Of a stretch of DNA of 64,000 nt, positions 1 through 64,000 are shown one piece after another (the first letter of the stretch is position 1; every line of letters starts with the position of its first letter). Both the position numbers and the translations under genes were made by a program. The notes beneath the pieces are model-generated. The model made no database searches. It was not told where the DNA came from and was given only the letters and a program-made list of their open reading frames with translations. Source of the DNA: Nitrospiria bacterium. GTDB lineage: Bacteria; Nitrospirota; UBA9217. The DNA is taken from assembly GCA_919901555.1 (NCBI GenBank), contig CAKKPG010000003.1, forward strand, positions 1 through 64,000, given 5' to 3'.

Positions 1-112
1 CGCCCATGCCCCATGCCGCCCATGCGCCATGCCGGCGCCATGCCGGCGCCATGCCTCATGCCGCTCATGCCGGCTCATGCCGGGCTCATGCCGCATGCCG
101 GGTCGGACCAAG
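1..112. repeat. CATGCC-rich short tandem repeat array (left edge)
   Basis: About a dozen copies of a degenerate CATGCCG/CATGCCGGC unit follow each other and end in GGTCGGACCAAG (101-112). The array probably continues left of the window. The terminal 12 bases recur inverted at 1018-1029 on the other side of the transposase gene. It looks like a REP/RAYT-associated repeat cluster rather than coding DNA, and it shares GGACCAAG with the cloverleaf repeats at 4967 and 40446. Confidence 0.6.
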
Positions 113-173
113 CCAAGCTCCTGATATTCAAATGGTATCGCTCCAAAAATAGACGTTTTGAGGCCTTAAACAG

Positions 174-914
174 TCATTTTCGTGGCCCAAAGTGATAGGG
201 CGCTGGTGTTTCTCTCAACTCATAGCTCCCATCCGCTCCGATTCCCTCACGACCTTTCCCGGCATTACCAAGTTTTTCCTTCGTCTCGTTTACAAATGAC
301 GCGCTGCCCACCGCTACGCTTTCCGTCCACTTCCCATCCCTGCCGCGGTCACCCCTGACGAGTGCATCCTCAATCCATCCCCGATAGGCACCGGCAAGAT
401 CACCCATGGCCTTAACGTTGAGAAGTTCTTTTAGTCCTTCATAGTCGAGTAACGCATATCGCTCTCGCGGGGCTTGGATTTCATTGTATCCGCTAAAAGG
501 CCACTCAGAGGGGTGCTTCACAACCCCGGCGCGAACCATGTTCATGTCGATGTAAATCATGCATTGGAGCAAATGCTTGTCCGTTTCCACGGCAGTTGCA
601 TGATAACGGTCTTCCCAGTACGCCCCTTTCCGATTCTTTCTTTGATTGTACTCCTGCCCCATCCTTCCTGCGAACAGTTGCACTGAGTTTGAGATAACGT
701 CTCGTTCACCGTTGTCTCTGACCAGAAGATGGATGTGGTTGGAGGTCACCATATAGTTCAGCACACTGAGGCCATAGCGTTTTCTGGCTTCGAATAGCCA
801 CTGAAGCCATAACCGGCGGTCCCTGGCAAACTTTAGCAGGAATTCTTTTTTATGGCAGCGGTGCGTGATGTGCCAAACATAGCCGGGAATGTAATGCCGA
901 TTCGCTCTTGGCAT
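174..914 (-). CDS. REP-associated tyrosine transposase (RAYT, Y1/IS200-like)
   Basis: A 246-aa protein of the transposase_17 (Y1) superfamily, HUH-type single-strand DNA transposases. The HUH motif is visible as NHIHLLV near residue 62; further family segments are YWEDRYHA and the conserved MNMVRAGVV-HPSEWPFSGY stretch. The start is placed at MPRANRHYIPG (914), where family members usually begin, rather than at an upstream ATG at 959. It is flanked by the inverted 12-mer GGTCGGACCAAG (101-112 and 1018-1029) and a CATG-rich array, which fits the RAYT-with-REP pattern. RAYTs are normally single-copy, domesticated enzymes that act on their own palindromic repeats. Family is confident; current activity is unknown. 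Confidence 0.88.
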   Translation of the reverse strand: MPRANRHYIPGYVWHITHRCHKKEFLLKFARDRRLWLQWLFEARKRYGLSVLNYMVTSNHIHLLVRDNGERDVISNSVQLFAGRMGQEYNQRKNRKGAYWEDRYHATAVETDKHLLQCMIYIDMNMVRAGVVKHPSEWPFSGYNEIQAPRERYALLDYEGLKELLNVKAMGDLAGAYRGWIEDALVRGDRGRDGKWTESVAVGSASFVNETKEKLGNAGKGREGIGADGSYELRETPAPYHFGPRK

Positions 915-1017
915 ATCTTGTTCTTCTTGAAAGGACGATTTGCTTGTCAAAAACATCACTCTAAGGCCATAAATAAGGCAATTTTATCGTCATTATCAAA
1001 ATATTTCAAATGGTTGT

Positions 1018-1029
1018 CTTGGTCCGACC
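1018..1029. repeat. Inverted copy of the 12-bp GGTCGGACCAAG flank
   Basis: CTTGGTCCGACC here is the exact reverse complement of bases 101-112, so the transposase gene lies between two inverted 12-mers about 0.9 kb apart. These may be ends of a RAYT unit or two REP-like sites. Confidence 0.6.
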
Positions 1030-1099
1030 CCGTACGGTACAATGGCAGTCGGGCGAATGACCGCCGCCCTTTGGCGCGTCGCTGTGGCCGCAGGTTGGT

Positions 1100-2011
1100 T
1101 CAAGATAATGGTTTGCGCACTTCTCTGCTCGACCCTCGAAACTTGTTGTTCAGTATCTTCGATATGGATTTACCTAGTTTGGTTTTGTCTTCATTTGATA
1201 AAGAGCCAAAAGGTGTATTAGCTGCCTGACCAAAAAACAAAAAAGATGTATGTCCAGTATTAAAGCTGATTGTGTAAGCTTCAAAAATATAGGGCTTTTT
1301 CCTCGGAGTCCCGTCTTTTTTGTTTTTAATGCGATGTATCTCTTTCTTGTCTTTTATATTCAATCTCCGTAAATGCTGCTCCGCTATAGAGCAAATAATA
1401 GCATGAGGTTTTAAACACTCCATCAAGCGAGACCATATTTTACACCCTTCAGAAACCAGGTCCTCTGCGATGTCCTTTCTTGATTTAACTAACTCTGTCC
1501 ATGCAGGATTTGTAGCGATGGGAGTACACAGGTCAGTATGTAACGCAGTTGACGATACAGTATCGTTAGGGTAATAACTGGCATCCAAGCCAGATAAAAT
1601 ATGTTTGTATGACTTAAACCACTTATAAGGTTTGTTCTTAAAATAATCATTAAGAGAGTTGATGTAAATGGTTTTATTTCTAGATATTTTAAATCGCTGC
1701 AAATCGGAAGGAAACTCCTTCATCGATGGATTAAGCCCAACTGTAATTATTCGATGTTTTGATTTGCGATATGCTTCTAAATCACCAAAATAAAGTATAG
1801 GGATCGAACGCTTTACAATATGCTCGTTTTTTGCAAATTTGTCGTAATGACGCCAGGTTCTTTTGATTAATTTGTCCATGTATTCTGATTCCAACCGCTT
1901 CGCTTGAGGGGCGCGGTTTTCAGCAAACCTCTCGAAGCGATGGTTAAGTCTTCCCTGCAATATCTTCTTGAAATGAGATTTATTTAAATTTAAATAATTC
2001 GCATACCTCAA
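1100..2011 (-). CDS. Hypothetical protein with UDG-fold-like motifs, in an AT-rich island
   Basis: A 303-aa protein with much lower GC than the core genes around it. Residues near 90-98 read IITVGLNPS, like motif A of the uracil-DNA glycosylase superfamily (compare GINPG in Mug/TDG), followed by a HTDLCTPI segment and, near residue 200, HAIICSIAEQHL. Together these suggest a UDG-type Rossmann-like fold, but no substrate can be assigned. The first 30 bases overlap the upstream XRE regulator; an internal ATG at 1879 (MDKLIKRTW) is an alternative start. The arrangement of a small HTH controller overlapping a downstream effector resembles restriction-modification controller operons, but no methyltransferase is present. 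Function unknown. Confidence 0.6.
   Translation of the reverse strand: MRYANYLNLNKSHFKKILQGRLNHRFERFAENRAPQAKRLESEYMDKLIKRTWRHYDKFAKNEHIVKRSIPILYFGDLEAYRKSKHRIITVGLNPSMKEFPSDLQRFKISRNKTIYINSLNDYFKNKPYKWFKSYKHILSGLDASYYPNDTVSSTALHTDLCTPIATNPAWTELVKSRKDIAEDLVSEGCKIWSRLMECLKPHAIICSIAEQHLRRLNIKDKKEIHRIKNKKDGTPRKKPYIFEAYTISFNTGHTSFLFFGQAANTPFGSLSNEDKTKLGKSISKILNNKFRGSSREVRKPLS
1110..1120. repeat. Left copy of 11-bp direct repeat bounding the AT-rich island
   Basis: GGTTTGCGCAC, identical to 2578-2588. It lies in the last codons of the 303-aa gene, close to the transition from GC-rich to AT-rich DNA. It may be a target-site duplication or attachment core. Confidence 0.45.
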
Positions 2012-2198
2012 TATTCAAAGCATTTGCCAGTTTCAACACCGAATCTAGAGAGATGTTCGCTTTGCCATTTTCAATCCTGCTCAAAAACGTAACGTGTAGC
2101 CCCGCTTTCTCAGCCAAAGCTTCTTGCGAAATATCTTTGTCGATTCTTGCCTTCTTAATTTCTTTACCAAATTTTATGAGAAATTGTTTTAATGTCAT
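1980..2198 (-). CDS. XRE-family helix-turn-helix regulator
   Basis: A 72-aa single-domain Cro/C1-type protein starting at MTLKQFLIKFG. The HTH_3 pattern is clear: ISQEALAEKAGLHVTFLSRIE (two helices) followed by NGKANISLDSVLKLANAL. Size and architecture match controller (C) proteins of restriction systems and other compact autoregulators. Its stop codon lies inside the start of the 303-aa gene, so the two are probably co-transcribed and coupled. A TATCAT element (2206-2211, minus strand) sits so close to the ATG that the transcript may be leaderless, as known for several C-protein genes; this is inference. It is divergent from the 71-aa gene at 2340 and could regulate it. Confidence 0.85.
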   Translation of the reverse strand: MTLKQFLIKFGKEIKKARIDKDISQEALAEKAGLHVTFLSRIENGKANISLDSVLKLANALNIEVCELFKFK

Positions 2199-2222
2199 AG
2201 CCGAAATGATACAATATCCGAC

Positions 2223-2251
2223 TTGACATTTACATAGACTAAACTTATAAT
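2223..2251 (+). promoter_or_regulatory. Perfect consensus sigma70 promoter for the 71-aa gene
   Basis: TTGACA (2223-2228), a 17-bp spacer and TATAAT (2246-2251): exact matches to both consensus hexamers at optimal spacing. Transcription would start near 2258 and leave a leader of about 80 nt before the 71-aa gene. It overlaps the upstream region of the divergent XRE gene, so a repressor bound here could control both. Confidence 0.8.
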
Positions 2252-2284
2252 TAATTAGCTTAGAAAGCAATATTATTCTTTACT

Positions 2285-2301
2285 AGTGAATATATTTCAC
2301 T
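2285..2301. promoter_or_regulatory. 17-bp palindrome, candidate operator
   Basis: AGTGAA, a 5-nt TATAT spacer, then TTCACT: a perfect 6-bp dyad in the leader just downstream of the consensus promoter. Size and symmetry suit a dimeric XRE protein such as the one encoded at 1980-2198. Binding is inference. Confidence 0.4.
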
Positions 2302-2339
2302 TTAAGACAATTAATTAACCTGAAAGAAATGGAGGTCGT

Positions 2340-2555
2340 ATGGAAGAAAGCAAGGAAAAATTACGATTACGTTTTCAAGCAGAAACTGACGTTGTTATAG
2401 AACCCTATCCCGAGGATTGGAAACAGTATGCTGAATGGCTTGAAAATCTGGCTATCAAAGAACTTAATAATGAAATGGTAAAAGAAAATGAGTTGTTGCT
2501 AAAGAAGATACGGGAAGCTATGGATGCCCTAGAAGAAGGCATTAAAAGCGTTTGA
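2340..2555 (+). CDS. Small acidic helical protein of unknown function (71 aa)
   Basis: A 71-residue charged protein with no signal peptide or membrane segment and a long C-terminal helical stretch (roughly residues 38-70, ELLLKKIREAMDALEEG). A strong ribosome site GGAGG (2331-2335) lies 4 nt before the ATG, and a perfect consensus promoter lies 89 bp upstream, so expression is very likely. It is divergent from the XRE regulator in the same AT-rich island. I do not recognise the family; its size and setting would suit an antitoxin, anti-restriction or accessory partner, but nothing in the sequence proves this. Confidence 0.65.
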   Translation: MEESKEKLRLRFQAETDVVIEPYPEDWKQYAEWLENLAIKELNNEMVKENELLLKKIREAMDALEEGIKSV

Positions 2556-3033
2556 GACCACTGAAATGGCCGGGGCCGGTTTGCGCACCGCACCCGCGGT
2601 TCTATATTTCGTAGAGCAACGCGAAACCCGACTGATTAGGTCTATCCTAAATTAACAAAATATTATATAAACGGGACTATAGCATGAGAATATTTATTTA
2701 TCAAGAGGTTGAAAAGAATATTGCTTTGACGTTGACGAGATATATCCATATAATATTTCAAATTAGATATTCCGAAAAAACGTAATATCCAAATTAAAAA
2801 GGAACCATCGATATGCTCCCTGTCCCTGACGAAATTTCTGAAAAATTTCGATGCCATGATGGAGCAAAAATCAGTTGTGGCGAATCTTCGGAATGATTAT
2901 CGGAAATGGCTCCGATACTTTCTCGATTTCCGCGCGATATATTCACCGCCCGATGCAAAGTCCGAGCAGGACGGTCAAGGAAGCGAAAAGCCCGCTGGAT
3001 TTTTGACCGATCCGGCGCAGGGCGGGCTTGTGC
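2556..3033. other. Intergenic stretch at island edge; no gene recognised
   Basis: It holds the right copy of the 11-bp repeat (2578-2588) and then mostly AT-rich DNA to about 2860. Open frames at 2663-2857 (minus) and 2856-3131 (plus) have no ribosome site, no recognisable protein pattern, and the second runs into mnmA antisense. I see no RNA gene or terminator. Confidence 0.5.
2578..2588. repeat. Right copy of 11-bp direct repeat bounding the AT-rich island
   Basis: GGTTTGCGCAC, identical and in the same orientation as 1110-1120. It lies 23 bp after the stop codon of the 71-aa gene. Together the copies enclose the XRE/303-aa/71-aa module. Confidence 0.45.
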
Positions 3034-4074
3034 TCACACTTCAATTACCCCTCCCCCGACAACCCTATCCCCTTCATAGAACACCGCTGCCTGGCCGGGA
3101 CAGACGCCGGCAACGGGCTTGTCGAATATGACCTGGACGCGGCCTGGTCCTGCGGGCTCGATCTTCGCAGGCACGAAGGGCGAGCGGTAGCGTATTTTAG
3201 CGGTGACGTGCAGGGGAGTTTTCAGCTCATCGAAGGGGATGAAGTGCGGCTGAGACACCGCGGTCTCCTTTGTCTGGAGCTCGGACAGCTTTCCGAGAAT
3301 GACCCTGCTCTTTTCCGGTTCGATCCTGGTGACGTAAAGCCGTTCTCCTGCGGCGACGCCGAGCTTTCTTCGCTGTCCCACGGTGAAGAAGGCGATGCCG
3401 TTGTGCTTTCCCACGACCTTCCCGTCGGTCATGATGATTTCTCCGGGTTTGAGGATCTCGGGTGCATGTTCCTTCAGAAATGCGCGGTAGTTATTGTCCG
3501 GGACGAAGCAGATCTCCTGGCTCTCGGGCCGCTCCGCAGCAGGGAGGTTGAGCGTCCTTGCCTGTTCGCGCACTTCTGTTTTTTTCATCCCTCCCAGGGG
3601 AAAGAGCACGTGCGCGAGCTGGTCCTGGGTCAAGCGGTACAGGAAGTAGCTCTGGTCTTTGCCGGCGTCGATGCCTTTCTTCAGGAGAAAACGGTCTGTT
3701 GCCGGATCGTGTTCGATACGGGCATAGTGGCCGGTGGCGAGAAAGTCGAAACCATTTTCGCGGGCGAAGGACAAAAGCAGATGAAACTTGATGAGGTCGT
3801 TGCACTTGATGCAGGGGTTCGGCGTGCGGCCGTGACGGTATTCGGAGACAAAGTTTTCGATAATATTCTGGGAAAAGGCCTCTTGTACGTCGATCACGCG
3901 ATGGGGAACGTCGAGGTGGCTGCAGACGGCCTGGGCAGAGGCAATGTCGCAGCAAAGCCCTGACGCCAGTTTCATGGTGACGCCTTCGACTGCGAAGCCT
4001 TGCCGCAGGAGGAGCGCGGCGGTAAGAGAACTGTCAACGCCGCCGCTCATGGCTACAAGAACGCGCTTGGTCAT
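3034..4074 (-). CDS. mnmA: tRNA-specific 2-thiouridylase MnmA
   Basis: A 346-aa ATP-dependent enzyme that thiolates uridine-34 (wobble) of Lys, Glu and Gln tRNAs, taking sulfur from a persulfide relay. The PP-loop SGGVDS is at residues 10-15, the first catalytic cysteine sits in NPCIKC near residue 85, the second in ESQEICFVPD near residue 185, and the conserved GQRRKLG and C-terminal RYR segments are present. Length is at the short end of the family. The start is at MTKRVLVAMSGG; upstream in-frame codons lie in an intergenic repeat. A TusA homologue encoded at 46048 could be part of the sulfur relay (inference). Transcribed alone; the next minus-strand gene lies far to the left. Confidence 0.95.
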   Translation of the reverse strand: MTKRVLVAMSGGVDSSLTAALLLRQGFAVEGVTMKLASGLCCDIASAQAVCSHLDVPHRVIDVQEAFSQNIIENFVSEYRHGRTPNPCIKCNDLIKFHLLLSFARENGFDFLATGHYARIEHDPATDRFLLKKGIDAGKDQSYFLYRLTQDQLAHVLFPLGGMKKTEVREQARTLNLPAAERPESQEICFVPDNNYRAFLKEHAPEILKPGEIIMTDGKVVGKHNGIAFFTVGQRRKLGVAAGERLYVTRIEPEKSRVILGKLSELQTKETAVSQPHFIPFDELKTPLHVTAKIRYRSPFVPAKIEPAGPGRVQVIFDKPVAGVCPGQAAVFYEGDRVVGGGVIEV

Positions 4075-4084
4075 AGAGAATTTT

Positions 4085-4238
4085 ACCACGGAGGCACGGA
4101 GACACGGAGAAAAGCGCATCCACAGATTTCGCAGATGACGCAGATTAAGGTCTTACGATTAAGCCCTGAATCTGATTTCTTATAAATCTGTGAAATCTGC
4201 AGATTTATTTTTCCCGATGCCCTCCGTGTCTCCGTGGT
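4085..4238. repeat. Imperfect inverted-repeat element of the CACGGAG/CACAGATT family
   Basis: ACCACGGAGGCACGGAGACACGG at the left is mirrored by CTCCGTGTCTCCGTGGT (4222-4238) at the right. Inner arms CCACAGATTTCGCAGAT and AATCTGTGAAATCTGCAG also pair imperfectly. The whole 154-bp element fills the mnmA-resB spacer. Fragments of the same family appear near 5795-5835, 17385-17425, 19370-19395, 19500-19530 and 34740-34775. Confidence 0.6.
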
Positions 4239-4242
4239 TATA

Positions 4243-4962
4243 TTACGCCTTTTTCCACTTCAACACGAGGAGCGTCACCGAGCCCAGGATGAACAGAATC
4301 CCTCCCGCGAGCGCCCAGATTGCTCCGGGGTCCTTTGCCACCAGGAGAAGCGCGGCGGGACGGGGTTGCAGCTCGAAGCTCTTCAGGTAAATTCCCATTC
4401 CTTTATAGAAAAGCGGCCTGTTCGGCCCGAGCGAGCCGATCTTCACAGGCTGGTTGTTTTCATAAAGAAATACCTCTGCGGACCAGCCCCTGGGAAAGCC
4501 TGAGGCGTCGGCCTCGGCGCGGAGTTCCCGGAGATAGAGCGCACGGTTCTCCGGCAGCCCCGTGGCCATCATTCCCTCGGCCAACATGCCCGAAAGTTTA
4601 TAGCCCCAGCCGGCACCGAGCAGGTGCGCAAGCAGCATGAAGAGAAACCCCATATGCACCACCTGGGGCGCGATGCGAAGGAGAAAATCCTTCCGGGACC
4701 ATCTGCCCTTGATCGCCTGGAGGCTGCAGACGATGGTGTTGATCGTGAGCAGCACGAGGGCGGCAAGGGCGCCGAAAAACCACCACGTGAGCCATACCTG
4801 CTCCGAAGCCATGTCGCCGATCCAGTGGAAGAGGAGGCGGTCGTTCATGGGGCCAAAGATCTCCCGGTGCGTCGGCATCATGGAGGAGCCGATGAAGAAC
4901 AGGCAGACGAGCGCCAGGAGCGTCCAGACCGTTGTTTTGAGAGAGAGGAAGAAAGTTTTCAT
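4243..4962 (-). CDS. resB: ResB/Ccs1-like cytochrome c biogenesis protein
   Basis: A 239-aa membrane protein of system II cytochrome c maturation, which keeps apocytochrome reduced and works with CcsA to attach heme. Membrane spans are visible at about residues 8-28 (FLSLKTTVWTLLALVCLFFI), 60-82 (WWFFGALAALVLLTINTIVC), 98-116 and the C-terminus (WALAGGILFILGSVTLLVL), with a periplasmic domain between. It is much shorter than the 400-plus residues of Gram-positive ResB, resembling the compact version seen in some deltaproteobacterial lineages. The ATG at 4962 (MKTFFLSL) is preferred over an in-frame TTG at 4974 that lies inside the cloverleaf repeat. Downstream partner of ccsA, separated only by that repeat. 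Confidence 0.8.
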   Translation of the reverse strand: MKTFFLSLKTTVWTLLALVCLFFIGSSMMPTHREIFGPMNDRLLFHWIGDMASEQVWLTWWFFGALAALVLLTINTIVCSLQAIKGRWSRKDFLLRIAPQVVHMGFLFMLLAHLLGAGWGYKLSGMLAEGMMATGLPENRALYLRELRAEADASGFPRGWSAEVFLYENNQPVKIGSLGPNRPLFYKGMGIYLKSFELQPRPAALLLVAKDPGAIWALAGGILFILGSVTLLVLKWKKA

Positions 4963-4966
4963 TGTT

Positions 4967-5046
4967 TGGACCAAGGCAACCGAGTTGCCGTTTTTTGGAC
5001 CCAGGCGCTCATGCCTTGCCTACGCCGACATGGTCGGCTCGGTCCA
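4967..5046. repeat. Cloverleaf-forming 80-bp repeat, copy 1 (ccsA-resB spacer)
   Basis: Terminal inverted repeat TGGACC...GGTCCA closes three hairpins: GGCAAC-cga-GTTGCC (4975-4989), AGGC-gctcat-GCCT (5003-5016) and GCCGAC-atg-GTCGGC (5024-5038). A T6 run (4991-4996) separates the first two. Copy 2 lies at 40446-40528 in the same orientation. It starts two bases after the ccsA stop codon and ends four bases before the resB ATG. Confidence 0.8.
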
Positions 5047-5048
5047 TA

Positions 5049-5750
5049 TCAAAACTCATGGGAGCTCTTCATCAAGAGCCCCACTCCTGCATAGGTGAAC
5101 ATCACGATCACGAAGCCGATGATCCCCAGCCACACGACGCTGCGGCCGGACCAGCCGCGGACGAGCCGCGCGTGAAGATACAGGCCATACCAGAACCAGA
5201 CGATGGTGGTCCAGAGCTCCTTCGGCGTCCAGAGCCAGTACGTGCCCCAGGCGTAGTAGGCCCAGATGCCGCCGAAGATCATGGCAATGGAGAAGAGGAC
5301 GTACCCGAGCAAAAGGTTCCGGTATTGATCCGCTTCGTCCTCCTTCCGGCCATGCATGAGGAAAAGGACGCCGAAGACCGCGCCGAGAGCGAAGAGGGCA
5401 TAGGCGACGAATGACAGGATCACATGGAGCTCGAACCAGAGGGTCTTGAGCACCGGCGGCAGCGGCCCGTGCATCTGGGGCGCGGCGAGCGAACCGGCGA
5501 GCAAGAGCAGAATGAGCGGGATCGTAATGTATGAATACCAATCGCGCAGACGCTTCCAGCCGAAGATCAGGTAGGCCGCGCCGATGGAGAAGGCGAGAAA
5601 GCCGAGCGTGTCGTGGAGGCCGATGAGCGGAATCCTGCCGTACTTCACGGCCGACGCGGCAATGAGCGCTGCGTGAAGCGCCAGCGCCGCGAGGATGAGC
5701 CTCGTTCGATAGAGCGCCAGAGGATAAAGGATGAAGAGAGTTATTTCCAT
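5049..5750 (-). CDS. ccsA: CcsA/ResC-like heme handling protein
   Basis: A 233-aa multi-spanning protein of the CcmC/CcsA/CcmF superfamily that presents heme for cytochrome c synthesis in system II. At least six hydrophobic spans are visible. The tryptophan-rich WWD segment is present near residue 165 as WGTYWLWTPKELW, but the usual aspartate after the last tryptophan (W-D-P-K-E) is a threonine (codon ACG). Candidate heme-ligand histidines lie in FELHVILSF and LYLHARL. The start is at MEITLFILYP (5750); the longer open frame reads through an AT-rich intergenic repeat. First gene of the ccsA-resB pair. Confidence 0.85.
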   Translation of the reverse strand: MEITLFILYPLALYRTRLILAALALHAALIAASAVKYGRIPLIGLHDTLGFLAFSIGAAYLIFGWKRLRDWYSYITIPLILLLLAGSLAAPQMHGPLPPVLKTLWFELHVILSFVAYALFALGAVFGVLFLMHGRKEDEADQYRNLLLGYVLFSIAMIFGGIWAYYAWGTYWLWTPKELWTTIVWFWYGLYLHARLVRGWSGRSVVWLGIIGFVIVMFTYAGVGLLMKSSHEF

Positions 5751-5840
5751 AATTTTGCATTTTGCATTTTGAAATTTGACTTTTCCATTGCTTTCTTGGT
5801 GTCTTCGCGCCTTAGTGTCTTTGTGGCGGATTTTGTACCT
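5751..5840. repeat. Intergenic AT-rich repeat plus CACGGAG-family fragment
   Basis: A reiterated ATTTTGCATTTTGCATTTTGAAATTTG tract is followed by a gtgtcttcgcgccttagtgtctttgtgg fragment of the same type as the element at 4085. Both are common non-coding repeats in this window and inflate the apparent open frame of ccsA. Confidence 0.5.
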
Positions 5841-5847
5841 GAGACAC

Positions 5848-5881
5848 AAAAGGCATCCCAACTATCCGGGATGCCTTTTAA
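5848..5881 (-). terminator. Rho-independent terminator after the HU gene
   Basis: AAAAGGCATCCC pairs with GGGATGCCTTTT across an 8-nt loop, giving a 10-12 bp stem with A/T runs on both sides. It lies 30 bp past the HU stop codon and could also act on plus-strand transcription. Confidence 0.85.
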
Positions 5882-5910
5882 TGAGCCTTATGATATCTTG
5901 AAGAGTGAAA

Positions 5911-6198
5911 CTATTTCTTTCCGAGGATCGCCTCTTTTGCGGCCTTGGCAACGCGGAACTTCACGACCTTCTTTGCCGGGATCTTGATGGCCTCGCCGGT
6001 CTGGGGGTTCCGGCCCATGCGGGCCTTGCGGTTCACCAGCACGAGCTTGCCGAGCCCCGGGAGCGTGAAGGCGTTCTTTGCCTCCTTGTAGGCCAGCGCT
6101 GCCAATTCTTCCAGGAACTGCACTGCTACTTTCTTCTTAAGGTCCACCTTCTTCGCAAGAGCATCCGCAATCTGAGACTTCGTCATGGCTTTTGCCAT
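5911..6198 (-). CDS. hup: HU-family DNA-binding protein
   Basis: A 95-aa bacterial histone-like protein that bends and compacts DNA in the nucleoid. It starts MAKAMTKSQIADALAKK and carries the HU signature in the beta-arm region (GKLVLVNRKARMGRNPQTGE), where the conserved RNP segment intercalates DNA. A lysine-rich tail ends it. The ribosome site AAGGAGG is 8 nt before the ATG. A clear sigma70 promoter (6273-6301) and a terminator (5848-5881) make it a complete monocistronic unit. Confidence 0.95.
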   Translation of the reverse strand: MAKAMTKSQIADALAKKVDLKKKVAVQFLEELAALAYKEAKNAFTLPGLGKLVLVNRKARMGRNPQTGEAIKIPAKKVVKFRVAKAAKEAILGKK

Positions 6199-6272
6199 AA
6201 ACTTTCCTCCTTAATATAATGAAATGTGAATTTTTCACTGCCGGGAAGGCAGTTTTACTGCGATTTTCTAAA

Positions 6273-6301
6273 AGTATATACACTCCATTTGAAAATAGCA
6301 A
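6273..6301 (-). promoter_or_regulatory. Sigma70 promoter of the HU gene
   Basis: On the minus strand, TTGCTA (6296-6301), a 17-bp spacer and TATACT (6273-6278). The leader would be about 70 nt and contains the AAGGAGG ribosome site. Confidence 0.65.
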
Positions 6302-6514
6302 GCGATTTTTTAAAAAAGTTTTTTTTGTGGTGATATTGTTCAGACCTTCTGTAGAGGAAAAAAGGGGCCTGTACGGGCGCTACGGAGAAAATGTTGGGCC
6401 CATGCTGCAGAAGTTTCAGGTCAGGGATTACGGGACCCTTGATAGGGAACCATATGCGGGTGACCCCATACCGTTCTGAACTGCGGCGCCGCATCCACGA
6501 TCATCTGCTGCCCG

Positions 6515-6928
6515 TTACGATCCCGATGGGGGCCTGCAAGCATTCTCCCCTGCCGGGCTTTTCCGCTCCAGTGCAGAGAGGATCATATCAAGGACCTTTT
6601 TTTGGCGGCCCTCGTATTTGTTCAGCACGGCCAGGCAACTGCCCATCGGAAACCGTTCGTGCAGATAGTCGGCATCGCGACCCGAGAGGATGATGATCCG
6701 GTTCTTGTCCACTCCCTTGGAAATGGCGTAGGAAAGGACCTTGGCGCCGTCCAGGCCGGGCATCTCCAGGTCGACGAGCATGAGATCGAGGTCATCGGTG
6801 ATGGAGGCCAGGCATTTTATCGGGTCATTACAGGTCAGGACATGGAGTCCGGGAAACCGTTCCTCCACGTACTCCTCGAGCAGCTTCAAAAACGCCGTAT
6901 CATCGTCGATCAGTAAAATCTTCCCCAT
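6515..6928 (-). CDS. Stand-alone response regulator receiver protein
   Basis: A 137-aa CheY-like receiver domain with no output domain. Acidic pocket DDD (residues 8-10), phospho-acceptor Asp53 in LMLVDLEMPGLDG, the switch Ser82 (ILSGRDAD) and the conserved Lys104 (LNKYEG) are all present, so phosphorylation is expected. The C-terminal 20 residues are low-complexity. No histidine kinase is adjacent and the flanking genes are not chemotaxis genes, so the partner is elsewhere in the genome. The ribosome site is weak (GGGCAGAAG). Confidence 0.85.
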   Translation of the reverse strand: MGKILLIDDDTAFLKLLEEYVEERFPGLHVLTCNDPIKCLASITDDLDLMLVDLEMPGLDGAKVLSYAISKGVDKNRIIILSGRDADYLHERFPMGSCLAVLNKYEGRQKKVLDMILSALERKSPAGENACRPPSGS

Positions 6929-7054
6929 CTTCTGCCCGCCTTTTTTCGTTTTTCAAAACAGCGACGAGCTCCGCCGTCATTATGAGAGGAAAATTATCAA
7001 CATCTTAATTACTTCGGTCTGGCTCCTTACCGTTCCCTAAGATAGTCGCGGCGG

Positions 7055-7894
7055 TTACGATTTCGAGACAGCCTGCTTCCCGCCCGGCTTCGCAGAGAGC
7101 GCGATGTCCACGACATTGCGCACGAACTGCTCGTCCGCTACCCCGTGCACGGCCTCTTCCGGGAACTCGACAAGGGAGCGGAAATGCGCGGCGACCTCCC
7201 GGAAGAGTTCCACCCGCGCATCGGGGTCGAGTTCATCCCGCCGCAGCAGGGCCTGCACCGCGATCCCCGCCTCCCGGGGCGTCACGCGCTGTCGCAGGCG
7301 GCCGGCAAGGTGCGGGTATTCGCGAAGGGAATTGTACTTTCCGGCCAGGAGCTGCTCCAGGTCCGGGTCCGCGACCTTCGGGTTCCGGACGACAATGGTA
7401 TTCGCGGCGATGTCTCCCAGGCGCTGGCTGCGACGGCCCACGAGGCACGCGATCCCGCCGACCGCGTAAAGCGCCGGCAGGGTGTCCACGAAGCGCATGA
7501 GGTTGCGGATCACGACCTGGCTGGGCTGGAGCCGGAGTCCCTGAGCGTCCATCACCCGGAGCCGCAAGATCCGCTTCCCGATGGTCTGCCCGCGCCAGTA
7601 CCATTCCGCCGCGATCCCGTACCCGATGGAGATAAAAAAGTACGCCAGGACCGTGAGCGCGCGGGAAAAATCCGGGCTGATGACGCCCGCAAGCCCGAGC
7701 GCCGCGCCGGCCACGCCCGACGCCGCTACGATGCAGGCGAAGTCGATCCCCCACGCGAGGAACCGGGTCACCGGCCCCGCGAGGAGCAGGGAAAAGACGA
7801 TGCCCTCGGGTGTACGGATGAGGAGGGTGCCGGTCTTCTCCCTCTGCGTTGCCCGGTCCCCGTTCGCCGGATCAGCCGCGTCTGCGTCTCTCAT
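7055..7894 (-). CDS. RDD-family membrane protein
   Basis: A 279-aa protein whose first 200 residues form an RDD domain (PF06271): GPVTRFLAWGIDFACIV with the Arg and Asp that name the family, a middle span, and the QTIGKRILRLRVMDAQG segment with a further conserved Arg. The C-terminal third (after ADPDLEQLL) is cytoplasmic and helical. The start at MRDADAADPANG overlaps the SpoIIM gene by 23 nt; the longer frame is antisense-like low-complexity sequence. It is the last gene of the coupled MoxR operon. RDD proteins may act as transporters or membrane scaffolds; the substrate is unknown. Confidence 0.8.
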   Translation of the reverse strand: MRDADAADPANGDRATQREKTGTLLIRTPEGIVFSLLLAGPVTRFLAWGIDFACIVAASGVAGAALGLAGVISPDFSRALTVLAYFFISIGYGIAAEWYWRGQTIGKRILRLRVMDAQGLRLQPSQVVIRNLMRFVDTLPALYAVGGIACLVGRRSQRLGDIAANTIVVRNPKVADPDLEQLLAGKYNSLREYPHLAGRLRQRVTPREAGIAVQALLRRDELDPDARVELFREVAAHFRSLVEFPEEAVHGVADEQFVRNVVDIALSAKPGGKQAVSKS

Positions 7895-8909
7895 GCCCGT
7901 CCTTTCTCTGCAAAGCCTTCGTCTCGTTCGCCCCTGATACGCCGAGGTACAGGACGAGGAGGAAGAGTTCGACCAGGGAGAAGCCGATCTTGAACGAATA
8001 CGGGAGCACCGGCTCATGGTACTGGGAGATGAACGCCTCGATGAACCCGGCCCAGACCAGCATGAGCGCCACGCCGGCGCCGAGGATGACAAGGTCGCCG
8101 GAGACCTCCCTGAGCCGCATCCGGAGCGACTGACGGCTGCCTCTGCCGATGAGCGCGGCAGCCAGCGCCAGCCCGGTCTGACCGGCAAGGAGGAGCGCCG
8201 GGATCTCGATCACGCCGTGGGGCGACAGCCACGCAAGGAGGAATGTGGACTGCCCTGCCCGCACGTAGTCCAGCGCCACCGCGCCGAGGATCACGCCGTT
8301 GTAGAACAGCATGATCACCGTGCCCACGCCCCAGGTCACGCCCAGGGCCATGGTGAAGATGCTCACTTTGGTGTTGTGGGTCATATACCATGCGGCCCCG
8401 GTCATCTTGACGCCCTTCAGCCGGTCCCTGGTCGCCTTTTCCTCGGCAGCCACGCGCTCGGACGGGCTCCCCTGAAGATGAGGGAACGGCAGCAGGACCT
8501 CCTTGGCGTCAGGATCGAGACCCACGGACGCCCCGCCGAACGCGATCCCGGCCAGGGTGATCGCGAGCGACAGGAGGAACGCCCGTATGTGCCGGCGGAA
8601 CGTCCGGGGAAAGGTCTCCCTAAGCCACCGGAGCGGGGCAAACCGGTGCGGCGTGTCCCGGGTCTCATGCACCTCGCCGTACGCGCGGCCTACCAGGGAC
8701 TCGAGATAGCGGTGGGTCTCCGGGTCGGACGCGAACGTCGCGATCTTCGCGAGGTCCGCGGACGTCCGCTGATACAGGTAGTGGAACCGCTTTGCGTGCT
8801 CCAGGTCCATCCGGCGCTCCGGGTCGTTCTCGAGCGCGTCGAGCACGGCCTCAAGCTCTTTCCAGGAGTGTTTCTCCTCGGTGATGAATTTCTGGAGGTC
8901 GATGATCAT
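7872..8909 (-). CDS. SpoIIM-like (DUF95) membrane protein
   Basis: A 345-aa stage II sporulation protein M family member. The N-terminal 100 residues are soluble and helical (KFITEEKHSWKELEAVL, YQRTSADLAKIATFASD), followed by five to six membrane spans from residue 108 onward (AFLLSLAITLAGIAFGG, GVTWGVGTVIMLFYNGVILG, LSPHGVIEIPALLLAG). The HGVIEIPA motif is typical. No sporulation genes are present; in non-sporulating diderms this family accompanies MoxR/DUF58 genes. Its ATG overlaps the DUF58 stop codon by 4 nt. Confidence 0.85.
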   Translation of the reverse strand: MIIDLQKFITEEKHSWKELEAVLDALENDPERRMDLEHAKRFHYLYQRTSADLAKIATFASDPETHRYLESLVGRAYGEVHETRDTPHRFAPLRWLRETFPRTFRRHIRAFLLSLAITLAGIAFGGASVGLDPDAKEVLLPFPHLQGSPSERVAAEEKATRDRLKGVKMTGAAWYMTHNTKVSIFTMALGVTWGVGTVIMLFYNGVILGAVALDYVRAGQSTFLLAWLSPHGVIEIPALLLAGQTGLALAAALIGRGSRQSLRMRLREVSGDLVILGAGVALMLVWAGFIEAFISQYHEPVLPYSFKIGFSLVELFLLVLYLGVSGANETKALQRKDGHERRRRG

Positions 8910-10258
8910 AGGGCCTGCCTCTGCTTCACGGCCACGTACTCAGAAACCAACCGGCCGCACAGGACCTCGCTGTCGATGAGCGAGAAGCGCACGCCCCGCC
9001 GCTGGAGGGATTTTTCCAGTTCGCGAAGGTTGCGCCACAGGAGGTGGCCGCCGAGACCCTGGTACAGGTCGTCAAGAGACTGCGCATCGGGGTCGGAAAA
9101 GAGCGGCTGCACGCGCGGCTGCCTCAGCATGGCGACCAGCACAAGGTGCTTGCGCCTGATCAGCTCCACGTTCCGCTCGAAGCTCTCGGCCACGATCGGG
9201 TCGTCCAGGTTCGTGAGGAAAATAAGCAGCGCCCTTCGCCGCAGGCGCATGCCGAGAAAGGAGCAGAGCTCGTCGAAATCCGGGGTGACGGTCTGCGGCT
9301 GGAGCCGGTAGAGCGCGTCGCGGCAAAGGTTGTAGTGCGCCCTGCCGCTCTTCGCCCGCAGGAAACCGTGCACCCGGTCGCTGAAGGTGACCATGCCGAA
9401 CAGATCGCCCTGCCGCTCGGCCGCCGTGCCCATGATGAGCCCGGCGGTGATGAACCGCTCGAGCACGGTCTCCGGATACTCCCGCGGCTCCCCAGGCACC
9501 GCGGTGCGGGAGGTGCGGCCGCTCAGGCGCGACGCGTCGATGATGACGTACACCTCCTGCGTCCGCTCGATCTGGAACACCTTGGTCACCGGCCTGCCGC
9601 GCTTGGCCGTGGTCTTCCAGTGGATGTGGTCGAAACCGTCCCCGTGGACATACTCGCGCAGCTTTTCGAACTCCCGGCCCTCCCCCACCTGGCGCTGCGC
9701 GTGGAGGCCGAAGTTCCCCCGGTTCAGAAAGAGGGCCGCGAGGTTCTTCCGTTCCGCGAGAAGGTTGGGATACACGCGGACCTCGCAGCGGATGGGCACG
9801 GCCAGCCGGCCGGCCCACAACCCGAGGGGCGAGACGCCTTCCAGGTAGCAGGCGTCGAGGACATACCTGCCCCGCTTGAGCGGTGTGCACGGCCAGCGGA
9901 AATGCAGCGCCTCGCCCTTCGGCGGCAGCGCTGCGGAAAGGTGCTCGTGCGGCGTGGCGATCTGGCGCGGAAAGGCCAGGCCGATCCGCAGCTGCCGGGC
10001 CCTCGCGCTGCCGGACCTCACCAGGAACCCGACCTCTCCTTCCCGGTCCCTGGCCAGCCGGACGGTCTCGGGGAAATCAACGCTGACGCCGCGCACCGTA
10101 TTCCCGGCAAAGAGCGCATCGAGCGCAGCCGCCGCGAGAAACGCGCCGATGACCGCTGCCGAGAGCATTGCGGCGGACGGCACGGCAGCCCCCAGGGCCG
10201 CGAACGGAAGCACCGTGACCGCGGTCCAGAAGAGCATTCTGTTCGCGGGCACGATCAT
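8906..10258 (-). CDS. DUF58 domain protein, partner of MoxR
   Basis: A 450-aa protein with two N-terminal membrane spans (about residues 8-50), a middle beta-rich region, and the DUF58 core with the signature VGEGREFEKLREYVHGDGFDHIHWKTTAKRG region (about residues 192-222). A von Willebrand A-like segment follows: VYVIIDASRLSG carries the DxS metal-site start. DUF58 proteins pair with MoxR ATPases, probably as substrate or adaptor. Its start overlaps the moxR stop (ATGA) and its stop overlaps the SpoIIM start, so translation is coupled on both sides. Confidence 0.9.
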   Translation of the reverse strand: MIVPANRMLFWTAVTVLPFAALGAAVPSAAMLSAAVIGAFLAAAALDALFAGNTVRGVSVDFPETVRLARDREGEVGFLVRSGSARARQLRIGLAFPRQIATPHEHLSAALPPKGEALHFRWPCTPLKRGRYVLDACYLEGVSPLGLWAGRLAVPIRCEVRVYPNLLAERKNLAALFLNRGNFGLHAQRQVGEGREFEKLREYVHGDGFDHIHWKTTAKRGRPVTKVFQIERTQEVYVIIDASRLSGRTSRTAVPGEPREYPETVLERFITAGLIMGTAAERQGDLFGMVTFSDRVHGFLRAKSGRAHYNLCRDALYRLQPQTVTPDFDELCSFLGMRLRRRALLIFLTNLDDPIVAESFERNVELIRRKHLVLVAMLRQPRVQPLFSDPDAQSLDDLYQGLGGHLLWRNLRELEKSLQRRGVRFSLIDSEVLCGRLVSEYVAVKQRQAL

Positions 10259-11220
10259 CGAGGGACGCCGATGGTCTTGAGGATGTTCCGGATCACTTCT
10301 TTCACCGTCATGCCTTCTATCTCGTAGTCGGGCCTGAGTATCAGGCGGTGCTCCAGCACCGGCACGGCCATGGACTTGATGTCGTCCGGAGTGACGAAGT
10401 CCCGGCCGTCGATGGCCGCCAATGCCCTGCCCGCAAGGACCAGGGCCTGGGTCGCGCGCGGGCCCGCGCCCACGAGCACGCTCTCGTGTTTGCGCGTGGC
10501 GGCAACGATGTCCACGATATAGCCGACCAGTTCCTCCTTCACCAGCACCGCTTCGAGGTCCAGCCGCAGCCTGGGCAGTTCATCCGCCGGGACGACCGTC
10601 TTGACGCCGCCCTTGGCCAGCACCTCCTCGGGAGACTCCCTGCCGAGCATGCGCTGCGCCAGGGCCAGCTCCTCGCCCCGGCCCGGATAGTCCATCGTGA
10701 TCTTGAGCATGAACCGGTCCTTCTGCGCCTCGGGCAGGGGATAGGTGCCCTCGTACTCGATGGGGTTCTGCGTGGCAAACACGGTGAAGTTGGGCGAAAG
10801 CGCGTGGGTATCGCGGTCGATCGTGACCGTCCGCTCCTGCATTGCCTGGAGCAGGGCCGACTGGGTCTTGGCAGGCGCCCGGTTGATCTCGTCCGCCAGG
10901 AGGAACGTGGTGAAGACCGGGCCCTTGACCAGGGTGAATTCGTTCCGCTGCATGTTGAACACGTTCGTGCCGGTCACGTCCGCGGGCATCAGGTCCGGCG
11001 TGAACTGGATCCGGCTGAACTCGCTCCCAAGCGCAACCGCCAGGGTCCTGACAAGGAGCGTCTTGGCAATGCCGGGCACGCCTTCGATAAGCGCGTGGCT
11101 GTTGGTGAAGATCGCGATGAGCGACTTGTCCACCGCGTCCGCCTGGCCGATGATGACCTTCGAGACCTCTTTCCTGGCCGCGGCCAGGACTTCCTTCAGG
11201 TGGTCGGTGTTCTTGTTCAT
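10255..11220 (-). CDS. moxR: MoxR-family AAA+ ATPase
   Basis: A 321-aa AAA+ chaperone-like ATPase (AAA_3 plus lid domain). Walker A is GVPGIAKT, Walker B LLADEINRAPAKTQSALLQAM, sensor 1 FATQNPIEYEGTYPLPEAQ and sensor 2 near GAGPRATQALVLAGRA. The family uses ATP to remodel or assemble partner complexes, here presumably the DUF58/DUF4350/DUF4129 membrane proteins. The start at MNKNTDHLKEVL has an AAGGAAA ribosome site and overlaps the DUF4350 stop by 4 nt; the much longer open frame upstream is a shadow of DUF4350. Confidence 0.95.
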   Translation of the reverse strand: MNKNTDHLKEVLAAARKEVSKVIIGQADAVDKSLIAIFTNSHALIEGVPGIAKTLLVRTLAVALGSEFSRIQFTPDLMPADVTGTNVFNMQRNEFTLVKGPVFTTFLLADEINRAPAKTQSALLQAMQERTVTIDRDTHALSPNFTVFATQNPIEYEGTYPLPEAQKDRFMLKITMDYPGRGEELALAQRMLGRESPEEVLAKGGVKTVVPADELPRLRLDLEAVLVKEELVGYIVDIVAATRKHESVLVGAGPRATQALVLAGRALAAIDGRDFVTPDDIKSMAVPVLEHRLILRPDYEIEGMTVKEVIRNILKTIGVPR

Positions 11221-12497
11221 GGCAATCGTTTCCTTTCCGATAAAAGTACGCTGATAGCCCGGTAGGCCTGTACGGGGTCCCGCTCTTTGGCGGGCCTTTT
11301 TTTCTCCGCGTCGCTGATCGCCTGCGCCCGATCGAGCTCGTCGCCCGAAAGTCCGGGCCGCTTCTGTAATGACTTTTTCCACTCCTCGAAGCAGACACCC
11401 AGTATCTCGCGGCCGGAGATCGTGCGGCGCAGCAGGCCCGAAAGCCCGGAGAGCGTGTCCCGACCCGACCACATACCCTGTTCACGGTCCCTGCGCTCGT
11501 CTTCGAACGGCGGGACAAGGCCCGCAAAGTTCTTCCAGATGAACAGCAGGGCAAGGAGAAGCACGCCGCCGAACATGCCGGTGAGTCGGTATTTTCGTCC
11601 GAGCGCCGCGATGCCGGGATTTTCCTGGATGCCGAAGTGTGTCTCGTCGAAGATCACCGTGCTGTTCCCCCCCACGAGCCAGGCAAGCAAATCAGGATTG
11701 CGCTCCTTACGCATGGCCTCATTGCTCACGAAATAGGTGTCGGTCGCGATCACGATCGTGCCCCTGCCGAACGAACGTTCGATCACAACGGGGCGGCTGT
11801 TCCGGTTGTACACAATCTTCCATTCCGTACCCGGATCCTTGAACGAGAGCCCGGTATGCCATGTCACGGACCCGGGAAGTTCGTGCGCGTCCGTTGCAAG
11901 GACCGCTGTCATCACGGCAACGCGGTCCTGCTTTTTCGGCGCCTCGTCCCGGACAACGCTGAATTTCCAGCGGTCTTCAAGCGATACCCATCGGGGCTTC
12001 CCTCCGCTTTCCTCGTCATCAGCGTCCTGGTCTTTTTCCCCGCCGGTCTTTTTTTGCGCCTGCTTCCCGCCTTCCTTCTCGTTCTTTTTCTCCGGCGCTG
12101 CTTCGTCCCGTTCTTTCTTCGGCCGCAGTCCCCTCTCCGGATAGAGCAGGATGACGAGCCGGCCACCCTCTGTTGCAAGCGCTTCCAGGGCCTTTGCCTC
12201 GCCCTCATCCACATACTCGAGGGAACGGGACGCTGTGCCGGGGAAAAGAACCGCCTTCGGACCGTTGTCGCCCAATTTCGGAAGCGCACGGTAATTGCGG
12301 CTGACCGTCATGCCCTCGATCCCTTCCAGACCCTCGTACAAAATCTTTGTCCCGAGGGGATCGGCCCGGAGCGATGAATAAACAGGATACACATCGCCTG
12401 CCTCGAACCTGAGGAGGAAGAGGTTCACTGCGCCCGCCAGAAACCCGGCCGCAAGGAGAACAAGCAGGATGTTATGAAAGCTTCGTGGTTTCCGCAC
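11217..12497 (-). CDS. DUF4350 domain-containing membrane protein
   Basis: A 426-aa protein anchored by an N-terminal span (NILLVLLAAGFLAGAVNLFLL) and a second span near residue 320 (FGGVLLLALLFIW). Between them lies a DUF4350/ThuA-like periplasmic domain interrupted by a very charged Lys/Glu insert (about residues 125-165). VIFDETHFG is a typical DUF4350 motif. I choose the GTG at 12497 (VRKPRSFHN); a second GTG at 12545 would overlap the upstream gene by more than 70 nt. This gene is standard in MoxR-DUF58-DUF4129 operons and the ATGA overlap with moxR supports joint function. Confidence 0.8.
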   Translation of the reverse strand: MRKPRSFHNILLVLLAAGFLAGAVNLFLLRFEAGDVYPVYSSLRADPLGTKILYEGLEGIEGMTVSRNYRALPKLGDNGPKAVLFPGTASRSLEYVDEGEAKALEALATEGGRLVILLYPERGLRPKKERDEAAPEKKNEKEGGKQAQKKTGGEKDQDADDEESGGKPRWVSLEDRWKFSVVRDEAPKKQDRVAVMTAVLATDAHELPGSVTWHTGLSFKDPGTEWKIVYNRNSRPVVIERSFGRGTIVIATDTYFVSNEAMRKERNPDLLAWLVGGNSTVIFDETHFGIQENPGIAALGRKYRLTGMFGGVLLLALLFIWKNFAGLVPPFEDERRDREQGMWSGRDTLSGLSGLLRRTISGREILGVCFEEWKKSLQKRPGLSGDELDRAQAISDAEKKRPAKERDPVQAYRAISVLLSERKRLP

Positions 12498-14154
12498 GTG
12501 CCATGATCCTCTTCTGATTGGTGTCGAACAGGGCCATGATATCACCCGTCACCTCGTGCATGCCGTACCAGGCGCGCTCGACGATCCGTATGTTCTCCGA
12601 AAATGCCTGAAGGAGCTCGGGAAGCGTGTGGGCCTTCCTCCGGAGCTCCTGCTCGTACTCGCGGTTGGACTTGAACGATGCGATGGTGATGCTCCCCTGC
12701 GCGGCCAGGTGCGAGAGAGCGGCCAGGTAAAATGCCCGCAGGGCAAGCCGCAGCTCCCCTTGCTCCATCAGGCCCCTGCCGAGCTCAAGCCAGCGGTCCA
12801 TGGGGAGCTGGTCAGCCGGGACGTCGTCCCGTTCCAGATCAGGCGCGGAAATGGCGGTCCCGACGGCCGTTTCCACCCTGCTGCCGCGCCTTCGCTGCCA
12901 CATCCGCCGGAACATGATTGCCAGGGTACAGACCGCCGCGCACAAAAGGGCGTAGAGCAGGATGTAGATCGACAGGGACCATCCCGCGTCCCGCGGCCGT
13001 TCTTCGTGATCGGGCCTCATCCTGCTGAACTTGTCGAAGATCCAGTCGATGGCCTTTTTGAACCATTGGCCGATTGGCCGGAGCCAATCCTTCACCATTT
13101 CAATGGCGCTGTCGACGAACCGGGCGATCGCCCCTTGTTTCTTTTCGGTCCCCTGTTTCTCCCGGGGCATGCGCCAGGAGTACTCGCGCTTGGTGATGAC
13201 CTTGCTGATGGAGCGGTCGATCTCCTGCGCAGACACCTTCGGGGAATGACGAACGGGATTCTGCGCAACCTGTTCCCCGGCAGACGCGTACGAGGGAGTC
13301 AGCGCGTGCAGAAAGAGAAGGAAGGCGAGGACTGCCGCGGTGATCGTCGCTGGCCGGAACCGCTTGAGTTCCTCCCTGAGATCTTCTCCGGTCTTGAGCG
13401 ACTCCCCGTAAAAACAGCGGAGCGCGTACACGGCCTTGACCAGCGGGTCCACCGCGAGGTAGGAAAGGCCGCACGTGACCGCGAGAAAGGTGGTATTGAA
13501 CACGCTCCCGCCCGCCCTCGTGAACACGGTCTCGACCCCGAACAGCATGTGCAGAAGCCGCGGCAGGATGGCAAGGACCATGGTAAGGTTCAAAAAAACG
13601 AAAAATCCGAAGAGGAAAAGGATGGCCAGCGCCGCGTGGTTCTGCGCGGGAAAGAGCGCGGCGGTCACCCGGGCCTTTCGGAAAATTGCCCGTACGCCGC
13701 CGGTCTCACCGTCGCCGAACACGGTGATGTTCTGATAAAAGGCGTACAGCCACCCGAAGGGGAGCGTAATAATGAGCGCAAGAGGCAGAAGGACAAGTCC
13801 CGTGGGCTGGATCGCGGTCTGGAGCGTGGCCATCCGCAGCGCGCTCCGGATTGTCCAGGGTCGCGTTGGTTCTCCGGTGAGCTGCTCGCGGATGCGCCTG
13901 GCAAAGACCGTGTGCCAGCATTTCATCCAGATGAAGAGCGCGGAGACGAAGAACGCCTCCCCGGCGCCGTGCTGCCATGCGTTGGCGCCGCGGCTCATGT
14001 CCGCCCAAAAATAGAGGAACCCGAGGAGGAACGGCAGGCTTCCGGCATAGTAGGGGGTGAGCAGACGTCCGGCCGAGCGGCGCAGGAGATGCACCGCCTC
14101 TTCGATAAGCTCGACCGCGGGCTTGCCTTTTCTGCGCTGTACCTTGCGGTTCAT
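12472..14154 (-). CDS. DUF4129 domain-containing membrane protein
   Basis: A 560-aa integral membrane protein. Several spans occupy residues 30-290 (LLTPYYAGSLPFLLGFLYFWA, LPLALIITLPFGWLYAFY, ALAILFLFGFFVFLNLTMVL), followed by a soluble loop with SWRMPREKQG, another span (SIYILLYALLCAAVCTLAIMF) and the C-terminal DUF4129 region with helices typical of that domain (RLALRAFYLAALSHLAAQG, SNREYEQELRR). DUF4129 is a hallmark of MoxR-associated operons. Overlaps the B-box gene by 4 nt and DUF4350 by 26 nt. Biochemical role unknown. Confidence 0.8.
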   Translation of the reverse strand: MNRKVQRRKGKPAVELIEEAVHLLRRSAGRLLTPYYAGSLPFLLGFLYFWADMSRGANAWQHGAGEAFFVSALFIWMKCWHTVFARRIREQLTGEPTRPWTIRSALRMATLQTAIQPTGLVLLPLALIITLPFGWLYAFYQNITVFGDGETGGVRAIFRKARVTAALFPAQNHAALAILFLFGFFVFLNLTMVLAILPRLLHMLFGVETVFTRAGGSVFNTTFLAVTCGLSYLAVDPLVKAVYALRCFYGESLKTGEDLREELKRFRPATITAAVLAFLLFLHALTPSYASAGEQVAQNPVRHSPKVSAQEIDRSISKVITKREYSWRMPREKQGTEKKQGAIARFVDSAIEMVKDWLRPIGQWFKKAIDWIFDKFSRMRPDHEERPRDAGWSLSIYILLYALLCAAVCTLAIMFRRMWQRRRGSRVETAVGTAISAPDLERDDVPADQLPMDRWLELGRGLMEQGELRLALRAFYLAALSHLAAQGSITIASFKSNREYEQELRRKAHTLPELLQAFSENIRIVERAWYGMHEVTGDIMALFDTNQKRIMARAETTKLS

Positions 14155-14477
14155 TCCGCCTCCCACCAGGAGCTCTGCCAGACCGTGCCCTCATGAAAGG
14201 ACGAGGGCAGGGAGAGAAGCGCCTGGCCGACGTAGTAGTAGAAGAGCCAGAGGACCATGAACCCGAAGAGGAACTGCGCCAGCCGCACCAGGCCGGCGAG
14301 GCGGAACCGCCTGGTCCGGGACGGCGCGAGGAGCTTCGCGATGCACGAGGCGCAGAGCAGCCGGTCGTCGTGCTCCACCACGCATTCGCGGCAGAAATAC
14401 CTGCCGCACTCCGGGCAGCAAGCCACGGCTTCGCGATGAGGATGGTTGAAACAACGCTGTGCGGCAAGGTCTTTCAT
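14151..14477 (-). CDS. Small B-box-like zinc finger membrane protein
   Basis: A 108-aa protein. Residues 9-45 carry a B-box-like cluster: C-x2-H-x7-C-x2-C (CFNHPHREAVACCPEC), then FCREC, EHDD and CASC, enough ligands for two zinc ions. A single membrane span follows (LAQFLFGFMVLWLFYYYVGQAL). This zinc-finger-plus-membrane design recurs in the gene at 15581, so the pair may be interacting scaffold proteins. Start and stop both overlap neighbours by 4 nt (ATGA). Confidence 0.75.
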   Translation of the reverse strand: MKDLAAQRCFNHPHREAVACCPECGRYFCRECVVEHDDRLLCASCIAKLLAPSRTRRFRLAGLVRLAQFLFGFMVLWLFYYYVGQALLSLPSSFHEGTVWQSSWWEAE

Positions 14478-15568
14478 CCTTCATTCCTGCCGCGCTCAAC
14501 CTGATCAGATGCGGAGAAGGGATGGGAGCGGGTCCGTACCCGCTCCTCTCGCCGGAAGGGCCCCAGAAGCGCGAGCCCTGCGATGCCCAGAGGGACAGAG
14601 CATACGATGGAAAAGATATAGAGGAACATGAGGAAGGGCTTGTCGAACGGAGAGAGGGATGACATCATCCGGTATATTGCCCACTGATCGTTCATTTTCT
14701 GCGCAACTTCCGGGTTAGTCACGAAAAGCGACATAAAGAACGCGTAGCTCATCGCAAACATCAGGATGACATAGGCCAGGGAAGACCACGTGACGGTACG
14801 CAGTCCCTTTCCCATGCCGCTGTCGTGCTGCTTGGCCAATGAGATGATGATCAAGATGCCGATCGCCATCATGAGCGCCGATCCGACCAAATCGAGCGCC
14901 ATGCTGGTGATGAAAATATCGGCCGCGCTGGCGGCCCCGTCCACCAGAAGAAGAAAGAAGAGGGCTGCGTGGATCCTGCCGCCATAGGGGGTGAAGGCTT
15001 TGGCAACAGGCGCCGCCGGTCCCCCCTGGCTCTCGGACCGGGGGAGGCCGGTGACCGCTGTTGCCCTGGCGCGCATTTCTTCGCGACTGATCGTGCCCTG
15101 GGCCGCTTCGATGAGCGGCCGCAGCCGCTCGATCACCTTGTTCGCCTTGCGCAGACGGTTGAGCGACGGCAGTTCCTCCCTGCTCACCGCCGTCTGGAGG
15201 TGAGTGATACACGTGGGGCCGCGGAGGATATTGGTCAGGAGGAGCACAAAAAAAAGCCCCGCTATCACCCAGAACACGACGGCCGCGTCCTTACCGGTGG
15301 TCGATGAAAGGGCGGCAAAGAAGCTGGCGAACAGGCTGAAGACGATGTTCCAGACCACGCCGCGGCCGGTCTTTCGCGTGAGGATCGCCTGGATGTCCCG
15401 ATAGTAGAACCGCTTGTAATCCTCAGTATAGCCGGAATTGTAGGCTAACAGGAGATGGTCCTTACCGGCCCAGAGCCGGGCCCGTATCCGGGCAACCGTC
15501 AGGACGAAACCTCCCCGTTTTCGTCCCCGGCCCGGCAGGCGATGATATTCTTTTTTCGGGTTTACCAT
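14474..15568 (-). CDS. Multi-span membrane protein of unknown function
   Basis: A 364-aa protein beginning with a basic cytosolic segment and a folded stretch (WAGKDHLLLAYNSGYTEDYKRFYYRDIQAI, about residues 33-65) that resembles a PH-like domain, followed by about seven hydrophobic spans (VVWNIVFSLFASFFAAL, AVVFWVIAGLFFVLLL, LVGSALMMAIGILIIISLA, PLGIAGLALLGPF). I do not recognise the family. It lies between the two B-box genes in the coupled operon and so probably belongs to the same membrane complex. Confidence 0.65.
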   Translation of the reverse strand: MVNPKKEYHRLPGRGRKRGGFVLTVARIRARLWAGKDHLLLAYNSGYTEDYKRFYYRDIQAILTRKTGRGVVWNIVFSLFASFFAALSSTTGKDAAVVFWVIAGLFFVLLLTNILRGPTCITHLQTAVSREELPSLNRLRKANKVIERLRPLIEAAQGTISREEMRARATAVTGLPRSESQGGPAAPVAKAFTPYGGRIHAALFFLLLVDGAASAADIFITSMALDLVGSALMMAIGILIIISLAKQHDSGMGKGLRTVTWSSLAYVILMFAMSYAFFMSLFVTNPEVAQKMNDQWAIYRMMSSLSPFDKPFLMFLYIFSIVCSVPLGIAGLALLGPFRREERVRTRSHPFSASDQVERGRNEG

Positions 15569-15580
15569 GTCAGCGGTTCC

Positions 15581-16141
15581 TCATGCCAGCCACTTCGTGA
15601 ACAGAAGCGCCCAGCCCCCGATCTGGAGAAGAGAGAAGATGATGGCTATGATGAATCGGACCTTCGTCCGCGGAAGGATGCTCGTGGGCGAGTTCCAGTG
15701 GCGGATCGCGTAATACATACCCATCGGGGCCGTAATGAGCGTCACCCAGACAAGGATAAGCGGAAGGATCGAAAGCGACAGCGCCACATTGTCGTACAGC
15801 ACGCGGTGATTTTCCAGATTCTTCATCGTGCGTTTTTTCTGGCCGGTTTCAAGACAGAGGGGGCAGAGATGCCGGCCGCCGAGCTCCACATCGCACAACG
15901 CGCAGAGGAACCTTCCGCAACCGGCGCAGGGCACAACGGCTTTTTTCCGGGGGTGGAAAAAACAGCCGGCTTCCGCGCCCATCACGAGTTTTTCCCCCTC
16001 CTGGGTTGAGGCGGGCGGGTTGACGAGAGCCGAAAAGGCGTCCACCCGGACCAGGGCGCCGCACAGAGGACAGGGAGAGAGGCCGGGGGCGTTCAGCAGC
16101 TCCACCGGGAGCGATACTTCACACTTCGTGCACTGGATCAA
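15581..16141 (-). CDS. Zinc-ribbon and B-box membrane protein
   Basis: A 186-aa protein with an N-terminal zinc ribbon (CTKC...CPLC), a B-box-like cluster (FFHPRKKAVVPCAGCGRFLC, then CDVE and CPLC) and two C-terminal membrane spans (SLSILPLILVWVTLITAPMG, IIAIIFSLLQIGGWALLF). I place the start at TTG 16141, which has GGAG five bases upstream; an ATG-started frame at 16234 would translate through a non-coding palindromic repeat (16150-16262). First gene of the coupled operon that runs to 7055, with a 12-nt gap to the next gene. Confidence 0.7.
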   Translation of the reverse strand: MIQCTKCEVSLPVELLNAPGLSPCPLCGALVRVDAFSALVNPPASTQEGEKLVMGAEAGCFFHPRKKAVVPCAGCGRFLCALCDVELGGRHLCPLCLETGQKKRTMKNLENHRVLYDNVALSLSILPLILVWVTLITAPMGMYYAIRHWNSPTSILPRTKVRFIIAIIFSLLQIGGWALLFTKWLA

Positions 16142-16151
16142 GGTTTCTCCA

Positions 16152-16291
16152 TCGTTGAATGAATCTCCCCTCCCTTGATGGGAGGGGATTGAGGGGAGGG
16201 TGAAGTATCCGGCGCTCGTACTCATCACCCCCACCTGACCTCCCCCATCAAGGGGGAGGGACCTATAGGGTGACCCCGTAGCAAAGCTACG
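16152..16291. repeat. Intergenic palindromic repeats (GGGAGGGG type and CCCCGTAGC hairpin)
   Basis: Two facing arms of the CTCCCCTCCCTTGATGGGAGGG / CCTCCCCCATCAAGGGGGAGG type occupy 16167-16260. A separate hairpin CCCCGTAGC-aaa-GCTACGGGG lies at 16271-16291, 13 bp past the stop of the GYF-RDD gene. A second hairpin with the same plan is at 48969-48992, and another GGGGGAGG arm pair is near 17955-17972. Confidence 0.6.
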
Positions 16292-16303
16292 GGGAATTAC
16301 AAG

Positions 16304-17080
16304 TTAACGCGTCTTCTTGATCACACGGGTATCGCAGATGCGATCGTGCAATGCCCGCTTTTCATCGTCAAATGCGACCATAAGGTAACCGATCCCGAGG
16401 ATGATGCCGCTGAGCATTTCCGCAAAATGCCGCCCCAAAGCCCGGGCGTAGCTTACCCTGCCCCTGTCCGGGGTGATGATCATAATGCCCACCGCCATCT
16501 TGCCGGGAGTAGCCTGGAACTTACCGACAAAAAATGTGGCATAGGCTGCATTTGCCGTCATCTGCAGAAGAAAGAGGACAGCGGCAAAGCCGATCTGTGC
16601 CGCCGGATTTGGTGTTGATGCGTGGATCAGACCGCCACCGACCGCACCTGCGATGAATGAGATCATGATGTTGATGACGTACGTGATAATGCCGTCGATG
16701 AGTTTGGCTCCGCACCTGATCCAGAACCCCGCATACACCTTCGTGCCGGGCAGGGCCGCGCCTTCCTTCACCTTTTGGAAAAAGGAAGGCTTGCAGGACG
16801 CGCAGATGGTCATACCCTGGTATTGAATCAGGTCATCCGCCGGAAGCATTCTTCCGCACTGCGAACAGGCAACCTGCGCTCCGGCATCCGCCGCTCTCGG
16901 GGACCGTGGCGCGTCTCCACCGGGTCCGGCCTGAACATTCCGGTAAGCCACCCACTGCGTGATGGTCTCATTCCATACCCTGGTGTCGGGAGTGATTGTT
17001 CCCTCCCCCGCCAGCCGCTGTATATCCGCATCCGTGACCGGTCCGACCTTCTGCCCGTTCTTTTCATAGTACCAGCGCAT
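16304..17080 (-). CDS. GYF/zinc-ribbon/RDD membrane protein
   Basis: A 258-aa three-part protein. Residues 1-50 form a GYF_2-like domain (RWYYEKNGQKVGPVTDADIQ...WNETITQWVAY), residues 70-100 a zinc ribbon (CSQCGRMLPADDL...CASC), and the rest an RDD domain (WIRCGAKLIDGIITYV, then QATPGKMAVGIMII). This is a common architecture for RDD proteins of unknown substrate. AGGAGG sits 8 nt before the ATG and a promoter is at 17166-17193. It precedes the MoxR operon by 160 bp, and that operon also ends in an RDD gene. Confidence 0.85.
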   Translation of the reverse strand: MRWYYEKNGQKVGPVTDADIQRLAGEGTITPDTRVWNETITQWVAYRNVQAGPGGDAPRSPRAADAGAQVACSQCGRMLPADDLIQYQGMTICASCKPSFFQKVKEGAALPGTKVYAGFWIRCGAKLIDGIITYVINIMISFIAGAVGGGLIHASTPNPAAQIGFAAVLFLLQMTANAAYATFFVGKFQATPGKMAVGIMIITPDRGRVSYARALGRHFAEMLSGIILGIGYLMVAFDDEKRALHDRICDTRVIKKTR

Positions 17081-17165
17081 AGCACCACCCTCCTGTCTCG
17101 TCCCCGGCGGCATCACCGCCGAAAGCGATCAAACTGGTCGCCGGACGCGTACTGAATGGTTAAAA

Positions 17166-17193
17166 AGTATCATACTCTTGCGAATCCTGTCAA
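17166..17193 (-). promoter_or_regulatory. Sigma70 promoter of the GYF-RDD gene
   Basis: Minus strand: TTGACA (17188-17193), a 16-bp spacer and GATACT (17166-17171). Leader of about 75 nt to the ATG at 17080. Confidence 0.55.
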
Positions 17194-17490
17194 GGTAAAA
17201 GCCGGAGGTTTCATGATTAATCTTAACGGAAGAAGGGATGCCGGGTAACCGTGAACCGGCAGGAAAATGTTAGAGGGGACCGGATGGCTGTTGCGGAAAC
17301 CTCATAGGGTCGCGTCTTTTCAGGCTGTTGAAAAACGCCTGTTGCGTCATTGCGAGGAGCGCTTTTCGCTTTGCGGGCAAAATTGCCCTTCTCCGCGCCT
17401 CTGTGACTCCGTGGTGATATTTATCTTCCAATCCCGCCTCTCCGGCGCATGGTGATGAGCGGCACGGAAAGGTCCCCCGGTCGCTGTTTC
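17194..17490. other. Intergenic region with repeat fragments
   Basis: It contains a GTCATTGCGAGGAGCG-type fragment (17346-17361) and a CACGGAG-family fragment (ctctgtgactccgtggtg, 17399-17416). I see no coding pattern; the minus open frame at 17421-17792 is the shadow of the 41-aa gene. Confidence 0.5.
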
Positions 17491-17493
17491 AGG

Positions 17494-17522
17494 GTTGACT
17501 TCTTTGGCGGATTTGTGCTAAT
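17494..17522 (+). promoter_or_regulatory. Putative promoter of the 41-aa gene
   Basis: TTGACT (17494-17499), a 17-bp spacer and GCTAAT (17517-17522) with a TG extension one base upstream. Leader of about 37 nt to the ATG at 17566. Confidence 0.5.
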
Positions 17523-17565
17523 TTGTGCCCTGGAAATTGAACATGTATAAGGAGGAGGCGCGACC

Positions 17566-17691
17566 ATGGCCACCAAGGCGAATTTCATACTCAAAGTCCA
17601 GGACGCGAAGCTTGCCGACGTCCAGAAGGCGCTCAAGGACGCGAACATCAACGTCGTGAGCATCATGGAAATCCATAAAGAGGAAGCATAG
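17566..17691 (+). CDS. 41-aa small protein, conserved-looking
   Basis: A 41-codon gene that a standard length cut-off would miss. Product: MATKANFILKVQDAKLADVQ followed by KALKDANINVVSIMEIHKEE and a final Ala. The ribosome site GGAGGAGG (17551) and an extended -10 promoter support real expression. The pattern (beta strand, amphipathic helix, beta strand NVVSIMEIHK) looks like a minimal beta-alpha-beta unit, similar to half of an ACT-like fold, which would need to dimerise. No membrane or signal segment. Function unknown. Confidence 0.7.
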   Translation: MATKANFILKVQDAKLADVQKALKDANINVVSIMEIHKEEA

Positions 17692-17992
17692 AAACCGGGT
17701 TTCTTGCCGCACACCGGGGGCGGCGCTCTCCAGGCCCTGCCCGCCCCTGCGCGCTCAGTCCTTTGGGGCGCGCCCATGCCCTGCCTTATCATGAGCGGAG
17801 GAGCTGCAGGCTCTTCCCCTCCGGTAATCTGCTATACTTAAATTATCGCGATAAAACGCTCTTATGAACCGTCCATGAGCTGCGTACACAGGAAAGGATA
17901 AAAAACGGCGCTTTCCTGCGTCCCGATCATCGCCCCCACCTTCGATTCCTCCCCCATCGAGGGGGAGGAGTTTTGGAGAAAGGCTTTTTCAG
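17692..17992. other. Intergenic region without recognised gene
   Basis: It contains a TATACT element near 17833 without a convincing -35, and a CCTCCCCCATCGAGGGGGAGG palindrome (17949-17970) of the family seen at 16167-16260. Confidence 0.4.
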
Positions 17993-18271
17993 TTGAAAGT
18001 TACGCTTGCTGAACTGGAACAGGTAGCACTTGCCCTCTCGATCAAGGTCTCCTACGAAGACCTGAAGACGTCGAGGGGCGGCTCGTGCAGGGTCATGGAA
18101 ACCCGGCGGATCATCATCAACAAACATCTCCCCGCCGGCGAGAAGGCCGGCTTCCTTGCGCGGGAACTCGGGGGCTTTGACCTGGAGGGGCTGGACATTC
18201 CTGACAGGGTGCGAAAAAAGATTCTCCGCGAGGCGGGAGAACGGGCGGACGCATCTCTGCCGTCCGTGTAG
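17993..18271 (+). CDS. Conserved hypothetical protein (92 aa)
   Basis: Starts at TTG (17993) with AAAGG 8 nt upstream. The 92-aa product has a pattern I associate with small uncharacterised proteins of deltaproteobacterial-type genomes: a helical start (LAELEQVALALSIKVSYEDL), a GGSCRVMETRRIIINK strand pair, and an EKAGFLARELGGFDLEGLDIP helix-loop. No signal peptide or membrane segment. It lies 54 bp before the first Slp gene on the same strand and may share its transcript. Confidence 0.65.
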   Translation: MKVTLAELEQVALALSIKVSYEDLKTSRGGSCRVMETRRIIINKHLPAGEKAGFLARELGGFDLEGLDIPDRVRKKILREAGERADASLPSV

Positions 18272-18324
18272 CGTTCGTTGCGCGGCCCGCTCAGCGGCGC
18301 TGCCGTACCAAGGAAGAGGCCTCT

Positions 18325-18831
18325 ATGAGGATGATCGTTTTTTTAGCCGGACTTGCATTGTTCGCTCAGGGCTGCGCCTATGCCATCTCCTCCGACATGG
18401 CCCGGAAAGCCGACAAATCCATTTCCTTCAAGATGGTGCTGGCCGAACCGGATACCTTCAAAGGCAAAATCGTGATCCTCGGCGGCGCCATCGCGCAGAT
18501 CAAGAACGGGAAGCAGGGAACGCTGATCGAGGTCGTGCAGAAGGAACTGGACTACTGGGGCAAGCCCAGGCGCACGGAGCGGTCGGGAGGCCGGTTCATC
18601 CTGCTCCATCCGCGGTACCTTGATGTACTGGTGTACGCTCCCGGCCGGGAGCTCACCGCCGCCGCCGAGGTCACGGGCGCGGAAGAGAAATCGCTCAGCA
18701 ATGGTGAGTACGCCTATCCGTTGCTGATCCCGAAGGAAATGAAGCTCTGGGAGAAAGAGCGGTACCAGAGCCAGCCCCGGTGGTGGGACCCGCTCTACGA
18801 CCCCTCCGGACCTGAGAGGCGCGAACTGTAG
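18325..18831 (+). CDS. Slp-family outer-membrane lipoprotein (first copy)
   Basis: A 168-aa lipoprotein: lipobox LFAQGC with the acylated Cys17, then the Slp domain (YcbK-like FKMVLAEPDTFKGKIVILGGAIAQIKN, GTLIEVVQKELDYWGKP, GGRFIL). Slp of E. coli is a starvation-inducible outer-membrane lipoprotein thought to stabilise the envelope. AGGAAGAGG precedes the ATG. It is directly followed by a paralogue (18858), with clear block-by-block similarity. Confidence 0.85.
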   Translation: MRMIVFLAGLALFAQGCAYAISSDMARKADKSISFKMVLAEPDTFKGKIVILGGAIAQIKNGKQGTLIEVVQKELDYWGKPRRTERSGGRFILLHPRYLDVLVYAPGRELTAAAEVTGAEEKSLSNGEYAYPLLIPKEMKLWEKERYQSQPRWWDPLYDPSGPERREL

Positions 18832-18857
18832 GTGAGCAGGGGGGGCGATCTATTATA

Positions 18858-19361
18858 ATGAAGGGTTTGAAACAGAGGATAGCATGGGCGATCGTTATCG
18901 CCTCGCTTCTGGGGACCGCGGGCTGCGGGCCGCCCTTCCCGAAGCAGACACTGGAAAAGGTGGACAAATCCCTTTCCTTTCGCGAGCTCCTGAAGGACCC
19001 CGAACGCTACCGGGGCAGGTGGGTCATGGCGGCAGGGATGATCGTTGACGTCAAGAACCTCAAGGAAGGCACGCTCCTCGAGGTCCTCCAGAAGCCCATG
19101 GACAGCCGGGGACGGCCGCTCCAGGGCGATGTGACGGAAGGGCGGTTCATCGTCTCCTCCGAGAAGTTTCTTGACGCCGCTGTTTACCAGAAGGGCAGGG
19201 TGCTGACCGTCGTTGGCGAGGTCGCCGGAAGCACGGTCAAGCTTCTCAGCGAGATCGAGTACAAATATCCGGTCCTCGCGGCAAAGGACCTGTACCTGTG
19301 GGAGCCCGCGTATACCGGGCCGCGGTTCTTTTTCGGCATCGGCGTGACGAAGCAGTTGTAA
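18858..19361 (+). CDS. Slp-family outer-membrane lipoprotein (second copy)
   Basis: A 167-aa paralogue of the preceding gene, 26 bp downstream. Lipobox LLGTAGC with Cys23, then SFRELLKDPERYRGRWVMAAG, KEGTLLEVLQKPMDSRGRP and EGRFIV matching the same blocks in copy one. The C-termini diverge, so the duplication is not recent. An AGGGGGG run 13 nt before the ATG is a loose ribosome site. Probably co-transcribed with copy one. Confidence 0.85.
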   Translation: MKGLKQRIAWAIVIASLLGTAGCGPPFPKQTLEKVDKSLSFRELLKDPERYRGRWVMAAGMIVDVKNLKEGTLLEVLQKPMDSRGRPLQGDVTEGRFIVSSEKFLDAAVYQKGRVLTVVGEVAGSTVKLLSEIEYKYPVLAAKDLYLWEPAYTGPRFFFGIGVTKQL

Positions 19362-19551
19362 CGGCTTTTTTACCGCAGGGGTCGCAGAGGATTCAGAGCA
19401 AATGCCGAAGGCTACGCACGAAGTCCCAATCAATTAAAAACGAACGTTTTTGAATTCTGCTTTTCGAGAATAGTTTAGAGCTTTGCATTTCGGATTTATC
19501 CTTCCGCGGGCTCCGCGATCTCCGTGGTACATTGTTCCACAAGAGGTTTCC
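19362..19551. other. Spacer with CACGGAG/CGCAGAG-family fragments
   Basis: Fragments taccgcaggggtcgcagaggattc (19370-19394) and ctccgcgatctccgtggt (19511-19528) are facing arms of the intergenic repeat family seen at 4085. An ATG at 19483 in frame with ftsH lies within this repeat and is not the start. Confidence 0.5.
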
Positions 19552-21366
19552 ATGAAAAAAAGCACGCAGCTCCTTTTCTATCTGCTCCTGTTCCTTGCGC
19601 TCATCAGCCTTTTCCGGCTGTCCTCCGTGCCTTCCGCAGAGGAGATCAAATACAGCAGGTTCAAGCAACTGCTGGCAGCCAGGCAGGTGAAGGACGTCAT
19701 TGTCACCAATGAGCAGATCCGCGGCATCATGAAAGAGGGTGACAAGGATAAGCCTTTTCTATCGGTCCGCATCGAGGACCCCGAACTGCTCAAGGCCCTT
19801 GAGGCCGGCGGGGTCGCCTATGAGGGCCGGATCACGGACAACTGGCTCAAGGACTTTCTCCTTGCATGGATCCTTCCGCTTGTCCTCCTCCTGGTCATCT
19901 GGGGCTTCGTGTTCCGCAAGATGGGCGCCGGCGGGGCCGGCGAGACCTTCATGAGCTTCGGAAAGTCCCGCGCCAAGATCTACGGCGAGAGCGACGTGAA
20001 GGCCACCTTCAACGACGTGGCCGGAGTGGAAGAGGCCAAAGAGGAGCTCATGGAAGTCGTAGAGTTCCTCAAGCTCCCCGAGAAGTTTACGAAGCTGGGC
20101 GGCCGCATCCCGAAAGGGGTCCTGCTCGTGGGGCCCCCGGGCACGGGCAAGACGCTCCTCGCCAGGGCCGTGGCCGGCGAGGCCAAGGTGCCGTTCTTTT
20201 CAATAAGCGGCTCCGAGTTCGTGGAGATGTTCGTGGGCGTGGGCGCGTCGCGCGTGCGCGATCTGTTTCAGCAGGCGATCCAGAAGGCCCCGTGCATCAT
20301 TTTTATCGATGAGCTCGATGCCCTCGGCCGCGCCCGCGGCATGGGCATGGCGGGCGCGCACGAAGAGCGCGAGCAGACCCTGAACCAGCTCCTGGCGGAG
20401 ATGGACGGCTTCGACCCGCGCAAGGGCGTCATCATCATGGCCGCGACGAACCGTCCCGAGATCCTCGACCCGGCGCTGCTGCGGGCAGGCCGTTTCGACC
20501 GCCACGTCCTCGTTGACCGGCCGGACATCAAGGACCGCGAGGACATCCTCAAAATCCACGCGCGCGGCGTGAAACTCTCAACGAACGTGGACCTCAAGGT
20601 GCTCGCCGCCCGCACTCCCGGGTTCGTGGGCGCGGACCTGGCGAACATGGTGAACGAGGCGGCGCTCCTGGCCGCGCGCAAGAACAAGACCGAAGTGGAA
20701 ATGACGGACTTCGAGGCGGCCATCGACCGCATTGTGGCCGGCCTCGAAAAGAAACGGCGCGTCATGAACAAGAAGGAGAAGGAGATCGTGGCCTACCACG
20801 AGTGCGGCCACACGCTCATGGCCGAGCTTCTCCCCACGACCGACCCGGTGCACCGCGTGTCCATCATCCAGCGCGGCATCGCCGCCCTGGGCTACACGAT
20901 GCAGCTCCCGACGGAAGACCGCTACCTCATGACCAGGTCGGAGCTGCTGGACAGGCTCTGCGTGATGCTCGGCGGCCGCGTGGCCGAGGAGATCGTCTTC
21001 AAGGAGATTTCCACGGGAGCGCAGAACGACCTCCAGCGGGCCGCCGGTATCGCGCGCAGCATGGTCACGGAGTACGGCATGACCGATAAATTCGGGCCGC
21101 TCACCTTCGAAAAAGAACGGAGGCCCCTGTTCCTCGATATCGGCCTGCCCTCGGGAGCCAAGGAGTACAGCGAGGACACGGCGCGCGAGATCGACCAGGA
21201 AGTGAAGCGGCTCATCGACGAAGCGTATGTGAGGGTGAAGACCACGCTCACCGCCAATCAGGACAAGCTCAAAACCCTGGCGGCCGTGCTCCTGGAGAAG
21301 GAGACCGTCGAGGGGGACGAGATCAGGAAGCTCCTGGGGCTGCCGGAGAAGAAGAAGGAGCCGTGA
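19552..21366 (+). CDS. ftsH: ATP-dependent zinc metalloprotease FtsH
   Basis: A 604-aa membrane-bound AAA+ protease that degrades misfolded membrane proteins and short-lived regulators. Two spans flank a small periplasmic domain (about residues 7-25 and 104-124). Walker A GPPGTGKT begins at residue 194, Walker B is [11 protein letters not shown], and the second region of homology is [19 protein letters not shown]. The zinc motif is HECGH at residues 416-420, with the conserved Asp-bearing segment later. The C-terminus is shorter than E. coli FtsH (644 aa). The ATG at 19552 (MKKSTQLLF) follows AAGAGG. Faces pldA, 37 bp away. Confidence 0.96.
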
Positions 21367-21403
21367 GCTCCGGCGAGCCGGCGGTGAGCGGTATCGAAGA
21401 CAT

Positions 21404-22243
21404 CTACCAGGTGATCAGCATGATGCCGAGCCGGTACTGGGTCTCCCGCTTGTTGTAGTCGAGGATGGTCTCGCCGAACCCGTTGAAATACTGCAGGTGG
21501 AGGTAAAAGGTAGATCCCAGGGGATAGGCCCCGTCTGCCTGCACGCTGCCGTAGTGCCCGTGGGCGCCCTTGCGCAGCGTCACGGCGAGTTGGGACTCCG
21601 AAAAGAACCCGCTCCCTTTGCCCACCTCGAGTATGCCCAGCAGGTCCGCGTAACCCCGGTAGTGCTCCATCTCGCTGTTCCCGCCCCCGCCGACGTAGGC
21701 CCAGACCTTCGGCGCGAACCGGAAATGGGTGTCCTCCGGTTTTCCGAAGTAAAAGCACGGCCGCACGAACACGATGTTCATGCTTCGCGAATCGGCCCCT
21801 GCCTTGCCGTTCGATTCGTGCTCGTAGCCGACCTGGAGCCAGGGCAGCGATCCTTTCCGCCGGATCCTGGCCGTATCAGCCACCTCGTAAAAGAGACTCG
21901 GCCGGTAACTGGTGTCATAGAACGGCACGGAAGACGACGAGAGGTCCCAAACCGAGGTCTGAGTATACCCCAGGAACAGGCTGTCGTCGCCGCGGATGAT
22001 CTTGTCCGTGAGCAGGTATTTGAAACTGATCTGGAACCGCGCGGTCCAGTTCCAGTCGCTGTTTGTTCCGCCGACGAAGTAAAGGGGCTCATTGGGGAAC
22101 AGTTTGTCTGCAAACTTCCCGTGCTCGCCGGCCGCCCCCTCACGGGGCGCGGCAAGAGGCTGCCCCGTGCCGGTGTCCGCGCCAAGGCAGAAAGCCGGAC
22201 ACATGAACAGAAGAAACACCAGCGCCTTCAACTGTCGTCTCAT
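21404..22243 (-). CDS. pldA: Outer-membrane phospholipase A (PldA/OMPLA)
   Basis: A 279-aa outer-membrane barrel with an N-terminal signal peptide ending near CLGAD. The catalytic His-Ser-Asn signature is plain: YEHESNGKAGADSRSMN near residue 142, matching the HESNG...SRS(F/W)N block of E. coli OMPLA. The C-terminus ends in an aromatic barrel strand (YRLGIMLITW). It hydrolyses phospholipids and lysophospholipids in the outer leaflet when active as a calcium-dependent dimer. The ribosome site GGAGGTGTGAG is adjacent to the ATG. Confidence 0.93.
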   Translation of the reverse strand: MRRQLKALVFLLFMCPAFCLGADTGTGQPLAAPREGAAGEHGKFADKLFPNEPLYFVGGTNSDWNWTARFQISFKYLLTDKIIRGDDSLFLGYTQTSVWDLSSSSVPFYDTSYRPSLFYEVADTARIRRKGSLPWLQVGYEHESNGKAGADSRSMNIVFVRPCFYFGKPEDTHFRFAPKVWAYVGGGGNSEMEHYRGYADLLGILEVGKGSGFFSESQLAVTLRKGAHGHYGSVQADGAYPLGSTFYLHLQYFNGFGETILDYNKRETQYRLGIMLITW

Positions 22244-22283
22244 CTCACACCTCCGGTGTTTGAAACAGTCACACCGCGATAAC

Positions 22284-22466
22284 TCAACGGCCCACGGAAT
22301 CGAGCACGTCTTTTATCATTGCCTTCTCAAGAATTTTGGGCCTTGGGTTTCCTCCGTCGTCCGGCCAGCGTACGAGCTTGATCTGCCCGTCGGCGATCTC
22401 GATGCCGGTAATGTCGCCGTCCTTGAATGCGCAACAGCCCGAATTGAAATAACACGGTCTGCTCAT
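22284..22466 (-). CDS. 60-aa protein resembling a metallophosphoesterase C-terminus
   Basis: MSRPCYFNSGCCAFKDGDIT resembles the last strand-loop segment of calcineurin-like phosphoesterases (FNSGCC followed by a GD-I-TGIEI strand and a V-R-W strand), yet nothing of the N-terminal catalytic domain precedes it; the upstream frame is the SPOR gene. A strong ribosome site (GGGAGGAG, 5 nt before the ATG) argues that it is translated as an independent small protein rather than being debris. Either a truncated gene kept in the SPOR operon or a genuine small cysteine-rich protein. Confidence 0.5.
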   Translation of the reverse strand: MSRPCYFNSGCCAFKDGDITGIEIADGQIKLVRWPDDGGNPRPKILEKAMIKDVLDSVGR

Positions 22467-22484
22467 TATCTCCTCCCTATCGGC

Positions 22485-23147
22485 TCATTGCGGGAACGTC
22501 CAGACAACGGTATCCTTCGGAAGCCCTTTCTTGACTGCCTCTTTTTTCAGCCTGTCCGCCTCCTCGCGTGTAAGGTTCGCACCGATGACGACCGAGAAGA
22601 GCTTGCCCTGTCCATAGGGCGCGTACACCTCGGCCCCCAGGCCGGGGGCTTTCTTGTTGATCGCCTCGGCCTGCTTCGCCGCGGCGGCATACTTTTCATG
22701 ATAGCCTGAGATGACGAACCAGACGTTTCCCGCCGTGGAGCCGGCAAAGCCCCTGAAGAATTGCTGCGTCGGAGTTTCCTGCGGCAGGGTGAACTGCTTG
22801 AGGTCAGCGGCAGGCTGGGCATAGGCCGACGGGACGAACACAGAACCCTGGGAAGGGGACGGCGGCGCCGAGGGAACGGAGATGTTGCTCGCATTCAGCA
22901 TGCTCGTTATCAGCGCCGGGGCCACGATGCCGAGCTCGAAGAGCTTGATCGGGCTGGTCTCGGCCTTGTGGAGGTACGCCACCAGCCCGCCCAGATAAAA
23001 CAGGACGATGACCCTCACCAGGTATCCTGCGACGGCAATGAGCGTCAGGCTGTAGAATACCGTTCTCAAATCCACCGCGATCAGGTTCAGGACCACCGGC
23101 GTCAGGGCGCCCAGCCCGCCGAGCACTATCTTCTTTCGCGTAGTCAT
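22485..23147 (-). CDS. SPOR domain-containing membrane protein
   Basis: A 220-aa protein with two or three N-terminal hydrophobic spans (ALTPVVLNLIAV, VFYSLTLIAVAGYLVRVIVLFYLGGLV), a Pro/Ser-rich linker (about residues 90-125) and a C-terminal SPOR-like domain (NVWFVISGYHEKYAAAAKQA ... LGAEVYAPYGQGKLFSVVIG). SPOR domains bind denuded septal peptidoglycan. AAGGAGG lies 8 nt before the ATG. The 60-aa gene follows within 19 bp. Confidence 0.75.
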   Translation of the reverse strand: MTTRKKIVLGGLGALTPVVLNLIAVDLRTVFYSLTLIAVAGYLVRVIVLFYLGGLVAYLHKAETSPIKLFELGIVAPALITSMLNASNISVPSAPPSPSQGSVFVPSAYAQPAADLKQFTLPQETPTQQFFRGFAGSTAGNVWFVISGYHEKYAAAAKQAEAINKKAPGLGAEVYAPYGQGKLFSVVIGANLTREEADRLKKEAVKKGLPKDTVVWTFPQ

Positions 23148-23266
23148 GGCTCAACACCTCCTTGCAGGAGAGAAATGTACTCCTTGACATTCTTCATTGA
23201 AACATCCGCGAACGAAAGCCCTGTGGCAGACCCTTATGAAAGGGGATGCCCTATAACAGATCCGGC

Positions 23267-23554
23267 TCAGTAAGCCTTCACCGGGCCGATGATCTCTATC
23301 TTTACGGGATAGCCGTCCAGCGCCTGAGGGATCCGCCTCTCCGTATCGGGCCGCGGCTTGTCCAGCCCGATGATGATGACGGCCGTGTTGTCGGGGTTTT
23401 TCCCGATGCCGACCGAGACAACGCCCGGCAGAGATAAGAGCCGGCCTTCATGCCGCTCCTTGACTTCACGGATTGTCGGTGTCATTGTCATGCTTAGCCC
23501 CTCGTGCGATAGTATCGTCAACGCCGCCAGGATGAGGAGAATGCTCCTCATCAC
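23267..23554 (-). CDS. Small secreted protein sharing a domain with the adjacent protease
   Basis: A 95-aa protein with a signal peptide (MRSILLILAALTILSHEGLS). The mature part, LLSLPGVVSVGIGKN followed by a VIIIGLDK strand and IPQALDGYPVKIEIIG, resembles the N-terminal segment of the next protein upstream (NIVATGIGYKITKGK, a SIICSVAKK strand, IPTDIVETG). It therefore looks like a free-standing copy of the domain that precedes the trypsin-like domain. Its start overlaps the protease stop (23551-23554, ATGA type), so the two are coupled. It could act as a propeptide or inhibitor in trans; this is inference. Confidence 0.65.
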   Translation of the reverse strand: MMRSILLILAALTILSHEGLSMTMTPTIREVKERHEGRLLSLPGVVSVGIGKNPDNTAVIIIGLDKPRPDTERRIPQALDGYPVKIEIIGPVKAY

Positions 23555-24549
23555 AGGCTCAAGTCCAGGGCGGTAAAGACATTCTCTATCCTGTTGATGA
23601 TGGTACTGGTATCGCTCCCGGCAAAGAGCAGCCCCACCAGCCTGTTGCTTGTGTCCACGACTGCCGATCCGCTGTCCCCGCCCTGGCTCATGGCCCCGGC
23701 CATGAGCTGATCGGTGAAGCTGGCAACGCGGCTGCCGCCGTACTGGACGCTGACGGTCACATCCACCTGCTGTATTTCACCAGTTGTCAAAGCGGTAGTG
23801 CGACCGCTCTTTTTGATGTCCATCCCCAGTTCGCCCGGGGCCGTTCCAGCGAGCGTGCCGATCTCGAGGAGCTCCGGTGTCACATCCTGGTCGTTGAGCG
23901 GACGGGCAATGGCGGCATCAACAAGGTTTTCCCCTGCCTGGCTTCTCACGGCCTGCAAACGGGTGCCGCTTCCCAGGAGGCGGGCTATTCCATTCAGGAA
24001 TGCCGCGGACCCTCCCGCGATGGAACAGCCACTGGGAAGATCGGTAAATGAGATCGGCACAAATTCCGCGAGATTCGCGATATGGTCATCGGGGTACGTG
24101 CCTCCGTCATAGGGGCCGGGCTGCAGGATGGGGTCCCCCGGGTGTCCGTCGTTGCTGTTGGCAAGCACGTGGTTGTTCGAGAGGATGTGGATCTGGCCGT
24201 TTTTCTTGACCAGACATCCGAGGGTGCCGGCAGTGATGTCTCGGTGCCCGATGCTCACCCCTCCAGGCGCCGGGCGGTATCTGGTCGTCCGCGACTGCAG
24301 CGCAAAGAAAAGACCGGTCTCTACGATATCCGTCGGTATGTTGTTCATGGCTGCGGGAATAATATCCTCCCTTGATAACTGAGAAAGCGGCAGCTTTTTT
24401 GCCACTGAACAAATGATGGAGAGGGTAGGGGTTCTCTTACCCTTGGTAATCTTATACCCTATCCCTGTGGCAACGATGTTGGACCGCGCATGAAGTTCAA
24501 GACGACGCTCTTTGAGCAAATCCCGTATTGAAGTAATATCGGCACGCAT
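23551..24549 (-). CDS. Trypsin-like serine protease (Nal1/S1-like)
   Basis: A 332-aa protein without an obvious signal peptide. An N-terminal domain of about 75 residues (see the preceding entry) is followed by a chymotrypsin-fold domain with His in HILSNNHVLANSNDG (near residue 125), a candidate Asp in VDAAIARPLND, and the nucleophile Ser in SQGGDSGSAVVD (near residue 290). All three catalytic positions are thus present. Members of this group occur scattered in bacteria with unknown substrates. Coupled to the small secreted protein downstream. Confidence 0.8.
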   Translation of the reverse strand: MRADITSIRDLLKERRLELHARSNIVATGIGYKITKGKRTPTLSIICSVAKKLPLSQLSREDIIPAAMNNIPTDIVETGLFFALQSRTTRYRPAPGGVSIGHRDITAGTLGCLVKKNGQIHILSNNHVLANSNDGHPGDPILQPGPYDGGTYPDDHIANLAEFVPISFTDLPSGCSIAGGSAAFLNGIARLLGSGTRLQAVRSQAGENLVDAAIARPLNDQDVTPELLEIGTLAGTAPGELGMDIKKSGRTTALTTGEIQQVDVTVSVQYGGSRVASFTDQLMAGAMSQGGDSGSAVVDTSNRLVGLLFAGSDTSTIINRIENVFTALDLSL

Positions 24550-25135
24550 AGGCTCCTCCTTGGTGCATCGATTTTTGCCTCCCGGTCCTCTCTATTCACC
24601 GGAAACAGCTTTCCGGTGAAAGCACGACAAACGGAAAATACCGGCGCCTCCCGGGCCGCAGCGGGCCTTGCGAACAGTGATGAAAAAATCTTTTTGCGAG
24701 TTTGTTAATTATAGTATAGGCGAATTTTTTAAGAGCGGCGACAAAATCACCACACCGAAAGTTTTTTGTTTCGCAAACAAAATTCCTCGGGAAAAACCAA
24801 TGCCCTTGGGACGCAGATTTTTGCAGATGAGCGCAAATCATAAACATTGATTGCATTCGGAAGCTATTCGCACCCTCCCCGCAATTGTACTCAGAGGGGT
24901 ACAATTGCGGGATACAGCAAAAAATAGTTCGGCAATTAATTTCTTGGCCTGCCCTGTGTATTTCTGCGTCTTTTGCGGAAGTTACAGGATTTTCGTCAGA
25001 TCGGTTTTTATGCTTGTTTTGGTACAGAAAACGCTTCGTGATTCCTTACGAGTGACGAGGCGTCTCGACCGGGGCACCAAAATTATAAAAGCCCTCACGT
25101 GTTGTGGGCTTTTCCGCTGCGACGTCGCCGGACGC
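24550..25135. other. Intergenic region, AT-rich, no gene recognised
   Basis: Open frames on both strands here have no ribosome sites or recognisable protein patterns. A cgcagatttttgcagatgagcgcaaat fragment (24811-24838) belongs to the CACAGATT repeat family. The plus frame that reaches the rtcR remnant begins here, but its first 95 residues do not resemble a protein family. Confidence 0.5.
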
Positions 25136-25513
25136 TTTTTGAAGGCAAATTTCAGGGATCTCAACGGCGCTGTTACGAGAATGGCGACCTTTGCTTCGGG
25201 CGGCAGGATCACCCTGGACATCGTTCATGATGAAATGAAGAGGCTCTCGTCCGGGTGGCGATCATCAGAAGAAAACGCCTCTGTGTCGGGCGTCCTGGAC
25301 GCCATATTAAGCCAGGATCAAATTGATCAAATTGATCCGTTTGAAAGACCTCAACTCGAACATGTTATAACGGTGTGTAAAAACTCCAGAAGCCTTTCCG
25401 ATGCCGGCAGAAAACTCTTTGCGGTTTCCCGGGAGCGAAAAAAGAACAAGAACGATGCGGACCGTCTCATAAAATATCTGAGCCGGTTTTCGATTGAATG
25501 GCGGGCTCTTTGA
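25136..25513 (+). pseudogene. rtcR: C-terminal remnant of rtcR (sigma54 regulator of RNA repair)
   Basis: From NFRDLNGAVTRMATFASGGR onward the frame matches the C-terminal part of RtcR, the sigma54-dependent activator of the rtcBA RNA-ligase/cyclase operon, including PQLEHVITVCKNSRSLSDAG, RKLFAVSRERKKNKNDADR and a final LIKYLSRFSIEW. The sensory CARF-like domain and almost all of the AAA+ domain (Walker motifs, GAFTGA loop) are missing, so it cannot work as an activator. No rtcA or rtcB lies nearby. Most likely a deletion remnant. Confidence 0.8.
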
Positions 25514-25634
25514 GAAAAAACCGCTGAGTCAAAAATTGGAAGGGATTATTTTACGTACAGCAAGACATGAAGTTAAAAAATATCCTCATGGTCTTCAGCC
25601 TCGTGATGTTTTGTTGAGCGTCCTGCTCGAATAG

Positions 25635-25672
25635 AAAAGGCCTGATTTTAGATGAATAAAATCAGGCCTTTT
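25635..25672. terminator. Rho-independent terminator (bidirectional)
   Basis: AAAAGGCCTGATTTT pairs perfectly with AAATCAGGCCTTTT across a short loop: a 14-bp stem with A and T runs on both sides. It lies 5 bp from the 3' end of tRNA-Asn (minus) and follows the rtcR remnant (plus), so it can stop transcripts from both sides. Confidence 0.9.
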
Positions 25673-25677
25673 AAGTC

Positions 25678-25753
25678 TGGCTCCCGGAGCAGGACTCGAA
25701 CCTGCGACATGGTGGTTAACAGCCACCCGCTCTACCAACTGAGCTATCCGGGA
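25678..25753 (-). tRNA. tRNA-Asn(GTT)
   Basis: A 76-nt cloverleaf with acceptor TCCCGGA/TCCGGGA, D arm TAGCTCAGTTGGTAGAGC, anticodon loop CTGTTAA (anticodon GTT), TPsiC loop GGTTCGAGTCC, and an encoded CCA. It is the last element of the origin-proximal minus-strand block before the terminator. Confidence 0.97.
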
Positions 25754-26004
25754 ATAAATATCACTATGTTGCACCCGCCGGCGGCTCGATTCCGCATCTG
25801 TGCCTGTGGTTGATCCTGTCGCCGGTTGCGGGACTAACGGGTAATATATGGGTATTTACTGGAAAGCTTCCTTGTGACAGGCGGGCAAAATACCATAGAA
25901 AGTCTGTTCTGTCAATCAGTTATTTACCCGGGATCACGGCCCCCGAGGGCTTTCTCCGTTGTTTTTTCCCTGCTGTTCCCCACGCCGAAATCCGCACCCG
26001 GTCC

Positions 26005-26601
26005 CTACCCGCCTTGCTGTCCCTTCTTGAGCTCCATGATCACGAGCTTGGCGATCGCCTTCAGGGTATCGAACACGCCGGTGCCGTCGGTGGCGACGGC
26101 CTCAAAGTCCGGTATTTTTTTGGGGTTCAGGGCTTTTTTCAACTCATCGAGAGGCACCACGTTCGGGAGGTCCCGCTTGTTATACTGGACGATGAAGGGG
26201 ACCGCGTCGAGATTGTATCCCTGCTCCGCCAGGTTGATGCGGAGGTTCTCGATGCTCTCGATGTTCGCTTCCATGCGCTCGATCTGGGAATCGGCAACAA
26301 ACACCACGCCGTCCACACCTTTGAGGATGAGCTTGCGGCTCGCATCGTAGAACACCTGACCGGGCACGGTATAGAGATGAAACCGGGTCTTGAAGCCGCG
26401 GATCTCGCCCAGGGCGAGGGGGAGAAAATCGAAAAAAAGCGTACGCTCCGTCTCCGTTGCCAGCGAAATAAGCTTGCCCTTGCTGTCGGGGTTGGTCTTC
26501 TTGTAGATATACTGGAGGTTCGTCGTTTTCCCGCACAGTCCCGGGCCGTAGTAGACGATCTTGCAGTTTATCTCTCTCGACGAATAATTAATGAAAGACA
26601 T
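26005..26601 (-). CDS. mglA: MglA-like Ras-family GTPase
   Basis: A 198-aa small GTPase. P-loop GPGLCGKTT near residue 19, switch region [17 protein letters not shown], the variant G3 segment [14 protein letters not shown] typical of MglA (instead of DxxGQ), and the base-specificity motif NKRDLPN (residue 142 on). MglA sets cell polarity, controlling motility machinery in myxobacteria. Its GAP-like partner MglB is encoded just upstream (26651), the usual order. Probably co-transcribed with it. Confidence 0.92.
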
Positions 26602-26650
26602 GGGGCGTTCGTTCCTCTCCTTCTCTGTTCAGGCGCCTGTCATGGCTGGG

Positions 26651-27145
26651 CTAACCGAAGAGCTTGTCGATGTCTTCGTCCGTTATCTCAGCAAAGGGAG
26701 AATCGCCGCCCTTGCCCGCACCTTTTCCCGATTCCACTTTCTGGAGGAGTTGGCTGAATATGCCGCCGAGGAACTCGGCGCTCTTTTTGACCCGCAGCCG
26801 CACGAGCCCGAGGGAAGAGCGTTGATCGAAGATCACGACGAGGATCACGCGCTGGCCGATGATGGAGATGTGGATGTTGTCGCGCTGGCCTTCGTGGAAG
26901 AGTATGGAAAATTCCTTCTCGCCCAGGAGTTTGGCCATGCCGCCGGTCGCCGCGATGTTGCCCGCCGTGAGCGATGCAAGGGAGGTCGTGTCAAGGTTCT
27001 CCGTTTCACCGGTGGCGGCTATGAGCTGGCCGTTCTTGTCCACCAGGAACACGACCTTGGCATTGGCCTGCGCAAGAAGGCGCTGGAGTTCTGCGTCGAT
27101 CTGCTTGAACTCTTCTTCATACATCACTAAATCGGAACCGAGCAT
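26651..27145 (-). CDS. mglB: Roadblock/LC7 protein, MglB-like
   Basis: A 164-aa protein with a Roadblock/LC7 domain (ELQRLLAQANAKVVFLVDKNGQ, LASLTAGNIAATGGMAKLLG, FSILFHEGQRDNIHISII) and a charged C-terminal extension. MglB forms dimers that stimulate GTP hydrolysis by MglA and localise it to one pole. The start is placed at MLGSDLVMYEEEF (27145), with GAGGAG 7 nt upstream; the longer frame reads through the spacer. Followed 49 bp later by mglA. Confidence 0.88.
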   Translation of the reverse strand: MLGSDLVMYEEEFKQIDAELQRLLAQANAKVVFLVDKNGQLIAATGETENLDTTSLASLTAGNIAATGGMAKLLGEKEFSILFHEGQRDNIHISIIGQRVILVVIFDQRSSLGLVRLRVKKSAEFLGGIFSQLLQKVESGKGAGKGGDSPFAEITDEDIDKLFG

Positions 27146-27322
27146 GAGTGTATCTCCTCGTCTGAATCCCGCGGCCCTGTTTGAAACAGGGGCACGAATA
27201 CGGTAATTAAACCACAATAACGTCAAGATTTCAAGGCTTTTTTTAGCAGGAACGTTCAAATAAGACAGCCGGGCGAAAGGGTCCGCCAGGCTGTTATTGT
27301 TCAAGCTGTCTCCCGTTGACGC

Positions 27323-28276
27323 TCAGCTCTTGGACATCTCCTGGAGCTTTTTGAGGCTCTCCCAGTCCTGGTCCACGTACTTCTGGAACCGCTCGAGCAG
27401 GCCCTCGTTGCCGGGAGCGAAGAGGTGTTTGAACCTGCCCTGGGGCTTGAGCCACTCGGTGACCGGCTTCTTTTTGTCCTTGGGGTCGTAGTTGATGGTC
27501 CACTTCCCGCCTTCGACCTCGTACAGAGGCCAGTAGCAGGTATCCACTGCCAGGCGGGAGAGCAGGATGGAATCGTTGGTCTGGGTGCGCCAGCCGCGGT
27601 TGCAGGGGGCCACGATGCCCATATAGGCCGGGCCGTTCGTGGCTAGGGCCTTTTTCACCTTGGTCATGAGGTCTTTCCAGTTGTGCGGCGAGGCCTGGGC
27701 CGCGTAGGCCACGTTGTGGGCGGCCATGATGCGCGTGAGGTCTTTCCTGCGCTGGGTCTTGCCCTGGATCTTGGAGCCTGCGGGTTGCGTTGTCGTGTCC
27801 GCTCCGAAGGGCGTTGCGCTGGAGCGCTGGATGCCGGTGTTCATATAGGCGCCGTTGTCGTAGCAGATGTACAGGAGCTGGTGGCCGCGCTCCATGGCGC
27901 CCGACAAGGCCTGGAACCCGATGTCATAGGTGCCGCCGTCGCCGCCAAAGGCGATGAACTTCATCTCCTTTTTGAGCTTGCCCTGTTTGCGGAGCGACCG
28001 GTACATGGTTTCGATGCCCGAGGCCGTGGCCGCGGCGTTCTCGAAGGCGCTGTGCATCCAGGGCACCCGCCAGGCCGTGTAGGGGAAGAGGCAGGTCGAA
28101 ACCTCGAGGCAGCCCGTGGCGTTCGCGATGACCACCGGCTCGTCGATGGCCAGGAGCACCTGGCGCACGATGGTCGGCGCGCCGCAACCGGAGCACATGC
28201 GGTGGCCGCCCGAGAGCAGGTCCTGCTTGTGCGACAGGGACTTCAGGGTCATGGGTTTTTCCTGGGTCGTGCTCAT
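27323..28276 (-). CDS. porB: Pyruvate:ferredoxin oxidoreductase, beta subunit
   Basis: A 317-aa thiamine-diphosphate-binding subunit. Cys residues of the 4Fe-4S cluster are in HRMCSGCGAPT and ATGCLEVST, with a further Cys late in the chain (VAPCNRGWR). The TPP motif GGDGGTYDIGFQALSGA...DNGAYMNTG is intact. With the alpha, gamma and delta subunits it decarboxylates pyruvate to acetyl-CoA and reduced ferredoxin, or the reverse. Last gene of porCDAB, after a spacer with an AT-rich palindromic repeat. Confidence 0.94.
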   Translation of the reverse strand: MSTTQEKPMTLKSLSHKQDLLSGGHRMCSGCGAPTIVRQVLLAIDEPVVIANATGCLEVSTCLFPYTAWRVPWMHSAFENAAATASGIETMYRSLRKQGKLKKEMKFIAFGGDGGTYDIGFQALSGAMERGHQLLYICYDNGAYMNTGIQRSSATPFGADTTTQPAGSKIQGKTQRRKDLTRIMAAHNVAYAAQASPHNWKDLMTKVKKALATNGPAYMGIVAPCNRGWRTQTNDSILLSRLAVDTCYWPLYEVEGGKWTINYDPKDKKKPVTEWLKPQGRFKHLFAPGNEGLLERFQKYVDQDWESLKKLQEMSKS

Positions 28277-28293
28277 TGAAATCTCCTTATTGT

Positions 28294-28340
28294 AAATTGA
28301 AGATTGAAAATTTTAAATTTGCAATTTCCAATTTTCAATG
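28294..28340. repeat. AT-rich palindromic repeat (TTGAAAATT family)
   Basis: A TAAATTGAAGATTGAAAATTTTAAATTTGCAATTTCCAATTTTCAAT-type tract in the porA-porB spacer. Related tracts occur at 5751-5780, 30423-30465, 30495-30532 and 33740-33786. Confidence 0.55.
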
Positions 28341-28343
28341 CGG

Positions 28344-29531
28344 TCAGTTTCTGACCGTAATGTATTCCTTCGCCATCTTCGCCTTGCCGGTCTTCGCGAC
28401 CTCGATGGTTTCGTCGATCACCTGGTCCACATCGAGAGGCATGAGGTCCCTGCCGCCCAGACCATAGACCTTGTTGAACAGCACCGGGCCGCGATGGGGA
28501 TAAAGGGCCGAAGCGATCTCCATATACATGGGGCCGAAGCCGCCGTAAGAATCGGCCCGGTCCATGACACAGACGGCCTTGGCGTTCTTGAGCGCCGCGC
28601 CCACTTCCTCATAGGGGAAAGGCCGGAACAGCCGGGGCTTGAGAAGCCCGGCCTTGATGCCTTTATCGCGATAGCGGTCCACTTCGTCCTTGATCGTGCC
28701 TGCGGCGGAGTTGAGCGCCACGAGCACAACCTCCGCATCCTCAAGCCGGTAGGTCTCGAAGATATCGTATTTCCGGCCGAAGAGCTTCGCGAACTCCGCA
28801 GACACGTCCTGCACGACCTTCTGCACCTTTGTCATGGCCTCGTGCTGGGCGCGCTTGTGCTCCATGTAGTAGTCCGGCAGCACCAGGGCGCCGATGCTCT
28901 TGGGGTTGTCGATATCGAGGAGCGGATCGACGGCGATATATTCGCCGATGAACTTCTTCACTTCTTCATCGGGGATGAACTGCATGCTTTCGATGGAGTG
29001 GCTGATGATGAAGCCGTCCATGTTCACCGCGATCGGCAGCCGCACGTCAAGGTGCTCCGCGATACGGTAGGCCATGATGGTGTTGTCGTAGGCCTCCTGC
29101 GCGTTCTCGCAGAAGAGCTGGATCCAGCCGCAGTCGCGCATACCCATGCCGTCGGAGTGGTCGCCGTGGATGTTGAGCGGCGCCGAAAGCGCCCGGTTCA
29201 CAAGCGCCATCAGGATCGGCAAACGGTAACCCGAGGCGATGTGCAGCATCTCCCACATGAGGGCGAGGCCCTGGGAGCTCGTGGCCGTGGCCACGCGGCC
29301 GCCCGCGGCAGAGGCGCCGATGGCGGCGCTCATGGCGCTGTGCTCGCTCTCGACGAGAATGACCTCGGTGTCCACCTTGCCGTTGGAAACGAATGAGGTG
29401 AAGGACTGCATGATGCCGGTCGACGGCGTGATGGGATAGGCCGGCATAACATCGGGATTTAACTGGCGGAGCGCCTCGGCAACAGCCGTGTTGCCGTCGA
29501 CCGCCACGGTCTTTGTCGTCGTTACTGCCAT
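28344..29531 (-). CDS. porA: Pyruvate:ferredoxin oxidoreductase, alpha subunit
   Basis: A 395-aa subunit with the POR_N pyrimidine-binding fold: AVAEALRQLNPDVMPAYPITPSTGI near the N-terminus, ESEHSAMSAAIGASAAGGR (the catalytic Glu region) and SSQGLALMWEMLHIASGYRLP. The C-terminal transketolase-like domain includes ALNSAAGTIKDEVDRYRDKGIKAGLLKPRLFRPFP. The ATG at 29531 (MAVTTTKTVAV) lies directly after porD; the longer frame is a shadow of porD. Confidence 0.94.
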   Translation of the reverse strand: MAVTTTKTVAVDGNTAVAEALRQLNPDVMPAYPITPSTGIMQSFTSFVSNGKVDTEVILVESEHSAMSAAIGASAAGGRVATATSSQGLALMWEMLHIASGYRLPILMALVNRALSAPLNIHGDHSDGMGMRDCGWIQLFCENAQEAYDNTIMAYRIAEHLDVRLPIAVNMDGFIISHSIESMQFIPDEEVKKFIGEYIAVDPLLDIDNPKSIGALVLPDYYMEHKRAQHEAMTKVQKVVQDVSAEFAKLFGRKYDIFETYRLEDAEVVLVALNSAAGTIKDEVDRYRDKGIKAGLLKPRLFRPFPYEEVGAALKNAKAVCVMDRADSYGGFGPMYMEIASALYPHRGPVLFNKVYGLGGRDLMPLDVDQVIDETIEVAKTGKAKMAKEYITVRN

Positions 29532-29532
29532 G

Positions 29533-29826
29533 TTATTTGCCCTCCTCTTCCATGACGATGGCCTTGCTGCCCTTTTTGCCCGGGCATTCCATGGCGCAGA
29601 CGCCGCAGCCCTTGCAGTGATCATAATCGAACCCGGTCATTTTTTCGTCCTTCACCATGACCGCTGAATCCGGGCAGTAGATCCAGCAGAACAGGCACTG
29701 GATGCAGTTTTCCTCGATCCAGCGCGGCTTGAGCGAACGCCACGAGCCGGTCTTATATTCATTCGCATTCCCGGCCTTCAGAATGGTGCCGGCATGAGGC
29801 AGCTCTTTCCAGTTCATCTGTTTCAT
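29533..29826 (-). CDS. porD: Pyruvate:ferredoxin oxidoreductase, delta (ferredoxin) subunit
   Basis: A 97-aa protein with two 4Fe-4S motifs: CIQCLFCWIYCP (C-x2-C-x2-C-x3-C) and CKGCGVCAMECP. These relay electrons from the TPP site to ferredoxin. It starts at MKQMNWKELP, overlapping the end of porC by 4 nt, with GGAGG upstream, and ends one base before porA begins. Confidence 0.94.
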   Translation of the reverse strand: MKQMNWKELPHAGTILKAGNANEYKTGSWRSLKPRWIEENCIQCLFCWIYCPDSAVMVKDEKMTGFDYDHCKGCGVCAMECPGKKGSKAIVMEEEGK

Positions 29827-30398
29827 CCTTCTTTTACCTCCTCGTAACCCCTTCTAACAGCTTCGAGGTTCCCGTCGATGATCTTCTGGGAGAACTTCTT
29901 GCCGAAGCTGCCCTTCACGTCCTCGAGCAGCACGTCCATCCCCACGATACCCGTGGCCTTGTTCACGGCGCCGAGCATGGAGGCGTTCGGCATGGGCCGG
30001 CCGATGGTCTCGATGGCGATCTTCGTCGCGTCAACGGTGAATACCTTCTGCGAGGGCTTGGCCTTGAGCTTCGCCCGGATGTCCTTCGGGTCCTTGCCCG
30101 TGTTGATGACGAACACGGCGTCATCGGTCGCCCCCTCGGCGACGTTGATGGCGTCCAGCAGCGACGCGTCCACCACCGCCACCACGCCGGGGTTCAGCAC
30201 GGGGCAGTGCATCCGCAGCTCTTTCTCGCTGATCCGGTTGTAGGCGCGCAGCGGCGCGCCCGCGCGCTCGGGGCCGTACTCCGGGAACGCCTGCACCTTC
30301 CGGCCGCCGGAGAGACAGGCGTCGGCAAGCACCTTGGCCGCGGTCACGGTCCCCTGGCCGCCCCTTCCGTGCCATCGTATTTCTATCATTTCTGCCAT
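29823..30398 (-). CDS. porC: Pyruvate:ferredoxin oxidoreductase, gamma subunit
   Basis: A 191-aa protein with the POR gamma-type fold: MIEIRWHGRGGQGTVTAAKVLADA at the start, FPEYGPERAGAPLRAYNRIS and PMPNASMLGAVNKATGIV, all typical. It is the first gene of the operon porC-porD-porA-porB. The four-gene arrangement is that of the ancestral heterotetrameric enzyme found in anaerobes, rather than the fused single-chain form. Confidence 0.94.
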   Translation of the reverse strand: MAEMIEIRWHGRGGQGTVTAAKVLADACLSGGRKVQAFPEYGPERAGAPLRAYNRISEKELRMHCPVLNPGVVAVVDASLLDAINVAEGATDDAVFVINTGKDPKDIRAKLKAKPSQKVFTVDATKIAIETIGRPMPNASMLGAVNKATGIVGMDVLLEDVKGSFGKKFSQKIIDGNLEAVRRGYEEVKEG

Positions 30399-30422
30399 AA
30401 GAACCTCCCCGCTAATAGCTTA

Positions 30423-30534
30423 TTGAAAAATGAAGATTGGAAATTTTAAATTGAAAATTGTTTGCGCTGTAAACAAAGCGCCGAAGGCGCACCACAAATT
30501 TACAATCTACAATTTCCAATTTTCAATCTGCAAT
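30423..30534. repeat. Two facing TTGAAAATT-family tracts upstream of porC
   Basis: AAATGAAGATTGGAAATTTTAAATTG (30428 on) and TTACAATCTACAATTTCCAATTTTCAATC (30499 on) are inverted relative to each other and could form a long AT-rich hairpin between recR and porC. Confidence 0.5.
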
Positions 30535-30553
30535 GAGTCCCGCAAGGCGGGAC

Positions 30554-31309
30554 TTACATTTCTCTTCGTCCCTCGAGCGCCCGCTGCACCGTGCTCTCGT
30601 CGGCGTACTCGATGTCCCCGCCCACGGGGAGCCCGTAAGCGATGCGGGTCACGCTGATACCCAGCGGTTTTATGAGTTTCGAAAGGTAAAGGGCCGTGGT
30701 TTCGCCTTTGACCGTGGGATTCGTCGCGATGATGACTTCCTTTATCTCGCCGGACCGGAGACGCGCCATGAGGCCGTCGATCTTGAGGTCCTCGGGGCCG
30801 ATGCCGTCCAGCGGCGAGATAGCGCCCAGGAGCGCATGATAGCGGCCGCGGTACGTGGCGCTTTTTTCGAGAATGAGGATATTGCTCGGCTCTTCCACGA
30901 CGCAGATGCGGGACCGGTCCCGCTTCTCGTCCCGGCATATGCCGCAGACGTCCTCTTCGGTGATGTTGCTGCAGACCGAACAGTACCGGCTGTTGTTCTT
31001 CAGGTCCACGATGGCCTGGGCTATCCCTGCGGCCTCTTCCTTCGGCATGCCGAGCACGGCAAAGGCAAGCCGCTCGGCGCTCTTTCTGCCGATGCCGGGG
31101 AGCCGCATGAAGGCTTCCACCATCCGGCCGAGGGCCTTGCCCGATATTTCCGCGACCTGAGCGCCTGCTTTCTGTTTCCTGCCGCGCGCCGGCTCCCGGG
31201 ACGGAGCGTCCTGGTCCCTCACCGCCGGTGGCGCCCCGCTACGGTCCCCGACGTTGTCGGTACAGGCGGGACGGGCTCCGGGCGCAGAGAAAATTTTATC
31301 GTCTTGCAT
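30554..31309 (-). CDS. recR: Recombination protein RecR
   Basis: A 251-aa protein. The RecR core is complete: the helix-hairpin-helix RLPGIGRKSAERLAF, a C4 zinc finger (CSVCSNITEEDVCGIC), the Toprim domain (ICVVEEPSNILILEKS, GRYHALLGAISPLDGIGP) and Walker-like end (NPTVKGETTALYLSKL). RecR loads RecA with RecO at gaps. It carries an N-terminal extension of about 55 Pro/Arg-rich residues beyond the usual start; an ATG just before VEAFMRLPGIG may be the true start, or the extension may be real. Third gene of dnaX-ybaB-recR. Confidence 0.92.
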   Translation of the reverse strand: MQDDKIFSAPGARPACTDNVGDRSGAPPAVRDQDAPSREPARGRKQKAGAQVAEISGKALGRMVEAFMRLPGIGRKSAERLAFAVLGMPKEEAAGIAQAIVDLKNNSRYCSVCSNITEEDVCGICRDEKRDRSRICVVEEPSNILILEKSATYRGRYHALLGAISPLDGIGPEDLKIDGLMARLRSGEIKEVIIATNPTVKGETTALYLSKLIKPLGISVTRIAYGLPVGGDIEYADESTVQRALEGRREM

Positions 31310-31343
31310 CGTTTAACCCGGCGTTCTCGGCAATAGCCTGTGT

Positions 31344-31664
31344 TTACATCAGCCCCGGGGGAAGCCCCATGCCCGCGGTGAGCCGCGCCATCTCTTCCTT
31401 CATGAGCTCCTGAGACTTCCTGAGCGCCTCGTTGATCGCGGCCAAAATGAGGTCCTGGAGCATTTCGATGTCCTTCGGATCAACGACAGAAGGGTCTATC
31501 TTGATGGAGAGCACTTCCTGGCGGCCGTTGGCAACCACCGTCACCATCCCGCCGCCGGCGGACGCCTCTACGGTCTTGCTCCCGGCTTCCTCCTGGAGCT
31601 TTTTTACCCGCTCCTGCATCTGCTGGGCCTGCTTCATCAAATTATTCAATAAGTTTTTAGACAT
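31344..31664 (-). CDS. ybaB: YbaB/EbfC nucleoid-associated protein
   Basis: A 106-aa protein: [20 protein letters not shown] helix, the central [21 protein letters not shown] beta unit and [22 protein letters not shown] helix define the YbaB/EbfC family, dimeric tweezers that bind DNA. The Met-rich, Gly-ending tail (GMGLPPGLM) is typical. It lies between dnaX and recR, the order conserved in most bacteria. Confidence 0.94.
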
Positions 31665-31783
31665 AGAGGTAAAGGGATAATATAGTAAAAGAATTTCTGC
31701 GGCATTGCAAGTAAAAATGCGGGTTTTTATGAAGGTATAAAAAAAATAAATGCTGTTCTCCGCCGCCCGGCGCCGTCTGCTCC

Positions 31784-33421
31784 CTAGATGTCCGCCTCGT
31801 CCGTCTCGACCACCCGGCCGTCGAAAATCTTGAGGGCGTCCTGGACAAGAGGGTCATGCTCAGCGGGCGTCTTTTTTTTGGGTGCTGCGGCCTTTACGCC
31901 CTGTTTTTTGTCCTCTGCAAGGAGCTGAAATTTGATGCGGACCTCGGCATTCAGCGCTTCCGCAGCAATCTGTTCGATAATGCTGCGGTTCTCGTTTTTC
32001 TCAACGAGGTCCATCTGAAAGCGGGTCCCGGTGATCCCGATCACGAGGCCGTCTCCCGTTCTTTCGAGGAGCCGGCTGTGGGCCAGGACAGAGGCGAGGC
32101 TTGGTCTTTTTGCCTTCACGGCAGCCACAACGCTGCTCCAGGAATCACCCTGTGCGATACCTGCGCCGACAGGCGCCGGCGGCTGCGGCTGGACGGGAGT
32201 TTTGGATGCAGAATAACTCGCTGGTTTTTCACGGACCACATCGGCGGCTGGCATCGTGCCCCGGCTGACCCCTGCCGGAAGCCGCGCTTCGAGCGTCTTC
32301 ATGCGCTCCAGCAGTTCACCGAGCGGTTTGAGCGGCGCCAGGCTGCATGCCTTCACCAGCCCGACTTCGAGGGTAAACCGCTGGTGGGGCGACCAGCGCA
32401 TCTCTTCCAAGGTCTTGGACAGGCTGTCGAAAAGCATGAGGAGCCGCTCCATATCCGTCCCGGCTGCCTGCTGCTTCACCGCTTCAATGTCGGCGTCCGG
32501 GAGCTCAATGATCTGTCCGGGATCCGCCGCGATCTTCGTGACGATGAGGTTCCGGGCGTGCTCAACGACGCCCGCGAGAAACTGGCGCATGTCCTGTCCC
32601 TGTTCCAGCAGGGCATCTACCTGGTTGAGCAGGCCTGACGTGTCCCTGGAGAGCAGGCCGGCAGTGAACCGGGTAAGAATGTTCTGAGACACCGCTCCGA
32701 GGATGGTCTGGAGATCTTCGTCCTTTATTGTCATGCCGCTGTAGGATACGGCCTGGTCCAGGAGGCTCTGCGCGTCCCGCATGCTGCCTTCCGCCGCGCG
32801 GGCGATCATGCCGAGGCCCTGGTCGCTGATGGTCATGCCTTCCTTGCCGGCGATCTCACGGAGTTTGGCGATGATTTCGTTCAGCGATATCCGCTTGAAG
32901 CCGTACCGCTGGCAGCGGGAGTGTATCGTTGCCGGCACCTTCTGCGGTTCCGTGGTGGCGAAGATAAAGATTACATGGGGCGGCGGTTCTTCGAGGGTCT
33001 TGAGCAGCGCGTTAAAAGCTTCGTTGGTGAGCATGTGGACTTCGTCGATGACGTAAACTTTGTACTTGCCGCCCACGGGCGCGTACTTGACCGCCTCCCG
33101 CAGCTCGCGGATGTGTTCGATGCCGCGGTTCGAGGCTCCGTCGATCTCGATCACGTCCACCGACGTCCCCGCAGTGGTCTCCAGGCAGGAATCGCAGGCG
33201 CCGCAGGGAGTGGGGGTTGGGCCTTGTGCGCAGTTGAGCGCCTTGGCGAGGATGCGCGCCGTGGTGGTCTTTCCCACGCCGCGCGGGCCGGAGAACAGGA
33301 ACGCGTGCGCCAGCCGATTGGCGGCAATGGCGTTCTGGAGCGTGCGCGTGATATGTCCCTGGCCGGCCACATCGCCGAAGACTTGGGGCCGCCATTTCCT
33401 TGCCAGAACCTGGTAACTCAT
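31784..33421 (-). CDS. dnaX: DNA polymerase III subunits gamma and tau
   Basis: A 545-aa clamp-loader ATPase starting [18 protein letters not shown]. Walker A is [20 protein letters not shown], a zinc site follows (C-x8-C-x2-C-x2-[17 protein letters not shown]), Walker B is [11 protein letters not shown] and sensor 1 [13 protein letters not shown]. The C-terminal tau part is short. A run of eight A residues in the message (bases 31872-31879) near the end could permit slippage like that described for Thermus dnaX. Preceded by the SRP RNA gene, followed by ybaB and recR. Confidence 0.95.
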
Positions 33422-33613
33422 ACCCTTCCTCTCAACTCAACCGCCTGCCGAAGATGAGCACCCTATGAAGCCGATGGACAGGAATACTATAAATCATTAC
33501 GAGAAAAAGGGGAAGAGGAAAGAGTGAGAAAACGAGAGGAGGCGGACTGCCGTGGACGGCGGTTTCCCTTTCCCCGTGCTCCGGCTGTTTGATACGGTTG
33601 AGAAAAAAGCTCA

Positions 33614-33717
33614 TTCGCCCGGGCTTCCCTGCGGCACACCCGGAACCCGTTTACCGCTGCTTCCTTCCGGACCTGACGGGGTTCACGGGACCGCGGTTGC
33701 GCAGGACCCGGGCGCAT
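33614..33717 (-). ncRNA. ffs: Signal recognition particle RNA (4.5S, bacterial small type)
   Basis: On the minus strand the universally conserved SRP core GTCAGGTCCGGAAGGAAGCA with the GGAA tetraloop is present near 33658-33678, enclosed by a long helix whose ends pair (CGCCCGGG with CCCGGGCG, 33616-33623 and 33707-33714). Length of about 100 nt matches bacterial 4.5S RNA. It binds Ffh to target membrane proteins. It sits between tRNA-Ser(GGA) and dnaX, as the scr gene does in Bacillus. Confidence 0.92.
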
Positions 33718-33739
33718 GAGCGCTATAATCGTAACGCAT

Positions 33740-33785
33740 TGGAAATTTTAAATTTGCACTTTCCAATTTTCAATTCTTTTCAAAT
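33740..33785. repeat. TTGAAAATT-family tract
   Basis: GGAAATTTTAAATTTGCACTTTCC followed by AATTTTCAATTCTTTTCAAATTGG between ffs and tRNA-Ser(GGA); the same family as 28294 and 30423. Confidence 0.5.
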
Positions 33786-33873
33786 TGGCGGAGAGGGTGG
33801 GATTTGAACCCACGTTAGGTTTCCCTAAACACGCTTTCCAAGCGTGCGCCTTCAGCCGCTCGGCCACCTCTCC
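33786..33873 (-). tRNA. tRNA-Ser(GGA)
   Basis: An 88-nt class II tRNA with acceptor GGAGAGG/CCTCTCC, discriminator G, anticodon loop TTGGAAA (GGA), a long variable arm (TTTAGGGAAACCTAA) and an encoded CCA. One of four serine tRNAs in this cluster. Confidence 0.97.
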
Positions 33874-33968
33874 GGTACTACCATTTTCAGTTGTTAGTTC
33901 TCAGTTCTCAGTTCCCCGCAACAACGTTCGACAATGAACTCAGAACTCAAAACTAAGAACTGGTTTAT

Positions 33969-34058
33969 TGGCGGAGAGGGAGGGATTTGAACCCCCGGTG
34001 GAGTTACCCCCACAACAGATTTCGAGTCTGCCGCCTTCAACCACTCGGCCACCTCTCC
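33969..34058 (-). tRNA. tRNA-Ser(CGA)
   Basis: A class II tRNA with acceptor GGAGAGG/CCTCTCC, anticodon loop CTCGAAA (CGA), variable arm TGTGGGGGTAACTCCAC and encoded CCA. Separated from tRNA-Ser(GGA) by an AGTTCTCAG-type repeat (33890-33962). Confidence 0.97.
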
Positions 34059-34124
34059 CTGTTTCACAAGTCTATGGAGTCTAATGAGTCCTACGGGTCT
34101 AAAGAGTTTTTGTTCGTTGACTCA

Positions 34125-34622
34125 TCAAACTCTCAACTCGTTAGACTCCTGAGAGTTCTTTCTTAATTTCTCAAAGAACCCCTGAAGCACCGCCCGGCAC
34201 TCGGCCTCGAGCACTCCGGGGGTGATTCTATACACGTGGTTCAGCCTGCCGTCGCGGACGACGTCGTACACCGAGCCGAGGGCTCCTGCACGGGCATCGC
34301 GGCACCCATAGACAAGCCGGCCGACCCGCGCGAGCACCAGGGCCCCTGCGCACATAAGGCAGGGCTCAAGGGTCACGTACACCGTTGCGTCCTGCAGCCG
34401 CCACCTGCTAAGCTGCGCTGATGTCTCGCGCAGGACGATGGATTCGGCATGTGCCGTGGGGTCCTGCCATGTCTCGCGCATGTTGTGCGCCGCGGCAATG
34501 ACCTCGCCGCCGATGACGAGGACTGCGCCCACCGGCGTCTCACCCCGGGCTGCGGCCTTTTCCGCCTCTGCCAGCGCAAGGCCCATGAAGTCTTCGTCGG
34601 TTTTATGCGCCGCGTGATTCAT
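34125..34622 (-). CDS. tadA: tRNA adenosine(34) deaminase TadA
   Basis: A 165-aa zinc deaminase that converts A34 to inosine in tRNA-Arg(ACG). The active site is visible: PTAHAESIVLRE with zinc-ligand His and proton-shuttle Glu (about residues 78-80), and TLEPCLMCAGALVLARVGR with the two zinc-ligand cysteines. Length is typical. Its only universal substrate, tRNA-Arg(ACG), is encoded 155 bp upstream on the same strand. Confidence 0.95.
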   Translation of the reverse strand: MNHAAHKTDEDFMGLALAEAEKAAARGETPVGAVLVIGGEVIAAAHNMRETWQDPTAHAESIVLRETSAQLSRWRLQDATVYVTLEPCLMCAGALVLARVGRLVYGCRDARAGALGSVYDVVRDGRLNHVYRITPGVLEAECRAVLQGFFEKLRKNSQESNELRV

Positions 34623-34776
34623 CGGTTCAACTCAAAAGCATGTTGAGCACGAATGACGCACCTGAACGAATTACACGAATAGCTCTTCCGGTATCAATTC
34701 GTGACATTCGCATATTCTCGCGATTCGTGTCCTGTATTGTTTCCGCGTTCTCTGCGAACTCTGCGGTAAAAAGCTG

Positions 34777-34853
34777 TGGTGCGCCCAAGAGGATTCGAAC
34801 CTCTGGCCTACGGATTCGTAGTCCGTTGCTCTATCCAGCTGAGCTATGGGCGC
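34777..34853 (-). tRNA. tRNA-Arg(ACG)
   Basis: A 77-nt tRNA with acceptor GCGCCCA/TGGGCGC, D arm TAGCTCAGCTGGATAGAGC, anticodon loop CTACGAA (ACG, A34 to be read as inosine after TadA action), TPsiC loop GGTTCGAATCC and encoded CCA. Confidence 0.97.
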
Positions 34854-34923
34854 AAAAGGAGCAGGCACGGACGCCGGGGCGTCAATGCCTTTCGGTAACG
34901 GATGACCCTTTACTCCCGGCGCG

Positions 34924-35424
34924 TTACTTCGATACGCCGCCGACGAGTTTGATGCCGATCTTCTCGTGGGAGAAGGGATGCATCTCCGGCTGCAGGGAGA
35001 ACAGCCAGCCCTTCCAGACGGATTTCCCGTTCTCCACAACGTCAATCTGCGCCGCGGGCATGGTGGGCTTGTCGGAAGCTGAAGTGATCTCCTTGTCGCC
35101 CATCATGAAATGCGGCAGGAACGTCAGCACCTTGACGGTAATATTCGCGTTCGGAACGGCAAGGTCGCCGCCAACGTTCACCGTGTATTCTTTCGACGTT
35201 TTTGCGGGCTTATCGTCGATCACGAGTTTTACGGCCTTCCACTTCGCCTTCACCTCTTTGGGCACGACGATTGTGCGCTCCACCTTCGGCATACCGGCCG
35301 GTGGCATCCCGCTCTCCATCCCCGGGTGCCCCGGAGGCAGCTGCGGCTTTTCCTCTTTTTTCTTGCATCCTGCGAAGGTGAACACCAGCCCAGCAACCAA
35401 AAGCAGCGTAACGAGCTTCTTCAT
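34924..35424 (-). CDS. DUF2155 lipoprotein
   Basis: A 166-aa lipoprotein: lipobox VFTFAGC with Cys20, a Lys/Glu/Pro-rich linker and a DUF2155-like beta domain (KAVKLVIDDKPAKTSKEYTVNVGG, LTFLPHFMMGDKEITSASDKP, VWKGWLFSLQPEMHPFSHEKIG). Such proteins are found in the envelope of proteobacteria and relatives with unknown function. It interrupts the tRNA cluster, between tRNA-Arg(ACG) and tRNA-Ser(GCT). Confidence 0.8.
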   Translation of the reverse strand: MKKLVTLLLVAGLVFTFAGCKKKEEKPQLPPGHPGMESGMPPAGMPKVERTIVVPKEVKAKWKAVKLVIDDKPAKTSKEYTVNVGGDLAVPNANITVKVLTFLPHFMMGDKEITSASDKPTMPAAQIDVVENGKSVWKGWLFSLQPEMHPFSHEKIGIKLVGGVSK

Positions 35425-35526
35425 CAGTCATATCCCCCTTTGCAAAAATTCATTTTTTGACCTCGCTGAATCGCGCGACTTTGCGGTACCCTTCGTTCGT
35501 GAACAGCGTCCTCGGAATTACAATAC

Positions 35527-35616
35527 TGGCGGAGAGGCCGGGATTCGAACCCGGGGTGGAGTTTCCCCCACAACTGCTTAGCAGGCAGCTGCCTTCAGCC
35601 GCTCGGCCACCTCTCC
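35527..35616 (-). tRNA. tRNA-Ser(GCT)
   Basis: A class II tRNA with acceptor GGAGAGG/CCTCTCC, anticodon loop CTGCTAA (GCT, reading AGC/AGU), variable arm TGTGGGGGAAACTCCAC and encoded CCA. Confidence 0.97.
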
Positions 35617-35619
35617 GTT

Positions 35620-35700
35620 TTCAATTGCGGATTGCGAATTGCGGATTACGGATTTATGTTTTTCATTCCGCAATCCGCATTCCGAAATCCGCAATTATGT
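35620..35700. repeat. TTGCGGATT inverted-repeat tract
   Basis: ATTGCGGATTGCGAATTGCGGATTACGG is mirrored by CCGCAATCCGCATTCCGAAATCCGCAAT, giving a long imperfect hairpin that fills the spacer between tRNA-Ser(GCT) and tRNA-Ser(TGA). Confidence 0.6.
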
Positions 35701-35701
35701 T

Positions 35702-35787
<86 letters not shown>

Positions 35788-35824
35788 GGTTTGAGTCTTT
35801 TGAGTCTTACGAGTCTCCTGAGTC

Positions 35825-37141
<1,317 letters not shown>

Positions 37142-37168
37142 TTAAGGTAACACGCTCCTTACATGTTG

Positions 37169-37963
37169 TCAATAGCTTTTCTTCATGATCCTGGTCTCGA
37201 GCGCCTTGATCTTGATCTGGATGGCCTCGCGGTTCGGATAGGCGGGTTCGATCTCTTTGTAGAGCTTGAGCGACTCGCTCAGCTCCTCTCTGGCCTCGAG
37301 GCAGCCGGCGAGGGCGAACTTGGTCTTGACCGCAAGTTCGTTGTCCGTGCTCTTCTTCAGGGCCTTGCGGTAATAGGCTTCGGCATCGTCGAGCCTTCCT
37401 TTGGAAAAGGCCGTGGTGCCGAGCCGGAAGTACGCAAGTTCCGCCTGGGGCCCGTTCGGGAATTCTTTTACCTGGCGGGCCCAGGTTTCTCCGGCCTCGT
37501 CGATCTTGCCCAGGCGGAAAAGGTTGTCCGCGAGGCTGTAAAGGCTTTTTTCCCGCACCTCGCGGTTGGAGTATTCCGCGGCCTTGCGGTACTCGACAAT
37601 GGCCCGTTCGTAATCGTTATAGCCCAGTTCGTAGATCTGGGCTATATAGAGCTGTGAGGCCGGCGCCATGTCGCGGTGCGGGTATTTTTTGAGCGCGAGC
37701 CCGAGCGTCTGGAGGGCCCGCTCGGTCTGTCCGAGGTAGAGGAACTGCGTGACGCCGACCCAGTAGAGCGCATTGTCCGCGTAGGGGCTGAAGGGATGGT
37801 TCTTGGCGAGCTCGATGTACATCGAAACGGCCGCCTGATAATCACCGGCGTTCCAGCGCCTGGTCGCTTCCTCGTATTCGGTCGCGGCCTTTTTGTCAAG
37901 GGCGTCGCAGCCGATGAGGAGCAGCGCGCAGAGAAGAAAAACAATTGCTGCTTTCCGTGCCAT
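37169..37963 (-). CDS. TPR lipoprotein, BamD/CpoB-like
   Basis: A 264-aa lipoprotein: lipobox LLLIGC with Cys19, then tandem TPR units (AATEYEEATRRWNAGDYQAA, DNALYWVGVTQFLYLGQTERAL, SLYSLADNLFRLGKIDEA, AELAYFRLGTTAFSKGRLDDAEAYY). Such proteins scaffold outer-membrane or septal peptidoglycan machinery. It starts 2 bp after the gyrA stop, so it belongs to the gyrA transcript. No BamD-specific motif can be claimed. Confidence 0.78.
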   Translation of the reverse strand: MARKAAIVFLLCALLLIGCDALDKKAATEYEEATRRWNAGDYQAAVSMYIELAKNHPFSPYADNALYWVGVTQFLYLGQTERALQTLGLALKKYPHRDMAPASQLYIAQIYELGYNDYERAIVEYRKAAEYSNREVREKSLYSLADNLFRLGKIDEAGETWARQVKEFPNGPQAELAYFRLGTTAFSKGRLDDAEAYYRKALKKSTDNELAVKTKFALAGCLEAREELSESLKLYKEIEPAYPNREAIQIKIKALETRIMKKSY

Positions 37964-37965
37964 GA

Positions 37966-40431
37966 TTACGCGTTCCCTGCCGCCGGAGCCCCGGGCGCTT
38001 CCTTCTCGTCCTCTCGCTCCACCACCTTGGCGAGGCTCACGACCTTGTCTCCTTCTTCCGTTTCGAGCAGGCGCACGCCCTGGGTGTTCCGCCCCTGGAC
38101 CGTGATGTCCTTGGACCGGGTCCGGAGTATCTTGCCGTTGCTGGTGATCAGGAGGATTTCGTCCTCTTCCGAGACCTGGGCCATGCCGACCACCCGGCCG
38201 TTCTTCTCCGTCGTCTTGATGGTGATGATGCCCTTGCCGCCCCTGCCCTGGCTCCGGTAGTCGTCGAGGGTGCTCCGTTTTCCATAGCCGTTCTCGGTCA
38301 CCGTCAGGATCGTGGAGTCGTCGCGCACGATCTCCATGCCGACGACCCCGTTCCCTTCGTCGAGCCGCATGCCGATGACGCCTTTGCCCGTGCGGCCGAT
38401 CTCGCGGACGTCGGCTTCGTTGAAGCGGATGGAGAGGCCGTCGCGGGTGCCCAGAAACACGTCCTGCTTGCCGTCGGTCACCTCGGCCGCGATAAGCTCG
38501 TCGCCCTCTTCAAGGGTGATGGCGATGATGCCCGACGGCCGGGGGTGGCTGTAGGCCTCGAGCTCGGTCTTCTTGATGATGCCCTGCTTCGTGGCCATGA
38601 GGATGAAGTGGTCCGGCGTGAATTCACGCACCGGCAGCGCGGCCGTTACCCGCTCGTCCGTGCGGATCTGGAGCAGGTTCACGATGGCCTTGCCCTTGGC
38701 CTGCCTGCCCGCCTCGGGGAGCTGATGCACCTTGAGCCAGTATACCCGCCCCTTGTTCGTGAAGAAGAGGATGTAGCTGTGCATGGTGGCCATAAAGAGC
38801 CGTTCCACGAAATCCTCTTCCCGGGTTTCCATGCCGATCTTCCCCTTGCCGCCGCGCTTCTGGGCGCGGTAGATCGTAAGGGGGTTGCGCTTGATGTAGC
38901 CTGCATGGGAGATGGTGATCACCATCTCCTCGTCCTTGATGAGGTCTTCGATGTCGATCTCGGTGGACGCGGCGACGATCTCCGTCCGCCGGGGATCGCC
39001 GTATTCCGCTTTGAGAGCAAGCAGCTCGTCCCGGATGATCTTCATCACGAGGGCGTCGGAAGCAAGGATCTCGTTCAGGCGGGCGATTTCCTTGAGAACT
39101 TCTTCGTACTCCTGGATTATCTTGTCGCGCTCGAGGCCCGTGAGGCGCTGGAGCTTCATGTCCAGGATGGCCTGGGCCTGAAGGTCCGAGAGCTTGAATT
39201 CCCGGATGAGGCCGGTCCTGGCTTCTTCGGGGTTCTTGGACGCCTTGATGAGCGCGATCACCGCGTCGAGGTTCTCCAGGGCGATCTTCAGGCCCAGGAG
39301 GATGTGGGCGCGCTCCTCGGCCTTCCGGAGGTCGTACCGCGTCCGGCGCACCACCACCTCCCGGCGGTGCTGGATGAAGCTGGACAGGAGCCTGCGCAGG
39401 TTGAGGACCCGCGGCTGGTTGTTCACGAGGGCCAGCATGATCACGCCGAAGGTGGACTGCATGGCCGTATGCTTGAAGAGCTGGTTCAGGACGACGTTCG
39501 TGATCTCGCCGCGCTTGAGCTCCATCACGATCCGCATGCCCTCGCGGTCGGACTCGTCGCGGATCTCTGAGATGCCGGTGATTTTCTTCTCCTGCATGAG
39601 CTCGCCGATCTTCTCGAGCAGACGGGCCTTGTTCACCTGGTAGGGAAGCTCGGTGACGATGATGCTTTCCCTGTCCCCCTTGCCCGGCTCGATGAACGCC
39701 CGCGCACGCATGTGGATGATGCCCCTGCCGGTGGTGTAGGCCTGGCGGATGCCGTCGATGCCGTGGATGAATCCGGCCGTGGGAAAGTCCGGCCCCTTGA
39801 TGGCGGACATGAGCTCCTGCACCGTCACCTCGGGGTTGTCGATCATCATCACGAGACCGTCAATGACTTCCGGCAGATTATGGGGCGGAACGTTCGTTGC
39901 CATGCCCACGGCGATGCCGGCGGAGCCGTTAATAAGCAGGTTCGGCACGCGGGTGGGCAGCACCGAAGGCTCGACCGTGGTGTCGTCGAAGTTCGGGACG
40001 AATTCCACGGTCTCCTTGTCGATGTCGGCGAGCAGCTCTTCCGCCAGTTTCGTGAGCCTGGCCTCGGTGTAGCGGTAAGCCGCTGCCGGGTCGCCGTCCA
40101 CCGAGCCGAAGTTGCCCTGGCCGTCCACGAGCGGGTAGCGCATGTTGAAGTCCTGGGCCATGCGCACCATGGTATCGTAGACCGCGCTGTCGCCGTGAGG
40201 ATGATATTTCTTCAGGACCTCGCCCACCACGCCGGCGCTTTTGGAATATTTCTTGTTGTGCAGGAGCCCTTCGCGGAACATGGCGTAGAGGATGCGCCGG
40301 TGCACGGGCTTGAGCCCGTCCCGCACGTCCGGCAGCGCCCGCCCTACGATCACGCTCATGGAGTAATCGAGGTAGGCGGTCTTCATCTCCTGCTCGATGT
40401 TGATCTGTGTTTTTATTTCCTGTGGTTCCAT
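37966..40431 (-). CDS. gyrA: DNA gyrase subunit A
   Basis: An 821-aa gyrase subunit that cuts and reseals DNA. The quinolone-resistance region reads [18 protein letters not shown] with the usual Ser and Asp, and the catalytic Tyr lies in [14 protein letters not shown]. The C-terminal beta-pinwheel contains the GyrA-box AQKRGGKG. The ATG at 40431 (MEPQEIKTQ) has only a weak purine-rich ribosome site (AAAGAAAG); an upstream in-frame TTG lies inside the cloverleaf repeat. The gene follows gyrB, with only that repeat in the spacer. Confidence 0.97.
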
Positions 40432-40445
40432 AGGCTTTCTTTTCT

Positions 40446-40528
40446 TGGACCAAGGCAACCATGTTGCCGTTTTTTAAGGTCGGCGATCACCTCGCCGCCT
40501 TTGACGCCGACATGGTCGGCTCGGTCCA
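40446..40528. repeat. Cloverleaf-forming 83-bp repeat, copy 2 (gyrB-gyrA spacer)
   Basis: TGGACC...GGTCCA ends enclose GGCAAC-cat-GTTGCC (40454-40468), GGCGA-tcacc-TCGCC (40482-40496, extendable by AAGG/CCTT) and GCCGAC-atg-GTCGGC (40506-40520). The middle arm differs in sequence from copy 1 (4967-5046) but is still paired. It begins two bases after the gyrB stop codon. Confidence 0.8.
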
Positions 40529-40530
40529 CA

Positions 40531-42933
<2,403 letters not shown>

Positions 42934-43079
42934 TCATTCCTCGCAAAAAAAGGGATTTGTCCCGCCGGTGCAGACAATCCCTCAAGCCAAAACTGCAAAT
43001 GCTAAATCCGAAACTCTAGCATCAGTCGAATGCACAAGCTGTTTAATGATTCGTGCTTGGAAATTCGCGCTTGCCTCAA

Positions 43080-44195
43080 TTACACCCTCATGGGCATGAC
43101 AACACACCGGTAACCTTCATTGCCCTCTTCCAGGATCAGACACGGGCTAAGGGGGTCGTTGAGCTCCAGCCGGATCGTCTCCCGATCCATGGCGCTGAGC
43201 ACGTCCATGAGATAGCGCGAATTGAAGCCTATGGCCACCCCTTCCCCCTGGTAGTCCACCGACAGCTCTTCGCTTGCTTCGCCCACTTCCGGGTTGTTCG
43301 TTGAGAGCACCAGCCTGTTTTTCTCGAGCTGGAGTTTCACCGCGTTCGTCTTTTCCTTGGACAGGATCGAGACCCGCTTCACCGCGTGGGTAAAAAGGTC
43401 CCTGCCGATGGCGATCTTCTTCGTGTTCTGCGTGGGCACGACCTGCAGGTAGTTGGGGTAATTGCCGTCGATGAGCTTCGACACCATCACGAGCCCGTCC
43501 CGCTTGAAGAGCGCGTGATTCTTGCTGAAGCCCACCTGGAGTTCCGCCGCAGAGGCGTCCTCTTCGAGGAGGCGGCGGAGCTCCATCATGGCCTTCTTCG
43601 GAACAATGATGCTCTCATCCTTGTGCTTCGCCTCCACCACGCGGTCGATCATGGACAGCCGGTGGCCGTCGGTGCCCACCATGCGGATGTTCATGCCGCC
43701 CTTGGCAGAAGTAAGCTGCACAAACAGGCCGTTCAGCACATACCGCGCGTCATTCTCTCCTACTGCGTAGAGCGTCTTCTTGATCATGTCCCGCAGGAGG
43801 TCGCCTGCGATGGTGAACATGCCTTCTTCAGGCACGTCGGGAAGCGCGGGATACTCTTCCTTGGGCAGGCCGACGAGCTTGAACTGCGAGTGGCCGGAGA
43901 CGATCTTCACCCACGTGCCGTCTTCAACGCGGAGCTGGATGTCTTCCTCCGGCAGCTCGCGCACGATCTCGTACATCTTCTTGGCGGACACGGTCACGGC
44001 CCCGGGCGCTTCCACCTCTGCGGCGTACCGGCCGCGCAGCCCGATCTCCAGGTCCGTGGCGACGATCTCGACACCCTTGCCGTTTGCCGTGAGGAGCATA
44101 TTGGAGAGGATAGGCATGGTGTTCTTTTTATCCACCACACCCTGAATCCGCTGCAACCCCTTCAGAATTTCGTCTTTTTTTATTTTCAGTTTCAT
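43080..44195 (-). CDS. dnaN: DNA polymerase III beta subunit (sliding clamp)
   Basis: A 371-aa clamp with three similar domains. Recognised segments include MKLKIKKDEILKGLQRIQGV, LSNMLLTANGKGVEIVATDLE, GTDGHRLSMIDRV and the C-terminal EGYRCVVMPMRV, which forms part of the clamp-binding pocket. Length matches the family. It lies 87 bp after dnaA in the usual dnaA-dnaN order. Confidence 0.96.
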   Translation of the reverse strand: MKLKIKKDEILKGLQRIQGVVDKKNTMPILSNMLLTANGKGVEIVATDLEIGLRGRYAAEVEAPGAVTVSAKKMYEIVRELPEEDIQLRVEDGTWVKIVSGHSQFKLVGLPKEEYPALPDVPEEGMFTIAGDLLRDMIKKTLYAVGENDARYVLNGLFVQLTSAKGGMNIRMVGTDGHRLSMIDRVVEAKHKDESIIVPKKAMMELRRLLEEDASAAELQVGFSKNHALFKRDGLVMVSKLIDGNYPNYLQVVPTQNTKKIAIGRDLFTHAVKRVSILSKEKTNAVKLQLEKNRLVLSTNNPEVGEASEELSVDYQGEGVAIGFNSRYLMDVLSAMDRETIRLELNDPLSPCLILEEGNEGYRCVVMPMRV

Positions 44196-44282
44196 CCAGG
44201 TGCCTCCTCAAGCTGCGTTCTGAATATTATCAGAAACTCCGCCAAATAGCAACAGAATTTTTCGTCGTTTTACTCTTTAACT

Positions 44283-45611
44283 TCAAAACGTTAGCTGCTT
44301 TATGAGTGCCTCGATCCTGGCCTTGAGGTCCTGGTCTTTTTCCTTCTTTTCCTCGATCACCTTGCAGGCATGGATGACGGTGCTGTGGTCCTTGCCGCCG
44401 AAGAGACGGCCTATCTCCGGAAGGGATGTGCCTACCAGGGTACGGCACAGATACATGGCCACCTGCCGGGGCAGGACAACGGCCTTGGTGCGCCTTTTTG
44501 ATTTCAGATCCGACAAGCGGACCCCGAAGGCATCGGTCACGACCTTCTGCACGAGCTCATTCGTGATCACCTTGTCCCGGCTGTCGATGAGGTACTTGAG
44601 CTCGTTCTTTGCCATCTCTTCGGTGATCTCGGTGTTGGTAAGAGACGATACGGCGCCGAGCTTCACGAGTCCGCCTTCGAGCTCGCGTATGTTGTTTTTC
44701 ATCATGGACGCCAGAAACGCGGCGACATCGTCGGGCAGGCGTATGGCCCAGAACTCCGCCTTTTTCCTGAGAATGGCGATCCGTGTCTCCAGATCCGGGG
44801 CCTGGATGTCGGCGATCAGCCCCGATTCGAAGCGCGAGCGGAGCCGCTCCTCGATGTCCGGGATCTCCTTGGGCTGCCGGTCGCTCGTGAGCACGATCTG
44901 CTTCTGTAACTCATACAGCGTGTTGAAGGTGTGGAAAAACTCTTCCTGCGTCCGCTCCTTGCCCGCGATGAATTGAATATCGTCGATGAGCAGGATGTCC
45001 ATGTTGCGGTACTTTTGCCGGAATTCTTCCATGCGCTGGTGGCTCATGCGATTGATGAGTTCGTTGGTAAACTGCTCCGACGACAGGTAGGCCACCTTGG
45101 TCCTCGGCGCCCTGCTCTGGATATGGTGGCCGATGGCGTTCAGGAGATGGGTCTTGCCGAGCCCCACACCGCTGTAAATGAACAGGGGATTATAGGACCT
45201 GCCCGGCGCGTCTGCCACCGCCCGTGCGGAGGCATGGGCGAACTGGTTGCTCGGCCCAACCACAAAATTGTTGAAGGTGTATTTCTTTTCCAGGGTGCTC
45301 GTCTTTTCCTCGCGCCCCTCTTTTTTCTCTTCTTTTACCGGAGACGCCGGTTTCTTCTGCTGCTGTGGCTGGACAAAAAAGTCGATCTCCACGTCCTCCC
45401 GCTTCGTAACCTCCCTGATAACGTCCGCCAGCGTGGACCAGTGGTGCTCTTTGATCCAGTCCCTGTGGAATTTGCTCGGCACTTCCACGACCATCCGGTT
45501 GTCCTCGAGCCCGTGAAGCTTGGACTGGCTGAACCAGGTGTCGTAACCCTGCTTAGACATTCGATTTTCAATCAATAAGAGTATCTCTTCCCACACTCTG
45601 TTCTGGTCCAT
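44283..45611 (-). CDS. dnaA: Chromosomal replication initiator DnaA
   Basis: A 442-aa AAA+ initiator. Domain I occupies the first 80 residues (WEEILLLIENRMSKQGYDTWF), then a short charged linker, the ATPase core with Walker A GVGLGKTHLLNAIGHH and Walker B ILLIDDIQFIAGKE, and the DNA-binding domain IV with the signature GGKDHSTVIHACKVIEE. The start at MDQNRVWEEI (45611) has GAGG close upstream. A pair of DnaA boxes lies 38-57 bp before the start. Confidence 0.97.
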   Translation of the reverse strand: MDQNRVWEEILLLIENRMSKQGYDTWFSQSKLHGLEDNRMVVEVPSKFHRDWIKEHHWSTLADVIREVTKREDVEIDFFVQPQQQKKPASPVKEEKKEGREEKTSTLEKKYTFNNFVVGPSNQFAHASARAVADAPGRSYNPLFIYSGVGLGKTHLLNAIGHHIQSRAPRTKVAYLSSEQFTNELINRMSHQRMEEFRQKYRNMDILLIDDIQFIAGKERTQEEFFHTFNTLYELQKQIVLTSDRQPKEIPDIEERLRSRFESGLIADIQAPDLETRIAILRKKAEFWAIRLPDDVAAFLASMMKNNIRELEGGLVKLGAVSSLTNTEITEEMAKNELKYLIDSRDKVITNELVQKVVTDAFGVRLSDLKSKRRTKAVVLPRQVAMYLCRTLVGTSLPEIGRLFGGKDHSTVIHACKVIEEKKEKDQDLKARIEALIKQLTF

Positions 45612-46047
45612 ATAAACCTCGGAAAAAACGCGCCGGTTACAAACATGCTTATCCACATGTGTTGATAACCGGTTTTCTCTTTTTTTTTCTTATTGTTATG
45701 ATCTTGCTCGGAGGCTTATTATCCGCTTTTTGATACCCTGGTTTTGCTGGAATAGTTGTGTCTACAGTTGATCGTCCTTCGCACACATTTTGCAGCTTCC
45801 GGCCTGTGCCTCTTTGCGACAACGTCAGACTATACCAGAACCCGTTTTTTCTAGCAAGGTATTTTTCTCCGCCCGGGGCTGAAACGCCCAGGGAAAGACC
45901 GGAACGCATGCATATGCGAAAAATTTGCTTGACATTGCAACTAGTCCCCTATATGATTTAAAACGTTTGTTTCTGTTTTTTGCTCGCGGTCGTGACGATG
46001 TCACGGCTGTTTGCTCTGTTCCGAACTTGTTTGAGGAGGTGAAAGTC
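45612..46047. other. Probable replication origin (oriC) between dnaA and tusA
   Basis: Two DnaA boxes face each other: TTATCCACA (45649-45657, perfect) and, on the other strand, TTATCAACA (45660-45668). They are enclosed by CCGGTTA (45633-45639) and TAACCGG (45666-45672). An AT-rich tract of T-runs (45673-45702) follows and could be the unwinding element. Genes point away on both sides and the minus-strand block to the left is co-oriented with a fork leaving this site. The assignment is inference from structure and gene order. Confidence 0.7.
45929..45957 (+). promoter_or_regulatory. Sigma70 promoter of tusA-dsrE2
   Basis: TTGACA (45929-45934), a 17-bp spacer and TATGAT (45952-45957). The predicted leader to the tusA ATG is about 84 nt. 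Confidence 0.75.
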
Positions 46048-46290
46048 ATGTCAGCAGATATTAAAGCAGATCAGATGCTTGACGCCAAAGGACTGAGTTG
46101 CCCGCTGCCTATTCTCAAGACCAAGAAAGCGGTCGAGGCAATGACGAAAGGCCAGGTCCTCAAGGTGGAGACCACGGACGCGGGTTCAAAGAACGATATG
46201 AACTCATGGGCCAAACGGACGGGAAATGAGATCCTGAAGGTCGACGAGGGCCCGGGCGTGTTCACGTTTTACATCAAAAAGAGCGCTTAG
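46048..46290 (+). CDS. tusA: TusA-family sulfur carrier protein
   Basis: An 80-aa protein with the family signature LDAKGLSCPLPILKTKKAVE; the Cys in SCPLP carries the persulfide. TusA proteins pass sulfur to tRNA thiolation (via MnmA) or, in sulfur-metabolising bacteria, to DsrE/Dsr systems. A textbook ribosome site (GAGGAGGTGAAAGTC) precedes the ATG. Followed by a DsrE2-like gene on the same strand, which suggests a dissimilatory or redox sulfur-trafficking role as well. Confidence 0.93.
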   Translation: MSADIKADQMLDAKGLSCPLPILKTKKAVEAMTKGQVLKVETTDAGSKNDMNSWAKRTGNEILKVDEGPGVFTFYIKKSA

Positions 46291-46458
46291 GACTTCATAC
46301 ACCGAGAACAACAGGGATGACTCGGGCGTTTTCTCATTCTCTCATCAAAAGCCCGGAGGGAGGTTGATAGAATGGCACAGGGGGCTCGGGCTCGTACTGG
46401 CTCCGCGTCGCGGACATCGCGTTCTCCATCAAAAAAACCGGTTAAGGAGATTCACAAG

Positions 46459-46926
46459 ATGGAACAAAAGAAGATGGCAATCATCGCGTCCAAGGGTTCG
46501 CTCGATATGGCATACCCGCCGCTCATCTTGGCCACGACGGCCGCAGCCATGGACATGGATGTAACGATATTTTTCACCTTTTTCGGCCTGGAAATGATCA
46601 AGAAGAACCAGGCTGATAAGCTCAAGGTCTCGCCCCTCGGCAACCCGGCGCTGCACATGCCCGTCCCGAACATCGTCGGCGCCATGCCGGGCATGGAGGC
46701 CATCGCCACGGCTATGATGAAGTCCATGTTCAAGAAACACGGTGTGGCCACCATCTCGCAGCTCCTGGAGCTTGCAAAAGAGAGCGGTGTCAAGCTCATC
46801 GCCTGCCAGATGACCATGGACGTCCTCGGCATCAAGCAGGAGGACATCATCGATGGCGTCGAGTTCGGCGGCGCGGCAACGTTCATGGACATCGCCGCGG
46901 ACGCCCAGATATCCCTGTTCGTATAG
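46459..46926 (+). CDS. DsrE2-like sulfur-relay protein
   Basis: A 155-aa DsrE/DsrF superfamily protein of the DrsE2/DUF1586-like subtype. MAIIASKGSLDMAYPPLILA, a hydrophobic strand region VTIFFTFFGLEMI, a central loop (PLGNPALHMPVPNIVGAMPG) and the conserved Cys in KLIACQMTMDVLGI are visible. Partners of TusA in rhodanese-tusA-dsrE2 clusters. The start at MEQKKMAII (46459) has AAGGAG 9 nt upstream; a longer frame from 46372 has an Arg/Ser-rich leader that is probably not translated. Confidence 0.88.
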   Translation: MEQKKMAIIASKGSLDMAYPPLILATTAAAMDMDVTIFFTFFGLEMIKKNQADKLKVSPLGNPALHMPVPNIVGAMPGMEAIATAMMKSMFKKHGVATISQLLELAKESGVKLIACQMTMDVLGIKQEDIIDGVEFGGAATFMDIAADAQISLFV

Positions 46927-46992
46927 CCCGACGGACCCCTCTTCAATCACGGTCCAATAGCCCGCGCCGCGGCACGGGCCGGAGATAATCTG

Positions 46993-48093
46993 TCACGGCA
47001 GTTTAGCTTCCCGGCGCCGTATGAGCTCTATCAGTTCACGCACCTCTCGGCTGGAAGGCCGCCCCTCTGAGGCTAGTGTTAGTGATGTTCTGGCATCGCC
47101 CAATGCCGCATTGAGCTCCCCCTTTGCCGTCAAGAGCCTCGCCCGATTAAAATAGGCCATTGCAAAGCGGGAATCGAGCTCGATCGCCCTGCTATAGTCG
47201 CGGATCGCACCGGCGATATCGGCCGTTAAATGAAGCGCGACCCCACGATTATAGTGCAGGTCCGCCGCGTTCGGCTTGAGCTCTATCGCCCGATTGAAAT
47301 CCCTGATCGCCTGTGCAAACGCGCCCTTCTTCACGAGCGCCAAGCCGCAGCTCCGGTATGCAAGGGCGTCATTCGGATCGGCCGCAATGGCCCTTTCGTA
47401 ATCGGTAAATGCGGCGTCAAGGTCTCCGAGCGCCTCCCGGGCCTTGCCGCGGTTATGATAGGCCGCCGCATAGGCCGGATCGATCTCAACGGCCTGCGTG
47501 TAGTCCTGCATGGCGGCCGCGAGCTTCGGTTCCTGCATGTGGGCGTTGCCGCGGTTGAAGTACGCCGTTGAGAACAGCGGCTCCATGCTGATTGCCTTGG
47601 TATGGTCCTCAATGGCTCCCGGCACGTCGCCCAGCTCCTGCCGGGCCAGTCCGCGATTAGTGTAGTTCCTTGCCGAGGGCGGGCCGAGCTCAATGGTTTT
47701 CGTGAAGTCCTTGAGCGCCTTCGTCGCGTCACCCAGGGCCAGGCGGGCTATGCCGCGGTTCCGGTATGCTTCGGAGAGTGATGGATCCGTCTTGATCACT
47801 GCCGTATAGTCGGCGATCGCGCCTCGGTAGTCACCGGCCTGACGCCGCTTGTTTCCCCGTTCAAAGTACTCGTTTGACGTCCGGGGGGTCTTTTTTACCG
47901 CCTTCGCGGGGTCGGAACGACCCTTCTCGATCTCTGCTGTTTGCTGCGGCCGGCCTGCCGGTCCGCTTTGCTTTCCGGTGGCGCCCTGCCGGTGCTGTCC
48001 TCCCGACTGCCACAGCAGCAGGAGAGCGCCGACCACAGCAACCGCCCCGATCAAAGGCCATAGAGCTTTATTGTTCAACTTCATCAGAATCAC
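46993..48093 (-). CDS. TPR repeat protein, membrane-anchored
   Basis: A 366-aa protein with an N-terminal anchor (LWPLIGAVAVVGALLLLW), a basic/Pro/Gln linker and about eight consecutive TPR units of the FN-RG/YR-NRG type (YFERGNKRRQAGDYRGAIADY, AYRNRGIARLALGDATKALKDF and so on, residues 75-345). The TPRs probably face the periplasm and assemble a complex. It directly follows a lipoprotein gene (48096) in the same orientation with 2 bp between them, suggesting a common role. Confidence 0.78.
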   Translation of the reverse strand: MILMKLNNKALWPLIGAVAVVGALLLLWQSGGQHRQGATGKQSGPAGRPQQTAEIEKGRSDPAKAVKKTPRTSNEYFERGNKRRQAGDYRGAIADYTAVIKTDPSLSEAYRNRGIARLALGDATKALKDFTKTIELGPPSARNYTNRGLARQELGDVPGAIEDHTKAISMEPLFSTAYFNRGNAHMQEPKLAAAMQDYTQAVEIDPAYAAAYHNRGKAREALGDLDAAFTDYERAIAADPNDALAYRSCGLALVKKGAFAQAIRDFNRAIELKPNAADLHYNRGVALHLTADIAGAIRDYSRAIELDSRFAMAYFNRARLLTAKGELNAALGDARTSLTLASEGRPSSREVRELIELIRRREAKLP

Positions 48094-48095
48094 CC

Positions 48096-48746
48096 TCAGT
48101 AGTACCGGCGTTCACGCTCGCCCGTCGCAGGGGGGAGCGTCACGTCACCAGGCGCGCCCGGTGTCGAAGCGCCCGCATCCTTTTGTTTGGGACACGAGGA
48201 TGCCGGTACGCCGTGTAATGGCTGCTTCTGGTAGTCTCCCGTTTCATCTTTGACGATCTTTTCGAGCACAAACCCGCAGTAGCGCCTCGAGACAAACTCG
48301 AACTTCGTCTCGTAAAGCGCATTTTCGCCCGGCGTAAACAGGTAGCCTACGGGTCCGCACTCCTCGACCATCTTCTGATCGGGCCGCGTCAGGGTTTCAG
48401 ACTTGTAATAGAATGAGACAGCTATCGGTTCGTTCGCCTTCACGTAAAACTCGTCGAACTTTCCCTTCTTCGGCTGCAGCGGCATATCAAGGCGCTTCGC
48501 GCACCGGACGAAGCCGGCATAGGGGCCTGCGACACCGGCGCCCTCATTGTCCCGGTTGAAGCAGGTCTCGCCCGGGTAGAACCGGACCATAGCCCCCTGG
48601 TAGACGACCCTGATCTTCGCACGGGGCCCCTCTGCCGGTTCCGTGTACGGCGGCGCGACGCTGAACGCGAGGCTCCGCAGAGGGCCGCAGGAAGGAAGAG
48701 TGAACAGCAAAAGAAGCAATATGATTATATGTCGAGTGATCCGCAT
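48096..48746 (-). CDS. Hypothetical lipoprotein
   Basis: A 216-aa lipoprotein starting at MRITRHIIILLLL, with lipobox FTLPSC and acylated Cys near residue 20. The mature domain has several conserved-looking Cys residues (ETCFNRD, VRCAKR, EECGPVG, RRYCGF) that could form disulfides, and a Pro/Gly-rich tail. No family recognised. Upstream of and probably co-transcribed with the TPR protein. Confidence 0.7.
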   Translation of the reverse strand: MRITRHIIILLLLLFTLPSCGPLRSLAFSVAPPYTEPAEGPRAKIRVVYQGAMVRFYPGETCFNRDNEGAGVAGPYAGFVRCAKRLDMPLQPKKGKFDEFYVKANEPIAVSFYYKSETLTRPDQKMVEECGPVGYLFTPGENALYETKFEFVSRRYCGFVLEKIVKDETGDYQKQPLHGVPASSCPKQKDAGASTPGAPGDVTLPPATGERERRYY

Positions 48747-48968
48747 TGAGCTTACCTTGCTTTTAACCGTTAACACAACTCGCGACTTGTACAAATCATA
48801 GCCTCAGTCTACAAAATCCAAATAGCTGGGGGAACCATTAGACCACGAGACATAAATTCTTGCTCTGGCAGCCGACGTGATCTTTTCCAATCAGGCGTGG
48901 ACAATACGGTTCCCTTCATCGATGTTCCGGCAGAGCCGCTCATGGGTGACCCCATGGGGTTTTCAAGG

Positions 48969-48992
48969 CACCCCGCAGCAGAGCTGCGGGGT
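48969..48992. repeat. CCCCGCAGC hairpin repeat
   Basis: CACCCCGCAGC-aga-GCTGCGGGG followed by taaaatt, 25 bp past the stop of the outer-membrane protein gene. It has the same plan as the hairpin at 16271-16291 (CCCCGTAGC-aaa-GCTACGGGG) with a compensated change in the stem. Confidence 0.6.
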
Positions 48993-49016
48993 AAAATTAG
49001 AGCCCAATCTTTTCGC

Positions 49017-49733
49017 TCAGAAGGTGTACTTGAAACCTGCTGTTAAACCTGCGAATGTTTGATCAAAACTGCCGCTGCCATCAGAAAATGAACCGGAAAA
49101 TTTCTCGCTCTTGTATCCAACATTAATGGCGGTATTCGAAGACGTGCTAAAAGCTACGCCAAGCTCAAAGGACGGTCCGTCCATATCTTCTGAAGAGAGT
49201 GTAGATTTAATATCAAGGAACATCCAGCTCAAACTGCCATACAGAGTAACTGATTCGCTTACGGGAATATTCCCCAGAACGCCGACACCCGGCCCCTTTA
49301 TCTTTATATCTGTTGTAAAATTCACAGTGCCGATGGGCCACTCATCCGTAAAATCAGAGGTGTTGGATTTATAGGCGACAAACGCCCCGAATTGTGGAGT
49401 AAACATATATCCGGCCATAAGGTCGAGGTCTGTTCTGCTTCTAATTGTCTCTTTTCCAACAAAAGGAGCGGAAAAATAAGTGTCTTGATAGTCAGAGACG
49501 GCAAAAAGCAGCGAACCTTTGAGGAACATCTTGTTCTCTAATTCAACATCCACCGTTGGTCCTATCATCCATACGCCATCATATTCCACTGAGCCCGTTG
49601 GATATGTCTCTTCCCACGAGCTGAACCATGCCTTTACGCCGAGAGTTGTTTTGGTATCCACTGCAAAGGCCGCACCCTCCCAAAGCATCATCATTACTGC
49701 TGCTGCTGCGAACAAACTTCCCGTTTTCCTCAT
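49017..49733 (-). CDS. Outer-membrane beta-barrel protein
   Basis: A 238-aa protein with a signal peptide (SLFAAAAVMMMLWEGAAFA) and alternating hydrophobic/polar strands ending in an aromatic C-terminal strand (AGLTAGFKYTF, final Phe), the hallmark of BAM-inserted barrels. Patterns such as LDLMAGYMFTPQFGAFVAYK and SVTLYGSLSWMFLD are typical strands. Function (pore, receptor or structural) cannot be told. Composition is more AT-rich than surrounding core genes. Confidence 0.75.
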   Translation of the reverse strand: MRKTGSLFAAAAVMMMLWEGAAFAVDTKTTLGVKAWFSSWEETYPTGSVEYDGVWMIGPTVDVELENKMFLKGSLLFAVSDYQDTYFSAPFVGKETIRSRTDLDLMAGYMFTPQFGAFVAYKSNTSDFTDEWPIGTVNFTTDIKIKGPGVGVLGNIPVSESVTLYGSLSWMFLDIKSTLSSEDMDGPSFELGVAFSTSSNTAINVGYKSEKFSGSFSDGSGSFDQTFAGLTAGFKYTF

Positions 49734-50115
49734 GTCTATGGCCCCTTTTTTAGATTGTCTTATTGCCTCTTTCCCAACACCTGCGCTTTAAAAAAATCAA
49801 AGCGCCGCCTTATGGTCCGCTTCGCCTCCTTTCATTTCATTTGAAAAAACTCCGTGTCCTGTATATTGAATCGTTGGGTTGTACTACATTAACCCAACCG
49901 GCGTCCCATTAATTTCAGCCTGTCCCCAATGCCCGCGTGATTGCCCATGAGGAACGAGGCGTGGACGGCGCATCCGGCGTCCTGGACGATCTGTCCGAAA
50001 CGCTCGCAGCATGGGGCGATTTAACAAACTCCGGTCTTCTGTCAAACAGAAGACAAAGCATGTAACGACGGCACCCATGTTTTCAAAGAAGTAACCCCTG
50101 TGATCCCTGCATCTC
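49734..50115. other. Intergenic region between barrel gene and immunity gene
   Basis: No gene with a ribosome site is visible. A plus-strand fragment (about 49925-50064) translates to a plausible protein tail (GVDGASGVLDDLSETLAAWG) but has no start and may be gene debris. No terminator recognised. Confidence 0.4.
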
Positions 50116-50355
50116 TTATCTCTTCGGGGCTCCTGTTGCCATTACACGACCATGCTGGTTGTTTATTCTTATCCATGGGCTTGGCTTGATTTGTCCGTTA
50201 ATCCACACCAACCATGTACGTAACTCCTCCACAACCCGAGGATTGCTACTTGCCCAGCCATGAACAGCGCAAAACTTTAAAGCAATATCTAAGGCTTGTT
50301 CTTTCACTATTTTCGGCTTTGGAATGAAAAACAACAATCTAATAAATTTAATCAC
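50116..50355 (-). CDS. Putative immunity protein for the TpsA/CdiA-like toxin
   Basis: A 79-aa protein whose start overlaps the toxin gene stop by 4 nt, the position of cdiI in contact-dependent inhibition loci. The sequence (KEQALDIALKFCAVHGW, a conserved TWLVW segment, SPWIRINNQHGRVMATGAP) suggests a small alpha/beta fold resembling NTF2-like immunity families. Low GC matches the adjacent toxin tip, so the two probably arrived together. The immunity function is inferred from position. Confidence 0.6.
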   Translation of the reverse strand: MIKFIRLLFFIPKPKIVKEQALDIALKFCAVHGWASSNPRVVEELRTWLVWINGQIKPSPWIRINNQHGRVMATGAPKR

Positions 50356-53300
50356 TTTCTGTCCCCATATAACGATTGATATGCGTAGTAGCTCATACCA
50401 CCAGTAATGCCAACGTATCCAAATGCTTCAAATGTTAGTCGTGTTTTTGAAATTCCGTATCCATCTAGTGGAAAGGTTAGTCCGTACCTTAAGCTACCAA
50501 CACCAACTGTCTCGGCAATTGCTTCTTCTAAATAGCGCGCTAAATGTGAATTTTGGTATGCCCACATGCCAATCTCAGCTCTTGTCTCTTGCAAGGGGCC
50601 TCCAAGAGGAGTGAAAAAGCGGTGCACACCCTCATGTGTAACTGTTTCTATAAGCTCCTGCCCTGACAAGCCATGCGCGATTGTGATGTTGCCGAATTCA
50701 TCCGTTAAACCTAGTGCGTCACCTGTATCACCATATTTCCAAGGTATTTTGCTCGAAAAATCATCAGCAAAGCTCGATGCCTGCTTTGCTGCGGCGGTCT
50801 CTGTTTTCAGTGTTGTTGCGGCGGCCCGTGCCTCAGTTGCCACAGGCCCGAGGTTGGGCACCACAGAAGCGGGCGATGCTTCCACGCCTGCTGCCGTGTA
50901 TATCCCTGCCTCCGTAACGCCCATGCATCCAAAGGGATTTGCCAGGCAATACCCCACCGGATTTTGCAAGAATGCCGTCACCTCTGCCCCGACGGCTGAG
51001 AGGGCAGGCCACAGCACATACCCCCCTGCGGCCACCACGGCTGTCTTGCCGAGGATCTCATGGGGCAGGTTCTTTTCTCTCCATTCCTGCGGGGTAAGCC
51101 CGCGGCTCTGCTGTGTCTGTGCATGGGCATAGCTGTCCAGATTGCGCAGCCGGACATCCATGTTGATGTACGGGTTGTAGTACTCTTCTGCCGTGACCTG
51201 GACGCTATTCTTGCCCATGAAGCTGGTGACCTGCCTGTCTTCTCTGAATCCATCGGTCTTTGCGGTCTCATAGTCTGCCCAGCGCAGCATTTGGCGCATG
51301 AGACGGCCCTCGGCCTCGTCTTCCGTGATGTCCAATCCTTCCTTGTCCTTGACCCACTTCTGGAATTGCTTGGCGTATTTCTTGGCGCGGTCTATCTCGT
51401 GCTGATGCAACTGCCGGTTGTACTTCTCCCCGTCGAGGGCCGTTGCAGCGCCGGTCATGACCTCGGATGAGTTCCCTCCGGTGAGCTTGGCTGCCGTGGC
51501 GCCGATGATGACGCTGGCCCACTGCTGTTCGGCGTCGGAAAGTTTCCTCGTCATGTCCCGGCTAAGCTCGGCTGCGCCTGCGCCGACGGCTCCGGAGAAG
51601 GCGTTGCCTCCGCCGTACTTGGCTTGGAGCCCGCCGACAAGCGCGTGCATAGCGGTCTTGATGGCACTGCCTTCTTTCCAGGTGTCGTATTGTTCCTGAT
51701 ACTTCTGCATGTCGGCCCTGGCCTGGGCGATGACAGCATCAATGTTGCCCATGTTCAGGCCCTGCTTTTCATAATCCTTGATCGCCTTGAGGTCTTCTTC
51801 TGAGGGATTTTCCTTGTTCTTGAGTTTTCGGTAATCGTCTGCGGCCGTTGACGTCAGTTCAGCCTTCTTATAGGGGTCGGTAAACATTTTTGCGATGTCC
51901 CCGACGAGCCTGAAGGCTTCTTCGCCGAAGACCCTGGCGAACTCCTGCTGTTCCTCCACCTTCTTCTGGTCGAAGATCTTGCCCAAGGCCTGGTGCGCGG
52001 CCTCAGGATCGCGGGAGAGTTCGCTGAGGTCCTGGTCCGGGTTGCTCCGGATCCGGATGGTGGCCGGGCTGATGGCTGCGAGCGTGGCGCTGCTTTCGCT
52101 GTCTGACGAAGATACGCCGACAATGGGTACGCCGGACACGCCTGTGCCGCCGATGCCGGGTTTGGATGGATCATAGCCGGCGCTCACGCTCGTTGTGCTT
52201 GCGGAGTATTCCGCCTTGTTCTCGATATTGGACCAGGAGAACGTCCCGGTGCTCAGACTGTTTTTGTCCGCTTCTGCCGTGCTCGCGATCACGGCGCCTT
52301 TGAGCTCGGTATGCGCGCCGACGGTGATGTCAAAGCCGCCCGCTCCGGCGAAGAATCCTGTCTGCTCGATGACGGAGCGGAACTCGGACTCGGTCTTTCC
52401 CTGGGTGTAGGAGAGGTTCCCGCTGCCCTTGCCGGGTCCAATGGGTATGCTCACGCTGCCGCTTACGCTCTTGTTCTCTGCGCGGTAGGTTTCGGTGTCC
52501 TGCTCGCTCTCGAGGGAGAGGTTCCTGCCCACATCGGCCGTGATCGTCTCTGCCCGTGCCTGCGCGCCCTTGAGCGTCGTGTCCCTGCCGCTCTTGATTG
52601 AGAGATTCTCCTGGGCCGTGAGTTGGGTCTCCGTGTGGGTGAGGCTGTGCGCTTCGGTATTGCCGGTGGAGTAGGAGCCTTCGGCATAGACGGCGACGCC
52701 TCCCTGACCCTTCCCGCTGACGCCGACGGAGACGCCGGCGCCGCCGGAGGAGCTCCTGCTCGTGCTCCTGCTGTCCATGGTGTTTTTTGCGGACTGGAGC
52801 GTGATGTCGCGGGCCGCGTCAAGGCTGATATTCTTCCCTTCGAGCGCGCTGCCGATAACGGCGATGTCACCGCCTGCTCCGTTGGCGCCCGTGGCCGTGA
52901 TGTTCAGGCTGCCGTCGGTGATGAGCCTGCTGCCCACGGCAGTCGTGCTGTGGCTTTCGCTCTCGCTCTTTGACTTGCTCGTGCTGACGCCGACCTTGAC
53001 CTGTACGCTCGTGGCCGCATCTAAGTTCTGATAGGCGTCATAAAGCGCTCTGCCGCCGCGGTAGGCATAAAGCGCCTTGAGCCGGCTGTCCTGCACCTGG
53101 TCGGAGCGCTCCTCGGCCTCGTGGGCCTTGCCCACGTTCTCGATGACCTTGTTCCCTACCTGGAGGTTGAGACCGTAGCTCTTGCTTTCGAAGGTGGACC
53201 GGGTATCAGCGGTGTTGTAAGCCGAATTGATGGCGACATTCCGCGCCGTGATGTCCGTTCCTGTCGCTGAGAGGACTTCGCTGCCCGTTATCGCGGCGTC

Positions 53301-56300
53301 CTTCCCCGCGGTGATGGTCACCCCGCCCGACACGGAGCCCACGGCGCTGCCGACGTTGTTCACGACGTCGACCTCGCTCGTGCTCTTTTGTTTCGTCGTT
53401 CCGTAGGTGGCGCCGAGCCCGCCTTTTCCAAAAGAGGCGCTGACGCCGGTCCGCCTCTTGCGCTGCTCCTGCTCTTCGTGCAGGGTTTCCCCGGCGGTGG
53501 TTATTGCAACGTTGCGCGCCGCGGTCAGGGATACGTCGCCGCTGCCGACCACGGCGCTCCCCTGGACGGTGAGATCATTGCCGCTCGCAATGGTGACCGT
53601 ATCGCCTGACACCGTGCTGCCCGCGGCAATATCCTGCTCTGTCACGGTCCGGCTTTCGTTCAGTTTGCCGGTGAGGGCGCCCTTGGTCCTGGTGCGGTTC
53701 TGCGTGAGGCTCGTGTGCCGCTCCCGCGCTTCTTTGACGGTGACGTCGTTCTCAGCCGCGAGCGTCACGCCGCCGGCCTGACTGGCAATGCTGCTCCCCT
53801 CAATGGTGATGCTGCCGGGCGCGGGCCCGTCGTCTCCGCCGGTCCGGCGTTCCGCGCCGACGCCCTGGCGTCCCGCGACGATGATGACGCTGCCGCCGGC
53901 CTCCAGGCTGGAGCCGACGGCAATCTCGTCGTCGGTCACGCTGAGGGTTGAGGAACTCTTGCTCTTTTTTGTGATGAGTTCATTCTGCGCAGCGCCGACA
54001 ACGGTCGCACCGCCCGAGGCCAGGCTCAGCGCGGCGCTGAAGGCCGCATTCAGACCGCTGGTTTTCAGCTCCCGCCGCTCGTGCTCCTCGTGACGGGTCT
54101 CCGTTGCAGCGGTGATGGTGACGTTGTCGTCTGCCGCAAGAGTGATGGAGTCAGCGGCTGCGACTTCACTGCCCCGCACGTTGATGTCCTTGCCGCTCGC
54201 GATCGTGACGCTGTTGCCGGAAATGAAGCTGCCCTGGACGAGGTTTTGTTCGATGTAATCTCTGGTCTCGACGGTCTTGGTGGAGAAGGTTCTTTTTTTC
54301 GTGGTCTTTGTTTCCGTCAGGCTTTCGTGATGTTCGAGCACTTCCTCGACCGTGACGTCGTTTTCAGCCAGAAGCGTCACGTCTCCGAATTGACTGGCGA
54401 TAATGCTTCCCTGGAGGAGGATGTTTCCGTACCCCTGGGCGGCTTCTCGGTCTCCGGACGGCAGCGCAGCAATGAAAATATTTCCCCCTGCCAGAAGACT
54501 GGAACCTACGACAGTTTCGTCGTCGGTTCTGGTGCGCGTGTAATTGTCCTGTCCACCTCCCTTGACATCGAGAAGGGACCGTTCTTTGACCGCCGTGATA
54601 GTCACATTGCGGCCGGCGAGAAGATCGAGATCAGCGCCTGCGGCAACCTGGGCCCCGGCAAGGGTAGCGTCCTGCCGGGCAGTGAGCGTAAGATTGCCGC
54701 CTGTCTGAACGGAGCTGGCGAGAATGGTCGTCTCGTCACGCGTATAGAAGCCGCCGCCGGCAAAGACCACGGCGACCCGCTCGTTCTCTTCCACACTTCC
54801 GATAGTGAGGTCGCGTCCTGCATAAAGCTCGGCATCTCCGCCCGCGGTGATCCCGCTGCCGGCGAGCACCAGGTCCCTGCCGGCCGCGGCGAGGATATCG
54901 CCGCTCGAGTCGATCGTCGCCTGGCTCTGCGCGCGAGTGGAGGCAAAGGCGCCGCTATCGCGGGTGACGGTCAGGGTCTCGCTCCGGATGTCGCGTCCCG
55001 CGTCAAGAGCGATCCGGCCGCCGGACAGCGTGCCGCTCTGGTTCACGATGTCGTTGGTTGAGGCAAGGGTGAGAAGCCCCCCGGCGTCGATCCTGCCTCC
55101 CTGGTTGATGATATCGGCGCCCATGATCGCGGCGCGGTCTCCGGCCATGATGGTGCCGCTGTTGAAGAGATCGTCGGACGTGCGGAGCTCGATGTTCTGG
55201 GCGGCAATGAGGGCGCCCGACGGCCGCAGGTCGTTCTGCCGGAGTTGGGACAGATACACGACCGGAGCGAGGACCTTCTGGCCCAGAACCTCCTGCTCCA
55301 CGAGCCAGACCATGTCTGTGGTAAGCTGGGCCATCTGCTCCGCGGTCAGGCCCACGCCCACTTTCAGATCAAATGCCTGCGCATAGGCGATTCCCGCATC
55401 CATGAGGGCCTGGAACTGTCCTTCGGCGCTGCTGGAGTCCTCCAGGAAGCGCCGACCGGTGGCCTGCGTAACCTGATCGAGTACCAGCTTCTGTTCATAG
55501 AACCCGTCACCCAGCCGTTTCTGGGTCAGTGCCGGATCGTAAGCCAGCCTTTCCAACATATAGTCGCTGGACATGAAATTCCTGAGGTCGGTGAAAAGCG
55601 GATTTGTCTCGACGAGATAGCCTTGGTTCGGGGCTGCCGGCTTATAGAGGCCGCCTTGAGGCATGGTGAAGGTGAAGTCCGGGATATTTGCAGTATCATT
55701 AGGAATCGATCCGAGAGACGTGGTTGAGTCTCCGGGCCCTTGGGTGACATTGTTGATCTCACCGGCGTTGACAGTCAACTGATTACCTGCGGCGATAGTG
55801 GCTGCGCCCGGCAAAAAAACATTTTGTGTCACGATTTCGGGGGAAGAATACGGGTAAGTGTACGGATCCTCAGGCCAGTTGCTATAACAGCCCCAAGGAC
55901 GACATGTCCTATTCTCGTATGTATAGATCAGTGTTTGAGTTCCTTCGCCTGTGGTGACGTTGAATCCTCCGCGGCCGGTATTATTGAGCACTCCGGTTGC
56001 ATCGATCGTAAGATTGTTTCCTGCGGCGATGATGGAGTATTCATTGTTGACATCGGTGGCCTGGATAGTCAAGTCACGACCCGCAAGGAGCGCGCCGGAA
56101 GGGCTGTCTGCCGTCACTTGGGTGACTGTCGTGTTCTCCACATAACTGGCAGTAGCCCTGATGTATCCCGCATATACAAATTTGATCCCTACCGGCAGCC
56201 CTTCTGGTATCGGAATTGGTACATTCATAAAAGTTTCTGTCTGCTCAGGATCCAAAAACTCTTCCGTCGTAAAGACTCGTTTCTTGTTGGTTATCGTGTC

Positions 56301-57629
56301 GGCGGAAACGGTAATGTCCCTTCCCGCTTCGATGGTGGCTGACTGGTTCAGGATGCTTCCGGTGCGGATGTAATTGCCGCCTGTATCCTTTTCCGCACTT
56401 CCCGCAATCACGATGTCGCCCATGCTGAAGAGGGAAGCGCCGTCTTTGTTTGTGAGAGAGTCGGTAACGAAAAAATTGGCCGTGCCTGTTTCATTCTTTG
56501 TTGCTATGACGGCGGAGGAGCCGTCGTTCAGGAGTTGGGCCGCATTGATGGTAAGCTGGTCGGCGATGACCGTGCTGTTGTTGGTCAACAGTCCGTTCGC
56601 GCTGATCGCCATGTTTCCGTTGCTGTACAGGATATTCGGATTGCTGCTATCGCCGCTGTTCAGAAGCGAAATGTCTCCGCTGCTCTGGATCGAGAGGTTG
56701 CCGCCCGCCGTAGTCTGCCCGTTCAGGACGATGTTGCCCTCATTGGTAAGAGTAAAGTCTCCGGTTGACGCAATGACGCCGTTGTTGACGACGCCGACCC
56801 CCTTTTCGGTGCCCACGAGCCGGATCTTGTTGGCGTACATTCCGCCCAGGGCCGCCACGTCGAGGCTCACCTGGGGCTGCGCCCCCTCGCCGGTGATGGG
56901 CGTGGCAGCGAGATCTGCGTAGTTCACCTGGTTTGCGCCTGTAATCACGTTCAGATGGTTCGCCCAAAGGGAGGAGTTGACGTTCACGGTCCGGCTGATG
57001 AGGTCTACCTGATCAATGTTGCCTGCGTTCAGGCCGCCCCCCTGTTCATCTCCTGTTATGGTGATGTTGCCGCCCGTGACGCGGAAGGCGTCGAGGCTGC
57101 CCGTTCCGCCGAAGAGCGGTGTGCCGGTGGAGAGGACGCCGCGGCTTGCATTGATGAAGCCGCAGCCGTCGCAGGTGATGCCGTTGGGGTTGGCGATCAC
57201 GACCTCGGCCTGCTGTCCTGCGACCTCGGTATACCCCCGGAGCGAGCTCGCGCCGGTGCCCGTGACCTCGTTCAGGATGACCCGCGCCGATCCCTGCGTA
57301 AGATAGGGATTGGCGTCCACGTAACCGGCCTGCTGGGTGAGAGAGAGGGACGTGGCGTTGTTCAGGATCGCGCCCTGGGGATCGACATTGAAATCGGTGA
57401 ACTGATTGCGCGAAACGCCTGCGGCGGATGGATCGGTTATCTGGACGAGGGGCAGTCCATTGGCCGTTGTTTCAATGTGGGGCATGTAGGCGCCGGCGGA
57501 CGGATCGGCCGCCATCTGCGCCGCGGCGATGGTCGGCTGAGCGATGAAGGATAGGAGGGTCAACCAAGCGATTAGTCGCCTGAAACTGCCTTCCGTTCTC
57601 TGGCGTATATTCATCTGTCGGCGATTCAT
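50352..57629 (-). CDS. TpsA/CdiA-like filamentous exoprotein with metallopeptidase-like toxin tip
   Basis: A 2425-aa secreted protein. After the signal peptide (LIAWLTLLSFIAQPTIAAAQ) comes the TPS secretion domain with ANPNGITCDGCGFIN, then FHA-type repeats over most of the length (GSxI and DxxI motifs). Near the C-terminus, LQNPVGYCLANPFGCMG marks a typical CdiA pre-toxin segment, then a variable tip of about 140 residues carries HEGVH (bases 50622-50636), a zinc HExxH motif, and a later EEAIAETVG helix that could supply the third ligand. The tip is more AT-rich than the body. GGGAGGTGCTTG precedes the ATG. tpsB lies upstream and a putative immunity gene overlaps downstream. Confidence 0.9.
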   Translation of the reverse strand: MNRRQMNIRQRTEGSFRRLIAWLTLLSFIAQPTIAAAQMAADPSAGAYMPHIETTANGLPLVQITDPSAAGVSRNQFTDFNVDPQGAILNNATSLSLTQQAGYVDANPYLTQGSARVILNEVTGTGASSLRGYTEVAGQQAEVVIANPNGITCDGCGFINASRGVLSTGTPLFGGTGSLDAFRVTGGNITITGDEQGGGLNAGNIDQVDLISRTVNVNSSLWANHLNVITGANQVNYADLAATPITGEGAQPQVSLDVAALGGMYANKIRLVGTEKGVGVVNNGVIASTGDFTLTNEGNIVLNGQTTAGGNLSIQSSGDISLLNSGDSSNPNILYSNGNMAISANGLLTNNSTVIADQLTINAAQLLNDGSSAVIATKNETGTANFFVTDSLTNKDGASLFSMGDIVIAGSAEKDTGGNYIRTGSILNQSATIEAGRDITVSADTITNKKRVFTTEEFLDPEQTETFMNVPIPIPEGLPVGIKFVYAGYIRATASYVENTTVTQVTADSPSGALLAGRDLTIQATDVNNEYSIIAAGNNLTIDATGVLNNTGRGGFNVTTGEGTQTLIYTYENRTCRPWGCYSNWPEDPYTYPYSSPEIVTQNVFLPGAATIAAGNQLTVNAGEINNVTQGPGDSTTSLGSIPNDTANIPDFTFTMPQGGLYKPAAPNQGYLVETNPLFTDLRNFMSSDYMLERLAYDPALTQKRLGDGFYEQKLVLDQVTQATGRRFLEDSSSAEGQFQALMDAGIAYAQAFDLKVGVGLTAEQMAQLTTDMVWLVEQEVLGQKVLAPVVYLSQLRQNDLRPSGALIAAQNIELRTSDDLFNSGTIMAGDRAAIMGADIINQGGRIDAGGLLTLASTNDIVNQSGTLSGGRIALDAGRDIRSETLTVTRDSGAFASTRAQSQATIDSSGDILAAAGRDLVLAGSGITAGGDAELYAGRDLTIGSVEENERVAVVFAGGGFYTRDETTILASSVQTGGNLTLTARQDATLAGAQVAAGADLDLLAGRNVTITAVKERSLLDVKGGGQDNYTRTRTDDETVVGSSLLAGGNIFIAALPSGDREAAQGYGNILLQGSIIASQFGDVTLLAENDVTVEEVLEHHESLTETKTTKKRTFSTKTVETRDYIEQNLVQGSFISGNSVTIASGKDINVRGSEVAAADSITLAADDNVTITAATETRHEEHERRELKTSGLNAAFSAALSLASGGATVVGAAQNELITKKSKSSSTLSVTDDEIAVGSSLEAGGSVIIVAGRQGVGAERRTGGDDGPAPGSITIEGSSIASQAGGVTLAAENDVTVKEARERHTSLTQNRTRTKGALTGKLNESRTVTEQDIAAGSTVSGDTVTIASGNDLTVQGSAVVGSGDVSLTAARNVAITTAGETLHEEQEQRKRRTGVSASFGKGGLGATYGTTKQKSTSEVDVVNNVGSAVGSVSGGVTITAGKDAAITGSEVLSATGTDITARNVAINSAYNTADTRSTFESKSYGLNLQVGNKVIENVGKAHEAEERSDQVQDSRLKALYAYRGGRALYDAYQNLDAATSVQVKVGVSTSKSKSESESHSTTAVGSRLITDGSLNITATGANGAGGDIAVIGSALEGKNISLDAARDITLQSAKNTMDSRSTSRSSSGGAGVSVGVSGKGQGGVAVYAEGSYSTGNTEAHSLTHTETQLTAQENLSIKSGRDTTLKGAQARAETITADVGRNLSLESEQDTETYRAENKSVSGSVSIPIGPGKGSGNLSYTQGKTESEFRSVIEQTGFFAGAGGFDITVGAHTELKGAVIASTAEADKNSLSTGTFSWSNIENKAEYSASTTSVSAGYDPSKPGIGGTGVSGVPIVGVSSSDSESSATLAAISPATIRIRSNPDQDLSELSRDPEAAHQALGKIFDQKKVEEQQEFARVFGEEAFRLVGDIAKMFTDPYKKAELTSTAADDYRKLKNKENPSEEDLKAIKDYEKQGLNMGNIDAVIAQARADMQKYQEQYDTWKEGSAIKTAMHALVGGLQAKYGGGNAFSGAVGAGAAELSRDMTRKLSDAEQQWASVIIGATAAKLTGGNSSEVMTGAATALDGEKYNRQLHQHEIDRAKKYAKQFQKWVKDKEGLDITEDEAEGRLMRQMLRWADYETAKTDGFREDRQVTSFMGKNSVQVTAEEYYNPYINMDVRLRNLDSYAHAQTQQSRGLTPQEWREKNLPHEILGKTAVVAAGGYVLWPALSAVGAEVTAFLQNPVGYCLANPFGCMGVTEAGIYTAAGVEASPASVVPNLGPVATEARAAATTLKTETAAAKQASSFADDFSSKIPWKYGDTGDALGLTDEFGNITIAHGLSGQELIETVTHEGVHRFFTPLGGPLQETRAEIGMWAYQNSHLARYLEEAIAETVGVGSLRYGLTFPLDGYGISKTRLTFEAFGYVGITGGMSYYAYQSLYGDRK

Positions 57630-57922
57630 CAAGCACCTCCCTGTGATCGTCAATCGAGGATATGCGAATTTGGAGTATTTCGGCAACAACATGGTTCATG
57701 ACAGGCGAATTTAAAATCTCAATTCTGCCACGGACCCGACTTCGTAGTGTCACAAAAAAGTCCTGGATTTACGTCTTTCTTTGCGATCGGCGCCTGTCCT
57801 CGACTGATTCAATCGGGGACGGCTTTGCGCGAAACGCTTTTAGCTTTTGAATTGATTCATGCCTTGTTGGTCTGTGACAAAGCCCCACTGATGATAGTCC
57901 TGCGTAATTGCATGTTTTATAA
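57630..57922. other. Spacer between tpsB and tpsA
   Basis: About 290 bp with no gene on either strand that has a ribosome site. No clear promoter or terminator recognised; tpsA may be transcribed from the tpsB promoter. Confidence 0.4.
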
Positions 57923-59671
57923 TTAATACTGCCAGGTCACCTGAAATCCTGCAGCCGGACGTTCCGTCCTGAATCCGTCAGGCTTCCGCAGCGGCCAACC
58001 AGAAAAGGCGTCGTAAAAAAATCCTTTATACTTGCCGCGAACCCCGATAACGCCGCCGGTGAGGCTCTTTCCCGCCAGCAATTCGTCCGACGGCCCTTTG
58101 ACAGCGCCATGATCAATGCCCAGATAGAACTCCTGTCGGGTTTTGAAGATCGGCATGCCGAGTTCATTTCTCAGATACCAGCCGCGCTCGGCAAGGAGGG
58201 TGTGCGCGCCGTCAAAGCCGCGGACCGTATACCGATTGCCGATGGAGAACTGGTCCGCAACGAGCAGGCGGTCCGCTGTATACTGGGCCCGGCCGCGATT
58301 GCGGTACTGCATCGGAATGCTCCATAGGGTAAACGGGATCATTGTTGTCACGTCGAGCGTCCCGATCTTGTACCGGGTCGTGGGGCCGTCGGGCGCCGAA
58401 TACGCCGGGTCCGGCTGCGCGTTCAACCAGGGCACACCCTTGCGAAAGGCGGCGGTGACGTCCACCGTGGCCTTCCCCACGGAACGGCGATGGAACAAGC
58501 CGAGCTCCGCATCGGCCTGCTCCCGGCGCTGCACCTCGATCTCAGTATCATCCAGATAGGTCCGGGACTCGCGTTTGCCGAGACGGAACTGAAGGCCTGT
58601 TCTGCTCACCCTGCCGCGATGGATCACGCGCTGTACGGTCGCGTCCGCGGTCCGCGTTGTTCCGCTGTACTGGAAGCTCGTGACGGTCCCTTCCACGGTC
58701 TGCCGGTAACTGGAGACGCTGCCTTGCGCGCTCAGCGTCCAATATCCGTAAGGAACGGAGTAATACATGCTTTCGCTGCCTGTACGACGCAGCCAATGCT
58801 TCGTTGCCGCATCGTGGTTCCATGACAGGGACAGAAGATCATTGATGCCAAGCGGATTGTCCCAGGCGAAGCCGGCCCCCGCCTGCAGCTTGCCCGTCGT
58901 CGTTGAGCCGGAGTCGTCGAGAGAGAGGCTTGCCCGCCAGGCCTTTTCCCGCTCGACGCCGAGGACCACGTCACTTTCACCGGGCTGCACACCGGGCTTG
59001 ATCTTGAGGTCCACATCCTGGTAGGGGACCCGCTTCATCTGCTCCAGGCCCTGCTCGAGGTCCCGCAGGTTCAGCAGGTCGCCGCGTCCCGAAGGGAATG
59101 CCGTTTTCCAGGTGCCCCGCATGGCCTCATCGGCAAAGCGGATATCACTGATGACGCCGGGGACCAAGGCGAGCCTCAGCACGCCGGAAGAGATATCCTG
59201 CTCCGGCACGCCGATGCGCGTCGTAACGTAACTACGATCGATAAGCCGGCCCATGAGCCGCTTGACAATGAGGTTGATGCCCTCGCGGCCGATGCATTTG
59301 TCCACGTAGGGGGCGACGTCGTCCCGGAGCCACGAGAACCGGTCGCTTTGCTCCCCCTCGAGCACAATGGTATGGATCGGAAAGCACGGCGACTCGGCCG
59401 GCAGCTCAAAAGTCTCCGCAGCGCGAGGCTCTCCCTCAAGCTGCACTTCCGGCGCCTGCCGCTTCCGACGATCTTCTTCCTCCAATTGCCGCTGCTTACG
59501 CCGCAACTCCTCGACGGCAGTTGGGTCGCCGGCCGTTTGACCGTATGCTGGAGGGGCCGCGAAAAACCATGCAAGGCTCAGCATTCCCAAGGCAACGATC
59601 GCGCCGAACCTCGCAAGCCGCCTGAGAACAGAGCAAGAGCCTGCGTCTTTCTCCTGATATGCGTTCGTCAT
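57923..59671 (-). CDS. TpsB/ShlB-family outer-membrane secretion barrel
   Basis: A 582-aa two-partner secretion transporter. Signal peptide (GMLSLAWFFAAPPAYG), a charged Q/R/E/K-rich helix (residues 60-95, plug region), POTRA segments (CFPIHTIVLEGEQSDRF, IDRSYVTTRIGVPEQDISSGVLRLALVPG) and a 16-strand barrel ending in FQVTWQY. It exports the TpsA protein encoded downstream through the outer membrane. A consensus promoter is 245-275 bp upstream. No clear ribosome site is visible at the ATG at 59671. Confidence 0.9.
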   Translation of the reverse strand: MTNAYQEKDAGSCSVLRRLARFGAIVALGMLSLAWFFAAPPAYGQTAGDPTAVEELRRKQRQLEEEDRRKRQAPEVQLEGEPRAAETFELPAESPCFPIHTIVLEGEQSDRFSWLRDDVAPYVDKCIGREGINLIVKRLMGRLIDRSYVTTRIGVPEQDISSGVLRLALVPGVISDIRFADEAMRGTWKTAFPSGRGDLLNLRDLEQGLEQMKRVPYQDVDLKIKPGVQPGESDVVLGVEREKAWRASLSLDDSGSTTTGKLQAGAGFAWDNPLGINDLLSLSWNHDAATKHWLRRTGSESMYYSVPYGYWTLSAQGSVSSYRQTVEGTVTSFQYSGTTRTADATVQRVIHRGRVSRTGLQFRLGKRESRTYLDDTEIEVQRREQADAELGLFHRRSVGKATVDVTAAFRKGVPWLNAQPDPAYSAPDGPTTRYKIGTLDVTTMIPFTLWSIPMQYRNRGRAQYTADRLLVADQFSIGNRYTVRGFDGAHTLLAERGWYLRNELGMPIFKTRQEFYLGIDHGAVKGPSDELLAGKSLTGGVIGVRGKYKGFFYDAFSGWPLRKPDGFRTERPAAGFQVTWQY

Positions 59672-60068
59672 AGTTGAATGATGGGAATCCGCCGCCGCGT
59701 GCCCGGAACAGCTCGTTAATGAGCACTTATTAAAAACCCTTCCTGCAGCTTCTGATTTAGACGCATCTTCACTCTCACGACAACTGCTTATTTACATTAG
59801 AAAAAAACAAAAAATTTATTATTGCCATTAATGGGCGGCAGATTTCCTTCTGGATGCTTGCTTTAGAACTATTTTGCAATGAAATGTTGTTTAATGCTGA
59901 TTTTGCAACTTTAAGATTGTATACATTAGGTCGGAGCTTGTCAAGCCATTACGCGGAAACCGGAGCCGCAATGAAAACATTCCCTTAAATTCAGTGATAA
60001 CAAGGGGCTGGGATTTCAGATGGTCGCGCCGCTGGACTTTTCCGACCGGTTATGGTAAAAAGAAAACC
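59672..60068. other. Divergent intergenic region of tpsB and hisI
   Basis: It holds the tpsB promoter (59916-59944) and an AT-rich leader of about 240 nt (59750-59910). No promoter is obvious for hisI. No further gene recognised. Confidence 0.5.
59916..59944 (-). promoter_or_regulatory. Sigma70 promoter of the tpsB-tpsA locus
   Basis: Minus strand: TTGACA (59939-59944), a 17-bp spacer and TACAAT (59916-59921). The long leader (about 240 nt) could carry post-transcriptional control. Confidence 0.7.
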
Positions 60069-60419
60069 ATGTCGATGCGCATACCCGATACCCTCAAGTT
60101 CGATGAAAAAGGCCTGATCCCCGCAGTAATCCAGGATTGGCAGAGCGGCGAAGTGCTGATGGTCGCGTACATGAACGCCGAGTCCCTGAAGAGGACCGTG
60201 GAAAGCGGACTGACGTGGTTCTGGAGCCGGTCGCGCCGGAAGTTCTGGCAAAAGGGGGAAACCTCGGGCAATGTCCAGCGCGTCATGGACATCCTCTATG
60301 ACTGCGACCAGGACACGCTCCTGGTCAAGGTGGATCAGACCGGCCCTGCGTGCCATACGGGAAGCAGGTGCTGCTTTTTCCGAAGTTTCTCCCAACAAAC
60401 CAAAGGAGGCAAATCATGA
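60069..60419 (+). CDS. hisI: Phosphoribosyl-AMP cyclohydrolase
   Basis: A 116-aa enzyme of histidine biosynthesis (step 3, ring opening of phosphoribosyl-AMP). Family motifs: [36 protein letters not shown], the Zn/Mg site [11 protein letters not shown] and the [10 protein letters not shown] end with conserved cysteines. No HisE domain is fused. Its stop overlaps the HIT gene start. No other his genes are in the window. Confidence 0.95.
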
Positions 60420-60769
60420 GCGCCGACCCGAACTGCATTTTCTGCAAGATCATCGAAAAGAAGACCCCGGCCTCGGTCGTCCACGAGGACGAGCACGCCA
60501 TCGCCTTCGAGGATGTCAATCCCCAGGCGCCGGTCCACACGCTCATCGTTCCCAAGAAGCATATCCCGGACATTCACAGCATCACCGTGGCGGACCGGGA
60601 GCTCGTGGGACACCTCTTTTTTGTTGCGAGGAAAATCGCCGCCCAGAAAGGCCTTGAAAAGAACGGCTACCGGATGGTCATTAACAACGGTCCCGGCGCC
60701 GGCCAGACCGTGCTCCACATCCATCTTCATCTTCTCTCCGGCCGCGCGTTCCACTGGCCGCCGGGATAG
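60416..60769 (+). CDS. HIT-family nucleotide hydrolase
   Basis: A 117-aa histidine-triad protein (HINT-like): the triad [10 protein letters not shown] near residue 100, the [16 protein letters not shown] segment and [14 protein letters not shown] with the Cys pair near the N-terminus. These enzymes hydrolyse purine nucleoside phosphoramidates. It overlaps hisI by 4 nt (ATGA) with GGAGG just upstream, so translation is coupled. Confidence 0.93.
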
Positions 60770-60857
60770 GGTGCGCACTCATCACCCCGTCCGTCTTGAA
60801 ATCCCCTTATCAGAATCACCAACCACGCGGTCCGGCGCGGTGACGGCGCAAGGGATC

Positions 60858-62054
60858 CTATTCCCGTCGTTTCTGCACGTACAGCAGGATCAGCATGACA
60901 CTCGCAAGCAGGGCAAAACCGGCGCCGAGGCCGAAGGCAGGCGCCGCGCCAAAGCGCTGCCACACAAGCCCGAAGAAGAGCGATGCGGGAAATGCACCGA
61001 GCCCCACGGCAAGATGGTATAAGCCAAAGGCCGATCCCCTCAGGTGCGCCGGTGCAAAGTCGGCAATGAGGGCCTTCTCCACCCCTTCCGTCAGTCCGAA
61101 GTAGATTCCGTATAGTGCAAACAGCGTCCACGCATGCCACTCCGTATTCGCCACGGCAAAGCCTGCGTACACGAGAGCGTATACCAGCCAGCCGACGACG
61201 ATCACCGCTTTCCTGCCGACCCTGTCCGACAGAATTCCCGCCGGCACGGAGAGGGCCATCTTCACAAGATGGAGCGTCACCCAGAGCGTCGGAAGAAGCG
61301 CCACTGCCACGCCCAGCTTCTGGGCCTGGAGCAGGAGAAATGCGTCCGCGGAGTTCCCGAGCGTGAACACAAGGATAATGCCGAGGAATTTTCTGAGACC
61401 CGTAGGGATCTCCGCCCATGCAGCGCGGACATTGAAGCCTCCCGGTCCGGTGCGGGGCATGGTCGTTCGCTGTTCTTTCAGGCCCCCGAGAAGCATACCC
61501 ACCGCAAGCATGCCGGGGATGAAGGAAAGCAGAAAGATCATCGTCAGGTTTTCATGCATGAGCAGGAGCAGAGCCGTTGCCACCAAGGGCCCGACGATTG
61601 CGCCTCCGTGGTCCATGGCCCGGTGAAAGCCGTACGCAGTGCCGCGATACTCCGGCGGCGTTGCGTCCGCGATCATCGCGTCCCGGGGGGAGGTCCGGAT
61701 CCCCTTGCCCACCCGGTCGGCAAACCGGAGCGCGAGCACCTGGGGCCACGTACCCGCAAGGGCAATGAGCGGACGGATGATATTCGAAAGCGAATACCCC
61801 GCAGCGATCCAGCCCTTCCGACGCTTGACGCGGTCCGACAGGTAGCCCGAGTAGAGCTTGAGGAAGGCGGCCGTCGATTCTGCGATTCCCTCGATGACGC
61901 CGAGGGCCGCGGGGCCCGCGCCGAGCACGGCCGTGAGAAAAACCGGAAGGAGCGGGTAGATCATCTCCGATGCCGTGTCGTTCAGCAGGCTTACAAAACC
62001 GAGAATGACGACATTTTTGCTCAGACCTTTTGCAAGAAGTCCCGATACTCTCAT
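60858..62054 (-). CDS. MFS transporter
   Basis: A 398-aa permease with twelve predicted spans. The signature loop between spans 2 and 3, GYLSDRVKRRKG, and its second-half counterpart (AGILSDRVGRKAVIV) are present, as is GVIEGIAESTAAFLKLYSG in the first half. This type is common next to diverse genes, often as drug or metabolite exporters. GAGGAG lies 7 nt before the ATG at 62054 (MRVSGLLAKG); the upstream ATGs at 62060 and 62069 lie too close to that site. Confidence 0.88.
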   Translation of the reverse strand: MRVSGLLAKGLSKNVVILGFVSLLNDTASEMIYPLLPVFLTAVLGAGPAALGVIEGIAESTAAFLKLYSGYLSDRVKRRKGWIAAGYSLSNIIRPLIALAGTWPQVLALRFADRVGKGIRTSPRDAMIADATPPEYRGTAYGFHRAMDHGGAIVGPLVATALLLLMHENLTMIFLLSFIPGMLAVGMLLGGLKEQRTTMPRTGPGGFNVRAAWAEIPTGLRKFLGIILVFTLGNSADAFLLLQAQKLGVAVALLPTLWVTLHLVKMALSVPAGILSDRVGRKAVIVVGWLVYALVYAGFAVANTEWHAWTLFALYGIYFGLTEGVEKALIADFAPAHLRGSAFGLYHLAVGLGAFPASLFFGLVWQRFGAAPAFGLGAGFALLASVMLILLYVQKRRE

Positions 62055-62452
62055 CTTCATGCTCCTCACCGCTCCTCCCGTTGTGCCGCCAGGAACTACT
62101 GTAGCATATTTCTTTCTCCGTCGTCAATACTATTGCCGACCTTTGGCGGCCTTGGCGGAGAACCCACAGTGCCGTGGGGAAAACCTTCCCCTTTGTCTGT
62201 GTATGGTCCGCGCAGGTCCGTTCTCAACAGCCGCTCACACCGGGGTCCACGCCCGACGCACCACGTTATCCAGACGCGGCCGCTCTTTTTTTCAAACGGT
62301 TGCGCCGCCTTTCAACATATTCACACCGCCTACTACTAATACTACTAATTTCTCTTACTATATATTAATAGTACTGCCTCCGGCAAAAAGGTGTGTATCT
62401 TCGTATTTACATGCCTCCCTCCATGGCATCCAGGGCATTCGGTACTTTGCAA
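62055..62452. other. Intergenic region before the DksA/TraR gene
   Basis: A divergent spacer with no recognised gene. An ACTACTAATACTACTAA microsatellite-like tract lies at 62331-62348. Confidence 0.45.
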
Positions 62453-62481
62453 TTGACTCACGAGAATTTTTTTGATATAGT
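62453..62481 (+). promoter_or_regulatory. Sigma70 promoter of the DksA/TraR gene
   Basis: TTGACT (62453-62458), a 17-bp spacer and TATAGT (62476-62481). Transcription would begin near 62488. Confidence 0.75.
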
Positions 62482-62517
62482 ATACCCTTAATTTTAAATC
62501 GCGAGGGTTTTCCTCTC

Positions 62518-62940
62518 GTGTACTCGATGTTCAGTACGAGGTGCCAAGTGCCGGTGCAGATTAACAAGCAAATGAACACGAAGATGGTGGCCATTAAAAA
62601 GAAGCTCGAAAAACAGCGCACGGAGCTTCTCTGGGAAGCGGAACAGACCATCACAAGCACGATCAGCAAAGAGAAGGAAAGCTTTCCCGACCCCACGGAC
62701 CAGGCAGCGGCGGAGCTTGATAACAACTTTCTCCTGAGGCTGCGGGGACGCGAGCAGAAGCTGCTCAAAAAGATCGATGAGGCGATCGCCCGCATTGACG
62801 GCGGCACCTATGGCGTCTGTGAGTCCTGCGGTGGACCGATCAGCATGAAGCGCCTGGAAGCGAGGCCGGTAACGACGCTGTGTATAGAATGCAAGACCCG
62901 TCAGGAAGAGGAAGAGAAGATGCTGGAGCGGAAGGCATGA
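62518..62940 (+). CDS. DksA/TraR-family zinc finger regulator
   Basis: A 140-aa protein (from GTG 62518) with a long coiled coil (KKKLEKQRTELLWEAEQTIT ... LRGREQKLLKKIDEAIARI) and the C4 zinc finger GVCESCGGPISMKRLEARPVTTLCIECK. The DGGTYGVCESCG motif is the family signature. DksA-like proteins bind RNA polymerase through the secondary channel and modulate rRNA and stress promoters, with ppGpp where the coiled-coil tip keeps its acidic residues. An internal ATG (62572, MNTKMVAIK) is an alternative start. A consensus-like promoter lies just upstream. Confidence 0.88.
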   Translation: MYSMFSTRCQVPVQINKQMNTKMVAIKKKLEKQRTELLWEAEQTITSTISKEKESFPDPTDQAAAELDNNFLLRLRGREQKLLKKIDEAIARIDGGTYGVCESCGGPISMKRLEARPVTTLCIECKTRQEEEEKMLERKA

Positions 62941-62982
62941 GCTCACGGAAGCAAAGGAACGGAACAGGAGGGCGGGAAACAA

Positions 62983-63057
62983 TGGTGGGCGATGCAGGGT
63001 TTGAACCTGCGACCCCTGCCGTGTGAAGGCAGTGCTCTCCCGCTGAGCTAATCGCCC
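62983..63057 (-). tRNA. tRNA-Val(CAC)
   Basis: A 75-nt tRNA with acceptor GGGCGAT/ATCGCCC, D arm TAGCTCAGCGGGAGAGC, anticodon loop TTCACAC (CAC), TPsiC loop GGTTCAAACCC and an encoded CCA. Confidence 0.96.
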
Positions 63058-63200
63058 GGGAACGCATACTTTTTAACACAGGGAATGCCGGTTAGTCAAG
63101 AGAAATATATTTCCCCCGCCCCGCCCAACCCCCCATGAAAAAATTTGACCCGCAACAACGCTCCGTTGTTATGTGATGGTAGAATCACAGGCAGGATTTA

Positions 63201-63304
63201 CCCCGTTAGAGAAAGCCGCCGACTCCTTCGGCGGTTGATATCATACATTTTATGGTTTAAAGCCACAATCTGCTAACGTTAGAGAACTTGTTCTCTAACG
63301 GGGT
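63201..63304. repeat. Inverted-repeat element with ACCCCGTTAGAGAA arms
   Basis: ACCCCGTTAGAGAA (63201-63214) recurs inverted as TTCTCTAACGGGGT (63291-63304). Inside are a CCGCCGA-ctcct-TCGGCGG hairpin (63217-63235) and, using the right arm, a 24-bp palindrome CGTTAGAGAACTTGTTCTCTAACG (63277-63300). Located between tRNA-Val and the methyltransferase gene. Confidence 0.6.
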
Positions 63305-63352
63305 TTACCGGGTGTTTTTCCTTTGTTTTTTCTCACAGCATTCAACGTCTCT

Positions 63353-64000
63353 TCACGGATCAATTATCAATACAGCGCACTTGAGATACTGCGTCTCCCG
63401 AGCAGCAAGAAGCATGGGATGGTCGCGGGACTGCGACCTCATTTCCAGCAACCGCACCGTCCTGCCGGCGGAGTGCGCAGCGTCAATGAGCATTTCCCGG
63501 AACAGGTCCGTCTCAACATGATGGGAGCATGAGCAGGAAGCGAGAACGCCGCCGGGCTCGAGTATTTTCATGGCGCGAAGGTTGATCTCCTTGTACCCCT
63601 TGATGGCTTCTCTCACTTTGGCCCTGCTCTTGGCGAATGCCGGCGGGTCAAGAATGACGCAGCCGAAGCGAGCCTTCTGTTTTTCCAGCGACCGGAGCTC
63701 CGCAAAGACGTCGGCGGTTCTAAAGTGTGCCGACAGTCCGTTCAGCGCGGCATTGTTCGCCGCTTGCTGCACCGCCTTCTCCGAGGAATCAATGCCAATC
63801 ACTTCGGACGCGCCGTAGCGGGCGGCGGTCAGCGACCACGCGCCGATGTAGCAGAAACAGTCCAGGGTCCTTCTGCCGTTCACCAGGTCCCGGAGAGCAA
63901 GCCGGTTCTCCCGCTGATCAAAGAAAAACCCCGTTTTTTGCCCTTTGAGAACATCCACGGCATACCTGATGCCCGATTCCTCGATCGTCACCATGCCGTC
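63353..64000 (-). CDS. RlmI-like rRNA (cytosine-5) methyltransferase, truncated by window edge
   Basis: The last 215 residues of a class I SAM-dependent methyltransferase. Visible motifs: FFFDQRENRLALRDLV entry, motif I LDCFCYIGAWSLTAARYGA, acidic GIDSSEKAV, motif IV LDPPAFAKSR and GGVLASCSCSHHV carrying the catalytic Cys. This matches the RlmI/YccW group, which methylates 23S rRNA at C1962. The N-terminal PUA domain lies beyond the window; the frame is still open at 64000. Confidence 0.88.
   Translation of the reverse strand, partial: DGMVTIEESGIRYAVDVLKGQKTGFFFDQRENRLALRDLVNGRRTLDCFCYIGAWSLTAARYGASEVIGIDSSEKAVQQAANNAALNGLSAHFRTADVFAELRSLEKQKARFGCVILDPPAFAKSRAKVREAIKGYKEINLRAMKILEPGGVLASCSCSHHVETDLFREMLIDAAHSAGRTVRLLEMRSQSRDHPMLLAARETQYLKCAVLIIDP

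Follow-up and report, generated by a model that had tools for sequence, protein, structure and literature searches.

The window, by which we mean the whole 64,000-nt stretch of Nitrospiria DNA that was analysed, carries two copies of a short inverted repeat in operon spacers, which were both confirmed at 4967-5046 and 40446-40528. Copy 1 lies between a CcsA/CcsB-like gene (ccsA) and a ResB-like gene (resB) and copy 2 between gyrB and gyrA, and at both sites the orientation of the copy follows the flanking minus-strand genes. The ends TGGACC/GGTCCA and the arms GGCAAC-nnn-GTTGCC and GCCGAC-nnn-GTCGGC are present in both copies just as the first-pass annotation of this DNA had described them. 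Each copy had also been placed two bases after the upstream stop codon; the adjacency holds but the distance does not, since the unit is 2 nt longer on each side. Including the flanking T-N and N-A, copy 1 extends over 4965..5048 and copy 2 over 40444..40530, both on the minus strand. Copy 1 starts immediately 3′ of the ccsA stop codon and ends 2 nt 5′ of the resB ATG, and copy 2 starts immediately 3′ of the gyrB stop codon (40531-40533) and ends 12 nt 5′ of the gyrA ATG.

Both copies look like A-B′-B arrays of REP halves in which B′ has decayed. In copy 1, half A (5022..5046, minus strand) reads TGGACCGA-GCCGAC-CAT-GTCGGC-GT, and half B (4967..4991, plus strand), which is inverted relative to A, reads TGGACCAA-GGCAAC-CGA-GTTGCC-GT; the corresponding halves of copy 2 lie at 40504..40528 (minus strand) and 40446..40470 (plus strand, again inverted). 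The A end of both copies is TGGACC, compared with TGGAGC in the family unit. The middle segments (4992..5021 in copy 1 and 40471..40503 in copy 2, both on the minus strand) appear to be degenerate extra B halves, as none of 2000 shuffles scored as high in either case. That of copy 1 contains CGCCTGGGTCCAAAA, and CGGCGAGGTGATCGCC in that of copy 2 resembles the variant B half CGGCGATATGATCGCC from the array of a relative. The changed but still pairing middle arm had been read as compensatory evidence, an argument that is not supported, because the two arms are not homologous between the copies and each is most likely a decayed third half.

As RNA, the two copies fold stably (z of −3.6 and −7.7), and the long A-B hairpin is the minimum-energy fold of the gyr copy. 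The ccsA-resB and gyrB-gyrA messages would carry the transcribed element as a hairpin, and this may, or may not, affect the expression of gyrA or resB. A function as intrinsic terminator was rejected, because the T-run 3′ of the B hairpin is found on the antisense strand only.

A dispersed family of paired REP halves

Approximately 35 sites of the family were located in the 3.45-Mb genome of the window by pattern, relaxed half-site, flank and covariance-model searches, counts that rest on genome search. The exact two-part pattern had 20 genome matches and its reversed-pattern control had none, which indicates that the repeat is not due to chance; the covariance-model search proposed in the first-pass annotation did find further copies, with 33 matches at E ≤ 0.001, in which some sites are counted on both strands. 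Most sites are intergenic, and the family therefore has the REPIN character of dispersed, multi-copy and mainly extragenic palindromes.

The basic unit of approximately 55-59 bp pairs REP half A with a related half, B, that faces the opposite way; its consensus is TNTGGAGCRA-GCCGAC-nnn-GTCGGC-GT ... AC-GGCAAC-nnn-GTTGCC-TYGGTCCANA. In each half, the head (TNTGGAGC/TGGACC) and RA precede a 6-bp stem that closes a loop of 3 nt, and the spacer between A and B varies from 1 to 11 nt (mostly 4-9 nt) in an alignment of 60 copies, the short variable spacer between inverted halves being again that of a REPIN. Conservation extends 2 nt further on each side than the ends first described, with T at −2 in 33/33 of the genome’s own copies and A at +2 in 93% of 28, and some sites have additional halves, which form A-B-B and A-A-B arrays. 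A protein-coding reading of the repeat (frame MERADRVGVxxGNxVALVQ) was rejected as a general explanation, because spacers of 1-11 nt break the frame.

Covariation was evaluated on 60 distinct copies with 500 shuffles. When two separate hairpins were assumed, six pairs had changes on both sides (18 cells) and 0/500 shuffles reached the covariation score, while slid structures gave only 0-2 such pairs. Variants such as GTCGAC/GTCGAC, GCCAAC/GTTGGC, GGGAAC/GTTCCC and GGCGAC/GTCGCC were found among the stems; the outermost stem is the weakest, its fifth pair being mismatched in 40/60 copies. Compensatory changes thus preserve the stem of each half, as in REPINs; true compensatory changes are found within the two outer hairpins and not in the middle arm, for which they had been proposed. 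The long A-B hairpin had no covariation in the 60-copy alignment (496/500 shuffles reached the score) and was rejected as a conserved structure; its pairing reflects the common ancestry of the halves.

Distribution, placement and orientation

The element has a patchy distribution across phyla: it occurs in 6/14 genomes of the host family and in 0/134 other genomes sampled from the phylum, and unrelated Deltaproteobacteria carry many copies. The exact half-site pattern, searched in GTDB genomes, matched several Nitrospirae and Deltaproteobacteria MAGs, and family members were identified in the Nitrospirae GWC2_56_14 and GWC2_57_13, in the deltaproteobacterium GWF2_42_12 and its relatives, and in the Desulfobacteraceae genome Eth-SRB1; about a dozen further matches, from actinobacteria and some other groups, are without the features of the flanks and were regarded as coincidental. 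At the syntenic gyrB-gyrA spacer a copy is found only in the window’s genome, with a decayed copy in GWC2_57_13, and at the ccsA-resB spacer likewise only in the window’s genome, with a decayed A half in GWC2_56_14. Other sites are common to two genomes each, which makes them older. The comparison gave no exact empty site, as the relatives’ spacers hold other content with no clean junction, and the boundaries of the element and the absence of a target duplication were therefore deduced from its flanks.

The A end points upstream in 58/61 codirectional gene pairs (24:1 in the window’s genome, 23:1 in the Deltaproteobacteria set and 11:1 in other Nitrospirota), and the gene upstream of the A end is codirectional in 32/33 of the genome’s own copies; these numbers use codon-model gene calls made in this analysis, and the copy sets include some orthologous sites, so that the counts are not fully independent. 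In 18/33 of the own copies the element starts 0-4 nt after a stop codon. Placement is therefore far from random relative to both stop codons and transcription, which agrees with the preference for stop-codon-proximal sites and the fixed orientation that had been suggested from the two window copies. Proximity to stop codons is a known trait, since REPs have been reported near the 3′ ends of upstream genes, where they may supply stop codons (PMC3733652). The kind of element is thus known, and within the open-access library searched we found no description of this sequence family, of its cross-phylum spread or of its fixed, one-way orientation.

Copies are also translated in frame, namely in LptD, peptidyl-tRNA hydrolase, a quinolinate-phosphoribosyltransferase-like protein, an AcrB-type transporter, an HhH-GPD protein, a BcrAD-type activase and an HSDR_N protein, as well as in a P-type ATPase in the window’s genome. 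Insertion in frame inside protein genes is likewise the habit of the Rickettsia palindromic elements (RPE). Differing from RPE, which are mentioned in PMC3733652, the family here has an unrelated sequence and most of its copies are intergenic. On contig C148 of the window’s genome (locus L034, 1052-1342, minus strand), a putative ThiS-like protein, named after its own sequence and its place before a ThiG-like ORF, has nine residues, VWSEPTVSA, read from a REPIN after Gly-Gly; the spacer of this copy is common to GWC2_57_13. ThiS normally requires a free Gly-Gly end, and processing of the REPIN-read tail or loss of function is conceivable.

RAYT genes flanked by the halves

In three genomes from two phyla (GWF2_42_12, GWC2_56_14 and Eth-SRB1), the halves flank a RAYT gene. 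The 181-aa RAYT ORF of GWF2_42_12 is preceded by an A half, whose start is 33 nt and whose end is 8 nt from the ATG, and an A-B doublet lies just 3′ of the gene. The protein scores 91.7 bits against the cut-off of 80 for NF047646 (NCBIfam REP-associated tyrosine transposase), matches Pfam Y1_Tnp, carries the motifs HUH (NHYHMM) and YIYYNP, and has 4er8, the E. coli TnpA-REP, as its sole PDB match (E=1.4e-10); the score above the cut-off and the HUH and Y---NP motifs place it in the RAYT/TnpA-REP family. Among the 21 genomes examined, relatives at 62-66% identity were found only in GWC2_56_14 and Eth-SRB1, both embedded in halves, and a truncated copy with 77% identity and B-type halves upstream lies on contig 13 of GWF2_42_12. 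Viral contigs yielded no relatives, and plasmids only E. coli-type rayT at ~27% identity.

Just upstream of the RAYT start in GWF2_42_12 (locus L081, 2600-2766), a B-type half and an A half stand in direct tandem, and three such halves in a row precede the truncated gene on contig 13 (see also locus L214). On contig 40 of Eth-SRB1 (about 658-716 kb), at least 10 REPIN copies are found within ~57 kb around the RAYT at 679.8 kb, which suggests local proliferation; clustering of repeat copies near their gene has been described for some RAYTs (PMC2817692).

In the window’s own genome, which is 96.5% complete, the RAYT search found no cognate gene, and its three Y1 matches are all of other kinds, without these halves. 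The Y1 transposase ORF in the window (174-959, minus strand) was rejected as the mover, as it is of a different subtype, has 20% identity and is flanked by other repeats: it scores 76.9 bits with NF047646, just under the cut-off of 80, and has inverted repeats (GGGTCGGACCAAG..) at 100-127 and 1003-1030. The unit at 100-1030 is more like the Y1 transposases with flanking TIRs (TIRYT; PMC6006769) than like the mover of the REPIN, and the string GGACCAAG, common to the GGGTCGGACCAAG repeats and the REPIN, is short and was not counted as evidence. Contig C20 of the same genome (locus L108, around 14262-14519) holds a broken Y1 transposase gene with an internal TGA amid a GGACCGTTCGGGGAACGGTCC-like palindrome family. 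The copies in the window’s genome are presumably relics, or were moved by a RAYT since lost or unassembled.

Based on these features, the family is assignable as a RAYT-linked REPIN and not as a GTAG REP. It resembles the REPINs of Bertels and Rainey (2011, PMC3116915) in its dispersed, mainly extragenic and RAYT-linked inverted REP doublets with a short variable spacer, but differs in that A is clearly distinct from B in sequence and each has a conserved stem of its own, the copies are fewer (tens), the orientation is fixed relative to transcription, and the window’s genome has no cognate RAYT. With RAYT/TnpA-REP and its REPs (REPtrons; PMC2817692, PMC8266576) it shares an HUH/Y1 gene flanked by halves, many loose copies and, in Eth-SRB1, the clustering of copies near the gene; however, in place of GT[AG]G it has the head TNTGGAGC, from which 2 nt separate the stem, and the hosts are Nitrospirota and Deltaproteobacteria MAGs. 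In codirectional pairs, copies of the GTAG- and CGTC-tagged REP superfamilies (PMC3733652) similarly lie near the 3′-end of the gene before them; some supply its stop codon and some are intragenic, but neither tag is present here: no GT[AG]G was found 0-2 nt 5′ of the stem, where the head is TNTGGAGC/TGGACC, and no CGTC, and the stem is 6 bp and not 8-9 bp long. REPs of described RAYTs usually carry one of these two heads.

Mobile element, regulatory RNA or hairpin slot

The repeats are very probably a family of REPINs that is linked to RAYT and has a non-canonical head, that is, a dispersed, small and non-autonomous element, and the mobile hairpin element envisaged in the first-pass annotation is borne out by the ~35 copies, the patchy distribution and the RAYT association. 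The lack of a cognate RAYT in the window’s genome, of a GT[AG]G or CGTC head and of an exact empty site speaks against this reading. Most likely, a RAYT-type HUH/Y1 transposase would bind the single-stranded hairpins and cut at their ends, and the doublet would then be moved or copied into other single-stranded DNA; harmless insertions would survive, for the most part in the few bases that separate a stop codon from the ribosome-binding site of the following operon gene, and now and then as in-frame stretches of proteins. Both the catalysis by RAYT and the single-strand mechanism are taken over from what its enzyme family would do.

The position between stop codon and ribosome-binding site, the stable folds of the window copies and the orientation fixed relative to the operon in 58/61 codirectional pairs could also be accounted for if the repeat were a conserved cis-regulatory RNA that determines, within polycistronic messages, how strongly neighbouring genes are expressed relative to each other. 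We consider this improbable, since the equivalent spacers of relatives mostly lack a copy or hold unrelated sequence, contrary to the conservation as an operon RNA that had been suggested, the genes beside different copies are functionally unrelated, copies also lie in frame within protein-coding regions, no Rfam match reached the gathering score, and the dispersal is explained by the RAYT association. It is highly improbable that the repeat is a MITE whose terminal inverted repeats are TGGAGC/GGTCCA and whose source is a DDE-type insertion sequence. Short terminal inverted repeats without coding capacity would fit, but the invariable T (−2) and A (+2) belong to the element and the flanks display no visible target-duplication pattern. 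Moreover, the Y1/HUH RAYT is the sole transposase gene that was found together with such ends, whole halves repeated in tandem, as in A-B-B and A-A-B, are what REP clusters typically contain, and no autonomous DDE element that has these ends and makes a duplication of constant length was seen.

Transposition alone leaves the near-absolute orientation relative to transcription unexplained. Selection might, as a tentative alternative that we rate as rather unlikely, favour some hairpin right after the stop codon in operon spacers, REPINs being one of several interchangeable palindromes. For the REPIN sites of GWF2_42_12, orthologous spacers of four relatives were folded, and 12/12 contain another, unrelated palindrome at this position, directly after the stop codon (z from −2.0 to −8.8, with 9/12 below −3), so that an effect of a spacer hairpin on the neighbouring genes is conceivable; but these sites were picked for carrying a REPIN in that one genome, and the palindromes could reflect either hairpin selection or the repeated use of a tolerant landing site. 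Moreover, the ccsA-resB or gyrB-gyrA spacer is free of hairpins in several Nitrospirota relatives (loci L190, L197, L165), and the share of hairpin-bearing codirectional spacers in Deltaproteobacteria (36/73, with this family left out) is similar to that in a small E. coli sample (6/14), for which reason a general hairpin excess is not claimed as a peculiarity of these genomes.

Species-specific imperfect palindromes of tandem short words (e.g. ATTACGATTTACGATTT) occupy the orthologous operon spacers of the Deltaproteobacteria relatives between the stop codon and the ribosome-binding site (palindrome-spacer loci L219, L221, L224, L226-L237 and L240-L242), and AT-rich palindromes of a similar kind lie in the window at 28277-28343, 30399-30553 and 33721-33775.

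If, as is probable, these repeats of Nitrospirota and Deltaproteobacteria are REPINs that are linked to RAYT and have a non-canonical head, they lie beyond the well-studied gammaproteobacterial cases, and three candidate transposases are identified for them. The difference between halves A and B gives the element a direction, and its orientation relative to transcription can therefore be read; the near-uniform orientation must be explained by target choice or by selection. It is doubtful, yet conceivable, that the bases after operon stop codons in these Nitrospirota and Deltaproteobacteria form a functional hairpin slot, in which some stem-loop is kept by selection, the sequence is freely replaced and one-way REPINs are one supply. 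Were this true, the orientation (58/61 pairs together with the in-frame copies) would reflect either selection that acts on the transcript or a targeting of single strands that is linked to transcription.

Follow-up and report, generated by a model that had tools for sequence, protein, structure and literature searches.

A probable CDI-type polymorphic toxin locus in a Nitrospiria bacterium with a predicted zincin-like tip and a PepSY-like presumed immunity protein

We analysed a 64,000-nucleotide stretch of DNA from a Nitrospiria bacterium (the window), which probably encodes a polymorphic toxin of the CDI type, whose tip is zincin-like and uncurated and whose immunity protein is PepSY-like. 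The anatomy of the locus, the exchange of tips on a conserved body and the presence of the tip with a small downstream gene in unrelated carriers are the parts of this reading that are based on sequence; delivery, peptidase chemistry, toxicity, binding of the tip by the immunity protein and action in the cytoplasm are inferred. The tip and the presumed immunity protein match no catalogued Pfam or NCBIfam family.

Results

Anatomy of the locus

Searches with Pfam profiles identified a two-partner-secretion locus on the minus strand of the window, consisting of a TpsB gene and a TpsA gene. The features of the locus are as follows.

57923 to 59671, minus strand: TpsB, a CdiB-like outer-membrane transporter of the ShlB/FhaC type with POTRA domains, 582 aa (PF03865, E 8e-103; PF17287; PF08479)
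50352 to 57629, minus strand: TpsA, an FhaB/CdiA-like exoprotein, 2425 aa (TPS domain PF05860 and nine Fil_haemagg_2 stretches, PF13332)
56727 to 57521, minus strand: TPS secretion domain of TpsA (PF05860, E 8e-50; 1.8e-51 in the genome search)
50775 to 51539, minus strand: conserved pretoxin region including NPVGYC, aa 2031-2285 (common to the third toxin end, the last orphan module, of genome G143)
50352 to 50774, minus strand: variable AT-rich toxin tip, aa 2286-2425, a predicted zincin-like metallopeptidase (homology break, GC shift, relatives L006-L010)
50622 to 50636, minus strand: HEGVH, aa 2332-2336, presumed zinc site (conserved in relatives)
50508 to 50537, minus strand: RYLEEAIAET, aa 2365-2374, helix presumed to supply the third ligand (all six relatives keep Y, E, A and E)
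50352 to 50355, minus strand: overlap of the toxin stop with the immunity start, 4 nt (GTGA; from the sequence)
50116 to 50355, minus strand: 79-aa presumed immunity protein with a PepSY-like predicted fold (AlphaFold2 model, Foldseek, weak homology to small ORFs)
48096 to 48794, minus strand: lipoprotein-like gene downstream of the TpsA locus (conserved flank in G143, 30% identity, E 4e-27)

The most plausible start of TpsA is the ATG at 57629, behind GGGAGGTG, which gives 2425 aa; a longer frame of 2446 aa was rejected, as it represents a mechanical upstream start only. The 79-aa ORF begins with a GTG within the toxin stop codon (AAAGTGATT). A first-pass annotation of this DNA had described a 79-aa gene overlapping the tip gene by 4 nt, and both this overlap and the annotated coordinates, including 57629 as the end coordinate, agreed with the start context and the sequence. 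The same annotation had noted the lack of a typical VENN boundary, and a motif search of the whole TpsA protein likewise found no VENN, (E/Q)LYN or similar boundary motif. In other species the boundary is known to carry other motifs (PMC9086364), so that these two are not required of every CDI system.

The tip and the 79-aa gene differ from the rest of the locus in composition. The GC content was 0.44 in the tip and 0.42 in the 79-aa gene, as compared to 0.60 in the TpsA body and 0.62 in TpsB, and the corresponding GC3 values were 0.52, 0.41, 0.75 and 0.74. The AT-rich cassette spans both tip and 79-aa gene, and just 2.7% of the 648-bp stretches of the window are equally AT-rich. Composition and homology both break near aa 2286 (nt ~50774), ~60 residues past NPVGYC, and NPVGYC is therefore part of the conserved pretoxin region. 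The terminal module of ~140 residues that had been proposed is distinct and AT-richer, as judged by GC and GC3, but it does not start directly at NPVGYC; this motif was rejected as the tip boundary because the homology to G143 runs ~60 residues further.

Exchange of tips on a conserved body

The last 398 residues of the TpsA body were searched in 148 relatives, and one other genome was found to match closely: G143, which belongs to a different family of the phylum. The same tpsB-tpsA locus is apparently present in it, split by the assembly between contigs C14 and C23. The G143 TpsB is 54% identical to that of the window and its TpsA is homologous. Beyond the toxin modules G143 has the lipoprotein-like gene and a TusA-like gene (E 2e-8), both of which are also found near the window locus.

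Contig C23 contains three toxin ends, all unlike the window tip, namely a TNT domain and two orphan modules. The frame that enters C23 from the contig edge ends in the TNT domain (PF14021, E 1e-16), followed by a 103-aa gene that overlaps it and matched no Pfam family. TNT, the tuberculosis-necrotizing-toxin, represents an NAD-glycohydrolase family. This apparent TNT end belongs to the main CDI-type gene of G143 (L022:2-1450), with the 103-aa gene at L022:1440-1751. Each of the two orphan modules is followed by a 122-aa gene, and that of the last module also has a 4-nt overlap. The last module shares 61% identity with the window body over 199 aa, with up to 15 of 15 residues identical per block; the identity wanes along the linker that leads up to aa ~2286 of the window protein, and past this point none is left. 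The window tip and the tip of this module resemble each other no better than chance (108 of 500 shuffles scored as high). Such an arrangement of orphan modules has been described for CDI (Poole et al. 2011, PMC3150448).

A tip conserved together with its body had been named as part of the outcome that would refute the proposal; the tip turned out not to be conserved with the body, and three other tips were found on the same kind of body in G143. A variable C-terminal toxin on a conserved body, with a linked immunity gene, is the arrangement of CDI systems, and the best reading of the comparison is that the tip and its immunity gene are swapped together as one cassette, which would have been exchanged into the window locus. 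Like CdiB/CdiA/CdiI, the window has a TpsB exporter and a TpsA with TPS domain and hemagglutinin repeats, an exchangeable C-terminal tip and an overlapping small downstream gene, with orphan modules at the G143 locus. Unlike CdiB/CdiA/CdiI, its TpsA has neither VENN nor (E/Q)LYN at the boundary, the tip is short (~140 aa) and the tip family is not curated in Pfam or NCBIfam.

Generic hemagglutinin repeats, with neither a VENN motif nor a Pfam pretoxin domain, make up the body, as would fit an ordinary filamentous-hemagglutinin-type adhesin with a variable, non-toxic C-terminus, next to a 79-aa ORF that is unrelated or not expressed. We consider such an adhesin highly improbable, as tip exchange is seen at a syntenic locus that has orphan toxin-immunity modules and a TNT toxin domain, the AT-rich cassette takes in the 79-aa gene along with the tip, and partner genes are also found beside the tip relatives.

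Each of the two G143 orphan modules (L022:1817-3118 and L022:3541-4785) has an ATG of its own, and their leaders are near-identical, hydrophobic and signal-peptide-like (MPNKR...LLISSSAFASIPK) and are not copied from the parent TpsA. Orphan cdiA-CT genes described earlier are usually without start signals (PMC9086364, PMC3150448). Because of their own ATG and leader, the G143 modules may be exported on their own.

Tip relatives and their carriers

Five relatives of the tip, with 26-36% identity, were found in proteins of Proteobacteria and Acidobacteria. They come from Salmonella enterica subsp. houtenae (L006, E 2e-5), from a Polymorphobacter plasmid (L007) and from Solibacter, Competibacteraceae and Rhodobiaceae MAGs (L008, L009 and L010, respectively). 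In these relatives the tip is located behind an unrelated N-terminal domain with hydrophobic segments. L009 lies directly behind the T6SS gene tssH/clpV (TIGR03345, 1277 bits) and L007 adjoins a gene annotated as hcp, so that a TPS protein and T6SS-associated proteins share one toxin module.

Pfam and NCBIfam gave no significant match for the hydrophobic N-terminal domain (L006:3467-3920, L007:3155-3560, L009:7458-7920, L010:7503-7920), which has the appearance of a mobile domain of the translocation or pretoxin kind. On a Moraxella plasmid a similar hydrophobic stretch stands behind RHS repeats with a different C-terminus (L015:3001-3333). The Solibacter module (L008:1407-2087) has HERIR in place of HExxH, the second His being replaced by Arg, has no partner gene on the same strand and lies beside transposase-like ORFs, for which reasons we regard it as probably decayed.

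The tip family is rare. The genome of the window is the only one of 296 genomes of the phylum to carry the tip, which is absent from the other 295, and samples of 399, 369, 247 and 199 genomes around the other carriers gave no further matches. Viral contigs scanned with the tip and with the six-sequence alignment yielded nothing, and no DNA match to the L006 relative was found in E. coli genomes. Weak matches in the window's own genome and one relative (L003-L005) were rejected as relatives, L005 lying in or antisense to genes unrelated to toxins, as were the plasmid matches H2-H4, which were at chance level.

The tip as a predicted metallopeptidase

HEGVH and a Glu-rich helix downstream of it had been noticed earlier in the tip, and both were recovered in our comparison. 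The TpsA protein has no HExxH other than HEGVH (aa 2332-2336), where ~0.013 would be expected from composition, and the helix corresponds to RYLEEAIAE (aa 2365-2373), which is conserved in the relatives. Six relatives all keep the H and E of HExxH, and five retain the second H. Tyr 2366, Glu 2369 and Glu 2373 are likewise invariant in the six, where the helix (Y..EA..E) sits 33-37 residues past the second His, a plausible spacing for the third ligand of a zincin. The tip thereby has the conserved HExxH and downstream Glu by which zincin metallopeptidases are broadly recognised.

Neither the tip nor the 79-aa protein had a significant match in Pfam, NCBIfam or the PDB. The tip profile, compared with all of Pfam at E up to 10, gave nothing but a non-significant match to DUF4386, and PDB profile searches with the tip and with the immunity protein returned noise only. 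The AlphaFold2 model of the tip was poor (pLDDT 36), because few relatives were found and the alignment was shallow. As structure prediction gave no usable fold, it is the HExxH and Glu pattern that points to metallopeptidase chemistry, and from this pattern the tip is most likely a zincin-like metallopeptidase.

The tip could instead be a real toxin with an immunity protein but no peptidase, in which HExxH is structural or fortuitous and killing takes place, for example, at the membrane. No structure or profile backs a zincin fold, and several members have a glycine-rich hydrophobic stretch after the helix, which is strongly hydrophobic in L010. We find this unlikely, however, given that H-E and the Y..EA..E helix are the best conserved residues across six divergent relatives and that L008, the sole member without the second His, also lacks a same-strand partner and lies beside transposase-like ORFs. 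Processing metallopeptidases are common in polymorphic toxins (PMC3482391), and the HExxH domain might accordingly release or process the exoprotein itself, like the PVC-metallopeptidases, rather than act as a toxin. The domain is, however, at the extreme C-terminus with no toxin domain behind it, unrelated tips replace it in G143, and its relatives have small genes of their own behind them, which makes self-processing very unlikely.

As a metallopeptidase toxin, the tip can be compared with several known groups. The Tox-MPTase1-5, ALF- and HopH1-type families of polymorphic toxins (Zhang et al. 2012, PMC3482391), which are listed there without a dedicated immunity family, resemble the window protein in being polymorphic toxins with a C-terminal HExxH domain. 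Membership in Tox-MPTase1-5 or another curated metallopeptidase-toxin family found no support, the tip having no significant match to a curated profile. The T6SS effectors VgrG2b and SARI_02727 also have HExxH and Glu, and they are antibacterial and paired with an immunity gene. Membership in the VgrG2b type was not supported, as the tip profile misses PDB 6H56 at E up to 10, though the two may be remotely related in structure. SARI_02727, an effector of the VgrG2b type, exerts its toxicity in the periplasm and is paired with a DUF7480 lipoprotein as immunity protein (PMC12992299), whereas the small protein of the window has no clear signal peptide.

The presumed immunity protein

Three of the five tip relatives (L006, L009 and L010) have a small ORF that overlaps the toxin or directly follows it, whereas L007 and L008 have no recognisable partner gene on the same strand. 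When aligned, these small ORFs and the 79-aa protein have in common a helix, a GW-type turn and a W-V strand. The 79-aa protein is 21-26% identical to the three, and hhalign aligned it with them at E 0.007. The 79-aa ORF ranked second of the 357 ORFs of the window, and 16 of 5000 self-shuffles scored higher. By these sequence comparisons, the homology of the 79-aa gene to the small genes beside the tip relatives is weak to moderate. No second copy of the gene was found in its own genome. The first-pass annotation had proposed tip and 79-aa gene as a toxin-immunity pair, and the tip relatives with small genes in other delivery contexts support this.

The AlphaFold2 model of the 79-aa protein has one helix and four strands (pLDDT 81). 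Its leading Foldseek matches were FoxB (probability 0.99), the lipoprotein 4exr (0.98) and YpmB (0.97), which we take to be PepSY-type folds. The best E was about 0.1, so that the PepSY likeness of the model is suggestive and not significant. The L006 partner matched the PF03413 PepSY profile weakly (E 0.03), and a Pfam search with the window protein gave no PF03413 match. Read by eye, the four small proteins show no clear signal peptide. Like the PepSY (PF03413) propeptide domains, YpmB and FoxB, the 79-aa protein is predicted to have a helix and antiparallel strands; unlike the PepSY propeptide domains of M4 metallopeptidases, the 79-aa protein is free-standing and has no clear signal peptide. 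PMC5078317, in a statement citing Yeats et al. 2004, has PepSY domains thought to inhibit their own M4 metallopeptidases. In the papers searched we found no description of a PepSY-type immunity protein paired with a toxin.

Discussion

In the mechanism that we propose, TpsB would export the filamentous TpsA to the cell surface following the logic of CDI, and on contact the ~140-aa C-terminal tip would pass into a neighbour cell, where it would most likely cleave a target protein as an HExxH and Glu metallopeptidase. Given that no clear signal peptide was seen in any of the four small proteins, a cytoplasmic target is suggested. The 79-aa protein, made from the overlapping start, would bind the tip and so protect the producer. 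An immunity protein of PepSY-like fold, set against a toxin that is a metallopeptidase, would suggest inhibition of the propeptide type in trans: the 79-aa protein may plug the active site, in the way supposed for PepSY propeptides and their M4 metallopeptidases. Relatives of the cassette ride on T6SS-associated proteins in other phyla.

A broader proposal, which we put forward tentatively and consider possible though rather doubtful, is that these interbacterial metallopeptidase toxins form one family, which spans TPS/CDI as well as T6SS carriers in several phyla and is neutralised by a separate PepSY-like protein, a detached propeptide inhibitor acting in trans. Immunity would then have its origin in the inhibitor that is built into secreted zinc peptidases, or have converged on it. 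If the immunity protein does work as a propeptide in trans, the zymogen control of peptidases would be linked to toxin immunity.

With this locus the polymorphic toxins gain an uncurated toxin-immunity family, and CDI-type systems gain a tip that is predicted to cut proteins. The locus also provides profiles of the tip and of the small gene, both currently missing from annotation libraries. It does so in a phylum where TPS-domain proteins were found in 32 of 118 sampled relatives (among them G006, G058, G109, G116 and G093). In several of the sampled relatives the TPS frames are open for 2200-3400 aa and could be further CDI-type proteins.

Large ORFs resembling gyrA, gyrB, dnaN and dnaA, as read by eye, are located at positions 37966-45656 of the window, and the CDI-type locus is therefore probably near the replication origin. 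Near the contig start, an ORF at 174-959 begins, also by eye, like a REP-associated tyrosine transposase.
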